A stretch of 64,000 nucleotides of DNA, taken from assembly GCA_013433145.1 (NCBI GenBank), contig CM024168.1, forward strand, positions 8,316,184-8,380,183. The letters run 5' to 3'. Positions 1 to 64,000 of the stretch are shown in pieces. The first letter of the stretch is position 1, and every line of letters starts with the position of its first letter. The position numbers were made by a program, and so were the translations under genes. This stretch comes from Ascaris suum. Lineage: Eukaryota; Nematoda; Chromadorea; Rhabditida; Ascarididae. The notes beneath the pieces are model-generated. The model was not told where the DNA came from. It was given only the letters and a program-made list of their open reading frames with translations, and made no database searches.

Positions 1-125
1 ACTATCGGGTTCTCAACATCGCCCTCTTTCGTCTCAGCCAAACGACGTTCATAGATCTTCTCCGTTCTATATACCAGTTTATTGATGACTGCTGGAATGA
101 GCCTTGCTTGGAACACGATTGTCGT
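1..125 (-). CDS. RPA12: RNA polymerase I subunit RPA12, internal exon (partial, runs off left edge)
   Basis: Reading from 125 down to 1 there is an open exon beginning TTIVFQ and ending GDVENPIV at the window edge. This fits the linker of RPA12/POLR1H between its two zinc ribbons, where the family has a (T)SVVF-like stretch and then a G-P-(I/V)-V-D-type segment before the C-terminal TFIIS-like ribbon. The frame has a stop (TAG) immediately before ACG at 125-123, so the exon must start there, after an AG at 127-126. The acceptor CGTAG is weak. The C-terminal ribbon with its RSADE motif would lie to the left of this window and cannot be seen. The match is by family pattern only and would be weak alone; its position behind exon 1 raises confidence. 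Confidence 0.5.
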
Positions 126-695
126 CTACGATGGTCTTTCCACAGATTTGAAGAAAAAGTCGCGAAAATATTTCCTTGCATTATTAACGAATTCATGTCA
201 CCACCAATACTAACCACAGAGTAAAACTGCAACTCGAGTGGGAAATAATTTGTTGCACCTGTAGCCTTAAATAGTTTATAATCTTTATACCTCTATTCTA
301 AGGTAGCACGACAGTTCTCTCCAACCCCAAGCACATAATTCAATGACTTTCACCTCCTCTGTCACGTCTGCGCAGAACACAGAATTAACTCGTCTTTCTT
401 TAACACCATCGATAAACAAAACACCTCCTCTGTCAAAGGCTCATAGAATGGCAGTTTGTGGGATTCCCGAAGTTCCCTTTGTTGGTTTAGTTTGAGATTT
501 ACAGTTTTTTTTCCAGCGGTCATCTGTTGGCCACTACCACAAACCATTTTGAGGTTATCTTTACCCCCCCCCCCTCCTCAAAAAAACTACAAAACTTTGT
601 CACTCCCATTTGGGAGCAAAGGCATTTTAAAATTCAGAGCAAAATGTAACTGGGCATGATCCTGTTAAAAGAAAACGACGAATGGAGAACGAACG

Positions 696-809
696 TTTGA
701 TGTGCCATTTGGTATGGCAAAGAGCACACGTGACCGTGGTTGGTGCAGTGTCCGGCAAGGGAAGTATTGTACCACAAGTTGAACAGAATTCTTCGTCGGC
801 GGCAAACAT
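696..809 (-). CDS. RPA12: RNA polymerase I subunit RPA12, first exon with N-terminal zinc ribbon
   Basis: RPA12 is the small Pol I subunit that supports RNA cleavage and proofreading during rRNA synthesis in the nucleolus. The 38 codons from ATG at 809 contain two Cys pairs, CSTC (C9, C12) and CALC (C28, C31), separated by GTILPLPD. This Cys-x2-C-G-(S/T)-(I/V)-LPLP layout and the following TVTC are characteristic of the N-terminal RPA12 ribbon. ATG at 809 is chosen because it puts the first Cys at residue 9; an upstream in-frame GTG is ignored. The exon end is uncertain: the best GT lies just after the HIK codons (near 695). A small middle exon probably lies between about 235 and 690, where an EEVKVIE stretch near 342-360 is a candidate. 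The joined frame is not fully resolved. Confidence 0.7.
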
Positions 810-1255
810 CACATCGACATACTATTTGCCCAACTTCTCGTCTTCACTACCCAAAAAAAGCGTCGACCTTTTAGTTCGTGATGTGTCAGGAAGGAAGAAG
901 CAATTCCCTCCCGATAGGTAGCTGCAAAGGCGACATGTCGATAATGATATGATTCATTACCGTCGTGGGTTTAGTGCTTCTACTATTTGGGTGGTAACGA
1001 GTGAATTTAGTCTCTAGATACTCAAAAGGAGCATAACACTATGAACAACCGCATTACATATGCGGCGAGCGATATGGTAGAAAGGCCGAAAAGCACCAAC
1101 ATGACCATTCGTAACAACGCTCGGCCATGTAAGCTGCGAGACAACCGCAGCTTGTCAGATTGTTTACCCTGGAGTATGCAAATATGTACCACAATTCTTA
1201 ATAAAGGGACCTAGCTTTGGTTGGTACAGGCCACCGGTCAGTAATACCCGAGGAA

Positions 1256-1464
1256 CTATCCCGAACTAAGTGCTTCATGAACGTTTCTAATAGATGCCGA
1301 TACATTTTCAGCAATTACAAAACACATAGGCGTTGACTCTCCAATTACATATTCTAAAACTTTTAAATTATCCTTGAATAAAAATTCATGTATACCCTCT
1401 TCACATAGCGGTTTCAAACCAGCACTGCTTCCAGCGAACGAGAAGTGAGCGAATTGTTTACTTT
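1256..1464 (-). CDS. Terminal exon of an unrecognised protein-coding gene
   Basis: After the acceptor ACGCAG (1470-1465) an open frame of 69 codons runs to TAG at 1258-1256. It includes GLKPLCEEGIHEFLF, VLEYVIGES and CFVIAENVSASIRNVHEAL. The residue mix (alternating hydrophobics, D/E/K/N rich) is typical of a folded soluble protein, unlike most chance frames nearby. I do not recognise the family. It lies on the same strand as RPA12, with its stop about 450 bp before the RPA12 start, a distance compatible with a nematode operon. No upstream exon was identified with confidence. Confidence 0.4.
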
Positions 1465-4386
1465 CTGCGTAACAACCACGAAGACAACGAACATCACAGC
1501 AGAGCACAAACTAGAAACAACGCTAATCAACAAAGGCAACAAACGATGTGGCCGTAACGGGCAGAAATCCTTAAGTCCGCAGTGGATGTTGTTTTAACGA
1601 TGCACCGTTCTGTTGAATAAATGTTTAATATTCGCATCGAAACGCACGCGGTGTGCACCATCTGTGGCGCTCTCACGAGAAAATATATCACCATCACGTC
1701 TCCGCATGAGCTAATATGGTTGGGGAAATAGTAGGAAAAAACCATAACGTCTTTTAAAACCAAAAGCCAAAAAAACTTCATATTCTTTTTCCATCTCCTT
1801 TCTTTATTCGTGACCAGTTGAGGAGCTGAATGACGCGCGATTTTCAGTCAAGGACCGTGCAGAAGCCAGAAGATGTCTTTTATCGGATTTAAAACAGAAC
1901 GAAATAATGTCAGGTATTCAAGAAACACAATGACTGCAATTATCGCTGAGTTTCGATGTCCTGACACCAAACCATACAACGGATGACGATACTGAAATGA
2001 TAAACTAGTTACATGACAGCAAAGCAGGTGAGTACAAGGCACTTATGTGTTTTGCTTCCTGTCTCATCCATTTCACATTTCAGCGAAAAAATATGCTTTG
2101 TAACAGTCGCAAAGCAACGAGAGAGATCCTGAAAATCAGAGTGTCAGTGGGCAAGTAAAGGAAAAAAAAAGGAAGCGTTAATGAGAGCAAGCATCTAGCA
2201 GAGCACTGCAAAGGATCCAAGAATCACACGCTCGCAACTTGCAAAAATTCTTGTTAACTCTACTCTATGTACTCACCATGTGAATCAATCATGCGGGCAT
2301 ACTGCTTGTGGAAACTTTTCACTCTTGAGTTACAGGAATCTCTGCTACTGCCCTGGACCGATGCCTCAACGAACGACCGCCTTACTTTAACTTGCAGATA
2401 TGACATAATATTGCAAAACCTTTAGATGGCCTCCAATTGCCTTCTGATTCGCCAACTGCCAAGACCTTTCAAATGATTTGGTAACACCGTATGAAACCGT
2501 TCAAAGTGAGTGGGAGCTCTTTAATAAACTGCAGGTGACTGAAAAAAGATCAGCTTAAAATCATTTTAGGCAGAGAACACTGAAACTATGCGGAAGAATT
2601 AGTCAGTGAGCATCAACACCCATCGCCAGTAATCAGGTACCGCATAAGTCCAAAAAAATATCAGGGTTCCGGTTTTTTGGTGAGTAGGACACGCATAAAT
2701 AAACAAAATTCTCAGAATAAAGGAAGAAAGTCATTCGAGTTGCACGGTACGTGAATTAGTAACCGACGAATCTAGAGAGAGATTCTGCAATAAGCAATCT
2801 GCAAGTGGCAAACTGAGCCAGGCAAGAAGGCAAAGGATCGCTGTGTTGAACTATGATGCAACAGCCAACTTATAGGACAACAACACTTTAGGTGTTCACG
2901 GCGATAAAGCAGCAACCTCGTCTCCCCGTCGAAAATCGGTCAGTGCCAATGGCAACGCATCAAAGAGTTGCAAGGATTCTTGAGAAAGCAATGACGACTG
3001 CGAATACAGTTTGTGCACATCCCAACGCCATACAGTGCGAGCAGCTGATCGCCTTCTCAGCAGACGAAAACGTAAGCGCTATTGTGGCACTGGTCAACGC
3101 ACCAAATGTTGCTGGTCCGATCACCGACATTGCTGAAATTCAGGCAATATGACAACATATTCCATAGTAGTAGCTTTTACCATTACACCGCCCAAATCTG
3201 ACTGTGTGAATCGATTCGAATGACAAATATTCGAACATTTAATATTTAGACGACCAACTAAAGCGCGGAATCTGTTCTATCAATCAGAGTTCACAGAACA
3301 CTGTCAACTTTTTTAATCGCTCTTCCTTTATGTTGCTTCCGGGCAACCTACAAAAGAAGAACCGTTTTTTTTCCACTATAGTTAGAAGTTCGCAGTGCTT
3401 TAACGCGTTAAAGAAGTGCACAATTCATAAAATCAAATGTGCATCATAGAAGTTTTCATCAACAAAGGAGTGGGTTGCAGTGCGTGCAAATATACATCGC
3501 TAGACCTTTCGGTACTTTAGGTGACTGCCGACCAAACAATACAGTGTGCTTGACCACCCTTCGAAACTAACTAGCATTTGAGTAATACAGTGTATAGAGA
3601 AGTTCGTTAGAAGCAAGTGGTCGATTAAATTAAACGTAGGCTGGTTTCTCATCGTATAAGACGATCTGCAGCAAAATTTTGACACTTTACAAGCGAGTAT
3701 TCTGCCTCTGAGTGATTAGAGCAGTATCAAACTTCATTAGTGAGGTTCGAAACATTAGTAAAAACAACACTGGAACCGTCGGCGATATTGCACACTGCCC
3801 ATTTTGCCACAAAGCTTTATTAACTAAAATAACTCCCGCGTTCACACATATATGAATGGGCATGCTTCCTTGCCGTTGGGAACTGATAATATTCAGACTC
3901 AACTAAACCTCAACTGACACGAGCTTCTCAGATAACGATCTTGCATGGTCCTTCAAAAAAGTTCATGTCGCTCATCCAGAACGTCTTCTTCAGAGCAACC
4001 AAATTTCGGGGTTACATATTTTGAGACAGAGCGATGCTGGACAACTAGCATATAAACAACCGAACCGATAGTGTCCACTGCCATTCCATACTCCGGCCGC
4101 AAGCTCAGCGTCAAAATCCCGATTCTTTAGATCAGGTTTTCATTTCACCGTTAAGTTGGAAAGCACTATGAGTTCTTTTAAGCTAACATTCATGCGGGAA
4201 AGAAGCAGTCAACCATTATTAGTGCGCGCGAGCATGAAAAGAAAAACGAGAACCCGCACTCAAAACTCATCGCAACATCAAATCAATGTTCAAAATCGTA
4301 GCCTACAACAACCTACCCCGTCTACGAGTTAAGAGGTATTCGCAAACATAAAAAACAGTAATGATGAACGGAGATAGGAAACGTAC
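1465..4386. other. No recognisable gene
   Basis: AT-rich sequence with short chance frames only. An 86-codon plus-strand frame at 2892-3152 has no recognisable domain and no convincing splice signals. Part of this stretch may hold the 3' exons of the TMEM170-like gene: a short open segment after ATTATCAG at about 3884 reads NGKEACPF and then stops. That resembles a GKE-x-P-F segment of the family, but too briefly to call. Confidence 0.4.
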
Positions 4387-4577
4387 CAAGCATAGGAATG
4401 GTGACTACAAGCATCCACGGATGCTTCCGTAGCATTATCGTCGATACCGCTGCAGCGAGGAAGTAAACGAACGCATAAGATACAGCCATCCAAACTGTAA
4501 TACCAAGCCACATCTCCCAGAATAAGACCATATCTTCGCCATCCAAAGTAAGCACCTCCCACAACGAGAAACTACTT
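4387..4577 (-). CDS. TMEM170-like membrane protein, central exon
   Basis: The exon is bounded by TTTTTTTCAG (acceptor, ending 4578) and G|GTACGT (donor at 4386-4381), both good nematode splice signals. It encodes about 63 residues with two hydrophobic segments, roughly LFWEMWLGITVWMAVSYAF plus VYFLAAAVSTIML, and then MLVVTIPMLG. TMEM170 proteins have the same order: F-x-EMW-x-G, a first membrane helix starting W-x-x-VS, a short LR-x-H loop (here MLRKHPW) and a second helix ending MG. TMEM170A is an ER and nuclear-envelope protein with a role in ER sheet and nuclear pore organisation. The flanking exons (N-terminal tail and last two helices) were not identified, so gene extent is unknown. Identification rests on recalled family pattern. 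Confidence 0.55.
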
Positions 4578-6828
4578 CTGAAAAAAAGAAACACTCACTT
4601 TGCAATCCATAGTTTTTATCACTATGGGAACTGCGCGGAGATAGTAAAATTAGCTGAAGGTACCTATGAGTCATAAGCTAGTCATGGTAACTGAGGGATA
4701 AGTCCACAACTGCCCGTGAACAAAGCAGAAATTTGAGTTATTTCGTTGCGCGGAGGAGAGGGATGAGAAGAGGAAGGGCCAGAGATAGGACGATTTCTCA
4801 CTCCTGAGCCCTAGTACGATCGAATGTCGTAAGTTTACGGCAACAAGTTGAAAGTATCCTTCAGAAGGAGCTTTCCAAATCTCTTAAAATCATGAATGCT
4901 ACAAGAACAGGATTCGTAGATTAAACTCAGCTTGTGCTCACAAAAAGAGGCAGTTAAATTGAAACGACTTCCAGCTTTAAGAGGACTGAAAACCACCTTT
5001 AATCCTATGAAGAGGTGCAATGCTCAAAACGGCAAATATCGAATGAGGAGCTGCAGCAGAAAGAAATGTTCTATTAAGCATTATTACTATTTAGCACCCC
5101 GCGCCCTTCATGCTCCACCAATACGTCTAAAAGCCTCATGCGTCTCATGAGTTCCCTTCGTCTATTCCCTTGCACTATAAAACTGTTTCCTCATTTCCAT
5201 AATTTGACATAATCCGCAAGAGTTCAATTTTAGTAACGTTTCATTTAGCATCATAGATCTCACCCCTCTGAGCAGAGATGCAAAAATTACGTGGGATTAG
5301 GCTTTGCTTTATCACACCAAGAACTAAACGAAGAGAACGCAGACATCAAACCGACTTCGTAGTCGCGTTTCCTTCGGCAAACAACGAGAAGAATTTATCA
5401 TTCGACATATTCGTCCACATTCACTGCTCGCGATCACTTGCAGCACAACAATCGAATAGCGGCATCGGTGGTATTCTCTAAAAGATTTGGTGGTCCTTAA
5501 AGACTGTGTCACGAAACAATCAAAACAACCATTCAAACAGACGACAAACAATAGTTTTGCTTTACTATCTGCGAATATTATTAAGCAGTTGCTAATACCG
5601 CTATTATTACCACTGTTACTGTTACTAACATCAATGAAACATGTTGAAGGCAAAATCACTGTCCAACCCATTACAACTCAGACGCCTCTCGAACTGTTTG
5701 ATGTTGTTTTATACCAAATCCGGTGCGGCGGCAGACAGTCTTTATCCCAAAAGTGTAGTCCATATAAAGTTTGAGAACCACTGGAAACGCCAATATGACT
5801 TGGCTCATACACACACAGCACACAGTGCAAATTATTAGACGGCAGATCGAAATAACGTAAAATTGAACAACTGAGATTATTTGTAGGGGACGAAAGAAAA
5901 GAGGGAAAAGAGTAGTGGATGACGTCTCCCTCTAAGTGTTACCACCCGCGCCGTTCTACCACATATTCGTCTAAGAATTGAAGAACATTTCAACTCCTCA
6001 AAACGTTACACTCACTTTCTTCTGCATCTCAATCAAAATCCGTTTGACTGCATTAGTCTGCAAAGATGCAGAATGACTCAAAGAGCATGCAGCTGCAATA
6101 CCATAAATTGTACCAATCTTCCTGTACTTGTAGTGCCGCAAACTGTACAACTACTGCCAGTAGAATGGACAAGAGGGCGAACTGTATTTCTTCAAACTCA
6201 ACACAACGACTCAACACGGCCTATCCAGAAATTAATGAATAAGCGCACCTAACTCCATCTACGACGTATTTTTAACTACGAACGGTGTCAAAATCGCCCA
6301 CCGACGCCTAAATAGCGGGCAGTGAGTGAACGCTGACAGAGTATGCTCGGCTATCAGATGGCTGCCGCAAACAACAGTGACAACCGCAGACAGCAACTAA
6401 TCAATCCCTCTAATCTTTTCTGTCCTCACTGGCAACACGAATTACAGATCTCTTCACTCTGTGCTGCGTTCCTAAATGTTTTCACTCCTCTGTCATTCTT
6501 TTTCTTTCTTGAAGGCTGTGAATGAATGATGCGTGCGGTGGTTTTGTCCCCATTACGGATGTCCCCGTTGCTTAACACATTTATTTTGTCGGATGCGTGT
6601 TTCACCATTTCTTTACTCGAAACCAGGGCGGTTCTGTCATTGGTATATTCCGCACTTCGAAACCCTCGCCGACGAACATTAATCCCAAAATAGCCAGACG
6701 CGTTTGCAACACGTTAATGTTCTATGCGGACATCACATCATGCAAAATTTATTCGCACTGCTAACAATATCAAAAACAAACCAACGGAAGGCAAGGCCTT
6801 CCAACATCCACCATGCCTGTATACCAGC
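4578..6828. other. No recognisable gene
   Basis: No frame here shows a domain I recognise. An overlapping plus/minus pair of open frames at 5324-5774 includes a leucine-rich stretch (LLIPLLLPLLLLL) at about 5590-5630 that could be a chance T-rich hydrophobic frame. The 5' end of the minus-strand TMEM170-like gene should lie somewhere in this stretch. Confidence 0.35.
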
Positions 6829-7000
6829 ATACCTTCCAACGCATACCCACCTTCCTCTCAAACACACCACCATACCTTCCAACACATACCCACCTTCCTC
6901 TCAAACACACCAGCATACCTTCCAACACATACCCACCTTCCTCTCAAACACACCAGCATATCTTCCAACACATACCCACCACTCCTCTCAAACCCCACCC
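6829..7000. repeat. 43-bp minisatellite, four copies
   Basis: Four head-to-tail copies of a 43-bp unit of the form ATACCTTCCAACACATACCC followed by ACCTTCCTCTCAAACACACC and AGC. The first copy has small substitutions and the fourth is the most diverged (ACCACTCCTC and AACCCCACCC). Because 43 is not a multiple of three, the repeat reads as Pro/Thr/His-rich peptide in all three plus frames; these are artefacts of composition. Confidence 0.9.
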
Positions 7001-9304
7001 TCCACATACATTCACAGAACAAAGTTAACTTCCGTACACTCTAAATAACATTAACAATCCTTTTCCAGCGCTCAACTGTTTGCTCTAAACAAAACAGCCT
7101 TTACCACTTGGTAGCGTTTAAATACATCCCACATTCATATCAGACAATAACCATCTTTACAGAACGCGATACAATAAAAGGAAATGCCGAGCGAACGAAT
7201 ACTGGAACGATCGATTGCAATACCGAAGATGCAAACAGTACGAAACCAACCGCTTAGAACGAGAAATTCGCACATGAAATAAATTTTACAGCACGTGAAA
7301 GGATACATTCGCATGCGATTATTTCGCATAGTCACAGTGAGTTTCGCCTGCATCCATAGAAAACCCTCGGCGAATTGCAAATCCGAATGCAAGATAAAAA
7401 CGTCCAAAACTCGCTTTGGAAAATGCCCTTTTCCTCTGTTCAAGTGATAGGCAAAGAACTAGTAGTGATCAAATGGACTGGAATGCGTCGCAGCATGCCC
7501 CGAGCAGAGAGTATATGGTGACAAAGGGCGGGAATCTTGCGATAGCACAGGTGAGACGACAGAAATGTTACGCCCCTCTGCCGCAGGCCATTGCGTACGA
7601 CTGAAATCTTCTAACGCACTCGAACTTCATTTTGTATGCGAACTGTTATTAGCGGTAGATGTTGACTTAAAGAAAGCAAAATCCTTTAAAATAAAATCAT
7701 TCGAGTAACGAGCGATAAACCTCAAATGTTCAATCGAAACACAGCCAATGCTTATAAATCCTTTTCATCTCAGAGAAAAACTGACACAGACAGCTGAATT
7801 GAAATTTTCTTTCTCGACAAACCACTCTGAAACATCAAACGCTGTTTGCCTCGAAAACGCCACATGGCAGATAGAAAGAGCCGTTATTTTCTCATTCTGA
7901 AAGCCACAAAAGATATATGGAGAAAAAATAACGGCCAGGCTTTTCTATTATGCATTTAACGATTGCTTTAAATTCACTAGAATCTTTTCGCGAAATTCAT
8001 TAGAGTGTTTTGATTAGCAAGAGCACTCAATTTCGATAGGAAATAGAGTTCGGTACGATAGATCTGCCGAACTGGCAGAAAGCCACATGTCTTATTTGCA
8101 ACTAAGCAACGACGATTAGCACAAGTGCAAAGCAACCTTAGAGAACAACACGATGAATGAAGAATCATTCAGCTCTCTATCTAAGACCTCTCTAATCGAC
8201 TGACGTTTGTAAATTCAATGAATTTTAGCAAACGCCGAAGAAAATAGATTCATATATACTATTCGCAACAATGCGACATTCGCTAAGGAATAAGTAAAAT
8301 CTCGTTCAGAACGCAGAATTCATAAAAGTGGGATGATAAAACATAGAGTGGAAATAAAATAGCGCGGTAATCGGTTACTCGGTGCAATTATATCTCAATA
8401 ACAAAACAAATTCACCGCGCAAAATGCCTCCAGTACTTTCAAGAATACAGGGGCAAAATTTTGAGAAAAAAGAACAGCAGCAAATCACAACTTAATTGAT
8501 CTTTACCTATGTCACACAAGTCGCTAAACCCCAGAAAATGGGTCTTTATATTGTATAAAAACAGAGAAATAGAAAACATTGCTCGAAGAAAAACTACAAT
8601 AGTCATTGTTATATTTGCCCTAATCCGATCAACTATAATTCATATTTGATAAATGATTTCGCTATTGTCTCTCTCTCGAAATATCTCAATGTACTCTCAA
8701 TGAACTTTTAAGCAAACCACACAAGCCCAAAATCGAATTCGCTCACTGATGAACCACTGCTGCTGCACAACTTCAAATCCAACATTACAAAAATGAATTC
8801 GGCAGTTTCTTCAGAAAAACTCCTACCAGAAAATGGACAGGAGGACAAAGAATTAAGTTGAACGAAAAACACAACACTCAACTTAAAGAGAGGAAAGCAT
8901 AATAAAAAATAGAAATCATCGAAAAGGAAATAATGGAGGAACGTAGAGTGGTTTCAATGCTCCGACCGATTCATCGCTATGCAACGAAACAATCGGAAGC
9001 AAAAACGGCTTACAAGCAAAAACTTAAATAATTTAAGAATTCACTACTGACCGTTGTTGCTCAACATGAGAAATTTATCAAAGGCGCAAAAAGTTTCTAT
9101 ATCTCCGCGAAACGCGGCGCACTTCAAATTACAAGCAAACTGCAAAGCTCGAACCCTTACGGTCATTCCACACCGTTTTCAGCATTCACAGTCGCAAGTG
9201 TTGCGTTCTTTTTGTCCTCTTGGGTAAAACAACGTGCAGGAAGCTGGAGCTTCAAATTGTCCTTCCTCACTTGCACTAAAAAAGCGCCTCCTCTCCTCTC
9301 CCCT
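7001..9304. other. No recognisable gene
   Basis: AT-rich DNA with scattered short frames and no recognisable domains, RNA genes or structured repeats. Confidence 0.4.
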
Positions 9305-9382
9305 CCCCCCCCCCCCCTTCCTTATGCACATCGGAATGCATGTGTAACGTCAACGACCTCAAAAAAAAAAAAAAAAAAAAAA
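9305..9382. repeat. Homopolymer tracts: C13 and A22
   Basis: A C13 run at 9305-9317 follows a CT-rich stretch (CCTCTCCTCTCCCCTCC), and an uninterrupted A22 run fills 9361-9382. The A22 could mark a retroposed poly(A) tail, but no retrogene or SINE body is recognisable immediately upstream. Length calls in such runs are error-prone. Confidence 0.85.
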
Positions 9383-9662
9383 CAACAGCGAGGAAAAAAC
9401 TAAAACGTGACATCCGTTGACTCAAAATTGAGCAATTGCTTTAAAAAATCACCTAAGACTGGGCTGCCCATGAAAAGCTTAGTTTGTTTCTGAGTTAATT
9501 GATTAAAATAAAAGGATTGAAAAGGATGCCACAATACCAACAACGTGGGAGAGAAGCTTTGAAATTGGACAATTTAAGCAACACGAAAATTCCCCCTCCC
9601 TGCTCTCCGATTTTTTTTGGATGGCAGTGTCGCGTCAAATGGCGAAACAGTCAAAACAAAAT

Positions 9663-9750
9663 TCCAGCGAAATGATCAAGAAGATTTCGCTGGAGATTTT
9701 GTGAGAAAGGAAACATAAAATCCTTACTTTGTTGTGAGAGGATTTTATGT
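9663..9750. repeat. Two adjacent perfect inverted repeats
   Basis: First hairpin: TCCAGCGAAAT at 9663-9673 pairs with ATTTCGCTGGA at 9684-9694 across a 10-nt loop. Second hairpin: ACATAAAATCC at 9713-9723 pairs with GGATTTTATGT at 9740-9750 across a 16-nt loop. Each stem is 11 bp with no mismatch and they are 18 bp apart. They could be remnants of a palindromic MITE or a structured RNA; no terminal inverted repeats or target-site duplications were identified. Confidence 0.75.
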
Positions 9751-12700
9751 CTCCTCCTTTGTTATCATTCTTTGTAAACGTATTTAACTCTCGTCGTCTC
9801 TTAGTCTACGCCTCTTCCTAAAGCTGCTTAGGGGACCCCCTTCTCCCCCTTTCCCATATATTTTTGCCGTGTTTTTACGCGACAGGCAGTACTCAAAAAA
9901 CTTCACAATAGTGTGCAGAAAACCTGGAAAATGCATAGGACGGCATTAAAACCTTAGTAAAACTTTGCCGAGACAAGGATGAAATTTCGCCAAAATGTCT
10001 TTAAAAGGCAGATCTATTCCTCTCACTGAGCTAGCAATTTCTTCGCATTCCTCAATGCTAGCCAGCATATTAGCATGCGTGGGTTCATTGTGGTTTGATC
10101 GCCATCGTTTTTGATTTGAAGACATTTGGCAATGACTTTTTAGGTTACCTCGGGATCCCTCCTTTTCACAGACTCTTTGAATAAGTCGAGTCCCAAAGCG
10201 CTAGGCGCTTAGAATTAAATTGGAAAAGAAATTGCTTGAAAAAAAGGAGTTGATTAATAATTAATACATTTCTACAACCTACGCTTGCCGAACGAATAAG
10301 GCACAGAAAAGCTCCGTCCCCCTCCCCTCTCCCACCCTCCCTCTGAATTCATCGGAACTTCGGGCCGCGATTATGCGATCAATCTGTAGTTAAAGAGGGC
10401 GACGATAGCGAAATCTGCATATTGCACATAAACAAACAAAAAAACATTGTTCGAAATAAACAGTATCATTTTCTAGCATTCGCTGAAATAAGTATAGGTA
10501 AGAAGAACGTTCCCAAACTATTCCTCAGTCTACCTGACGGTGCTGACTTTTTGGTCCTCCTATTGTTAGTGCACTTCCATGTTAGCGTTCACCTGATAAA
10601 AGCTCGTTGACAAATACTATAATAACGTGGAAACAACACGAGAGCACATCCAATCTAAAAATTCAAGAAAAAAGGAAATGCGATCACTACTCTAAAATGA
10701 AGCAATCCGCACAGAAAGACATTCAAGAGAGATGGAGAACCTACAATCACAAAATTACTCTTAAAGAGACATTTTAAGTAACGGCATTCCTCCATTCGCA
10801 GTGCTCTTATCGAGTGATAATCTAACGAGTTATGATCGGTAATGAAAGTAAAGGAAACAACAGCAAAAAGTGACTGCGGTTACGGCACATCAGCCGCATT
10901 CGAACCACATTTTATACATGTACCTCACCCGTCGAGTAAACTTAAACGCTCCTGAATTTCTTATCGGCATATTAAATCAGTGCATACCACAAAATGATAT
11001 AATTTACTGTTGAATAAAGCCTGAGAAAAATTCCATATTGAGAAAGCCCAAAGACCGCGTTTCTTCGGCTTAATGCCGTAAAGTATGCAAGGACGATTAT
11101 GAATGAAAGATAGAGGTGACTGATCACAGTAAAAGAGCTGGACGAACGTCCGCTGTTGTTACAGAATTCTTCTTTTGCTTGCCAAAGCCGAATGAGTACG
11201 AAACTTGTCAGCGTTTCGTTTACTTTTTGGAAAGGTCGCCTCCCTTACCTTCTTTTCATTCACCCTCTTTTACAAGAAGATAGAAAAAGTGGCCGCGACA
11301 GTATCTTCATCTCCGCTTCAAAACAAAAATCAGTAAGAATGCTGATCAAATTTACAGAATGAAGAAAGGGAAAAGGAAAACCGAAACTATCGACGAAAAA
11401 GAATGAGAGCTCACACACTTATGGAGAATAATAATAATACATGTGGCATTCAATATACAAAAGTGCTCTCTGACTGAAGAATAAATGAACCGAACATTAG
11501 AAAATGACGACGTCTGCACAGAGCTGCAGTAGCTTTGTTGGCGCCAAACGGCAGAAAACTCGCGAGGTCTGACAACAGGCAGTCTGCAAGAAGCCAAGAA
11601 ACACCGAAAGCGACGTCAATCCGGCAGATTTCGGTGTGGAGAGTGAACCACGCGAGAAAGAGTAGGAAGGAGAAGGCAAGCACACAAAAAGGGGCCGACG
11701 TGAAATTTTAAAGAATGACTAGCAGACGCGTCGCAAAACTCTCAGTGAGACAAGTAGCCGACTCGTCGTCCAACCATGTGAATGGAACCCCTATATCTGC
11801 GACCGCCACCAGATGGTTATTCTTTTCGTCGCTTGTGGGTGCAGACTGTGTTCCTGCTGCAACAGAACATGCTTAACAATGAAGCCAAAAGTGCAGCAAA
11901 GAGAAAGAAAGGAGGGGTGAAAGGTGGGGAACAGAGTGGAAGAACTTTAGGTAGTATAGGAGAGGAACGGAGTGCAGACGATTACAGAGAGAACGAACAG
12001 AAATTGTGCGTTCCACCTTGCAAACGTTCACCCATCTTAGAATTTTTCTGACCACAGCGTGAAGCGAAACCTGTAAACCCCTGGAAGATGGCTGCAACCA
12101 CTGATTCCCGCAAGCCTTGCTAACCTGAACGATATATACGCAATTCCACCTGCCTCAACAATCGAAGGTTCGCAAACAACCCGAACTTCAGGAATAAACA
12201 ATCCATGGAGGAAGATAATGCATACCGAATATGGTATTTTCGTCAATGAGCAAATAAATAATTTGTTGTCTGAACAAATCCTCATAATCAGGCAAATAAT
12301 GGCAGTCCCGGATTAAGACCTCGCAAATGAAACAATTATTTCAAAAAACGTACAGGTTTTCGGGTCGGTGCCAACACCCAGCATGAGCACATGTCGATTG
12401 TGGCATGGAGCGCGCTCTGCTTCAATACATATTGAGTGAGTTGTGTGAGGCAGTTGCTTGAGCCATATCCCAATGTCGCCACTCGAAAATTGACCATCCA
12501 GCGCAACAACTAACTGAAAAACTATTCAAAAACCATTACCAAACACCGATAACAGACCACTGAATCGTGTTAAGCTGATCCTCCTTCCTTCGAATTAAAC
12601 GAAAATGCCTTCCTAAGAGGAAGCATTTTTATGGTTGCCTCGACTAAACCGGCTTCTGATTTAAAAGCGTTCGGTCACAGTCCGGGTGGTAGCCTCATTA

Positions 12701-14537
12701 TGCTTTAAAGGGTAAATACTTTTTCAAACGAGTAGCAGGCAGGTCAACGTCCCCATTTTATTAAAGCTTTAGAGCTGTAATCCACAAAACGAAGCGGGTA
12801 AGCGCTAAAGCTTTGACCTTTGCACTGTACATGTGCCTCAACAGCTAGACTTCGCACTTCATTTAGTCGAAATCGAAATGAGTAGAGTCATTGTTTTAAG
12901 TTGGAGTAATGGCAGCCATAGATTGGAAACAATGCTCGTTGACCCCTTTGAGAGATAAAAACTCGATATCTAGAGCGGTGATCCCGCTATGTCGTTTATT
13001 TCGTTAAATTGGCATTCAGAGATCGCGTTTTTCGAGGAAAACCTTTACGGTTGTCATTTCAATCATTCGTCACGGCCCGCGATTTACAACGGCTGCTATC
13101 GGACCGAACAACTGATCAAAAACCATCATCGTGCGCCTCTTCCACCTTTAAATCATTTGTGTTTGAGAAGTTCGGCGTGGCCTGCTTCTAGCAAGGGAAG
13201 CGAGGAGCATATCGCGCACAAATGGTGTTGGTCGCGAAATGTTATCACGGCAGAAAATCAAAAATTGCCAGTGCAGAAGCCAGTTTCTCTAAAAGGCTCC
13301 ATGAAAGCTGTGGACACCTAAGCGTGGGACATGTCAATACACTGGAGACGTCAAAAGAACACAAATTATCAAGAATATCCAAAACAGGGAAATATACCAT
13401 TCGTTCGGCGGAAAGCAGCCTACACATAGAAAAACAGACGAAACGAGGTTTTCAACAATTCGACAGGATGGCCTACGCCACTGAAAGCAGCGTCCCTTCA
13501 AAGGTCGAATGCTACAAGAAATGGCCAACTACCCCAAAGTAATACTCGTAATGAAGGGGCCACCAAACGTTTTGATTCTGATGACAGCACTCGCCGTTCT
13601 GTCTCCCTCTGCCCTCCTCCCGTCTACACTGGCGTATCTCCAACACCATTCGTTAGCGTTTTTTTCTGATCATGGTTCTGCTTGCGAAACTGGCCGTTTT
13701 TTGAACGCTCGTTAAAAGATTCATCCATTTCAAGCTGCTTCAGTGAAAACTTTTCAACGAATTCATATCGTCTCCCCACTTCGAAACTATCGCCCAAGGT
13801 TGCAATCATCAACTGCAATATAGAGGAATCTCATCGGAACTAAACAGCAGTAAGCAGAGGATCAGCTCTATCGAAAACCGCCCCTATATTCTACACGCAG
13901 CGTCCCTTCACGAAATAAAGTTCACAAAAATGCTGTCGGGCAAAAGAACAATGCATTATCCCATATACTGCCTAAAAAGGAAAATTCTCAACATTGGATG
14001 ATTCAATGACAGTAATTTATGCGCTGCATCAGCGTCCACCTTTGACCCCATAAGAAATATTAATAGCAATTTTTCTTTACTTGAAATTTCTGCTGCCTTC
14101 TTCAAACACCCTACGATGATTCCGTAAGCTGACCCCGGAGAAAATACGAGTAACTAATTCTTCTTAGGAAGTCGAGATGCTGACTCTCTTCTGGAATGGT
14201 CATCAGAATTCAATCTTGTTTCTTCTGGAGAATCCGCACTTCTGGTCTCATCGAAGCTAATCTCACCACAGTTTCCTAAGGTGCCCCTGTGGTGCTACTG
14301 AGCCAAGGCATCACTTATACGCCTGCCTATTATGATCAATTCCAAGTAACAGCGTCCTTTATACGAAACCTGCATCTATAAATTTAAGTGCAGCTTCCGC
14401 TGACAGTTCAACTGTTTATAGTGCAAAAAATTGTTTTAGACGAACTGAGGTTAATGAATCTAGCCTCTGATGTTTCTGCCCTTCCTTAGATCACTGAATA
14501 AATTTGGCGCAAGGAAAATGACGAATGCACACAATAC
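9751..14537. other. No recognisable gene
   Basis: Several open frames of 60-110 codons occur (for example 11782-12051 plus and 12989-13321 plus), but none carries a motif I recognise or a clear splice framework. A small hairpin sits at about 12601-12631 (AAAATGCCTTCCT against AGGAAGCATTTT). The 3' exons of the minus-strand edc-3 gene should lie in about 13.5-14.5 kb but were not identified. Confidence 0.35.
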
Positions 14538-14730
14538 CTGCACATCGTTTAGAGGCAACCGCCTAGGATCACGTACACAGCGCACATGAGGCAATTTCTG
14601 CGGTAAATAATGGTCGTAGACAATCGTCCTGCACGCACGATTTGACAGATGTTGAAGGAATTTCTGCACGAGTAACGCATTCGAATGCGGTGTGCTCAGC
14701 ACTACCAACTGACTCACCAAGATCTCAAAG
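14538..14730 (-). CDS. edc-3: edc-3, exon in YjeF-N-like domain
   Basis: The exon lies between GTTTTCAG (acceptor, ending 14731) and CAG|GTATTG (donor at 14537). It begins with one base completing a codon and ends in phase 0. It encodes about 64 residues: LVVLSTPHSNALLVQKFL, then LSNRACRTIVYDHY, then LPHVRCVRDPRRLPLNDVQ. A parallel beta-alpha-beta pattern (VVVLS, helix, TIVYD) followed by a KDLP-S-D-like segment fits the YjeF-N (Rossmann-like) domain at the C terminus of EDC3. That domain mediates dimerisation and RNA binding in decapping complexes. Residue identity is low and this exon would not be assignable alone; it is placed here because EDC3 exons precede it on the same strand. Confidence 0.45.
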
Positions 14731-16324
14731 CTGAAAACACCGCACTTGAAGAACATAACGCTGTACACGAAAATAAGGACATCATAAAAGATTTGCATAC
14801 CAAACATTACAATTACGGAAAGCCCATATCCACGTTTTCGAAGCACAAAACAAGATGGTTTGAGGTATAGCAACGACGAATTGTAGCGAAGTACGGTAAG
14901 CGAAAACACAGTGAGTAAAGGAAATCGATTCAGAGATGAGCACTTCTCTCGTTCTCCTACTTAGCCACCCTGTACCCTTCAGATCTCTCTTCGATTGCTG
15001 CGGCATTCGTTTTGCTCGCTCTCCATAGCAGGGAAAGTATTCGAATTGCCGCAGTTCACGACCACGAGGGTCATACGATGCTTCCAACTCAAATCTGATC
15101 AAATCAGTTGTATGGAGAAGCAGGGCATCAAGCCACCTATGAATTAAACCGTCCACGTTTAAATGAAAGGTGATAAATGACCGCAGGGTCTTGAAAACTA
15201 CGTGAAGAAAGAACGCAATGAAAACAGAGGACAGCGTTTTTCTATGAACCTGCCACGGAAAAATATCAGCATCTATCTTCTTAAAACGCGCAATTTCTGC
15301 ACGGAATTTCAAGACCGCGAAAATTTCACGGAGCGGTCTTTGGTGGAGAAATTTCACGCGTTCTCCAACAAAAGCAAAAACATCCCTTAGACCACTGCTA
15401 GAAACATGTCCGGGACGTTCTTTGCAGGAAAGCTCTTGGCTAAGAATTTAGAACTCTGAACCAACTCCTTTACTCAGTGAAACGCAGTAGTTCATCAGTG
15501 TGTTCAGATAAAGTCTATTTTTTGTCATGCTCCTTGGTCTCCGAGTTAATCCCTCCATCCCGATGCGGAATAGTTGACTGGGAGGAAGAAGTGGGGCACT
15601 CATCTCGAGTTATGATGAGGTCATCATTGCATAAAATGTCAGTAGTCGAAGGCTCAAAGAGAGCCACTGAGATGCGATGTGCCAACAACTAATTCAAATA
15701 CCAGCAACGAACTCAGTCAATATAACAAAGCATACAAACGAAACGCAAAGAACCGACCGGCTGAGCAACGAGCAAAGAAACATGAACAGTCGATCAGCAA
15801 TCTGAGCGTGAAAAACATCCGATCCAAGTGACATTTCAACTGCCTTAAAAATCAGCGCAACAGTGGCAAATAGAAATCGTAATTCGGCCGTCTCCCAAGA
15901 AGGAAATAACTCTTGACCAGTGGACTGCGGGATAAGGCGGCTCTACTCTCTAAGTTTCAAATTTGATGAAAATTATGAACAGATACTTGTCACTGGCATC
16001 AACGACGGGCGAGGAGAGACTCGAAAATAATTAAGGCGACAGATGGAAAAACGACGCGTAGCTATAACCGAGCAACTGCGTAAATTGATCTTCGCAGCTC
16101 GAAATTTCATCCATCACCTAGATGATTTTTATAGTTAAATCAGAGATGCCAAGGGTTAAAAACTAAAACTGAGTAGGTATCAAAGCTGCACAAATAATTT
16201 CTCTACTCACGAGCTTTTCATTCCCGAATATTGCCGGGAGATTTCACTGGGTGCAAACGGTTTTCTAGCTGCAACTTCCCCTTACGGATAACTCGCTGAT
16301 ATGTACTAAAATGCGCAAATACAC
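14731..16324 (-). other. Probable introns and unresolved exons of edc-3
   Basis: This stretch separates two edc-3 exons. The missing piece is the start of the YjeF-N domain (about 40-60 residues in relatives), which I could not find. A 191-codon minus-strand frame spans 14782-15357, the longest conventional frame outside the AT tract. It shows no family motif and overlaps where introns are expected, so it is not called. Confidence 0.4.
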
Positions 16325-16597
16325 CTCATTTAGTGTGCCACCATCAGCAGTAGAATATTTCAGTGATGAACATTCACCCACCTTGAGGTAATCTTGCTTG
16401 TCAGCAAAACTTAAAAAAGGAATGCGACTGCCATCAGATGCAGTTTCAATTCTTGACGCAACGTATGCGTGACGAGCACCATTCACCCTCGTCCATGATG
16501 TCACCCTCGACGGATCAGAAACAATATTCTCGTAGTGCTTGTAATTATGCGACATTTTAGGCCCTTCGGATTCCTCATAGTCCGCATCGTTGAGATT
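16325..16597 (-). CDS. edc-3: edc-3, exon between FDF motif and YjeF-N domain
   Basis: Bounded by TTTTTATAG (acceptor, ending 16598) and GAG|GTGTAT (donor at 16324), the exon is 91 codons in phase 0 at both ends. It contains NYKHYENIVSDPSRV, matching the EDC3 segment after the FDF motif that reads Y-(R/K)-H-x-ENI-(L/V)-x-S-x-P in animals. SDGSRIPFLSFADKQDYL corresponds to the start of the helical lead-in to YjeF-N. An alternative donor inside it (AAG|GTGGGT, about 16380) would shorten the exon. Phase 0 fits the preceding FDF exon if that exon ends at 17031. Confidence 0.65.
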
Positions 16598-17030
16598 CTA
16601 TAAAAACGACCACGTTATTCATGAAAGGAAGTAGTACCAATCGTTTGCGCCTTATCCAGATAAACAGCACCACTGATTATCGGTCGACTTTTGCTTAGGC
16701 GACCATCCTTTAACCACTAGCAGCTCCCAGTGTCACCACTGCCTGCTTAGACAACCAAGCGACTGGGTCATGACCACTTTCTACCCACTCCAACTTTATT
16801 ATTCGCTGTATGGCAATCGGATTTTTATTCGTTTGCACGAATGACACATTCCATCAAATGAAGAATTCACCACGAAGTTTTTTGTTTAAAGCAGAAAACT
16901 ACTCAACTTTATGTGGATCATAAATAAGAAAATATATGAGCATTCACTTCCAGGAATAATTTAAAAACCACAGTAAAGCTGATTCCTCCAAATGAAAACA
17001 CGAGCAAATGGAGCGGGTGCAACGACGAAC

Positions 17031-17179
17031 ATCTTTATCAAAAAGTGCCAGATTGCCCTCGAAGTCGAAATCTGTATTGAGCACTTCGAAGTCGACCGGT
17101 CGGCAGAGATGACGATTGCCTCTCTTCACCCGCATATCATTCATCATGTCCAATTCGGGAATACCACATGGCCCCCTAT
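17031..17179 (-). CDS. edc-3: edc-3, exon carrying the FDF motif (enhancer of mRNA decapping 3)
   Basis: EDC3 is a P-body protein that bridges the decapping enzyme Dcp2/Dcp1 and the DEAD-box helicase DDX6. After GTATTTCAG (ending 17180) the exon reads through RGPCGIPELD to DTDFDFEGN-type sequence: here LNTDFDFEGNLALFDKD. The FDF motif and the NLALFDK block are nearly invariant in EDC3 and bind the helicase; LSM14 proteins lack the NLALFDK continuation. The exon begins with two bases of a split codon. The 3' end is placed at GAT|GTTCGT because it gives phase 0, matching the next exon, but that donor is weak. The N-terminal LSm-domain exon was not found. Confidence 0.75.
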
Positions 17180-18922
17180 CTGAAATACGTTCTTATGCTC
17201 TCATCGATATGTTCACACTCACTCACGTATCCACGTTTTCATAAGAGATGTTCACAGTGGAGTCAGTTCAGAGTTTGAGATAGAATCAAGAAAACTAACC
17301 TGGGAAATGCAAAACAGAAGCACTATGGGAAAAATTTTTAGGAAATTGGCTCAAAGACGGAAACTGCTAGGAGAAAGGAAAGATCAGGATACTTCAAGAA
17401 CTTTCTTTTTAGTGCCTCAATCTCTCTAGGCAACAGCTACTGTTCCTCCTGACCCTATACACTTTTACTGGATCCATAGACTCACAGTGGTTCGACAGGA
17501 GATGAAGCCAAAAGTTTACGAAATGGTGGATAAAGCTCTGAAGCCATTTAAAATATCAACGAAAAAAAAATCTGCACATACAGGAGGAATGTGCATAGTT
17601 AAATTTCAGTGCATTTTCTATTTTCGCCCGCCATCCTTGCAATAAATGTGCTAAAGACCCCATTCTCGTTTCTAAAGATCGAAAGTCCATACTTCGCAGG
17701 TAAAGAGTTTGGAATGATGCGCCGCTCAGGTAGTAAAGGCTGTTTTACGAACTAACCCCACCTACGTACACCTAAAACGGAAACCGGTCAAAGCAACGGA
17801 GAGGGATGTTTCTGAAACAGGCGATCAACGACTTCAGCACATATGATGCGTCAAATCACAAAATGAAGGACGAATGAATAAATAATAAATTGCTGACCGT
17901 GGTAGCGCCTCGTTCCATAATGTGTCACGGGGCTCACCGATGCACATGCCCTATTGAAGTGTCTCGCAGTGCCACCAATGCGATGCGCACCTCCATTCGC
18001 ACAGACCAGCTTCTTTTCTGGCTTTGAGGACGCCCTGCTAACAACTTAGCATGTGATGACATTTCTAGCCATTTCCTGATACAATAATTCACATTTGAGA
18101 AACTTTTTCCATGAAGAACAAAAAAACTCAAGCGCTTAAATTACTCGTTCGCTCATAAATTTAACAAAAAATGAACGGTTACAACGAATTCACTATTATG
18201 TGCCTGCTCAAAATTATCATATTTGCCAAGAAAGAGCCTCAGTCCGTTAACTAGGGGCACATTCGATAGGACAGGAAAAGAGGTGATGTGAAGAGGTGGT
18301 GTACAGCAACGGATCGGGTACTTGTACTACTTCCATGCTCATGTTTTATAATTGACATTTACAATTTCTGCACATTTTACATTACACGCAGTTTCATAAA
18401 TGGGGTGCATTTATAAAAGTGTTCATACCTTTGTGCATTAAAAGAATGCTCAAAACGACAAGAATAAGTAATTCACAGATAAATTTTATCTTATCGACAT
18501 TCAAAATAACGCTCCACCCCAACGTCTGCGTTTTTTAATGTCTTACCCCACTCTGATTCGATTGCAATTCTTTTGCTTCAGATTATTTATTAAAACAGAA
18601 AGCGCTGCGGTGGGACGAGGCGGGGAAGTAGGAGAATGGGTCCTGTCAACCAAAAAGCTACGACTTCAAATATATAATTTGTGAGGTCATATCTACTTAT
18701 TTATTTATTTTAACGCCTCGAGGTGGGAAAATATACAGAAATATGCGAGCAAGTAGCAAGAAGGAGCAAAGTGTTCGCAAGCGTACAATTTAGGCGAAGA
18801 GGAGTTTAATACTAAGAGCATCAACAGTAATTAGATCGAAACGCCTCAGTTGCAGCTTAAAAGCTGAAAGAGAGAGCCATTAACGACGTCGGCGAGAGGC
18901 AGATTCCGGACTCGCAGAACGT

Positions 18923-19019
18923 GAAACTGGAAATTATGCAGGATAATATTTTTATTGCTGCATTTTTTACTGAGTTGAAACTGAAATTATGCAGGATATT
19001 TTTTTTTTTACTGAGTTGA
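18923..19019. repeat. Imperfect tandem duplication, two copies
   Basis: AACTGGAAATTATGCAGGAT at about 18925 recurs as AACTGAAATTATGCAGGATA at about 18979, and both copies end with a T-rich run followed by ACTGAGTTGA. Copy 1 is about 55 bp and copy 2 about 42 bp, differing mainly in the T-run segment. Confidence 0.75.
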
Positions 19020-19059
19020 CTACGGAAAGGCGCAAAGTGAAATATATCCGACAGCAGGA

Positions 19060-19137
19060 TGTCGGAAAAGCCGAACACAATTTTATAATAAAGAATCAAG
19101 ACAAAACTGAGCCTGCGATATTCCAATGATTCCAAGT
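19060..19137. repeat. Dispersed non-coding repeat, copy 1
   Basis: Shares an alignable block with 22958-23035. Both contain CAATTTTATAA or CAACTTTATAA, then CCTGCGATATTCC or CCTGCAATGTTCC, then ATTCCAAGT, in the same order, orientation and spacing. Family unknown. Confidence 0.55.
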
Positions 19138-19462
19138 TATGTTTAGTCTAGTATAACAAAAGTCAATGTCCCGCCTAACTTTCTCGTTTCTTCGATGACT
19201 GCGTACTCCCCTTCCCTCTCTCAGTTTTTCACTATTTTCCCCAAGCAACTACGATTCTTCTCCACTTAAGTGAGAGAAGGGAAACAAGGCCAGCATATGT
19301 TTGTTGGCATATATCGGATAGCCTCGTCAGGGGAACCTTGCGCACTACATGGAATGGATGGCAGGCGAGATAAGGAGGAACATGGGACGGGAAAGTGGCA
19401 GCGGCTAAACCGAACAAGAACGAATTTAGCAATAAGCGATCAGTCGAATTCAGTGGACATAC

Positions 19463-19661
19463 GAATTGACGGTATTCGGTGACGAGCTTCCAGACTGCGC
19501 ACATGACGACGATGGGGTCGACTGGTGGATCTGTTTCGAGTCTTGCAATACACCGTTCGTTGATTGCTTTCCGAGCGTTGACTCCTCCGTCGTTTCATTG
19601 TTTGCACTCTTAGCGACCTTCAAATATCCTCGAAAGTACTCCTTCGAAGACTTTGGCCCCA
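19463..19661 (-). CDS. Ser/Thr-rich candidate exon, possibly edc-3 linker
   Basis: Reading from 19661 the frame is rich in S, T, N and Q (for example STPSSSCAQSGSSSPNTV) and ends at TTC|GTATGT, a strong donor. A low-complexity polar linker between the LSm domain and FDF motif is usual in EDC3, and strand and position agree. Against it, the acceptor (AAAAAGAAACAG) lacks a pyrimidine tract and the exon ends two bases into a codon, which does not join directly to the FDF exon. It could belong to another gene or be a chance frame. Confidence 0.3.
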
Positions 19662-22600
19662 CTGTTTCTTTTTACGCCATCACAATAAACATTACAAAAC
19701 CAAAGCTCCTGGCCTCAGAAAGGCGTTTACAATATTGCCAGTCTCCGAGATTAAAGTATTAGCCTCACAAAAATTCTCTGATTTCGATAACCTTTCCAGA
19801 GACTTACTTTTTAGAACTGAAATATCAAAACGGCTCCGTTCTGACTCCCATTAGAAAATTTCCTTAGTTTCTCTTCAAAATTTCCCTCTTTTAGTTCCAC
19901 AATAACCTAAACACCTGCTCCGCACCATCAACAACGCTTTTTAATTTCTGGAATCGGATGCGACAATAACTTAAGAAAACATGCACCCACTGGTTGCATT
20001 CTGCATGACTGCAATTACAGAGGAAATATGCAGCTCTCCTCTGATTTAATAACAATATGCCGAGCATATGCCGTCTGTGCACGCACATATTTCTGTACGA
20101 GTGTCCAGATCAGCAGTTTAACAGGCATGTTATTTGCGTACTGAAACCCCCTTAAGCATCCATATGCTCTTCATTGCCCTGCCAATCAATTTTACATATG
20201 TCCGATTTAACTGCCCCTTCAGCACTTAAATTTGTATATCTTCATTATGCATCGACACAGCAGACGTTCGTTCATGTGGCCGTCACGTTCGACAGAATGC
20301 TATAAAAAGGGGGTTCAAGGGAAAGTCAAATCTTCCAAAAAATAGAAAAAAGAACCCCTAAGACGTGGAAATTCCGCGACGACAATGCAATACTCTTGTT
20401 CTGCAAGAGGTTGCTACTGCGGGCACAACTGCGCACTCATTTTGTTCCACCGGCCCACCACAACCGCATCACAGCCACACGCTGACTCTTTTCTGTGGAC
20501 ATATACAATAATGTGCGTGCTTCTATTGCAGTTAGGTGCTCACAGAACAACATTCGCTAGTCACCTCGGAAAATAGCAGCAAGGAACGACTGTGTCAAAA
20601 GCTTCAGCAGCAAAAGCAACACACCTGACTGTTGGGTTTTGACCCTTGTGAGGATTCATCTAGCTTCAATATTTTCACGCTCGTTACTTCTGCGACCGGT
20701 AATGTGAAGATTCGTTGGCCCATGGGGCGTCCATTCCTTTAAAAAAGGTGTATTAATTAATGACGCTAAAGATGCTTCTTGCACGTGCTCTGTTGCATAT
20801 TTGATATCTTTTTAAATCCGTGCATTAGCACAACAATGTTGATGTGCTCTGCGCATTTGAAAAAACACCGTAAGTTGGTATTTTACTAACGTTCACTGCC
20901 ATATTCTTCAGAGAAAAGCTGTTCAGGACTACTTCTGCTAAGGTAAGAAACAGCAGCCGAAAGGTGAGTGTGTTCCCAGAGACCCTTTAATCTGTGACGG
21001 GCATGTTGCTGGATAAAAGCAGGGCAATACGGCACTTGCATGACAACAATTTAAACGGATAGAAACATACTTCTGGCCGGATGATAGTGTGCACGCAAGT
21101 CACAGCTGCCCTCTAGAAAGTACTAGCTGGGATGCAAAAATTCATAATGCAGCCGCATTCAGAATTTATGGTTGCATTAACCCCTCGAATCTAACAAGCA
21201 CATCAACAAGTTCTTGCGCAAACAACGTTGCTCCATCGAAAATTAGAATTTGTGTGTAACTGCCGAATCGGTCACGACAGTCGGAAGCAAGCGTTGGCGC
21301 AGCTCGGAATTGTGAATTTTGTTTTGTTTATCTCTCAGCAAAAGAAATCAACAGTAATCAGCATTCCCCCAAGGATAAGCTACCTCTACGTAACTGAATG
21401 TGAGTGACAATGATTCTAACTGAATAGCACTATTTCGTTCATCCCGCCAACTGTCCCAAAAAGACACCTCATCTTCATCAAGCCATATGTCAGTTTAAAA
21501 ACTAGACGCTTAAAACTCGCATTTCCTCCTATTCGAGTCTACTGAAGGTACATTTTGTATAACGCTAAGTGCACCTGTTTAGAAGATCGCAAAGGCTTAC
21601 TACAGTCATTGTCTACTAAAATGAACTGGCCGGCTATGGCGTTAAGAGGATCACAGGAATATTTCAGTGCTTCAGACTGCCATCACATGCGCAAAGCAGG
21701 TAAGCAGCGGAAAAACGACACTACCCACTGGCTTTCGTTCGCACTGCCCCAATCACGACGGTGTGATGAAAACTCAGCTCTCAGACCCGCAAGGTCCTGC
21801 ATATGGTGCGATTAGTGCAACACAGCTTCTCGAAAATGAGCCCTCTCAACGACTTCAATTTCGTTTTACTTCGCACACCGAATAAGATACCTGATCCATA
21901 TGCCTATGTGGATGGCCACTTGTGCTAACGCACGAATTCGGATGCATTCAAATTAAATGGTCATGGGAAAAAATTCACTTCCGTCGAAAAAATTATGCCG
22001 AAGGAAAATGGGAATGCAAAAACAGGAGTGAACGACCAATTGGGGTGTCACACTTTTTTAAACAAAAGGAAATAGCTTCAGAAGTAGCGCATGCACACCG
22101 ACAAAACTGTGAGAAAGTGCATATTTTATTATGCTGATTTACTGGAACAGCGCATCGCAAAGTGCGGAATATAGGAAACGAAACACTGGAACCACAATCC
22201 TTTTCCCCATTACGCAATGAGCTCGAGTGGATCACGTGATCTTTTCTGTCTTTTGTCCTACAAAACAAGGCGACCTCTTTACAAACACACCGCAAAAAAC
22301 TTCTTCCGCCTTCGACCTGTCCTCGAGGATATCATAAGAGATAATAATTTCTTGCATTCGGAAACGATGGACAAGCGTTGGTTCTAGATTAGTTTCGGTA
22401 TCAGTCACGACTTGACTAGGACCGGGACCAGGCTTAACCATGACTCACGTCGAGCCGGACAGTCAGCTTCTGCTCAATCGGGATCGATGTTTTAATAGAG
22501 ATCGAGCTTAATATGAATCCATAAAACACTGTGTTAAACTAGGCCTCGATTTGGTCGTAAGCATGAAGGCGATCTAAACCGGTTTTAGCCATGGTTGCAT

Positions 22601-25600
22601 GCCAATAAAACCTGAATATTCAGTTAATGTTTCAGTCGAGTGGTCACTCGTTGGTTTTCTAAGCACAGCTTATTTCAACATTCCGAAACTGTAAAACAAG
22701 AGGAAAAAAGGAAAACTTATAACAGAAATTGCGTGCGAAAACAACACTAAAAAGAGAAAGCGAAATGCTCGTAAGCATCAGCATTAACCGACTCGCAGCT
22801 CAACGCACAACAGCAGCAATAAACGATTCAGCCGCGGATGGACTATACAAACCATAACTGCAAACTTGTTTGTACTGCAAGATTCTCTACTTGCTGAACT
22901 GATGCTTACGTCGAATATAAAAATATAAGAGCTGGAATACTTCTAACAACAAGATATCAGCGAGGCCACGCACAACTTTATAACAAAAGATTAAATAAAA
23001 ATTTGGTCCTGCAATGTTCCAAAAATTCCAAGTCAAATATTCTCGACCTGATATGGTGACACATCTGTATCAACCATGGCAAACTTGGCTAAAAGCATCA
23101 CGATCGGACATTTTCTAATAACGTGATACCAGACACTAAATAAAGGCATCATAAAGAGATTTAATATTTCAAAATGGGTAGTCGCAATAAAGACTTTCGT
23201 ATAATTTTCGACACATTGCAAACTTGGATGATTCGTCTGTGGCAGGTGAATACTGCAACCTCCCAAAGAAGATGAGGGTAAGTAAGAACGTCCACGTCAA
23301 GGATACTGCCCACAAGAACAGATCCTCGACCCCAACTTGAGGAGACATTCATATCGCTGTTGATAGGAATCACGCAGAAAACCTTTAACTGCCATAACTC
23401 TGACCAGTTGGCGAATGCATTAAGGTCGCCTTGTAGAATACTGAAGATGCATTAGACGATAATTCTGAGATTTTCAGCAGACTGCCTTCTACTCGGTATT
23501 ATCGGTGGCGTTTTCGACGTGTACACAGCAATATGCAGTGCAAATCACCTCCTTACAATTCGTCACCATACTGAGTAACCACTGGCAACTCTCACTTGGA
23601 AGCACCGACCCAACGCAGAAGACAACCAACAGAGCAATACTCTTCTAATTAAAAGAATACCTTTAACGGCAAACGATATTAAAGGCTTTTACTTAATCAG
23701 TGTGCACAGTTGTGGGCTGAACTTTCACATTCAAACCGGAAAATCAGTTAGCTGGAAAAGAATTAAGCTGCAACACGGTGAAGATATGGGGGATGGTGTT
23801 TAGAGGATCGTTTCACACCAATGATCTATTACCGCATCTTGATGACTAACTAATATATCTCACAGACGGAACTGATTAGACTAACCAGGTGACGGTATCT
23901 TACTCAAGTGGCAGGTAGTTTTTTTGAGAAAGAGTAAACGAACAGAAAATTTGAAGATTGAGGATAGGATTAAGAAAATAAACGGTGAAAAAATGTCATG
24001 CTAAGGTGGCCATGGAAGTGCACCTGTTGTGCAGCTAAGAAACAGAGACGGGACATCGTCTGGTATGAGGATATGTGTGAACCTTGGTAGTGAGCTAATG
24101 AATAGCTCTAAAAAATGAGGCAACACTAAGATCAACAAAACCTGGATGCTTGTTGCAGCGTGCATGAAATCCGGCGGTAATCAGCTAAGTTTCTTCTATG
24201 AAAGTATTCGGGAAGCATTCTGCAAACAAGGAGCGTCTTATCCGTAACCGAGGAGTCGATGCTATTTTTTAGAGCGCACATAGAGAACTATGGACATATT
24301 TCTGGATGCCTTCACATTTTTGTCTTGTACTACGCATCACTTACGGGTTCCAGCAAATTTTTTGCCATGACATCGGTAGAACATAGAATGTATTGCACTG
24401 CACTGCGGTTGGGGAACAATGAAAGCAAACTTTCCCCAGAAGCCTACGTCCTGATAAAAACACGGAAGATCCTCGCAGCCTGTGGAAGAAGCACTGGGCT
24501 TACGGAACTGCATTTTTAGTGTACTGCTTTACAATCATAAAAATGAGAAAGAGGGAGCAAACCTCGTTTTTAAAAGACAGACAGGTTCCTGATTTGATTT
24601 AAAAAAGCATTTGGGCTTACTTGAAAGGACGCTCTATGGAGATAGAATTTGCAGAACGATCCACAGCTGCAAGCCGACCTTGCACGCACATACCATTAGC
24701 ACAGTCGAGAGAAACCACCGAACCAATACAATACGAGCTCATTTACGATTCTAAAGAAACAGGTTCAGAAAGCAGATAACCTGATAAGGAGCAAATCAAA
24801 CACAAGCAATTCGATAACGAAAGAGGAGGTACCCATAGCCAAATGTTTCTCTTCTCGATCGTGGTAGCAAAAATAAATGCCTTGCAGCAAGGCACAGCAC
24901 AACACGAATTAAAAACCCACAAAATGGAATACAGGACACTTCATCGCCTTAAAAATTCTCATTATGTTTGAAAGAAGTGCACGCACTACCAATGAAATTT
25001 CGCAAGATGCACTGTTTAAACACAAATTAACATCGATGAGCTCAAATTCGACGATATTGCGATATAGTTCGTAATAAAATCCTAGCAACCCAAACCATCT
25101 CCCAAGTAACCTCACAACGAGTTGCACCTCTTGCATCTGCCTGGTACAAGCACGAAGACACCGCAGGGATAATCACACCATCACAAAATAACGCATTAAA
25201 TCAACACTGTCAGCTGGCTACAGCAATTATTTTATTGGAAGAGTTCCAAGTCGCGCAGTGAACTTTTCTCAGGGATGAATGATCGAGAGAGTGGGTAAAA
25301 CGAACGATTCCATAATCATTCGGAAGTTAATTGCACAACTTTTATGGGTTTTCCGTTTGGTAAATTGCATTTATTATCACTTGGAAGACCACCAGTTAGA
25401 GTATATTGGATTGTTTTTGTGTAGGTGGGATGTGCGAACCACCTAAATGGAGGGGCAATGGTCTCATAATTTAACAGCACAGCGGATGAGGGGAAACGTT
25501 TTGGGACCTTGAAAGGAATATATGCACCAGTGAGTGGAAGGGAATGAAAGAAGAAAGTTTCGTCAGTATGCATTTATTTTGAGTGTGGTGGGATGAATTA

Positions 25601-26756
25601 CCACAACTACGATGTTAGGTTTTTCTTCTCATGAGGCAGAGCAGGCTAGGGAAGCAACAGAACACCCACTCGCGCAGTATAAAGGCGCATTGTAATGGAT
25701 GTCGGCATCGTATAAACGAAGGGCGGGAGGTAAAGTGATAAGGGGGAAGGAAGAAAGAACCGGTGCGTCTCTTCCTCGGAAACCAATTTATTCTACATGG
25801 ATGCAAATTAGAAGCCTTCCTTCCTTATATCGAATATTCACGCTTGCATGTTGCGAGAGTTAAACTATGTGTCAGACACCGAATTACTGGAACAAGCAAA
25901 GAAATGACCGATAACACACGACTTTTCGCTCACTGACCATTGTTGAAGCGGTCTCTTTTAGGGGGAAAGCGGAGGTGGGTTGTGAACTGCGAGCCATTAT
26001 AGCGACAAGGTGAGAGGGGACCGATTTGTTGCACAGAGAAAAGGGAAACAGCCCTTCCTCCGTCAAGATGAATGGAAAAGGCAATAGTGCCAGAGAGCCT
26101 TTGCAATCGTAGCTACATGCTGGAGGAAAAAGTTCTCCATCTGGAGGCTGTACGCAGTTTATGCGTCAGTTTTTCTCAACTTGGAGGAAAAATAGGCATA
26201 TTTGAGGTTTTAAACCTCAACCTATAAAATTGTTTTGAAGGTCGTTTCCATTATCATAATAACTACGTTTTGGCCACAGAGAGGAATTCAGAAGCATGAG
26301 TATATTGATTAACTCCTACCCATTGGTCACCAGTCAGGGACGTTCCCACTGCAACTGCAACCTGAACCCTCATTTTCTAAGTTAAACTGACGAATCACTA
26401 CTAATGTGGTTCCTCCTATGAAAAAATTAATGCTGTGACAAGAATGCAACAGCTTTACTGCTAAAAGCAAAGCAAGGGATGCTCGACTTCGCAACACTAC
26501 AATCGGAAGTGAGCAGACATGCTAACACGCAACTGCACAAACCCGCACATCCGTGCCTGAACCAAGCACATTCCAGTCCACAGCGTGGGTAATCCACTGC
26601 AAACATTGCTTTCCCAAATCTCGTTCATAAAATCTTCAAAGAAAGCACCTCTCAGGGCTCCGTAACATGGCTTCAGCATCGAAAACATCAATAAAGCCAG
26701 ATACACTTCCATGCGACATAAAAAAGCGATTTTCCAATAAAAGGCTAAAACAGCGC
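19662..26756. other. No firm gene
   Basis: About 7 kb without a recognisable coding exon or RNA gene. Frames such as 21555-21815 (plus) and 22232-22441 (minus) have no known motif. It contains the second copy of a dispersed repeat (22958-23035) and a near-perfect palindrome, TTGAGGTTT at 26202-26210 against AAACCTCAA at 26212-26220. Confidence 0.4.
22958..23035. repeat. Dispersed non-coding repeat, copy 2
   Basis: Counterpart of 19060-19137 in the same orientation, diverged by scattered substitutions and small indels. About 3.9 kb separates the copies. Confidence 0.55.
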
Positions 26757-26830
26757 AGCCAACAGATGCGCGTCAACCACAAACCTTTCGCTTAACAGAT
26801 GAACGAGCAACCCGATTACGCCACCAAAAC
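26757..26830 (-). pseudogene. Decayed tRNA-Asn (left edge of the array)
   Basis: Aligns over its length with the array tRNA and keeps the D-arm start (TGGCGTAATCGG), the loop CTGTTAA with anticodon GTT, and GAAAGGTTTGTGGTT. The anticodon stem is broken (TTCAT against GCGAA), the T arm reads GTTGACGCG in place of GTTCAAGCC, and the acceptor 5' strand GTTTTGG has no matching 3' strand. The surrounding unit sequence, up to about 26995, is also recognisably homologous but heavily substituted. Confidence 0.8.
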
Positions 26831-27128
26831 TCTGGTACAATATATGCTAGAGATACTCGTCTAAAACCGTGCAGGTAATAGATCCGACATCTCATTTCCA
26901 AAAAATCATGAAACAATGAGGTTCTCCGCTCCTCCAGAACAGGCCACCATTCGAGGAACATCTGAACTACCGCGCCGAGCAAGTGTCGCACAGCTCAACC
27001 AACGTTGTCTCCCAGAAGAAGTCTCACAAAACATCCAGCAATCCGTTTGCAGAAAAATGTCAATATAGCGGTGCTGTCTTCGGTGATTGAAATATGTGCG
27101 GTTTTGTTAATCTGACCTCTATTTCCCA

Positions 27129-27202
27129 CGCTCCCGGGTGGGCTTGAACCACTAACCTTTCGGTTAACAGCCGAACGCGCTAGCCGATTGCGCCACGGAA
27201 GC
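27129..27202 (-). tRNA. tRNA-Asn(GTT), array copy 1
   Basis: Folds as 7-bp acceptor stem (GCTTCCG with CGGGAGC), 4-bp D stem GCGC/GCGC with GG in its loop, anticodon stem TTCGG/CCGAA, loop CTGTTAA (U33, anticodon GTT), 5-nt variable loop, T stem and loop TTCAAGC, discriminator G, no encoded CCA. It decodes AAC and AAU. This edge copy alone has A for G at the start of the T stem (AGTGG opposite CCACC), an A:C mismatch. Its 3' spacer is type A and diverged, ending TTAATCTG. It may be weakened. Confidence 0.85.
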
Positions 27203-27484
27203 TCCGGAATAATATTTCGGTGAACTACTCCTCTGAAACCGTGCACGCAATACGCTCGACATCCGAAAACTGATGAAAGAATGAAGTTCTCCCCTGCTCA
27301 AGAACAAGCCACCGTTCGAGGAAAATTTCAACTTCCACGCCCAGCACGCGTCGCAGAGCTCAATCAACCGTCGTTATCACTCACAAAACATCGAGCAACC
27401 GTTTGTAGAATAATGTCAATATAGGGGTGCTGTCTTCAGTGATTGAAATATGTGCCGTTTTGTTAACCTGACCTCTATTTCCCA

Positions 27485-27488
27485 CGCT

Positions 27489-27538
<50 letters not shown>

Positions 27539-27558
27539 GCCGATTGCGCCACGGGAGC
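27485..27558 (-). tRNA. tRNA-Asn(GTT), array copy 2
   Basis: Starts GCTCCCG, giving a full Watson-Crick acceptor stem (C4:G69). Type A spacer variant with CTTCAGTG. Confidence 0.95.
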
Positions 27559-27840
27559 TCCGGAATAATATTTCGGTGAACTACTCCTCTGAAACCGTGC
27601 ACGCAATACGCTCGACATCCGAAAACTGATGAAAGAATGAAGTTCTCCCCTGCTCAAGAACAAGCCACCGTTCGAGGAAAATTTCAACTTCCACGCCCAG
27701 CACGCGTCGCAGAGCTCAATCAACCGTCGTTATCACTCACAAAACATCGAGCAACCGTTTGTAGAATAATGTCAATATAGGGGTGCTGTCTTCAGTGATT
27801 GAAATATGTGCCGTTTTGTTAACCTGACCTCTATTTCCCA

Positions 27841-27844
27841 CGCT

Positions 27845-27894
<50 letters not shown>

Positions 27895-27914
27895 GCCGAT
27901 TGCGCCACGGGAGC
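27841..27914 (-). tRNA. tRNA-Asn(GTT), array copy 3
   Basis: The only other copy with C4:G69 (5' GCTCCCG). Spacer identical to copy 2. Confidence 0.95.
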
Positions 27915-28196
27915 TCCGGAATAATATTTCGGTGAACTACTCCTCTGAAACCGTGCACGCAATACGCTCGACATCCGAAAACTGATGAAAGAATGAAGTT
28001 CTCCCCTGCTCAAGAACAAGCCACCGTTCGAGGAAAATTTCAACTTCCACGCCCAGCACGCGTCGCAGAGCTCAATCAACCGTCGTTATCACTCACAAAA
28101 CATCGAGCAACCGTTTGTAGAATAATGTCAATATAGTGGTGGTATTTTCCGTGATTGAAAAATGTCCGGTTCTGTTAACCTGACCTCTATTTCCCA

Positions 28197-28200
28197 CGCT

Positions 28201-28250
<50 letters not shown>

Positions 28251-28270
28251 GCCGATTGCGCCACGGAAGC
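28197..28270 (-). tRNA. tRNA-Asn(GTT), array copy 4
   Basis: First copy with U4:G69 and a type B spacer (T5 run 35-39 nt past the gene). Its upstream flank has AATGCTC near 28360. Confidence 0.95.
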
Positions 28271-28552
28271 TCCGGAATAATATTTCGGTGAACTACTCCT
28301 CTGAAACCGTGCACGCAATACGCTCGACATCCGAAAACTGATGAAAGAATGAAGTTCTCCAATGCTCAAGAACAAGCCACCGTTCGAGGAAAATTTCAAC
28401 TTCCACGCCCAGCACGCGTCGCAGAGCTCAATCAACCGTCGTTATCACTCACAAAACATCGAGCAACCGTTTGTAGAATAATGTCAATATAGTGGTGGTA
28501 TTTTCCGTGATTGAAAAATGTCCGGTTCTGTTAACCTGACCTCTATTTCCCA

Positions 28553-28556
28553 CGCT

Positions 28557-28606
<50 letters not shown>

Positions 28607-28626
28607 GCCGATTGCGCCACGGAAGC
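28553..28626 (-). tRNA. tRNA-Asn(GTT), array copy 5
   Basis: Intact U4:G69 gene; type B spacer with CAATATAG. Confidence 0.95.
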
Positions 28627-28908
28627 TCCGGAATAATATTTCGGTGAACTACTCCTCTGAAACCGTGCACGCAATACGCTCGACATCCGAAAACTGATGA
28701 AAGAATGAAGTTCTCCCCTGCTCAAGAACAAGCCACCGTTCGAGGAAAATTTCAACTTCCACGCCCAGCACGCGTCGCAGAGCTCAATCAACCGTCGTTA
28801 TCACTCACAAAACATCGAGCAACCGTTTGTAGAATAATGTCAATGTAGTGGTGGTATTTTCCGTGATTGAAAAATGTCCGGTTCTGTTAACCTGACCTCT
28901 ATTTCCCA

Positions 28909-28912
28909 CGCT

Positions 28913-28962
<50 letters not shown>

Positions 28963-28982
28963 GCCGATTGCGCCACGGAAGC
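28909..28982 (-). tRNA. tRNA-Asn(GTT), array copy 6
   Basis: Intact; type B spacer, sub-variant CAATGTAG. Confidence 0.95.
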
Positions 28983-29264
28983 TCCGGAATAATATTTCGG
29001 TGAACTACTCCTCTGAAACCGTGCACGCAATACGCTCGACATCCGAAAACTGATGAAAGAATGAAGTTCTCCCCTGCTCAAGAACAAGCCACCGTTCGAG
29101 GAAAATTTCAACTTCCACGCCCAGCACGCGTCGCAGAGCTCAATCAACCGTCGTTATCACTCACAAAACATCGAGCAACCGTTTGTAGAATAATGTCAAT
29201 GTAGTGGTGGTATTTTCCGTGATTGAAAAATGTCCGGTTCTGTTAACCTGACCTCTATTTCCCA

Positions 29265-29268
29265 CGCT

Positions 29269-29318
<50 letters not shown>

Positions 29319-29338
29319 GCCGATTGCGCCACGGAAGC
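29265..29338 (-). tRNA. tRNA-Asn(GTT), array copy 7
   Basis: Intact; type B, CAATGTAG. Confidence 0.95.
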
Positions 29339-29620
29339 TCCGGAATAATATTTCGGTGAACTACTCCTCTGAAACCGTGCACGCAATACGCTCGACATCC
29401 GAAAACTGATGAAAGAATGAAGTTCTCCCCTGCTCAAGAACAAGCCACCGTTCGAGGAAAATTTCAACTTCCACGCCCAGCACGCGTCGCAGAGCTCAAT
29501 CAACCGTCGTTATCACTCACAAAACATCGAGCAACCGTTTGTAGAATAATGTCAATGTAGTGGTGGTATTTTCCGTGATTGAAAAATGTCCGGTTCTGTT
29601 AACCTGACCTCTATTTCCCA

Positions 29621-29624
29621 CGCT

Positions 29625-29674
<50 letters not shown>

Positions 29675-29694
29675 GCCGATTGCGCCACGGAAGC
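29621..29694 (-). tRNA. tRNA-Asn(GTT), array copy 8
   Basis: Intact; type B, CAATGTAG. Private T at 29749 in its 5' flank. Confidence 0.95.
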
Positions 29695-29976
29695 TCCGGA
29701 ATAATATTTCGGTGAACTACTCCTCTGAAACCGTGCACGCAATACGCTTGACATCCGAAAACTGATGAAAGAATGAAGTTCTCCCCTGCTCAAGAACAAG
29801 CCACCGTTCGAGGAAAATTTCAACTTCCACGCCCAGCACGCGTCGCAGAGCTCAATCAACCGTCGTTATCACTCACAAAACATCGAGCAACCGTTTGTAG
29901 AATAATGTCAATATAGTGGTGGTATTTTCCGTGATTGAAAAATGTCCGGTTCTGTTAACCTGACCTCTATTTCCCA

Positions 29977-29980
29977 CGCT

Positions 29981-30030
<50 letters not shown>

Positions 30031-30050
30031 GCCGATTGCGCCACGGAAGC
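29977..30050 (-). tRNA. tRNA-Asn(GTT), array copy 9
   Basis: Intact; type B, back to CAATATAG. Confidence 0.95.
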
Positions 30051-30332
30051 TCCGGAATAATATTTCGGTGAACTACTCCTCTGAAACCGTGCACGCAATA
30101 CGCTCGACATCCGAAAACTGATGAAAGAATGAAGTTCTCCCCTGCTCAAGAACAAGCCACCGTTCGAGGAAAATTTCAACTTCCACGCCCAGCACGCGTC
30201 GCAGAGCTCAATCAACCGTCGTTATCACTCACAAAACATCGAGCAACCGTTTGTAGAATAATGTCAATGTAGTGGTGGTATTTTCCGTGATTGAAAAATG
30301 TCCGGTTCTGTTAACCTGACCTCTATTTCCCA

Positions 30333-30336
30333 CGCT

Positions 30337-30386
<50 letters not shown>

Positions 30387-30406
30387 GCCGATTGCGCCAC
30401 GGAAGC
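30333..30406 (-). tRNA. tRNA-Asn(GTT), array copy 10
   Basis: Intact; type B, CAATGTAG. Confidence 0.95.
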
Positions 30407-30688
30407 TCCGGAATAATATTTCGGTGAACTACTCCTCTGAAACCGTGCACGCAATACGCTCGACATCCGAAAACTGATGAAAGAATGAAGTTCTCCCCTG
30501 CTCAAGAACAAGCCACCGTTCGAGGAAAATTTCAACTTCCACGCCCAGCACGCGTCGCAGAGCTCAATCAACCGTCGTTATCACTCACAAAACATCGAGC
30601 AACCGTTTGTAGAATAATGTCAATGTAGTGGTGGTATTTTCCGTGATTGAAAAATGTCCGGTTCTGTTAACCTGACCTCTATTTCCCA

Positions 30689-30692
30689 CGCT

Positions 30693-30742
<50 letters not shown>

Positions 30743-30762
30743 GCCGATTGCGCCACGGAAGC
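30689..30762 (-). tRNA. tRNA-Asn(GTT), array copy 11
   Basis: Intact; type B, CAATGTAG. Confidence 0.95.
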
Positions 30763-31044
30763 TCCGGAATAATATTTCGGTGAACTACTCCTCTGAAACC
30801 GTGCACGCAATACGCTCGACATCCGAAAACTGATGAAAGAATGAAGTTCTCCCCTGCTCAAGAACAAGCCACCGTTCGAGGAAAATTTCAACTTCCACGC
30901 CCAGCACGCGTCGCAGAGCTCAATCAACCGTCGTTATCACTCACAAAACATCGAGCAACCGTTTGTAGAATAATGTCAATGTAGTGGTGGTATTTTCCGT
31001 GATTGAAAAATGTCCGGTTCTGTTAACCTGACCTCTATTTCCCA

Positions 31045-31048
31045 CGCT

Positions 31049-31098
<50 letters not shown>

Positions 31099-31118
31099 GC
31101 CGATTGCGCCACGGAAGC
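31045..31118 (-). tRNA. tRNA-Asn(GTT), array copy 12
   Basis: Intact; type B, last copy with CAATGTAG. Confidence 0.95.
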
Positions 31119-31399
31119 TCCGGAATAATATTTCGGTGAACTACTCCTCTGAAACCGTGCACGCAATACGCTCGACATCCGAAAACTGATGAAAGAATGA
31201 AGTTCTCCCCTGCTCAAGAACAAGCCACCGTTCGAGGAAAATTTCAACTTCCACGCCCAGCACGCGTCGCAGAGCTCAATCAACCGTCGTTATCACTCAC
31301 AAAACATCGAGCAACCGTTTGTAGAATAATGTCAATATAGTGGTGGTATTTTCCGTGATTGAAAAATGTCCGTTCTGTTAACCTGACCTCTATTTCCCA

Positions 31400-31403
31400 C
31401 GCT

Positions 31404-31453
<50 letters not shown>

Positions 31454-31473
31454 GCCGATTGCGCCACGGAAGC
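31400..31473 (-). tRNA. tRNA-Asn(GTT), array copy 13
   Basis: Intact; type B with one G lost (TGTCCGTTCTG), 355-bp unit. Confidence 0.95.
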
Positions 31474-31754
31474 TCCGGAATAATATTTCGGTGAACTACT
31501 CCTCTGAAACCGTGCACGCAATACGCTCGACATCCGAAAACTGATGAAAGAATGAAGTTCTCCCCTGCTCAAGAACAAGCCACCGTTCGAGGAAAATTTC
31601 AACTTCCACGCCCAGCACGCGTCGCAGAGCTCAATCAACCGTCGTTATCACTCACAAAACATCGAGCAACCGTTTGTAGAATAATGTCAATATAGGGGTG
31701 GTATTTTCCGTGATTGAAAAATGTCCGTTTTGTTAACCTGACCTCTATTTCCCA

Positions 31755-31758
31755 CGCT

Positions 31759-31808
<50 letters not shown>

Positions 31809-31828
31809 GCCGATTGCGCCACGGAAGC
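31755..31828 (-). tRNA. tRNA-Asn(GTT), array copy 14
   Basis: Intact; hybrid spacer: type A ends (GGGG start, CCGTTTTG end) around a type B core. Confidence 0.95.
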
Positions 31829-32109
31829 TCCGGAATAATATTTCGGTGAACTACTCCTCTGAAACCGTGCACGCAATACGCTCGACATCCGAAAACTGAT
31901 GAAAGAATGAAGTTCTCCCCTGCTCAAGAACAAGCCACCGTTCGAGGAAAATTTCAACTTCCACGCCCAGCACGCGTCGCAGAGCTCAATCAACCGTCGT
32001 TATCACTCACAAAACATCGAGCAACCGTTTGTAGAATAATGTCAATATAGTGGTGGTATTTTCCGTGATTGAAAAATGTCCGTTCTGTTAACCTGACCTC
32101 TATTTCCCA

Positions 32110-32113
32110 CGCT

Positions 32114-32163
<50 letters not shown>

Positions 32164-32183
32164 GCCGATTGCGCCACGGAAGC
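32110..32183 (-). tRNA. tRNA-Asn(GTT), array copy 15
   Basis: Intact; type B with the same one-base loss as copy 13. Confidence 0.95.
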
Positions 32184-32465
32184 TCCGGAATAATATTTCG
32201 GTGAACTACTCCTCTGAAACCGTGCACGCAATACGCTCGACATCCGAAAACTGATGAAAGAATGAAGTTCTCCCCTGCTCAAGAACAAGCCACCGTTCGA
32301 GGAAAATTTCAACTTCCACGCCCAGCACGCGTCGCAGAGCTCAATCAACCGTCGTTATCACTCACAAAACATCGAGCAACCGTTTGTAGAATAATGTCAA
32401 TATAGGGGTGGTATTTTCCGTGATTGAAAAATGTCCGGTTCTGTTAACCTGACCTCTATTTCCCA

Positions 32466-32469
32466 CGCT

Positions 32470-32519
<50 letters not shown>

Positions 32520-32539
32520 GCCGATTGCGCCACGGAAGC
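32466..32539 (-). tRNA. tRNA-Asn(GTT), array copy 16
   Basis: Intact; type B core with type A start (GGGGTGG). Confidence 0.95.
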
Positions 32540-32821
32540 TCCGGAATAATATTTCGGTGAACTACTCCTCTGAAACCGTGCACGCAATACGCTCGACATC
32601 CGAAAACTGATGAAAGAATGAAGTTCTCCCCTGCTCAAGAACAAGCCACCGTTCGAGGAAAATTTCAACTTCCACGCCCAGCACGCGTCGCAGAGCTCAA
32701 TCAACCGTCGTTATCACTCACAAAACATCGAGCAACCGTTTGTAGAATAATGTCAATATAGTGGTGGTATTTTCCGTGATTGAAAAATGTCCGGTTCTGT
32801 TAACCTGACCTCTATTTCCCA

Positions 32822-32825
32822 CGCT

Positions 32826-32875
<50 letters not shown>

Positions 32876-32895
32876 GCCGATTGCGCCACGGAAGC
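32822..32895 (-). tRNA. tRNA-Asn(GTT), array copy 17
   Basis: Intact; standard type B. Confidence 0.95.
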
Positions 32896-33177
32896 TCCGG
32901 AATAATATTTCGGTGAACTACTCCTCTGAAACCGTGCACGCAATACGCTCGACATCCGAAAACTGATGAAAGAATGAAGTTCTCCCCTGCTCAAGAACAA
33001 GCCACCGTTCGAGGAAAATTTCAACTTCCACGCCCAGCACGCGTCGCAGAGCTCAATCAACCGTCGTTATCACTCACAAAACATCGAGCAACCGTTTGTA
33101 GAATAATGTCAATATAGTGGTGGTATTTTCCGTGATTGAAAAATGTCCGGTTCTGTTAACCTGACCTCTATTTCCCA

Positions 33178-33181
33178 CGCT

Positions 33182-33231
<50 letters not shown>

Positions 33232-33251
33232 GCCGATTGCGCCACGGAAGC
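33178..33251 (-). tRNA. tRNA-Asn(GTT), array copy 18
   Basis: Intact; standard type B, unit identical to copy 17. Confidence 0.95.
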
Positions 33252-33533
33252 TCCGGAATAATATTTCGGTGAACTACTCCTCTGAAACCGTGCACGCAAT
33301 ACGCTCGACATCCGAAAACTGATGAAAGAATGAAGTTCTCCCCTGCTCAAGAACAAGCCACCGTTCGAGGAAAATTTCAACTTCCACGCCCAGCACGCGT
33401 CGCAGAGCTCAATCAACCGTCGTTATCACTCACAAAACATCGAGCAACCGTTTGTAGAATAATGTCAATATAGTGGTGGTATTTTCCGTGATTGAAAAAT
33501 GTCCGGTTCTGTTAACCTGACCTCTATTTCCCA

Positions 33534-33537
33534 CGCT

Positions 33538-33587
<50 letters not shown>

Positions 33588-33607
33588 GCCGATTGCGCCA
33601 CGGAAGC
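33534..33607 (-). tRNA. tRNA-Asn(GTT), array copy 19
   Basis: Intact; standard type B. Confidence 0.95.
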
Positions 33608-33889
33608 TCCGGAATAATATTTCGGTGAACTACTCCTCTGAAACCGTGCACGCAATACGCTCGACATCCGAAAACTGATGAAAGAATGAAGTTCTCCCCT
33701 GCTCAAGAACAAGCCACCGTTCGAGGAAAATTTCAACTTCCACGCCCAGCACGCGTCGCAGAGCTCAATCAACCGTCGTTATCACTCACAAAACATCGAG
33801 CAACCGTTTGTAGAATAATGTCAATATAGTGGTGGTATTTTCCGTGATTGAAAAATGTCCGGTTCTGTTAACCTGACCTCTATTTCCCA

Positions 33890-33893
33890 CGCT

Positions 33894-33943
<50 letters not shown>

Positions 33944-33963
33944 GCCGATTGCGCCACGGAAGC
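33890..33963 (-). tRNA. tRNA-Asn(GTT), array copy 20
   Basis: Intact; standard type B. Confidence 0.95.
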
Positions 33964-34245
33964 TCCGGAATAATATTTCGGTGAACTACTCCTCTGAAAC
34001 CGTGCACGCAATACGCTCGACATCCGAAAACTGATGAAAGAATGAAGTTCTCCCCTGCTCAAGAACAAGCCACCGTTCGAGGAAAATTTCAACTTCCACG
34101 CCCAGCACGCGTCGCAGAGCTCAATCAACCGTCGTTATCACTCACAAAACATCGAGCAACCGTTTGTAGAATAATGTCAATATAGTGGTGGTATTTTCCG
34201 TGATTGAAAAATGTCCGGTTCTGTTAACCTGACCTCTATTTCCCA

Positions 34246-34249
34246 CGCT

Positions 34250-34299
<50 letters not shown>

Positions 34300-34319
34300 G
34301 CCGATTGCGCCACGGAAGC
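34246..34319 (-). tRNA. tRNA-Asn(GTT), array copy 21
   Basis: Intact; standard type B. Confidence 0.95.
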
Positions 34320-34601
34320 TCCGGAATAATATTTCGGTGAACTACTCCTCTGAAACCGTGCACGCAATACGCTCGACATCCGAAAACTGATGAAAGAATG
34401 AAGTTCTCCCCTGCTCAAGAACAAGCCACCGTTCGAGGAAAATTTCAACTTCCACGCCCAGCACGCGTCGCAGAGCTCAATCAACCGTCGTTATCACTCA
34501 CAAAACATCGAGCAACCGTTTGTAGAATAATGTCAATATAGTGGTGGTATTTTCCGTGATTGAAAAATGTCCGTTTCTGTTAACCTGACCTCTATTTCCC
34601 A

Positions 34602-34605
34602 CGCT

Positions 34606-34655
<50 letters not shown>

Positions 34656-34675
34656 GCCGATTGCGCCACGGAAGC
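34602..34675 (-). tRNA. tRNA-Asn(GTT), array copy 22
   Basis: Intact; type B with G-to-T change (CCGTTTCTG), shared with copy 56. Confidence 0.95.
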
Positions 34676-34956
34676 TCCGGAATAATATTTCGGTGAACTA
34701 CTCCTCTGAAACCGTGCACGCAATACGCTCGACATCCGAAAACTGATGAAAGAATGAAGTTCTCCCCTGCTCAAGAACAAGCCACCGTTCGAGGAAAATT
34801 TCAACTTCCACGCCCAGCACGCGTCGCAGAGCTCAATCAACCGTCGTTATCACTCACAAAACATCGAGCAACCGTTTGTAGAATAATGTCAATATAGTGG
34901 TGGTATTTTCCGTGATTGAAAAATGTCCGTTTTGTTAACCTGACCTCTATTTCCCA

Positions 34957-34960
34957 CGCT

Positions 34961-35010
<50 letters not shown>

Positions 35011-35030
35011 GCCGATTGCGCCACGGAAGC
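34957..35030 (-). tRNA. tRNA-Asn(GTT), array copy 23
   Basis: Intact; type B core ending like type A (CCGTTTTG), 355-bp unit. Confidence 0.95.
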
Positions 35031-35310
35031 TCCGGAATAATATTTCGGTGAACTACTCCTCTGAAACCGTGCACGCAATACGCTCGACATCCGAAAACTG
35101 ATGAAAGAATGAAGTTCTCCCCTGCTCAAGAACAAGCCACCGTTCGAGGAAAATTTCAACTTCCACGCCCAGCACGCGTCGCAGAGCTCAATCAACCGTC
35201 GTTATCACTCACAAAACATCGAGCAACCGTTTGTAGAATAATGTCAATATAGGGTGGTATTTTCGGTGATTGAAAAATGTCCGTTTTGTTAACCTGACCT
35301 CTATTTCCCA

Positions 35311-35314
35311 CGCT

Positions 35315-35364
<50 letters not shown>

Positions 35365-35384
35365 GCCGATTGCGCCACGGAAGC
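35311..35384 (-). tRNA. tRNA-Asn(GTT), array copy 24
   Basis: Intact; hybrid spacer (AGGGTGG, TTTTCGGTG, T5 kept), 354-bp unit. Confidence 0.95.
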
Positions 35385-35665
35385 TCCGGAATAATATTTC
35401 GGTGAACTACTCCTCTGAAACCGTGCACGCAATACGCTCGACATCCGAAAACTGATGAAAGAATGAAGTTCTCCCCTGCTCAAGAACAAGCCACCGTTCG
35501 AGGAAAATTTCAACTTCCACGCCCAGCACGCGTCGCAGAGCTCAATCAACCGTCGTTATCACTCACAAAACATCGAGCAACCGTTTGTAGAATAATGTCA
35601 ATATAGGGGTGCTTCTTCGGTGATTGAAATATGTGCCGTTTTGTTAACCTGACCTCTATTTCCCA

Positions 35666-35669
35666 CGCT

Positions 35670-35719
<50 letters not shown>

Positions 35720-35739
35720 GCCGATTGCGCCACGGAAGC
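35666..35739 (-). tRNA. tRNA-Asn(GTT), array copy 25
   Basis: Intact; first type A spacer after the B block, shortened (GTGCTTCTTCGG). Confidence 0.95.
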
Positions 35740-36021
35740 TCCGGAATAATATTTCGGTGAACTACTCCTCTGAAACCGTGCACGCAATACGCTCGACATC
35801 CGAAAACTGATGAAAGAATGAAGTTCTCCCCTGCTCAAGAACAAGCCACCGTTCGAGGAAAATTTCAACTTCCACGCCCAGCACGCGTCGCAGAGCTCAA
35901 TCAACCGTCGTTATCACTCACAAAACATCGAGCAACCGTTTGTAGAATAATGTCAATATAGTGGTGGTATTTTCCGTGATTGAAAAATGTCCGGTTCTGT
36001 TAACCTGACCTCTATTTCCCA

Positions 36022-36025
36022 CGCT

Positions 36026-36075
<50 letters not shown>

Positions 36076-36095
36076 GCCGATTGCGCCACGGAAGC
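36022..36095 (-). tRNA. tRNA-Asn(GTT), array copy 26
   Basis: Intact; standard type B between two type A units. Confidence 0.95.
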
Positions 36096-36377
36096 TCCGG
36101 AATAATATTTCGGTGAACTACTCCTCTGAAACCGTGCACGCAATACGCTCGACATCCGAAAACTGATGAAAGAATGAAGTTCTCCCCTGCTCAAGAACAA
36201 GCCACCGTTCGAGGAAAATTTCAACTTCCACGCCCAGCACGCGTCGCAGAGCTCAATCAACCGTCGTTATCACTCACAAAACATCGAGCAACCGTTTGTA
36301 GAATAATGTCAATATAGGGGTGCTGTCTTCGGTGATTGAAATATGTGCCGTTTTGTTAACCTGACCTCTATTTCCCA

Positions 36378-36381
36378 CGCT

Positions 36382-36431
<50 letters not shown>

Positions 36432-36451
36432 GCCGATTGCGCCACGGAAGC
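36378..36451 (-). tRNA. tRNA-Asn(GTT), array copy 27
   Basis: Intact; standard type A (no T4 run until about 97 nt past the gene). Confidence 0.95.
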
Positions 36452-36730
36452 TCCGGAATAATATTTCGGTGAACTACTCCTCTGAAACCGTGCACGCAAT
36501 ACGCTCGACATCCGAAAACTGATGAAAGAATGAAGTTCTCCCCTGCTCAAGAACAAGCCACCGTTCGAGGAAAATTTCAACTTCCACGCCCAGCACGCGT
36601 CGCAGAGCTCAATCAACCGTCGTTATCACTCACAAAACATCGAGCAACCGTTTGTAGAATAATGTCAATATAGGGTGGTATTTTCCGTGATTGAAATGTG
36701 CCGTTTTGTTAACCTGACCTCTATTTCCCA

Positions 36731-36734
36731 CGCT

Positions 36735-36784
<50 letters not shown>

Positions 36785-36804
36785 GCCGATTGCGCCACGG
36801 AAGC
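36731..36804 (-). tRNA. tRNA-Asn(GTT), array copy 28
   Basis: Intact; hybrid with B-like left part and a shortened A-like right part, 353-bp unit. Confidence 0.95.
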
Positions 36805-37086
36805 TCCGGAATAATATTTCGGTGAACTACTCCTCTGAAACCGTGCACGCAATACGCTCGACATCCGAAAACTGATGAAAGAATGAAGTTCTCCCCTGCT
36901 CAAGAACAAGCCACCGTTCGAGGAAAATTTCAACTTCCACGCCCAGCACGCGTCGCAGAGCTCAATCAACCGTCGTTATCACTCACAAAACATCGAGCAA
37001 CCGTTTGTAGAATAATGTCAATATAGGGGTGCTGTCTTCGGTGATTGAAATATGTGCCGTTTTGTTAACCTGACCTCTATTTCCCA

Positions 37087-37090
37087 CGCT

Positions 37091-37140
<50 letters not shown>

Positions 37141-37160
37141 GCCGATTGCGCCACGGAAGC
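37087..37160 (-). tRNA. tRNA-Asn(GTT), array copy 29
   Basis: Intact; standard type A. Confidence 0.95.
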
Positions 37161-37440
37161 TCCGGAATAATATTTCGGTGAACTACTCCTCTGAAACCGT
37201 GCACGCAATACGCTCGACATCCGAAAACTGATGAAAGAATGAAGTTCTCCCCTGCTCAAGAACAAGCCACCGTTCGAGGAAAATTTCAACTTCCACGCCC
37301 AGCACGCGTCGCAGAGCTCAATCAACCGTCGTTATCACTCACAAAACATCGAGCAACCGTTTGTAGAATAATGTCAATATAGGGGTGGTGTTTCGGTGAT
37401 TGAAATATGTCCGTTTTGTTAACCTGACCTCTATTTCCCA

Positions 37441-37444
37441 CGCT

Positions 37445-37494
<50 letters not shown>

Positions 37495-37514
37495 GCCGAT
37501 TGCGCCACGGAAGC
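37441..37514 (-). tRNA. tRNA-Asn(GTT), array copy 30
   Basis: Intact; hybrid GGGGTGGTGTTTCGG, 354-bp unit. Confidence 0.95.
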
Positions 37515-37796
37515 TCCGGAATAATATTTCGGTGAACTACTCCTCTGAAACCGTGCACGCAATACGCTCGACATCCGAAAACTGATGAAAGAATGAAGTT
37601 CTCCCCTGCTCAAGAACAAGCCACCGTTCGAGGAAAATTTCAACTTCCACGCCCAGCACGCGTCGCAGAGCTCAATCAACCGTCGTTATCACTCACAAAA
37701 CATCGAGCAACCGTTTGTAGAATAATGTCAATATAGGGGTGCTGTCTTCGGTGATTGAAATATGTGCCGTTTTGTTAACCTGACCTCTATTTCCCA

Positions 37797-37800
37797 CGCT

Positions 37801-37850
<50 letters not shown>

Positions 37851-37870
37851 GCCGATTGCGCCACGGAAGC
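37797..37870 (-). tRNA. tRNA-Asn(GTT), array copy 31
   Basis: Intact; standard type A. Confidence 0.95.
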
Positions 37871-38151
37871 TCCGGAATAATATTTCGGTGAACTACTCCT
37901 CTGAAACCGTGCACGCAATACGCTCGACATCCGAAAACTGATGAAAGAATGAAGTTCTCCCCTGCTCAAGAACAAGCCACCGTTCGAGGAAAATTTCAAC
38001 TTCCACGCCCAGCACGCGTCGCAGAGCTCAATCAACCGTCGTTATCACTCACAAAACATCGAGCAACCGTTTGTAGAATAATGTCAATATAGGGGTGCTA
38101 TTTTCGGTGATTGAAAAATGTCCGTTTTGTTAACCTGACCTCTATTTCCCA

Positions 38152-38155
38152 CGCT

Positions 38156-38205
<50 letters not shown>

Positions 38206-38225
38206 GCCGATTGCGCCACGGAAGC
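38152..38225 (-). tRNA. tRNA-Asn(GTT), array copy 32
   Basis: Intact; A-like left part with B-like GAAAAATGTCC, so a T5 run is present; 355-bp unit. Confidence 0.95.
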
Positions 38226-38507
38226 TCCGGAATAATATTTCGGTGAACTACTCCTCTGAAACCGTGCACGCAATACGCTCGACATCCGAAAACTGATGAA
38301 AGAATGAAGTTCTCCCCTGCTCAAGAACAAGCCACCGTTCGAGGAAAATTTCAACTTCCACGCCCAGCACGCGTCGCAGAGCTCAATCAACCGTCGTTAT
38401 CACTCACAAAACATCGAGCAACCGTTTGTAGAATAATGTCAATATAGGGGTGCTATTTTCGGTGATTGAAATATGTGCCGTTTTGTTAACCTGACCTCTA
38501 TTTCCCA

Positions 38508-38511
38508 CGCT

Positions 38512-38561
<50 letters not shown>

Positions 38562-38581
38562 GCCGATTGCGCCACGGAAGC
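38508..38581 (-). tRNA. tRNA-Asn(GTT), array copy 33
   Basis: Intact; type A with GCTATTTTCGG. Confidence 0.95.
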
Positions 38582-38863
38582 TCCGGAATAATATTTCGGT
38601 GAACTACTCCTCTGAAACCGTGCACGCAATACGCTCGACATCCGAAAACTGATGAAAGAATGAAGTTCTCCCCTGCTCAAGAACAAGCCACCGTTCGAGG
38701 AAAATTTCAACTTCCACGCCCAGCACGCGTCGCAGAGCTCAATCAACCGTCGTTATCACTCACAAAACATCGAGCAACCGTTTGTAGAATAATGTCAATA
38801 TAGGGGTGCTATCTTCGGTGATTGAAATATGTGCCGTTTTGTTAACCTGACCTCTATTTCCCA

Positions 38864-38867
38864 CGCT

Positions 38868-38917
<50 letters not shown>

Positions 38918-38937
38918 GCCGATTGCGCCACGGAAGC
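38864..38937 (-). tRNA. tRNA-Asn(GTT), array copy 34
   Basis: Intact; type A with GCTATCTTCGG. Confidence 0.95.
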
Positions 38938-39219
38938 TCCGGAATAATATTTCGGTGAACTACTCCTCTGAAACCGTGCACGCAATACGCTCGACATCCG
39001 AAAACTGATGAAAGAATGAAGTTCTCCCCTGCTCAAGAACAAGCCACCGTTCGAGGAAAATTTCAACTTCCACGCCCAGCACGCGTCGCAGAGCTCAATC
39101 AACCGTCGTTATCACTCACAAAACATCGAGCAACCGTTTGTAGAATAATGTCAATATAGGGGTGCTGTCTTCGGTGATTGAAATATGTGCCGTTTTGTTA
39201 ACCTGACCTCTATTTCCCA

Positions 39220-39223
39220 CGCT

Positions 39224-39273
<50 letters not shown>

Positions 39274-39293
39274 GCCGATTGCGCCACGGAAGC
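39220..39293 (-). tRNA. tRNA-Asn(GTT), array copy 35
   Basis: Intact; standard type A. Confidence 0.95.
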
Positions 39294-39575
39294 TCCGGAA
39301 TAATATTTCGGTGAACTACTCCTCTGAAACCGTGCACGCAATACGCTCGACATCCGAAAACTGATGAAAGAATGAAGTTCTCCCCTGCTCAAGAACAAGC
39401 CACCGTTCGAGGAAAATTTCAACTTCCACGCCCAGCACGCGTCGCAGAGCTCAATCAACCGTCGTTATCACTCACAAAACATCGAGCAACCGTTTGTAGA
39501 ATAATGTCAATATAGGGGTGCTGTCTTCGGTGATTGAAATATGTGCCGTTTTGTTAACCTGACCTCTATTTCCCA

Positions 39576-39579
39576 CGCT

Positions 39580-39629
<50 letters not shown>

Positions 39630-39649
39630 GCCGATTGCGCCACGGAAGC
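39576..39649 (-). tRNA. tRNA-Asn(GTT), array copy 36
   Basis: Intact; standard type A. Confidence 0.95.
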
Positions 39650-39928
39650 TCCGGAATAATATTTCGGTGAACTACTCCTCTGAAACCGTGCACGCAATAC
39701 GCTCGACATCCGAAAACTGATGAAAGAATGAAGTTCTCCCCTGCTCAAGAACAAGCCACCGTTCGAGGAAAATTTCAACTTCCACGCCCAGCACGCGTCG
39801 CAGAGCTCAATCAACCGTCGTTATCACTCACAAAACATCGAGCAACCGTTTGTAGAATAATGTCAATATAGGGGTGCTTTTCGGTGATTGAAAATGTGCC
39901 GTTTTGTTAACCTGACCTCTATTTCCCA

Positions 39929-39932
39929 CGCT

Positions 39933-39982
<50 letters not shown>

Positions 39983-40002
39983 GCCGATTGCGCCACGGAA
40001 GC
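39929..40002 (-). tRNA. tRNA-Asn(GTT), array copy 37
   Basis: Intact; type A shortened to a 353-bp unit, with GAAAATGTG, the only T4 spacer. Confidence 0.95.
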
Positions 40003-40284
40003 TCCGGAATAATATTTCGGTGAACTACTCCTCTGAAACCGTGCACGCAATACGCTCGACATCCGAAAACTGATGAAAGAATGAAGTTCTCCCCTGCTCA
40101 AGAACAAGCCACCGTTCGAGGAAAATTTCAACTTCCACGCCCAGCACGCGTCGCAGAGCTCAATCAACCGTCGTTATCACTCACAAAACATCGAGCAACC
40201 GTTTGTAGAATAATGTCAATATAGGGGTGCTGTCTTCGGTGATTGAAATATGTGCCGTTTTGTTAACCTGACCTCTATTTCCCA

Positions 40285-40288
40285 CGCT

Positions 40289-40338
<50 letters not shown>

Positions 40339-40358
40339 GCCGATTGCGCCACGGAAGC
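40285..40358 (-). tRNA. tRNA-Asn(GTT), array copy 38
   Basis: Intact; standard type A. Confidence 0.95.
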
Positions 40359-40640
40359 TCCGGAATAATATTTCGGTGAACTACTCCTCTGAAACCGTGC
40401 ACGCAATACGCTCGACATCCGAAAACTGATGAAAGAATGAAGTTCTCCCCTGCTCAAGAACAAGCCACCGTTCGAGGAAAATTTCAACTTCCACGCCCAG
40501 CACGCGTCGCAGAGCTCAATCAACCGTCGTTATCACTCACAAAACATCGAGCAACCGTTTGTAGAATAATGTCAATATAGGGGTGCTATTTTCGGTGATT
40601 GAAATATGTGCCGTTTTGTTAACCTGACCTCTATTTCCCA

Positions 40641-40644
40641 CGCT

Positions 40645-40694
<50 letters not shown>

Positions 40695-40714
40695 GCCGAT
40701 TGCGCCACGGAAGC
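40641..40714 (-). tRNA. tRNA-Asn(GTT), array copy 39
   Basis: Intact; type A with GCTATTTTCGG, as copy 33. Confidence 0.95.
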
Positions 40715-40996
40715 TCCGGAATAATATTTCGGTGAACTACTCCTCTGAAACCGTGCACGCAATACGCTCGACATCCGAAAACTGATGAAAGAATGAAGTT
40801 CTCCCCTGCTCAAGAACAAGCCACCGTTCGAGGAAAATTTCAACTTCCACGCCCAGCACGCGTCGCAGAGCTCAATCAACCGTCGTTATCACTCACAAAA
40901 CATCGAGCAACCGTTTGTAGAATAATGTCAATATAGGGGTGCTGTCTTCGGTGATTGAAATATGTGCCGTTTTGTTAACCTGACCTCTATTTCCCA

Positions 40997-41000
40997 CGCT

Positions 41001-41050
<50 letters not shown>

Positions 41051-41070
41051 GCCGATTGCGCCACGGAAGC
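40997..41070 (-). tRNA. tRNA-Asn(GTT), array copy 40
   Basis: Intact; standard type A. Confidence 0.95.
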
Positions 41071-41351
41071 TCCGGAATAATATTTCGGTGAACTACTCCT
41101 CTGAAACCGTGCACGCAATACGCTCGACATCCGAAAACTGATGAAAGAATGAAGTTCTCCCCTGCTCAAGAACAAGCCACCGTTCGAGGAAAATTTCAAC
41201 TTCCACGCCCAGCACGCGTCGCAGAGCTCAATCAACCGTCGTTATCACTCACAAAACATCGAGCAACCGTTTGTAGAATAATGTCAATATAGGGGTGCTG
41301 TCTTCGGTGATTGAAATATGTCCGTTTTGTTAACCTGACCTCTATTTCCCA

Positions 41352-41355
41352 CGCT

Positions 41356-41405
<50 letters not shown>

Positions 41406-41425
41406 GCCGATTGCGCCACGGAAGC
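41352..41425 (-). tRNA. tRNA-Asn(GTT), array copy 41
   Basis: Intact; type A with one base lost (ATATGTCCG), 355-bp unit. Confidence 0.95.
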
Positions 41426-41707
41426 TCCGGAATAATATTTCGGTGAACTACTCCTCTGAAACCGTGCACGCAATACGCTCGACATCCGAAAACTGATGAA
41501 AGAATGAAGTTCTCCCCTGCTCAAGAACAAGCCACCGTTCGAGGAAAATTTCAACTTCCACGCCCAGCACGCGTCGCAGAGCTCAATCAACCGTCGTTAT
41601 CACTCACAAAACATCGAGCAACCGTTTGTAGAATAATGTCAATATAGGGGTGCTGTCTTCGGTGATTGAAATATGTGCCGTTTTGTTAACCTGACCTCTA
41701 TTTCCCA

Positions 41708-41711
41708 CGCT

Positions 41712-41761
<50 letters not shown>

Positions 41762-41781
41762 GCCGATTGCGCCACGGAAGC
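41708..41781 (-). tRNA. tRNA-Asn(GTT), array copy 42
   Basis: Intact; standard type A. Confidence 0.95.
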
Positions 41782-42063
41782 TCCGGAATAATATTTCGGT
41801 GAACTACTCCTCTGAAACCGTGCACGCAATACGCTCGACATCCGAAAACTGATGAAAGAATGAAGTTCTCCCCTGCTCAAGAACAAGCCACCGTTCGAGG
41901 AAAATTTCAACTTCCACGCCCAGCACGCGTCGCAGAGCTCAATCAACCGTCGTTATCACTCACAAAACATCGAGCAACCGTTTGTAGAATAATGTCAATA
42001 TAGGGGTGCTGTTTTCGGTGATTGAAATATGTGCCGTTTTGTTAACCTGACCTCTATTTCCCA

Positions 42064-42067
42064 CGCT

Positions 42068-42117
<50 letters not shown>

Positions 42118-42137
42118 GCCGATTGCGCCACGGAAGC
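42064..42137 (-). tRNA. tRNA-Asn(GTT), array copy 43
   Basis: Intact; type A with GCTGTTTTCGG. Confidence 0.95.
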
Positions 42138-42419
42138 TCCGGAATAATATTTCGGTGAACTACTCCTCTGAAACCGTGCACGCAATACGCTCGACATCCG
42201 AAAACTGATGAAAGAATGAAGTTCTCCCCTGCTCAAGAACAAGCCACCGTTCGAGGAAAATTTCAACTTCCACGCCCAGCACGCGTCGCAGAGCTCAATC
42301 AACCGTCGTTATCACTCACAAAACATCGAGCAACCGTTTGTAGAATAATGTCAATATAGGGGTGCTGTCTTCGGTGATTGAAATATGTGCCGTTTTGTTA
42401 ACCTGACCTCTATTTCCCA

Positions 42420-42423
42420 CGCT

Positions 42424-42473
<50 letters not shown>

Positions 42474-42493
42474 GCCGATTGCGCCACGGAAGC
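42420..42493 (-). tRNA. tRNA-Asn(GTT), array copy 44
   Basis: Intact; standard type A. Confidence 0.95.
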
Positions 42494-42775
42494 TCCGGAA
42501 TAATATTTCGGTGAACTACTCCTCTGAAACCGTGCACGCAATACGCTCGACATCCGAAAACTGATGAAAGAATGAAGTTCTCCCCTGCTCAAGAACAAGC
42601 CACCGTTCGAGGAAAATTTCAACTTCCACGCCCAGCACGCGTCGCAGAGCTCAATCAACCGTCGTTATCACTCACAAAACATCGAGCAACCGTTTGTAGA
42701 ATAATGTCAATATAGGGGTGCTGTCTTCGGTGATTGAAATATGTGCCGTTTTGTTAACCTGACCTCTATTTCCCA

Positions 42776-42779
42776 CGCT

Positions 42780-42829
<50 letters not shown>

Positions 42830-42849
42830 GCCGATTGCGCCACGGAAGC
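42776..42849 (-). tRNA. tRNA-Asn(GTT), array copy 45
   Basis: Intact; standard type A, unit identical to copy 44. Confidence 0.95.
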
Positions 42850-43131
42850 TCCGGAATAATATTTCGGTGAACTACTCCTCTGAAACCGTGCACGCAATAC
42901 GCTCGACATCCGAAAACTGATGAAAGAATGAAGTTCTCCCCTGCTCAAGAACAAGCCACCGTTCGAGGAAAATTTCAACTTCCACGCCCAGCACGCGTCG
43001 CAGAGCTCAATCAACCGTCGTTATCACTCACAAAACATCGAGCAACCGTTTGTAGAATAATGTCAATATAGGGGTGCTGTCTTCGGTGATTGAAATATGT
43101 GCCGTTTTGTTAACCTGACCTCTATTTCCCA

Positions 43132-43135
43132 CGCT

Positions 43136-43185
<50 letters not shown>

Positions 43186-43205
43186 GCCGATTGCGCCACG
43201 GAAGC
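43132..43205 (-). tRNA. tRNA-Asn(GTT), array copy 46
   Basis: Intact; standard type A. Confidence 0.95.
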
Positions 43206-43485
43206 TCCGGAATAATATTTCGGTGAACTACTCCTCTGAAACCGTGCACGCAATACGCTCGACATCCGAAAACTGATGAAAGAATGAAGTTCTCCCCTGC
43301 TCAAGAACAAGCCACCGTTCGAGGAAAATTTCAACTTCCACGCCCAGCACGCGTCGCAGAGCTCAATCAACCGTCGTTATCACTCACAAAACATCGAGCA
43401 ACCGTTTGTAGAATAATGTCAATATAGGGGTGCTATTTTCGTGATTGAAATATGTCCGTTTTGTTAACCTGACCTCTATTTCCCA

Positions 43486-43489
43486 CGCT

Positions 43490-43539
<50 letters not shown>

Positions 43540-43559
43540 GCCGATTGCGCCACGGAAGC
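43486..43559 (-). tRNA. tRNA-Asn(GTT), array copy 47
   Basis: Intact; type A with two losses (TTTTCGTG, ATGTCCG), 354-bp unit. Confidence 0.95.
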
Positions 43560-43839
43560 TCCGGAATAATATTTCGGTGAACTACTCCTCTGAAACCGTG
43601 CACGCAATACGCTCGACATCCGAAAACTGATGAAAGAATGAAGTTCTCCCCTGCTCAAGAACAAGCCACCGTTCGAGGAAAATTTCAACTTCCACGCCCA
43701 GCACGCGTCGCAGAGCTCAATCAACCGTCGTTATCACTCACAAAACATCGAGCAACCGTTTGTAGAATAATGTCAATATAGGGGCTGTCTTCGGTGATTG
43801 AAATATGTGCCGTTTTGTTAACCTGACCTCTATTTCCCA

Positions 43840-43843
43840 CGCT

Positions 43844-43893
<50 letters not shown>

Positions 43894-43913
43894 GCCGATT
43901 GCGCCACGGAAGC
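43840..43913 (-). tRNA. tRNA-Asn(GTT), array copy 48
   Basis: Intact; type A with TG lost (GGGGCTGTC), 354-bp unit. Confidence 0.95.
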
Positions 43914-44195
43914 TCCGGAATAATATTTCGGTGAACTACTCCTCTGAAACCGTGCACGCAATACGCTCGACATCCGAAAACTGATGAAAGAATGAAGTTC
44001 TCCCCTGCTCAAGAACAAGCCACCGTTCGAGGAAAATTTCAACTTCCACGCCCAGCACGCGTCGCAGAGCTCAATCAACCGTCGTTATCACTCACAAAAC
44101 ATCGAGCAACCGTTTGTAGAATAATGTCAATATAGGGGTGCTGTCTTCGGTGATTGAAATATGTGCCGTTTTGTTAACCTGACCTCTATTTCCCA

Positions 44196-44199
44196 CGCT

Positions 44200-44249
<50 letters not shown>

Positions 44250-44269
44250 GCCGATTGCGCCACGGAAGC
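44196..44269 (-). tRNA. tRNA-Asn(GTT), array copy 49
   Basis: Intact; standard type A. Confidence 0.95.
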
Positions 44270-44551
44270 TCCGGAATAATATTTCGGTGAACTACTCCTC
44301 TGAAACCGTGCACGCAATACGCTCGACATCCGAAAACTGATGAAAGAATGAAGTTCTCCCCTGCTCAAGAACAAGCCACCGTTCGAGGAAAATTTCAACT
44401 TCCACGCCCAGCACGCGTCGCAGAGCTCAATCAACCGTCGTTATCACTCACAAAACATCGAGCAACCGTTTGTAGAATAATGTCAATATAGGGGTGCTCT
44501 CTTCGGTGATTGAAATATGTGCCGTTTTGTTAACCTGACCTCTATTTCCCA

Positions 44552-44555
44552 CGCT

Positions 44556-44605
<50 letters not shown>

Positions 44606-44625
44606 GCCGATTGCGCCACGGAAGC
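44552..44625 (-). tRNA. tRNA-Asn(GTT), array copy 50
   Basis: Intact; type A with GCTCTCTTCGG, shared with copy 57. Confidence 0.95.
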
Positions 44626-44907
44626 TCCGGAATAATATTTCGGTGAACTACTCCTCTGAAACCGTGCACGCAATACGCTCGACATCCGAAAACTGATGAA
44701 AGAATGAAGTTCTCCCCTGCTCAAGAACAAGCCACCGTTCGAGGAAAATTTCAACTTCCACGCCCAGCACGCGTCGCAGAGCTCAATCAACCGTCGTTAT
44801 CACTCACAAAACATCGAGCAACCGTTTGTAGAATAATGTCAATATAGGGGTGCTGTCTTCGGTGATTGAAATATGTGCCGTTTTGTTAACCTGACCTCTA
44901 TTTCCCA

Positions 44908-44911
44908 CGCT

Positions 44912-44961
<50 letters not shown>

Positions 44962-44981
44962 GCCGATTGCGCCACGGAAGC
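44908..44981 (-). tRNA. tRNA-Asn(GTT), array copy 51
   Basis: Intact; standard type A. Confidence 0.95.
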
Positions 44982-45262
44982 TCCGGAATAATATTTCGGT
45001 GAACTACTCCTCTGAAACCGTGCACGCAATACGCTCGACATCCGAAAACTGATGAAAGAATGAAGTTCTCCCCTGCTCAAGAACAAGCCACCGTTCGAGG
45101 AAAATTTCAACTTCCACGCCCAGCACGCGTCGCAGAGCTCAATCAACCGTCGTTATCACTCACAAAACATCGAGCAACCGTTTGTAGAATAATGTCAATA
45201 TAGGGGTGCTGTTTCGGTGATTGAAATATGTGCCGTTTTGTTAACCTGACCTCTATTTCCCA

Positions 45263-45266
45263 CGCT

Positions 45267-45316
<50 letters not shown>

Positions 45317-45336
45317 GCCGATTGCGCCACGGAAGC
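45263..45336 (-). tRNA. tRNA-Asn(GTT), array copy 52
   Basis: Intact; type A with GCTGTTTCGG, 355-bp unit. Confidence 0.95.
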
Positions 45337-45618
45337 TCCGGAATAATATTTCGGTGAACTACTCCTCTGAAACCGTGCACGCAATACGCTCGACATCCGA
45401 AAACTGATGAAAGAATGAAGTTCTCCCCTGCTCAAGAACAAGCCACCGTTCGAGGAAAATTTCAACTTCCACGCCCAGCACGCGTCGCAGAGCTCAATCA
45501 ACCGTCGTTATCACTCACAAAACATCGAGCAACCGTTTGTAGAATAATGTCAATATAGGGGTGCTGTCTTCGGTGATTGAAAAATGTGCGGTTTTGTTAA
45601 CCTGACCTCTATTTCCCA

Positions 45619-45622
45619 CGCT

Positions 45623-45672
<50 letters not shown>

Positions 45673-45692
45673 GCCGATTGCGCCACGGAAGC
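45619..45692 (-). tRNA. tRNA-Asn(GTT), array copy 53
   Basis: Intact; type A left part with GAAAAATGTGCGG, so a T5 run is present. Confidence 0.95.
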
Positions 45693-45974
45693 TCCGGAAT
45701 AATATTTCGGTGAACTACTCCTCTGAAACCGTGCACGCAATACGCTCGACATCCGAAAACTGATGAAAGAATGAAGTTCTCCCCTGCTCAAGAACAAGCC
45801 ACCGTTCGAGGAAAATTTCAACTTCCACGCCCAGCACGCGTCGCAGAGCTCAATCAACCGTCGTTATCACTCACAAAACATCGAGCAACCGTTTGTAGAA
45901 TAATGTCAATATAGGGGTGCTATCTTCGGTGATTGAAATATGTGCCGTTTTGTTAACCTGACCTCTATTTCCCA

Positions 45975-45978
45975 CGCT

Positions 45979-46028
<50 letters not shown>

Positions 46029-46048
46029 GCCGATTGCGCCACGGAAGC
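45975..46048 (-). tRNA. tRNA-Asn(GTT), array copy 54
   Basis: Intact; type A with GCTATCTTCGG, as copy 34. Confidence 0.95.
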
Positions 46049-46330
46049 TCCGGAATAATATTTCGGTGAACTACTCCTCTGAAACCGTGCACGCAATACG
46101 CTCGACATCCGAAAACTGATGAAAGAATGAAGTTCTCCCCTGCTCAAGAACAAGCCACCGTTCGAGGAAAATTTCAACTTCCACGCCCAGCACGCGTCGC
46201 AGAGCTCAATCAACCGTCGTTATCACTCACAAAACATCGAGCAACCGTTTGTAGAATAATGTCAATATAGGGGTGCTGTCTTCGGTGATTGAAATATGTG
46301 CCGTTTTGTTAACCTGACCTCTATTTCCCA

Positions 46331-46334
46331 CGCT

Positions 46335-46384
<50 letters not shown>

Positions 46385-46404
46385 GCCGATTGCGCCACGG
46401 AAGC
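46331..46404 (-). tRNA. tRNA-Asn(GTT), array copy 55
   Basis: Intact; standard type A. Confidence 0.95.
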
Positions 46405-46686
46405 TCCGGAATAATATTTCGGTGAACTACTCCTCTGAAACCGTGCACGCAATACGCTCGACATCCGAAAACTGATGAAAGAATGAAGTTCTCCCCTGCT
46501 CAAGAACAAGCCACCGTTCGAGGAAAATTTCAACTTCCACGCCCAGCACGCGTCGCAGAGCTCAATCAACCGTCGTTATCACTCACAAAACATCGAGCAA
46601 CCGTTTGTAGAATAATGTCAATATAGTGGTGGTATTTTCCGTGATTGAAAAATGTCCGTTTCTGTTAACCTGACCTCTATTTCCCA

Positions 46687-46690
46687 CGCT

Positions 46691-46740
<50 letters not shown>

Positions 46741-46760
46741 GCCGATTGCGCCACGGAAGC
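46687..46760 (-). tRNA. tRNA-Asn(GTT), array copy 56
   Basis: Intact; isolated type B spacer in the A region, same sub-variant as copy 22, about 12 kb away. Confidence 0.95.
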
Positions 46761-47042
46761 TCCGGAATAATATTTCGGTGAACTACTCCTCTGAAACCGT
46801 GCACGCAATACGCTCGACATCCGAAAACTGATGAAAGAATGAAGTTCTCCCCTGCTCAAGAACAAGCCACCGTTCGAGGAAAATTTCAACTTCCACGCCC
46901 AGCACGCGTCGCAGAGCTCAATCAACCGTCGTTATCACTCACAAAACATCGAGCAACCGTTTGTAGAATAATGTCAATATAGGGGTGCTCTCTTCGGTGA
47001 TTGAAATATGTGCCGTTTTGTTAACCTGACCTCTATTTCCCA

Positions 47043-47046
47043 CGCT

Positions 47047-47096
<50 letters not shown>

Positions 47097-47116
47097 GCCG
47101 ATTGCGCCACGGAAGC
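47043..47116 (-). tRNA. tRNA-Asn(GTT), array copy 57
   Basis: Intact; type A with GCTCTCTTCGG. Confidence 0.95.
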
Positions 47117-47398
47117 TCCGGAATAATATTTCGGTGAACTACTCCTCTGAAACCGTGCACGCAATACGCTCGACATCCGAAAACTGATGAAAGAATGAAG
47201 TTCTCCCCTGCTCAAGAACAAGCCACCGTTCGAGGAAAATTTCAACTTCCACGCCCAGCACGCGTCGCAGAGCTCAATCAACCGTCGTTATCACTCACAA
47301 AACATCGAGCAACCGTTTGTAGAATAATGTCAATATAGGGGTGCTGTCTTCGGTGATTGAAATATGTGCCGTTTTGTTAACCTGACCTCTATTTCCCA

Positions 47399-47402
47399 CG
47401 CT

Positions 47403-47452
<50 letters not shown>

Positions 47453-47472
47453 GCCGATTGCGCCACGGAAGC
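47399..47472 (-). tRNA. tRNA-Asn(GTT), array copy 58
   Basis: Intact; standard type A. Confidence 0.95.
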
Positions 47473-47754
47473 TCCGGAATAATATTTCGGTGAACTACTC
47501 CTCTGAAACCGTGCACGCAATACGCTCGACATCCGAAAACTGATGAAAGAATGAAGTTCTCCCCTGCTCAAGAACAAGCCACCGTTCGAGGAAAATTTCA
47601 ACTTCCACGCCCAGCACGCGTCGCAGAGCTCAATCAACCGTCGTTATCACTCACAAAACATCGAGCAACCGTTTGTAGAATAATGTCAATATAGGGGTGC
47701 TGTCTTCGGTGATTGAAATATGTGCCGTTTTGTTAACCTGACCTCTATTTCCCA

Positions 47755-47758
47755 CGCT

Positions 47759-47808
<50 letters not shown>

Positions 47809-47828
47809 GCCGATTGCGCCACGGAAGC
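47755..47828 (-). tRNA. tRNA-Asn(GTT), array copy 59
   Basis: Intact; standard type A. Confidence 0.95.
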
Positions 47829-48109
47829 TCCGGAATAATATTTCGGTGAACTACTCCTCTGAAACCGTGCACGCAATACGCTCGACATCCGAAAACTGAT
47901 GAAAGAATGAAGTTCTCCCCTGCTCAAGAACAAGCCACCGTTCGAGGAAAATTTCAACTTCCACGCCCAGCACGCGTCGCAGAGCTCAATCAACCGTCGT
48001 TATCACTCACAAAACATCGAGCAACCGTTTGTAGAATAATGTCAATATAGGGGTGCTGTCTTCGGTGATTGAAATATGTGCGTTTTGTTAACCTGACCTC
48101 TATTTCCCA

Positions 48110-48113
48110 CGCT

Positions 48114-48163
<50 letters not shown>

Positions 48164-48183
48164 GCCGATTGCGCCACGGAAGC
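48110..48183 (-). tRNA. tRNA-Asn(GTT), array copy 60
   Basis: Intact; type A with one C lost (ATGTGCGTTTTG), 355-bp unit. Confidence 0.95.
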
Positions 48184-48465
48184 TCCGGAATAATATTTCG
48201 GTGAACTACTCCTCTGAAACCGTGCACGCAATACGCTCGACATCCGAAAACTGATGAAAGAATGAAGTTCTCCCCTGCTCAAGAACAAGCCACCGTTCGA
48301 GGAAAATTTCAACTTCCACGCCCAGCACGCGTCGCAGAGCTCAATCAACCGTCGTTATCACTCACAAAACATCGAGCAACCGTTTGTAGAATAATGTCAA
48401 TATAGGGGTGCTGTCTTCGGTGATTGAAATATGTGCCGTTTTGTTAACCTGACCTCTATTTCCCA

Positions 48466-48469
48466 CGCT

Positions 48470-48519
<50 letters not shown>

Positions 48520-48539
48520 GCCGATTGCGCCACGGAAGC
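48466..48539 (-). tRNA. tRNA-Asn(GTT), array copy 61
   Basis: Intact; standard type A. Confidence 0.95.
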
Positions 48540-48821
48540 TCCGGAATAATATTTCGGTGAACTACTCCTCTGAAACCGTGCACGCAATACGCTCGACATC
48601 CGAAAACTGATGAAAGAATGAAGTTCTCCCCTGCTCAAGAACAAGCCACCGTTCGAGGAAAATTTCAACTTCCACGCCCAGCACGCGTCGCAGAGCTCAA
48701 TCAACCGTCGTTATCACTCACAAAACATCGAGCAACCGTTTGTAGAATAATGTCAATATAGGGGTGCTGTCTTCGGTGATTGAAATATGTGCGGTTTTGT
48801 TAACCTGACCTCTATTTCCCA

Positions 48822-48825
48822 CGCT

Positions 48826-48875
<50 letters not shown>

Positions 48876-48895
48876 GCCGATTGCGCCACGGAAGC
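48822..48895 (-). tRNA. tRNA-Asn(GTT), array copy 62
   Basis: Intact; type A with ATGTGCGG, as at edge copy 1. Confidence 0.95.
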
Positions 48896-49177
48896 TCCGG
48901 AATAATATTTCGGTGAACTACTCCTCTGAAACCGTGCACGCAATACGCTCGACATCCGAAAACTGATGAAAGAATGAAGTTCTCCCCTGCTCAAGAACAA
49001 GCCACCGTTCGAGGAAAATTTCAACTTCCACGCCCAGCACGCGTCGCAGAGCTCAATCAACCGTCGTTATCACTCACAAAACATCGAGCAACCGTTTGTA
49101 GAATAATGTCAATATAGGGGTGCTGTCTTCGGTGATTGAAATATGTGCGGTTTTGTTAACCTGGCCTCTATTTCCCA

Positions 49178-49181
49178 CGCT

Positions 49182-49231
<50 letters not shown>

Positions 49232-49251
49232 GCCGATTGCGCCACGGAAGC
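49178..49251 (-). tRNA. tRNA-Asn(GTT), array copy 63
   Basis: Intact; type A with ATGTGCGG and CCTGGCC in place of CCTGACC. Confidence 0.95.
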
Positions 49252-49533
49252 TCCGGAATAATATTTCGGTGAACTACTCCTCTGAAACCGTGCACGCAAT
49301 ACGCTCGACATCCGAAAACTGATGAAAGAATGAAGTTCTCCCCTGCTCAAGAACAAGCCACCGTTCGAGGAAAATTTCAACTTCCACGCCCAGCACGCGT
49401 CGCAGAGCTCAATCAACCGTCGTTATCACTCACAAAACATCGAGCAACCGTTTGTAGAATAATGTCAATATAGTGGTGCTGTTTTCGGTGATTGAAAAAT
49501 GTGCGGTTTTGTTAACCTGGCCTCTATTTCCCA

Positions 49534-49537
49534 CGCT

Positions 49538-49587
<50 letters not shown>

Positions 49588-49607
49588 GCCGATTGCGCCA
49601 CGGAAGC
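49534..49607 (-). tRNA. tRNA-Asn(GTT), array copy 64
   Basis: Intact; mixed spacer (GTGGTGCTGTTTTCGG, GAAAAATGTGCGG) with T5, and CCTGGCC shared with copy 63. Confidence 0.95.
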
Positions 49608-49889
49608 TCCGGAATAATATTTCGGTGAACTACTCCTCTGAAACCGTGCACGCAATACGCTCGACATCCGAAAACTGATGAAAGAATGAAGTTCTCCCCT
49701 GCTCAAGAACAAGCCACCGTTCGAGGAAAATTTCAACTTCCACGCCCAGCACGCGTCGCAGAGCTCAATCAACCGTCGTTATCACTCACAAAACATCGAG
49801 CAACCGTTTGTAGAATAATGTCAATATAGGGGTGCTGTCTTCGGTGATTGAAAAATGTGCCGTTTTGTTAACCTGACCTCTATTTCCCA

Positions 49890-49893
49890 CGCT

Positions 49894-49943
<50 letters not shown>

Positions 49944-49963
49944 GCCGATTGCGCCACGGAAGC
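49890..49963 (-). tRNA. tRNA-Asn(GTT), array copy 65
   Basis: Intact; type A left part with GAAAAATGTGCCG (T5). Confidence 0.95.
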
Positions 49964-50244
49964 TCCGGAATAATATTTCGGTGAACTACTCCTCTGAAAC
50001 CGTGCACGCAATACGCTCGACATCCGAAAACTGATGAAAGAATGAAGTTCTCCCCTGCTCAAGAACAAGCCACCGTTCGAGGAAAATTTCAACTTCCACG
50101 CCCAGCACGCGTCGCAGAGCTCAATCAACCGTCGTTATCACTCACAAAACATCGAGCAACCGTTTGTAGAATAATGTCAATATAGGGGTGCTGTCTTCGG
50201 TGATTGAAATATGTGCCGTTTGTTAACCTGACCTCTATTTCCCA

Positions 50245-50248
50245 CGCT

Positions 50249-50298
<50 letters not shown>

Positions 50299-50318
50299 GC
50301 CGATTGCGCCACGGAAGC
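50245..50318 (-). tRNA. tRNA-Asn(GTT), array copy 66
   Basis: Intact; type A one base short (GCCGTTTG). Private change GATACC at 50425 in its 5' flank. Confidence 0.95.
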
Positions 50319-50600
50319 TCCGGAATAATATTTCGGTGAACTACTCCTCTGAAACCGTGCACGCAATACGCTCGACATCCGAAAACTGATGAAAGAATGA
50401 AGTTCTCCCCTGCTCAAGAACAAGATACCGTTCGAGGAAAATTTCAACTTCCACGCCCAGCACGCGTCGCAGAGCTCAATCAACCGTCGTTATCACTCAC
50501 AAAACATCGAGCAACCGTTTGTAGAATAATGTCAATATAGTGGTGGTATTTTCCGTGATTGAAAAATGTCCGGTTCTGTTAACCTGACCTCTATTTCCCA

Positions 50601-50604
50601 CGCT

Positions 50605-50654
<50 letters not shown>

Positions 50655-50674
50655 GCCGATTGCGCCACGGAAGC
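50601..50674 (-). tRNA. tRNA-Asn(GTT), array copy 67
   Basis: Intact; isolated type B spacer. Private changes near 50764 and 50805 in its 5' flank. Confidence 0.95.
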
Positions 50675-50956
50675 TCCGGAATAATATTTCGGTGAACTAC
50701 TCCTCTGAAACCGTGCACGCAATACGCTCGACATCCGAAAACTGATGAAAGAATGAAGTTCTCCTCTGCTCAAGAACAAGCCACCGTTCGAGGAAAATTT
50801 CAACCTCCACGCCCAGCACGCGTCGCAGAGCTCAATCAACCGTCGTTATCACTCACAAAACATCGAGCAACCGTTTGTAGAATAATGTCAATATAGGGGT
50901 GCTGTCTTCGGTGATTGAAATATGTGCCGTTTTGTTAACCTGAAATCTATTTCCCA

Positions 50957-50960
50957 CGCT

Positions 50961-51010
<50 letters not shown>

Positions 51011-51030
51011 GCCGATTGCGCCACGGAAGC
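50957..51030 (-). tRNA. tRNA-Asn(GTT), array copy 68
   Basis: Intact tRNA; type A with CCTGAAATC in place of CCTGACCTC. Its 5' flank stays homologous only to about 51088, then diverges into the array border. Confidence 0.95.
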
Positions 51031-51088
51031 TCCGGAATAATATTTCGGTGAACTACTCCTCTGAAACCGTGCACGCAATACGCTCGAC

Positions 51089-51147
51089 GTCTATCCTCCC
51101 TAAAAATCATCAAACAATGTAGGTCTTCTGCACAGAAAACGGCGTCG
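51089..51147. repeat. Decayed array-unit flank at the right border
   Basis: AAAAATCATCAAACAATGTA followed by GGTCTTCTG aligns with the left-edge decayed unit (AAAAAATCATGAAACAATGA then GGTTCTCCG, about 26900-26928) better than with the standard unit (AACTGATGAAAGAATGAAGT). Homology ends where retroelement sequence begins at about 51150. Confidence 0.55.
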
Positions 51148-51149
51148 AT

Positions 51150-51874
51150 CATGTCTTCTCGCCGACGTGTCGCCCGCAGTCAAAGGCGAAGCCGAGCGCT
51201 TTGTCGACACGTTCAAGTGCAGTCTTCACAGACTTTAATGTGAAGGAACACTGGACCAAAACCTCCAGAGGTTTCTCTTCACCTATCGCTCGACTTCGAA
51301 CCCGACGCTCGATTAATCATGGTCGCCAGCGGAGCTTTTCATCGGGCGCAAGCTTCGAATAAGTTCTCCCTACTCAGCCCCACAATCCGTCACAAACGCA
51401 GGAAAAACAGGCGGACGGAGCAGCAATTCTACCTACGGCGCGGTGCTTGTAACCGAACATTCAGGTACGATGATCCAGTTCTTGTTCGCACTTCTTGCCA
51501 AGGCCCAGTCATTTGCTGGACAGAGGGGAAAATGTTGGAGGGTATGGAACGACTGCTGTACAAGGTACTCATCGGAAACGACACATGGATTCGACATGCA
51601 ATCTAGCTCAGACTACGCTTCACTGATTCAAACCAAAATGTGTCTGACGATCTTCGGACGCTCTTTGAAATGTTCGGTCTCCCGCAACCATCGGAGCAAT
51701 CGCCGGATCGCGAACACGCAGGGCCAGTCGGGCCCGCTCAAGCCAACGGTCACCGAGACGTGCTAGACGAACACACGAACGTCCACGACGCCTCAGCATC
51801 GAACCGCAACGAAGAACCTACGATGATGCCGGCCTTTAACCCGTTCCCTCGTCCTGCACTTGAAAAAGGAGAGG
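51150..51874 (+). mobile_element. Ty3/gypsy-type LTR retrotransposon, broken 3' end of pol (integrase tail)
   Basis: The plus strand reads GEAERFVDTFK near 51175-51215, then QRFLFTYRST near 51265, then FIGRK, FSLLSPTIRHKRRKNRR, DDPVLVR, LYKVLIGNDTWIRHA (ending about 51603) and DDLRTLFEMFGLPQP. This is the order of the end of a Ty3/gypsy integrase core followed by its GPY/F-like C-terminal part, as in nematode elements of the K02A2.6 type. Stops and frame changes (for example after HRL at about 51231 and HA at about 51605) break it. No 5' portion, protease or RT is present, so the copy is truncated at the array border. It encodes no intact protein. Confidence 0.75.
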
Positions 51875-52080
51875 TGTTACATATGTGGTGATGATTCAGT
51901 ACATCCGGGGTAGCATTGCGAAACGCTTGTTCACGTGGCATTTATTGCGACAAACAGTGGCCACGTCATGACGATGTCACGCTTCACCGTTTCGTCTAAT
52001 AAAGCTGCCTTCTCAAAGCGTCGTCCCATCAACACTGTGGTCAACTCTACCGCCTCGTCGTCTCGCCCACGACAGACAGG
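51875..52080 (+). mobile_element. Probable 3' LTR of the gypsy element
   Basis: A purine tract GAAAAAGGAGAGG at 51862-51874 (polypurine tract) is followed by TGTTACATATGTGG, a normal LTR start. AATAAA at 51998-52003 could be the LTR polyadenylation signal. The right end is uncertain, around GACAGACAGG; no second LTR is available in the window to define it. Confidence 0.5.
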
Positions 52081-52339
52081 AAAGGCATGATTTCGAACAC
52101 ACCATGGAAAAGTACGAGGATTAGGATATTTCTAGCAATAACATTGACGCCGATCTCAGCCAGTTTCTCAGGAAGTTCAACAAATGCAAGGCTGCTGCCA
52201 CAGCAGATGCATTCAGAAACCTCTAATGCCGCCTTAAACGAGAAACGCTAGCACTTAGATGTAAGAATCTCTAGATAGAACTCTTTTCATTTCTTGTTAC
52301 AGTCGAGATTCCCGACTTGACAGTGGCATTTTTTTTTGT
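52081..52339. other. No gene; degraded retroelement surroundings
   Basis: Sequence between the LTR and the first recognisable LINE coding. It may be the 5' coding part of the LINE, but no endonuclease motif is readable. Confidence 0.35.
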
Positions 52340-53700
52340 GTCGAAAGTGAGACTTCGAGTGAAGTCGAAGAAGCAATACGTGGTATGAAAACAAGAAAGG
52401 CTGCAGGGTTATATCAAGTGCACGCAGAGGAAATGGAAGCAGGAGGTGACCAACTTATAAAGGCATTCAGTGTCCGATTCAACTAGTATCTGCAATCAGG
52501 AAGAATACCTGCGGAATGGAAGAGATCCAGAACACTGTTGATTCCAAAGAAAGGAGAGCGCGAGGGCATCTACAATTACAAGACTTTTATGCGATTCGCA
52601 TATGCACCAATAGCGACCGCGCTTCACGAAAATTCAAGAGAACGGGCAAACTTCAGAAGCGCGATTTTCCGCTACTGATCACACCTTCATCGTGATGCAA
52701 TTGTATGAACAGTGCAGAGATTACAAAATTCCACGGTGTCTCCTCTTCGCTGATTTCAGGAAAGTCTTCGACTCTATAGAAAATAATGCCGTACTGCAAG
52801 CTCTACCGAACCAAGGGGTTCATCTTGTGTATGTAATGAACTACTAAGGATTCGCTGGCAGGATCTCACACGGGATCACCTTCTTTGATGAGCCAATAAG
52901 AATAACAATTAACAGAGGTGCAAAGGAAGGAGACATTTATTCCCCGAAAGCCTTCAAATGTGCGCTTGAAAATGTACTGTCAAATATGAGGACGATAGAG
53001 GGCTTTCGTATAGATGGAGAAGTACTTCAAATGCTGTTACTTGTATAGATATAGTGCTCAATGCATAGAGCCCACAAACGTTGCAACATCTCTTAAATGG
53101 AATTAATAACAATGCGAAGACAACTGGGCTGAAAACTCACAACGGAAAGACGCAGCGGATAAAGAATGACTACGTCTACCTGGGGCAAGCGATACAAACG
53201 AAGACTTTAGTAGAAGGGCGGATAGCCTTCATAAAGCTCCGCGTTATTTTCGCGGATAACAAAACTCATTTTCTGTGAAAGCAGAACTGTTTAACATATG
53301 ATTCTCCCTGTACTGTTATATGGAGGCGAAGGGTAGAATACTGCGCCTGCATAAGGTCGAAGTCAGTAGTAACTCAAAGAGCCATGGAACGACGTATGGT
53401 GGGTATCAGCAGGCTGCACATGTCTCAAATGAAGATCTGCGAGAGTAAACACAGAGGCGTTCTTGGGCTGGTCACGTAGCAAGAATGGACCAGAACCGAT
53501 GGGCAAAGCGGTTTGTTGAATGGAATCCATGAAACGTTAGAAGAAAATCGGGAAGACGACCATTGAGGTGGAGGGATCCGCATGCGCGCATACGTCGAAT
53601 CACGTTGATGCGCAAAGCACAGGATCGAGGCGGATGGAAGCAGGTTTCAGCTGCATCGATGGAGAGACTTTCTCTAGTCGATGAAATCAGAGCTGCATAA
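52340..53700 (+). mobile_element. RTE-type non-LTR retrotransposon, broken reverse transcriptase
   Basis: Conserved LINE RT pieces are readable in several frames: EVEEAIRGMKTRKAAG (52364-52411), GRIPAEWKRS..LLIPKKGERE (52499-52561), LFADFRKVFDSIE (motif A, 52742-52780), NNNAKTTGLKTHNGKTQ (53104-53154), YVYLGQAIQT (53171-53200), RSWAGHVARMDQNRWAKR (about 53456-53510) and GRRPLRWRD with RGGWKQVSAAS near the 3' end. The order matches RTE-clade elements. Frames shift repeatedly with many stops. The motif C region (FADD in the family) reads as a shifted remnant with stops at about 53040-53062, so catalysis is lost. Confidence 0.8.
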
Positions 53701-55768
53701 ATTATCTAGGTAAAATATCCCACACGATCTGCTTGCTCCATCGCAGACGCTGCTCATTTCAAACGAACCTATGCCGACAAGGAAGAGAATTTGATCGCCC
53801 ACACATCTTTTATACTGTTGACAGTAGAGAGCAAATCGATGCAACCGTGCTTAACGGGATTTTCTCATGTGTTGCAAAAAATCACTCGCAGCATTTTCCT
53901 TTCTTCACTTTGGCTAAAAAAGTCTTCAAAGGAGCACGATAGCAAGGAACAATTCAGTTATCTTTGATAATGCCTTGAAGGACGTTGAAAAATAAGCAGT
54001 AGGCCCAGATTTTGGAAAGCAGTAAAATTCAAGATTCCATGTATCAATCATCGCCATCAGCTGTACATATTGGAAACATCTGATGTGTAATCATAGATTA
54101 GTATGAATGAAGTGAAGAATTCATGCTGAATAATTTGAAAGTGAGAACAAGATGCAAAATGCAAGCATCAGTCAAACAGCGTAGGAAAAGTGTTTTTATG
54201 CATGCAACTTCAAACCTGTCGTTATGATCTAAAAGCAAGTATCACGTCAGCGCATTATGTGGCGCAAAATACCTTGAAGCGTTCCCCTTTTGGGCATCTT
54301 GATGGTCTTATGGGCATATTCTCTCATCGAACATTTCGCTTCACATTAGCAGCCATTCGTGCCTGTGCATTCCCTACACCACAATTTTTCGTGCCCCAAA
54401 TAATTACCTGTCTTATGCAGTGTGACAGTTTTTTCTCAGACCGTGCTTTCCAATTTCACGTGTAGGCACTTTGTGATAATCACAGCACCGAGAGAGAAAA
54501 TTTGGCTCATACACTACTGCTCATACTTTCGTTATTTCGTTATGAAATCCCGTTTAGATGTAAAGCCGACAGTCGGATAACTGACCGAACGCCTTCGGCT
54601 GCAATTGAGTTCCGTTGAAAATCGAATTCAGTTCGGGAATATTGGTCCTTACTCGCAAAAGACAGTCGGCTAGAACGAGTTCCAGTTAAAAAGCCTTTAA
54701 AAAAATGAAAACGGAATTTCATTCGATAAATTCGGTCAAATTTTTTGCTGTCGGTGATGATAACTTTCTTGGGTAGTGATTACTATTAGGTGATAGTTTT
54801 CAGGGATTTTCAGGTCCATTATCTCGGAAACAGTCAAATTAGCGTACAGTTCCAAGTTTGAAATTCTCACACATGAAGAACCTCTTTGGAACTATAATTT
54901 AAAAGAAGGAAGCATCTTCGCTTATAGTCGATAAAAAAGGTTCAATAAACCGCACGTCGAGAACGATGCCCTTAAATGTGGTGAACGAAAACTACTTATG
55001 CTATGGACACTTTTGCTGAAAGTTCGAAGGAATAACTATTCAAACTCTCGAGCAACTGAGTCGAAGGATTCCTTCAAATAAGTGATTATATTTAATGATT
55101 ACTATACCACCTGAATTTCTTCGCTCGAACAACTTTGTTCTTGTGGTTTTAGAGGCGGATTTCACTTTGCACTAAAGCTGTACGTTTTTGCAGAGTGTGT
55201 TGCAAACCTCATGCAGAACGGGGGCATTTATCACTGCAAATGTACATACTTGCAAAGCTGATTTCACTTCACCGTGTGCCCCTTTATACATTGCTTGGAT
55301 CAGGTTTTGGAATTCTACGCGTTTTTTTCACCGCAGCCGCATAGCGACTTCTCCCATATCAAGCATTATTTAGATGCTGCATGGTGAGACCCCTCCCCCC
55401 TCCCAAAAAAAAAATCCGACCCTTCGAGTTTTGAACACCGTGGCTTTTGTTAATCGTTACTGCGCTGTCGAGTGTCGCCATTTCTTGTGTGCATCATGCG
55501 GCCTGATTTGTGATCGAACTCTGTACTGACCGTCATTTTAAAATGGATTTCAGGTTTTCATTCCTTTCCTTCCGTTAGTAAAATATCTTTCTGAATGAGA
55601 TAGAATTAGGATCCATGAGTCTTCCGCTACTCTATGCAGTTATAAAATTCTCACGCTGTAGTATTCGAAAGTTGATTAATTGGTTACGCGTCCTCGCGTA
55701 GAAACCGTTCTTTCATTGTGTTTCTACTTACGTCTCGTGCACTTTTTGATAATTTTTATTTACTGCAG
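53701..55768. other. No firm gene
   Basis: No recognisable domain. One small plus-strand candidate exon lies at 55194-55241 (after GTTTTTGCAG, before GTACAT) reading CVANLMQNGGIYHCK. It may be an upstream exon of the unidentified gene that follows, but it is too short to be sure. Confidence 0.35.
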
Positions 55769-55849
55769 GAGCAAATTTGTAAATTTGCAGCTTTATCACC
55801 AAAAGTCAAGTTCTCGCCTCAAGATCTTCGTTGTGGGTCTATTTCTCAG
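55769..55849 (+). CDS. Exon of an unidentified protein-coding gene
   Basis: Twenty-seven codons in phase 0 between TTTACTGCAG (ending 55768) and CAG|GTATGC (donor at 55850). It reads EQICKFAALSP, then KVKFSPQDLRCGSISQ. Both splice signals are strong and the frame stays open across exactly the exon. The family is not recognised. The next exon in the same phase is at 55983. Confidence 0.45.
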
Positions 55850-55982
55850 GTATGCATTTCCCTGGACTTCACCACTGAGTTCTTAGCACTTCGCAAATTT
55901 GTCTTTGCAATGTGTGTCATAAGGAGGTTTCATCTTCGCGTGTGTGTACCTGTTTGTGCTTCAGCCATTGCAGTAGTTTCAG

Positions 55983-56045
55983 CTCGGAAACATGATTCGA
56001 GCTACGAGCTTTGATGGGAATGATTTACATTTTATGGCAGCAACT
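55983..56045 (+). CDS. Next exon of the unidentified gene
   Basis: Twenty-one codons, phase 0 at both ends, between TAGTTTCAG (ending 55982) and ACT|GTAAGA (donor at 56046). It reads LGNMIRATSFDGNDLHFMAAT. Joined to the preceding exon it leaves a 133-bp intron and an uninterrupted frame. The residue composition suggests a folded domain, but I cannot name it. Confidence 0.45.
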
Positions 56046-58510
<2,465 letters not shown>

Positions 58511-59208
58511 GTTTCTAAAAATATTGATATGAGTGTTTGTAAATTCGAAGATTTTTATTATAAGATGTCTGAGTGGTTTCAGCAAAACTGTAGTTATGAC
58601 ATCAGTAGTAACATAGTGGTAGGCATATTCACTACAAGCTAACGCCAAGGTTCCCGATTTTGTGGTTTAGCGAATAAATAAGTTTCATATTATAAGATGT
58701 TAGGAAATGATTTCGGCGACGCATCTATTGGCATCCATCTAGTTCTTCTTTGCTTTCAGATGATTCACATCTTAATGCAAACATATCATAGTCGCGTTCT
58801 GTCGACAATGAATCATCTGCCCATAACTTGCAAAATCAAATTCTGTATAACATAAAATCGTTTCTCTAAAATTTCATGACAGTTCCATGTCAGCTATTTA
58901 GAATGCAGTTTTAGTCAAACAGGTGTCACTTTGATTTCTCTCAGCAAAGCCATCGATGACAAAGCACACCAAGTCCTTTTCATGTTCTAGGTTTATGAAG
59001 GAGTCTGACGAGGCGCACTTCTCGTTAAGACTTGAGAGTTTCGCCACTGTAATAATACACAAATGTTGGCGCATCATAATATCAACCTCATAATGACTGT
59101 AGTTAGGAATGCGCTCTGATATTAGCAAAATAGCATGAAATTGAGGGAATAACTTTAGAAGAGAGCAAAATTTCATCTTTCATCAAAGTCACACTTGCTT
59201 ACTTTCAG

Positions 59209-59446
59209 TGAAGTCAATATAGCCTTTAATGGAATGGTTGAAGAGCTGTTAGTATATCTTGACATAAGTTTCACTTGTAACCTTCAAAAGATTCCCAGTG
59301 AAAACAAGTTGCATTTTGAGCTCACTGATGAACTCGGCTATGAAGGAGGTGCAACATTCACTCACGATGGGACGCAAACTACCTACCGTGCATCTCGACC
59401 GAAGACGCTTGAAGAAATTCACGAGTATAAAAGGCTGCTAGGGTAT
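59209..59446 (+). CDS. Exon of an unidentified protein-coding gene
   Basis: After TTACTTTCAG (ending 59208) the frame runs 79 codons: EVNIAFNGMVEELLVYLDIS, then KLHFELTDELGYEGGATF, then RASRPKTLEEIHEYKRLLG. Two overlapping donors end it: GG|GTATGT (at 59443) or TAT|GTATAG (at 59447). The second gives phase 0 and joins in frame to the exon at 59971. The family is not recognised; a beta-rich domain followed by a helix is suggested. A possible small exon upstream at 58991-59048 reads FMKESDEAHFSLRLESFAT, but its phase does not join directly. Confidence 0.5.
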
Positions 59447-59803
59447 GTATAGAAGGAGCTCAACTGAATTGGGGAAATCGGATCAGATCCTTCAATGAAA
59501 TCAGCGTCTCCAGCCAACTGTAGTCGATGTTAAAATAATTTGTTATCTGGCATGCAATGTGTGCTCAAAACAGGCCAAATCATGTATGCATGAAGAGTTA
59601 CGAAGTTCAAACAAGAACATGAAACATTTTTTCGCTGCAATGAAAGCATATTTTCTTTTTCAGTTTATAGTCAGTAACATTATATTTCCAAAAACGGTGC
59701 TATCGCCATCGTATTTGAGTAAATTTTTAGGTGCTAGTGTTATAGTGTAGATGTACCCGTAATAGGATATTCGCCGTATTACAGACCCTGTGGACACTCC
59801 CCT

Positions 59804-59863
59804 CTGAACAATATGCCAATTATTTAAGAGTTCTCATACATACGACATAAAGCCTCCGAAGGC
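59804..59863. repeat. Short direct repeat, copy 1
   Basis: About 60 bp shared with 60341-60400 in the same orientation: TGAACAAYATGYCAATTATT, then TAARAGTTCTCATRCATACG, then ACATAAAGCCTCC. Roughly five differences. Confidence 0.85.
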
Positions 59864-59970
59864 AATACTGATGCAATGACAGTACTTTCTCTGGCGAACA
59901 AAAAAAGATGAGATAAAATATGCGGCACCTAAGCTGCTTAGATCGACCTATGCATACGCCATTATTGCAG

Positions 59971-60087
59971 GTGAAAGTGAACGAGCGCTATAACAAAAAA
60001 CTAGCTCATTTCAACCATGAGAGAACTGTTTTAATCAAATGGAGGCCATGGAAAAAAAGATCGCTGGCATGTAACGTTAATAGATGA
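59971..60087 (+). CDS. Candidate terminal exon of the unidentified gene
   Basis: From TTATTGCAG (ending 59970) an open frame of 38 codons ends at TGA (60085-60087). It starts VKVNERYNKKLAHFNHERTV and continues LIKWRPWKKRSL, strongly basic. In phase 0 it joins the exon ending at 59446, leaving an intron of 524 bp that contains one copy of the short direct repeat. Confidence 0.4.
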   Translation: MKVNERYNKKLAHFNHERTVLIKWRPWKKRSLACNVNR

Positions 60088-60340
60088 ACTGAGGAGGATA
60101 AATTCGGAATATATTGTACGCGACGTACAGGTGAAGCAGCCACGTGGCAGTGCAGAAAGGGAAGATTGTCACATTGGGATAATAGCAGTATTGTCGCTCC
60201 TTCGCCGTTATCCTCAAGTCGATTATGCAAACCTAATTGCTCGAATGAACTTGAATACATGCACATCTAACCACTCCAGGTCACTTTTTTTATGTAACGT
60301 GCAGTGTGCATTCGCTCATCTTACGACCTCTCCAGATCTT

Positions 60341-60400
60341 TGAACAACATGTCAATTATTTAAAAGTTCTCATGCATACGACATAAAGCCTCCAACGGCG
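60341..60400. repeat. Short direct repeat, copy 2
   Basis: Counterpart of 59804-59863, about 540 bp downstream in the same orientation. Confidence 0.85.
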
Positions 60401-61469
60401 CAGTACATCGGTGTTCCTTCCATCATGCGCTGTGCCTCTCTATCTCTATGTCTGGCGTATTTTTCTTTTTTCTTCCTCGGATCATATGCTCACAGTGCTT
60501 AAGCGTGATTTTCTATCCGAGGTAAGTTAAGCTGAGTGGAGCTGATCCCAAACAGCAAACGGTGGAAAGAGCATCTGAAAACCCGACGGTTGACGTGTCG
60601 GTAGATTTTATAATGTAGGAGTCGCACTTGTTACAGGGCCTCACGACGGTTTCATTAAAACATCCACAGGTGAAGCTCCAATTAAAAACCGGGTCGGCGA
60701 TAAAAGCCAGGCTCCTAGCTCTATATCCATGCGCCTTTCCGCGCTTCCCTCTTTCCAGTCAGCCTTTCACAGTCGATTTGCTTAGTAAAAAAAACTTCTC
60801 CGAGCACCGTATGAAATATACCTATTGTTTTTATTGTACTATGACTTGATTAGCAATAAATTACACAAAATCACGAAGGTTTCAACTTTCATTCTTTTTA
60901 CGCTTTAGTCTTCTTTGCTTTCTTCGGCTTTAAAAAGCAAATTGCAGTCTGAACTATGGGCAACAGCACGCTTGAAATAAACGTATAATGGACAATTCTC
61001 CACCATCAACACTTTTGGTTTGTTCTCTTGTGGTAGCATGTGACGGAAGCGGAATGACAGTCCGCACTGTACCGACAATCACTTGAAAACTTATGGGGAC
61101 ACTCAACTATTTCCAAGCGTTTATGCATTTACCTACATTAAGCATAAGCTGGTGTAGCAAAAGCCCATTTCATCTTTTCCCGCAATGAAACAGGTGAAAG
61201 AGCCTACACGAGGGTCAGTATTGAAGTGTGCGCCATTATTGAAATGTGGGAAAGAAGGGAAAGAGAAAGAGAGTTCGGATTCCGGAAAACATCAACGTTC
61301 GCATGCTTGTCCCTTCCCATCCGCGATATTTTGCTACCGGTTCCACTTTCGTTCTCATCGCTCATTCCGGTTTTCTATCGCCTGTTGCAGTGCAAAATAA
61401 ATATTTCCTCTGCGTTTCTTCTGCTTGGTAATGAAATGATGGAGGTAACGAGACTAAGAAGTAAGTCAG
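60401..61469. other. No recognisable gene
   Basis: Short frames only. A plus-strand frame at 61246-61431 reads RIPENINVRMLVPSHPRYFA and could be a real exon, but no family or splice context supports it. Confidence 0.35.
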
Positions 61470-61660
61470 ATGAAAGTGGATACGGTGTCGCTCTCGAGAT
61501 TCCGCATTGACAAAATTCAACGAGCAAAAACGACGAAAATAACCGCTATAACAGTTGTATCCGGAGCAGTATTTCTTACTGTATATGTTTCCTGCACAAG
61601 AGCAAGAGGCAAATGTAAAATACTTTTATCCGTTGATATTAAGCATACACGATTAATAAA
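61470..61660 (+). CDS. Candidate first exon with a membrane anchor
   Basis: ATG at 61470 opens 63 codons plus two bases and ends at AAA|GTAAGT (donor at 61661), a near-consensus donor. Residues 24-42 (ITAITVVSGAVFLTVYVSC) are hydrophobic after a basic stretch (KIQRAKTTK), which suggests a type II signal anchor. A 41-bp intron to TAG at 61699-61701 would keep it in frame with the PD40 segment downstream. It could equally be an unrelated exon. Confidence 0.35.
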
Positions 61661-61701
61661 GTAAGTGGAGTTTTTAAGGGTCCACATAGTATCATCGCTA
61701 G

Positions 61702-61894
61702 CAATGGAACTATTCATAATGAATGCGAACAGTACTGAAATCGTCAACTTACAAAATTCGGCGGTGTCAATTATACGCCAGTCTTCCTAAAGGGCGACAA
61801 ACGTATTATTTTTTCGTCGAACTTCGAAGCCAGTGCTGGCTGTCATAACTTCGATATTTACCTAATTGACGTCGACGGCAGAAACGTGGAGAGA
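61702..61894 (+). pseudogene. TolB/PD40-type beta-propeller exon with an in-frame stop
   Basis: From 61739 the frame reads NRQLTKFGGVNYTPVFL, RIIFSSNF, and NFDIYLIDVDGRNVER, ending at AGA|GTAAAT (donor at 61895). This is the WD40-like PD40 repeat of TolB/DPP-like propellers (RQLT, F/G-G, P-x-(F/Y), RI-(I/V)-FSSN, FDIY-x-(I/M)-(D/N)-x-DG-x-N-x-x-R). The same frame is open from 61702 except for TGA at 61736-61738, four residues before RQLT, where relatives usually have the DG-S/T position. It is either a nonsense mutation, an unrecognised intron or a sequencing error. A possible further repeat (FADDGFPKIF, about 62231-62260) has no clear exon borders. Confidence 0.55.
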
Positions 61895-64000
61895 GTAAAT
61901 GCATCATCATTTTAAAGATTTCATCGTAGAGACTTTGTACAGTTATAGCCAACACAGAGACACAGAATCGTTCCGCTGGAATACTAGCGCTAGAGACAAA
62001 TGCAACTGATGAACGAACCAAGCAGTGCATAAGATATCTCTAATAATAAGAATTTCGACCCACTTTTTACCAGAACTTTGCGGCTCAAAAAAATAGTAAA
62101 TTGCTACTGATCGATCGATTTGTACAATCTCGAGTTCAAATATGAGCAGCAAAATTAGCAAGTGTATCTCAAATGGTGAGCTGCAGTGGCATTCTTATGG
62201 GAGAGATCGCCAAATTGTGAAGAACTTCACATTTGCAGATGACGGTTTTCCTAAGATATTCGAAGTTCCTTCATTATTTTCGATCGTTCCCAGCTTAAAT
62301 CTGTGAAACTTCAGTTTCTTTCGGGTGCTTGCTTACTATCTGACTGCGGTCTCTGGAAATCCAAAAATTTGTGACTAATTTACTGGGTCCTGATGGATGG
62401 GTGACTTTCCGTCCTCACTTCCAAGGTAAAGGAAGCTCCGCAGGATCATGTGCTTTCAAGAAAGATTCATGTGATTCACGAGGACATGCGGAAAATGCTT
62501 AGAACTGATGCGTTTTGCAAGTGGAGATGAAGTTTTTTTTCATCCGACGTGTAATCTGTAAAATGTTTTCAGGAAGAACAAAACCAAAGAAAATAGTGCA
62601 TTCGGTCGTGCGAATGATGTGATTCACATTTGTGTATAAGTTTTTGCAGCGTTCTTATCGATTTTGAGCGAATAAATTGTTTTTAAAGACGACTGTAATT
62701 ATTGCAAATCATGCAATGCAACAAAAGCAGCATGCATGCAGTACGTATCAAGCGGAATTTTATTGGTGTAGCCAACTGTGATGAAGTGGCCGATGATCTC
62801 TGTGTGTTTCCTAGAAACCGTTCACAGGTCGTTTTTACTGGAAACTCCGAACATTCAGATAAAGTCATTCATTCAGTGCCTGTGCTGTTCGTCCACAGAC
62901 CTCTGATCAGAACTGTATACTGAAGACAGAAGTGGGAAATTTGGTCTGGCTCAGAATCGAATAAAGATCCGGATGAAATATTTGTGATAACTTTTTTTCG
63001 CGTATTACAAATAAAGAAACATTACTCGAAGTTGAATGCAAAGGTTCATGCTTTGCCTTCGTGCGGTTGTTTCCTTCATTCCTTTATTGGAGTGAGATAG
63101 ATCTTGCTTTCACTAAACACAAGCTGTGTTTCGTAATTACTCGACCCTCGCCCACTAATGCGTTGATCTGCCGTGAAAACTACCCGGTTAATGGTAGTAT
63201 TTCTAAATTCAGTCCTCCGCGATGCAGTCAATGAGTGACATAAGACAAGATTTATAGCGAAATAAAGTTAAAAATTGTGTAGATTTCACGCATCCATTTC
63301 TAACTAATAGAACGAAGAAGGCTGTGGGAAAGGCCTTGAACAGCTTCATCCACAATTTTGCAATACTTTTTTCAAAAGCTGCAAATTATCCGACTTTAGA
63401 TGGATCCGCCTGCAATCTGTCTGCAGGGCCTTGCACTGAGCATTTCGCAAAGTCCAAACAGTGAGGCTCCTAGATGAGGGGGTAGGTGCGGACAGGGGTG
63501 CCAGCGAAATGCTAAGGTTGCACAGTGCCGTTGATGAAGAGGAAGGAAGAGGAGGAGGGAAGTGAAATGTTGAGCACTGTCTAAACAGTCATGGTCGAAT
63601 TTCCTCTGTCGAGATTAGTACTTCCAATGTTTGAATTTTGAGCACGCTGCCTTAAACAAATTAACATGAAGAACACAATATGAGAATATATCTGCATAAT
63701 AAATAATAAATAACGATAGCATTCAATGAGTCGAGCTTTTCAGATGCACTGGTTATCTTGAGACTTTCAGTTATCTGCGCACATTAGGAGAAAAATTGTA
63801 TCGTGCCACCAGATCAGATAAAAAACCTTTCTTCCTTTTTTTCTTACCATGAATAACCACACTTACAAAGATTTACCAGGTATCTTCTTGAAGACGACGC
63901 GTCTCGATTGTTTGATGATAAAGTTCATCGCAATGATTGTCTATCTATAAAAGTGTTCCATAAAAGCAAGCGACTGGTGAAGGTTTGTTTTCTTTTCCCA
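61895..64000. other. No firm gene
   Basis: Apart from the possible PD40 fragment near 62.24 kb, no domain or RNA gene is visible. The end of the window is AT-rich. Confidence 0.35.

Follow-up and report, generated by a model that had tools for sequence, protein, structure and literature searches.

Do long tandem rows of near-identical tRNA genes supply the cell with tRNA, or are they silenced satellites that happen to carry tRNA genes? This question is raised by the 64,000 nt stretch of Ascaris suum DNA analyzed here (the window), which contains a uniform row of tRNA-Asn(GTT) genes. The question of which genes are the source of a tRNA is usually blocked where the copies are identical. Here, the array genes and their dispersed counterparts differ at diagnostic bases, so that ordinary tRNA sequencing could tell which of them make tRNA. 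This bilaterian genome, with nearly all copies of several tRNAs in uniform tandem rows, is a good setting in which to study the multiplication of tRNA genes and whether the copies work.

Tandem Repeats Finder delineated a single head-to-tail array from 26897 to 51088 (minus strand), with a period of 356 bp, 68.0 copies and 99% matches; the preliminary description had given the same period and had placed the start, at 26995, about 100 bp too late. ARAGORN identified a 74-nt tRNA-Asn(GTT) gene in each of the 68 units, all on the minus strand, from 27129 to 51030, and Rfam likewise returned 68 matches to RF00005 in the array, with scores of 58.8 to 68.2 bits compared with a gathering score of 29. 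The number of 68 is that of the assembly, and the exact figure may be off. Pattern matches to the A-box and the B-box were found in 68 of 68 genes. Thus, the earlier claims of a 68-copy array on one strand, with a complete gene and both internal Pol III boxes in every unit, were confirmed, and ARAGORN and Rfam accepted all 68 copies as tRNA genes. The gene bodies are identical in 65 of the 68 cases; two genes have a C at position 4, and the leftmost has another single change. The gene-to-gene spacing is exactly 356 bp in 51 of 67 cases and 353–355 bp in the remaining 16. Within 34100–35100, no RNA genes other than tRNA scored above the Rfam gathering score in the array unit, and an exact 22-mer spanning the 5' border of the array tRNA gene had no matches in IMG/VR and none in GTDB genomes.

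Altogether, 35 distinct units occur among the 68, with the most frequent type present 17 times. Unit types A and B are grouped along the array, with a neighbor concordance of 0.79 over 67 units, compared with a mean of 0.51 and a maximum of 0.71 in 10,000 shuffles. The array is therefore more than one block copied whole. At its left edge lies an older, degenerate unit that includes a tRNA relic (26767–26891, minus strand), recognized by its similarity to the array unit (74% identity over 125 nt, and 81% over 58 nt for the tRNA part); the region from 26600 to 27100 yielded no Rfam match at E ≤ 5.

The preliminary description had proposed counting tRNA-Asn(GTT) copies elsewhere in the genome. 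In the 277.8 Mb assembly, the exact core pattern occurs 72 times, 68 times in the array and 4 times at dispersed loci, a share that favors gene dosage. Three of the dispersed genes differ from the array gene at 1 of 74 nt, in the D loop (C in the array, T in the dispersed genes), and one of the four is short of a base near the acceptor stem. The spacer found no match beside the four dispersed loci (5 kb each, E ≤ 0.01), nor in the flanks of the window apart from the left-edge relic. The Asn array is not a lone oddity: at least seven further tandem tRNA arrays, two for Lys(TTT) and one each for Arg(TCT), Arg(ACG), Arg(CCT), Leu and Asp, are present in the same genome, that is, at least eight in total. 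For the four tRNAs counted by exact patterns, Asn, Lys(TTT), Arg(TCT) and Arg(CCT), 280 of 291 copies reside in arrays. The gene bodies are intact in all arrays read and are about one base away from their dispersed counterparts, and periods and spacers vary from array to array.

The array and dispersed genes differ in their terminators. None of the 68 Asn array genes has a TTTT within 30 nt; the first TTTT past the gene lies at 33–34 nt in 29 genes, at 71 nt in one and at 93–96 nt in 38. In contrast, the first TTTT was located 3–7 nt past the gene in 10 of the 11 dispersed tRNA genes that were fetched, and such a close TTTT was not usual in any of the eight arrays sampled (Fisher p 1.2e-4). 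The exceptions were a dispersed Asn gene whose first TTTT lies at 38 nt, two genes among the 83 of the Arg(TCT) array (5 nt and 6 nt), and an odd gene in the second of the Lys arrays (6 nt). The lack, in the Asn units, of the close TTTT that marks 10 of 11 dispersed genes favors weak or no productive output. However, half or nearly half of the human tRNA genes have no T-run within 15 bp (PMC11346459), so that a late terminator appears compatible with transcription.

The variation within the array is concentrated in a short patch on the 3' side of the gene. In the second unit (gene 27485–27558), this hypervariable patch, defined by column variation, extends from 27421 to 27460 on the minus strand, 25–64 nt past the 3' end of the tRNA; its counterparts in the other units hold most of the array's variation. 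The 40 columns of the patch account for 19 of the 29 variable columns among 67 units, and 98% of the spacer variation falls within the first 70 nt 3' of the gene. No variation was found 20–50 bp upstream of the Asn array genes. In the three arrays with many units read, the 70 nt next to the 3' end of the gene contain 74–99% of the spacer variation. The rule is not clear in two small samples, the Leu array (9 spacers; 0.80 of the variation in the 3' zone, which makes up 64% of the length) and the Asp array (8 spacers; 0.85 of the variation in 89% of the length). Outside of the patch, only one of 10 variable columns falls in the tRNA (P 0.28), no clear sign of selection on the tRNA in the array. 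Two origins of the patch were considered and rejected. Although type B folds into a hairpin better than type A, it does not stand out from 1,000 mononucleotide shuffles (fraction 0.108 for type B and 0.634 for type A). As for a template switch from a local donor, no stretch of at least 8 bases with at least two A/B differences was found elsewhere in the unit, and a search of the window flanks for a type B donor returned only two 10-mers. A review cites raised mutation rates adjoining transcribed tRNA genes (PMC8113476), and the Asn patch could reflect such mutation.

Tandem tRNA arrays are already known from Entamoeba, Hydractinia and human, and the Asn array is of the same kind; the traits shared with Entamoeba and Hydractinia are a single orientation, near-identical units and spacers, the presence of several arrays, and the location of most copies in arrays. 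In Hydractinia, also an animal, near-identical tRNA genes and spacers are repeated at even intervals in tandem arrays of tens to hundreds of copies, which were termed unusual outside of Entamoeba; unlike here, the arrays cover all 20 amino acids as well as other ncRNAs, and the passages available from that report do not mention a 3' patch or a contrast between array and dispersed terminators (PMC11067881). In Entamoeba, almost all tRNA genes are arrayed head to tail, some in one-gene units, with locally variable spacers, but the units often contain multiple tRNAs with microsatellite-like repeats between them, whereas here each unit holds one gene and no such repeats (PMC2652664). The human tRNA variable number tandem repeat at 1q23.3 is likewise a head-to-tail repeat in an animal, with 9–43 GC-rich units of 7.3 kb that each carry several tRNA genes and CTCF sites, compared with 356 bp and one gene here (PMC4041453). 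The tRNA-Cys cluster on Arabidopsis chromosome 5 is also built of units of about 0.4 kb with a single tRNA each, follows a pseudogene and has dispersed counterparts elsewhere, but consists of 4–6 units, reported to be largely silenced, rather than 68 (PMC10701932). Among the matches listed, no title or abstract reported tandem tRNA arrays in nematodes, although absence from print is not claimed, and a word search of the main text of the Haemonchus contortus genome paper did not return 'tRNA' (PMC7652881).

The observations to be explained are the array itself, the intactness and homogeneity of its genes, their share of all copies, and the displaced terminators. Judging from the sequence, we give an even chance to the reading that these are intact tRNA genes, amplified and homogenized by recombination, that are transcribed to at least some extent. 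A single tRNA-Asn gene, together with some 280 bp of flanking sequence, would have been multiplied head to tail, and uniformity would be maintained through unequal exchange and gene conversion. At least partial transcription of the intact genes by Pol III seems most likely; because the Asn units lack a close T-run, the precursor tRNAs would carry 3' trailers of about 35 to 100 nt, which would then be processed off. The array would be the source of a large share, of unmeasured size, of tRNA-Asn, as a distinct isodecoder (D-loop C instead of T), and any benefit would lie in gene dosage. In favor of this reading we count the uniform interior, the clustered unit types and the decayed left edge, as well as a tRNA nearly identical to the dispersed ones, yet embedded in a spacer without a match at their loci. 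Against it we count the late TTTT, a tRNA not clearly more conserved within the array than the spacer, and the invariant upstream segment, although transcription-linked mutation might hit both sides.

The preliminary description had left the choice between very high gene dosage and a silenced satellite undecided. Its account of the array and of the intact genes stands, and sequence alone does not settle the choice. A silenced or unproductive satellite, multiplied by recombination only and turned off by chromatin while the few well-terminated dispersed genes supply the cell, is the main rival, a possible but less probable explanation. The terminator contrast and the missing sign of selection agree with it, as does the small Arabidopsis tRNA-Cys cluster, which is reported as apparently, though not completely, silenced (PMC10701932). 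However, the arrays read contain intact gene bodies that are about one base from the dispersed genes, and only four dispersed tRNA-Asn genes, one of them short of a base, would be left to supply the cell. Four genes are few for a whole tRNA isotype. It is improbable that the array was selected for a structural role, as a chromatin boundary, replication pause site or similar element, with tRNA output being incidental: the human tandem repeat binds CTCF and was proposed as a boundary (PMC4041453), but no feature hinting at a boundary was found in the window, periods and spacers are unlike between arrays, and genes are sparse in the left flank, where TMEM170 is some 21 kb distant.

Two further alternatives are very unlikely. 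The first is an assembly artefact, with one or few copies at the true locus: long arrays are difficult to assemble, and 17 of the 68 units are identical. Against this stand the diversity and spatial clustering of the 35 distinct units, which do not look like one copy duplicated, and the existence of several arrays that differ in gene and period. Slighter still is the chance of a tRNA-derived SINE, or another mobile element of this sort, that happens to lie in tandem. SINEs typically have tRNA-like promoters; however, every unit holds a complete tRNA gene, 68 of the 72 core copies are in a single array, and the spacer found no match beside the four dispersed Asn genes.

Beyond the favored reading of amplified and partly transcribed genes, it is conceivable, if rather unlikely, that late-terminating tRNA genes seed tandem arrays genome-wide and that the germline activity of Pol III could be read from the arrays. 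Pol III overrun, or forks stalled 3' of the gene, would cause recurrent breaks in the first 70 nt downstream; the hypervariable patches would be scars of error-prone repair, and the row would be expanded and homogenized via unequal sister-chromatid repair. In ribosomal DNA, a replication fork barrier drives comparable repeat expansion and homogenization. With displaced terminators and local hypervariable patches in hand, it becomes possible to test whether Pol III termination, mutation and the growth of arrays are linked.

Among the window frames scanned (those of 9903–12000 were outside the scan), TMEM170 was the only Pfam match above the cut-off; RVT_1, in 52302–53202, remained below it (E 0.0017). 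A search with the TMEM170 exon matched two proteins only, at 97% identity. The TMEM170 gene has two 3' splice sites, with the ends TTTTTTTCAG and GAATTTCAG, which we take to agree with the nematode consensus.

The window contains 68 tRNA-Asn(GTT) genes of 74 nt each, all on the minus strand (27129-51030), and Rfam supports every one of them, bearing out the 68-copy, single-strand array that had been proposed from the sequence. Tandem Repeats Finder delimits the minus-strand array at 26897-51088 with a period of 356, in agreement with the 356-bp unit of the preliminary description, and the internal promoter boxes claimed there were recovered as A-box and B-box patterns in all 68 genes. The gene sequence is identical in 65 of the 68 copies, and the consensus of the array unit has a GC content of 49%, compared with 42% in the flanks. 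In the leftmost unit, the tRNA matches the array at 73 of 74 positions and the following sequence at 80 of 86 columns before it diverges; to its left lies a decayed unit in the same (minus) orientation (26767-26891).

Among 67 units, a set that leaves out the leftmost unit, 29 of 372 columns are variable, one of them in the tRNA body. A 3' patch of 40 columns, at +25 to +64 nt relative to the tRNA 3' end, holds 19 of the 29 (binomial p = 2.7e-12) and, when only alleles beyond the two main unit haplotypes A and B are counted, 17 compared with 11 elsewhere (p = 4.5e-10), both p values being generous because adjacent gap columns are not independent. Type B predominates in the left third of the array and type A in most of the remainder. 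That the interior is uniform, one edge decayed, and the unit types clustered suggests that head-to-tail copies were amplified and homogenised by unequal exchange and conversion.

Further arrays, which first came up in an Rfam tRNA-family search with 63 of 14,580 candidates scored, are present across the assembly (G000; 277,773,018 bases, 97 contigs, with the window at C1:8316184-8380183). The tRNA-Asn core pattern occurs at 72 places, namely 68 in the array and one each on contigs C1, C3, C10, and C15, and its variant with GGTTCGA at none in the assembly. The Lys(TTT) pattern has 42 places (29 in array 1, 10 in array 2, 3 dispersed), the Arg(TCT) pattern 85 (83 in a single array on C22, 2 dispersed), and the Arg(CCT) pattern 92 (90 in a single array on C19, 2 outside). 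Altogether, 280 of the 291 copies of these four tRNAs reside in arrays, as counted with exact patterns, so that diverged copies are missed. The Arg(TCT) array spans C22:4188261-4204119 with a period of about 194 bp. The second Lys(TTT) array (C1:3584001-3593900) is partly decayed and lies on the opposite strand about 190 kb from the first, to which its trailer sequence is related.

Two T-arm patterns matched 1148 and 308 places (reversed control, 3 and 0), and a third, overlapping the first, matched 476 (control, 0). The matches listed include arrays on C5, C7, C17, and C19, and short stretches identified these as arrays of Leu, Asp(GTC), Arg(ACG), and Arg(CCT) genes (10, 10, 2, and 2 genes read, respectively). 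In the Leu array (C5:11465001-11467000), the anticodon is AAG in 7 and TAG in 3 of the 10 genes, in otherwise similar units; it is thus switched within one array. Because the C19 array and the single matches listed leave about 258 forward matches to the T-arm GCAGGTTCGANTCCTGC unexplained, still further tRNA arrays probably exist.

The concentration of variation on the 3' side recurs in other arrays. The first 70 nt past the gene hold 98% of the spacer variation in 25% of the length for Asn (67 spacers), 74% in 28% for Lys array 1 (28 spacers), and 99% in 58% for Arg(TCT) (82 spacers). The final 50 nt upstream of the next gene contribute 0%, 7%, and 0%, respectively, and none of the three arrays varies in the 20 bp closest to that gene. 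In the Arg(TCT) array, small insertions and deletions occur in two short hypervariable stretches of an otherwise nearly invariant spacer, one at +1 to +10 and the other at +53 to +63. Because these units are short, the latter stretch also sits about 60 nt ahead of the following gene. No clear 3' concentration was seen in the small samples from the Leu and Asp arrays.

A second regularity concerns the first TTTT, the candidate Pol III terminator. In 10 of the 11 dispersed genes fetched (4 Asn, 3 Lys, 2 Thr, and 2 Arg(TCT), a subset of those existing), it lies 3-7 nt past the gene; the exception is an Asn gene, at 38 nt. The corresponding distances in the arrays are 33-96 nt for Asn (68 genes), at least 146 nt for Lys array 1 (29 genes), at least 152 nt for Lys array 2 (9 genes, plus an odd one at 6 nt by ARAGORN boundaries), 5-15 nt for Arg(TCT) (81 of 83 at 11-15), 18-19 nt for Leu (10 genes), 18 to more than 160 nt for Asp (10 genes), 71 nt for Arg(ACG) (the one measurable gene of two), and 94 nt for Arg(CCT) (2 genes). 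Thus, none of 8 arrays, compared with 10 of 11 dispersed loci, has the TTTT at the usual place (Fisher p = 1.2e-4), the arrays not being fully independent because the two Lys arrays are related. The array tRNA-Asn is identical at 73 of 74 positions to three dispersed Asn genes and 97% identical to the fourth, which lacks one base near the acceptor stem; next to these four genes, nothing matches the array spacer. Single-base differences separate array from dispersed genes in Lys and Arg(TCT), too.

Judging from these sequence features, we put at about one half the probability that the Asn array makes tRNA by productive transcription. The gene bodies are intact, dispersed genes are few, and variation beside the gene is of the kind cited for transcribed tRNA genes (PMC8113476); on the other side stand the lack of close terminators and the absence of any sign of selection within the array. 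A silenced satellite would be the less probable reading, at about one third. The late T-run is no proof of silence, because a T-run within 15 bp is reported for only 50-60% of human tRNA genes, although for more than 97% of those of budding yeast (PMC11346459); in trypanosomatids, it is reported to begin 0-7 nt past every tRNA gene (PMC2695483).

Tandem or clustered tRNA genes are a known kind of organization, being reported in Hydractinia (PMC11067881), Entamoeba (PMC2652664), human 1q23.3 (PMC4041453), the Drosophila simulans group (PMC7919458), and plants, with clusters of 2 to 110 genes under a 1-kb rule (PMC12652284). Large clusters are described as having arisen independently many times in eukaryotes (Bermudez-Santana and others; PMC2888827). 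The present case adds what is probably a nematode example, an array share of copies that is very high among the tRNAs counted, and two regularities on the 3' side, displaced TTTT and variation patches.

The 10-kb stretches bordering the window on each side contain no further tRNA gene. In the scanned flanks, Pfam gives a single match above the cut-off, a minus-strand TMEM170 gene about 21 kb from the array (exon matches from 5408 to 2963); its exons are 98-100% identical to an unnamed public protein. Both of its 3' splice sites (n = 2) end in TTTCAG, the nematode 3' splice-site consensus. Decayed retroelement-like pieces (51089-53700) directly adjoin the right end of the array at 51088; by eye, one resembles a Ty3/gypsy integrase, for which Pfam gave no match, and another a LINE reverse transcriptase, which matched RVT_1 below the cut-off (E = 0.0017). 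Tandem Repeats Finder also reported a minisatellite at 6823-6993 (4 copies of 43 bp) and an (AT) microsatellite at 58337-58508 (about 86 copies).
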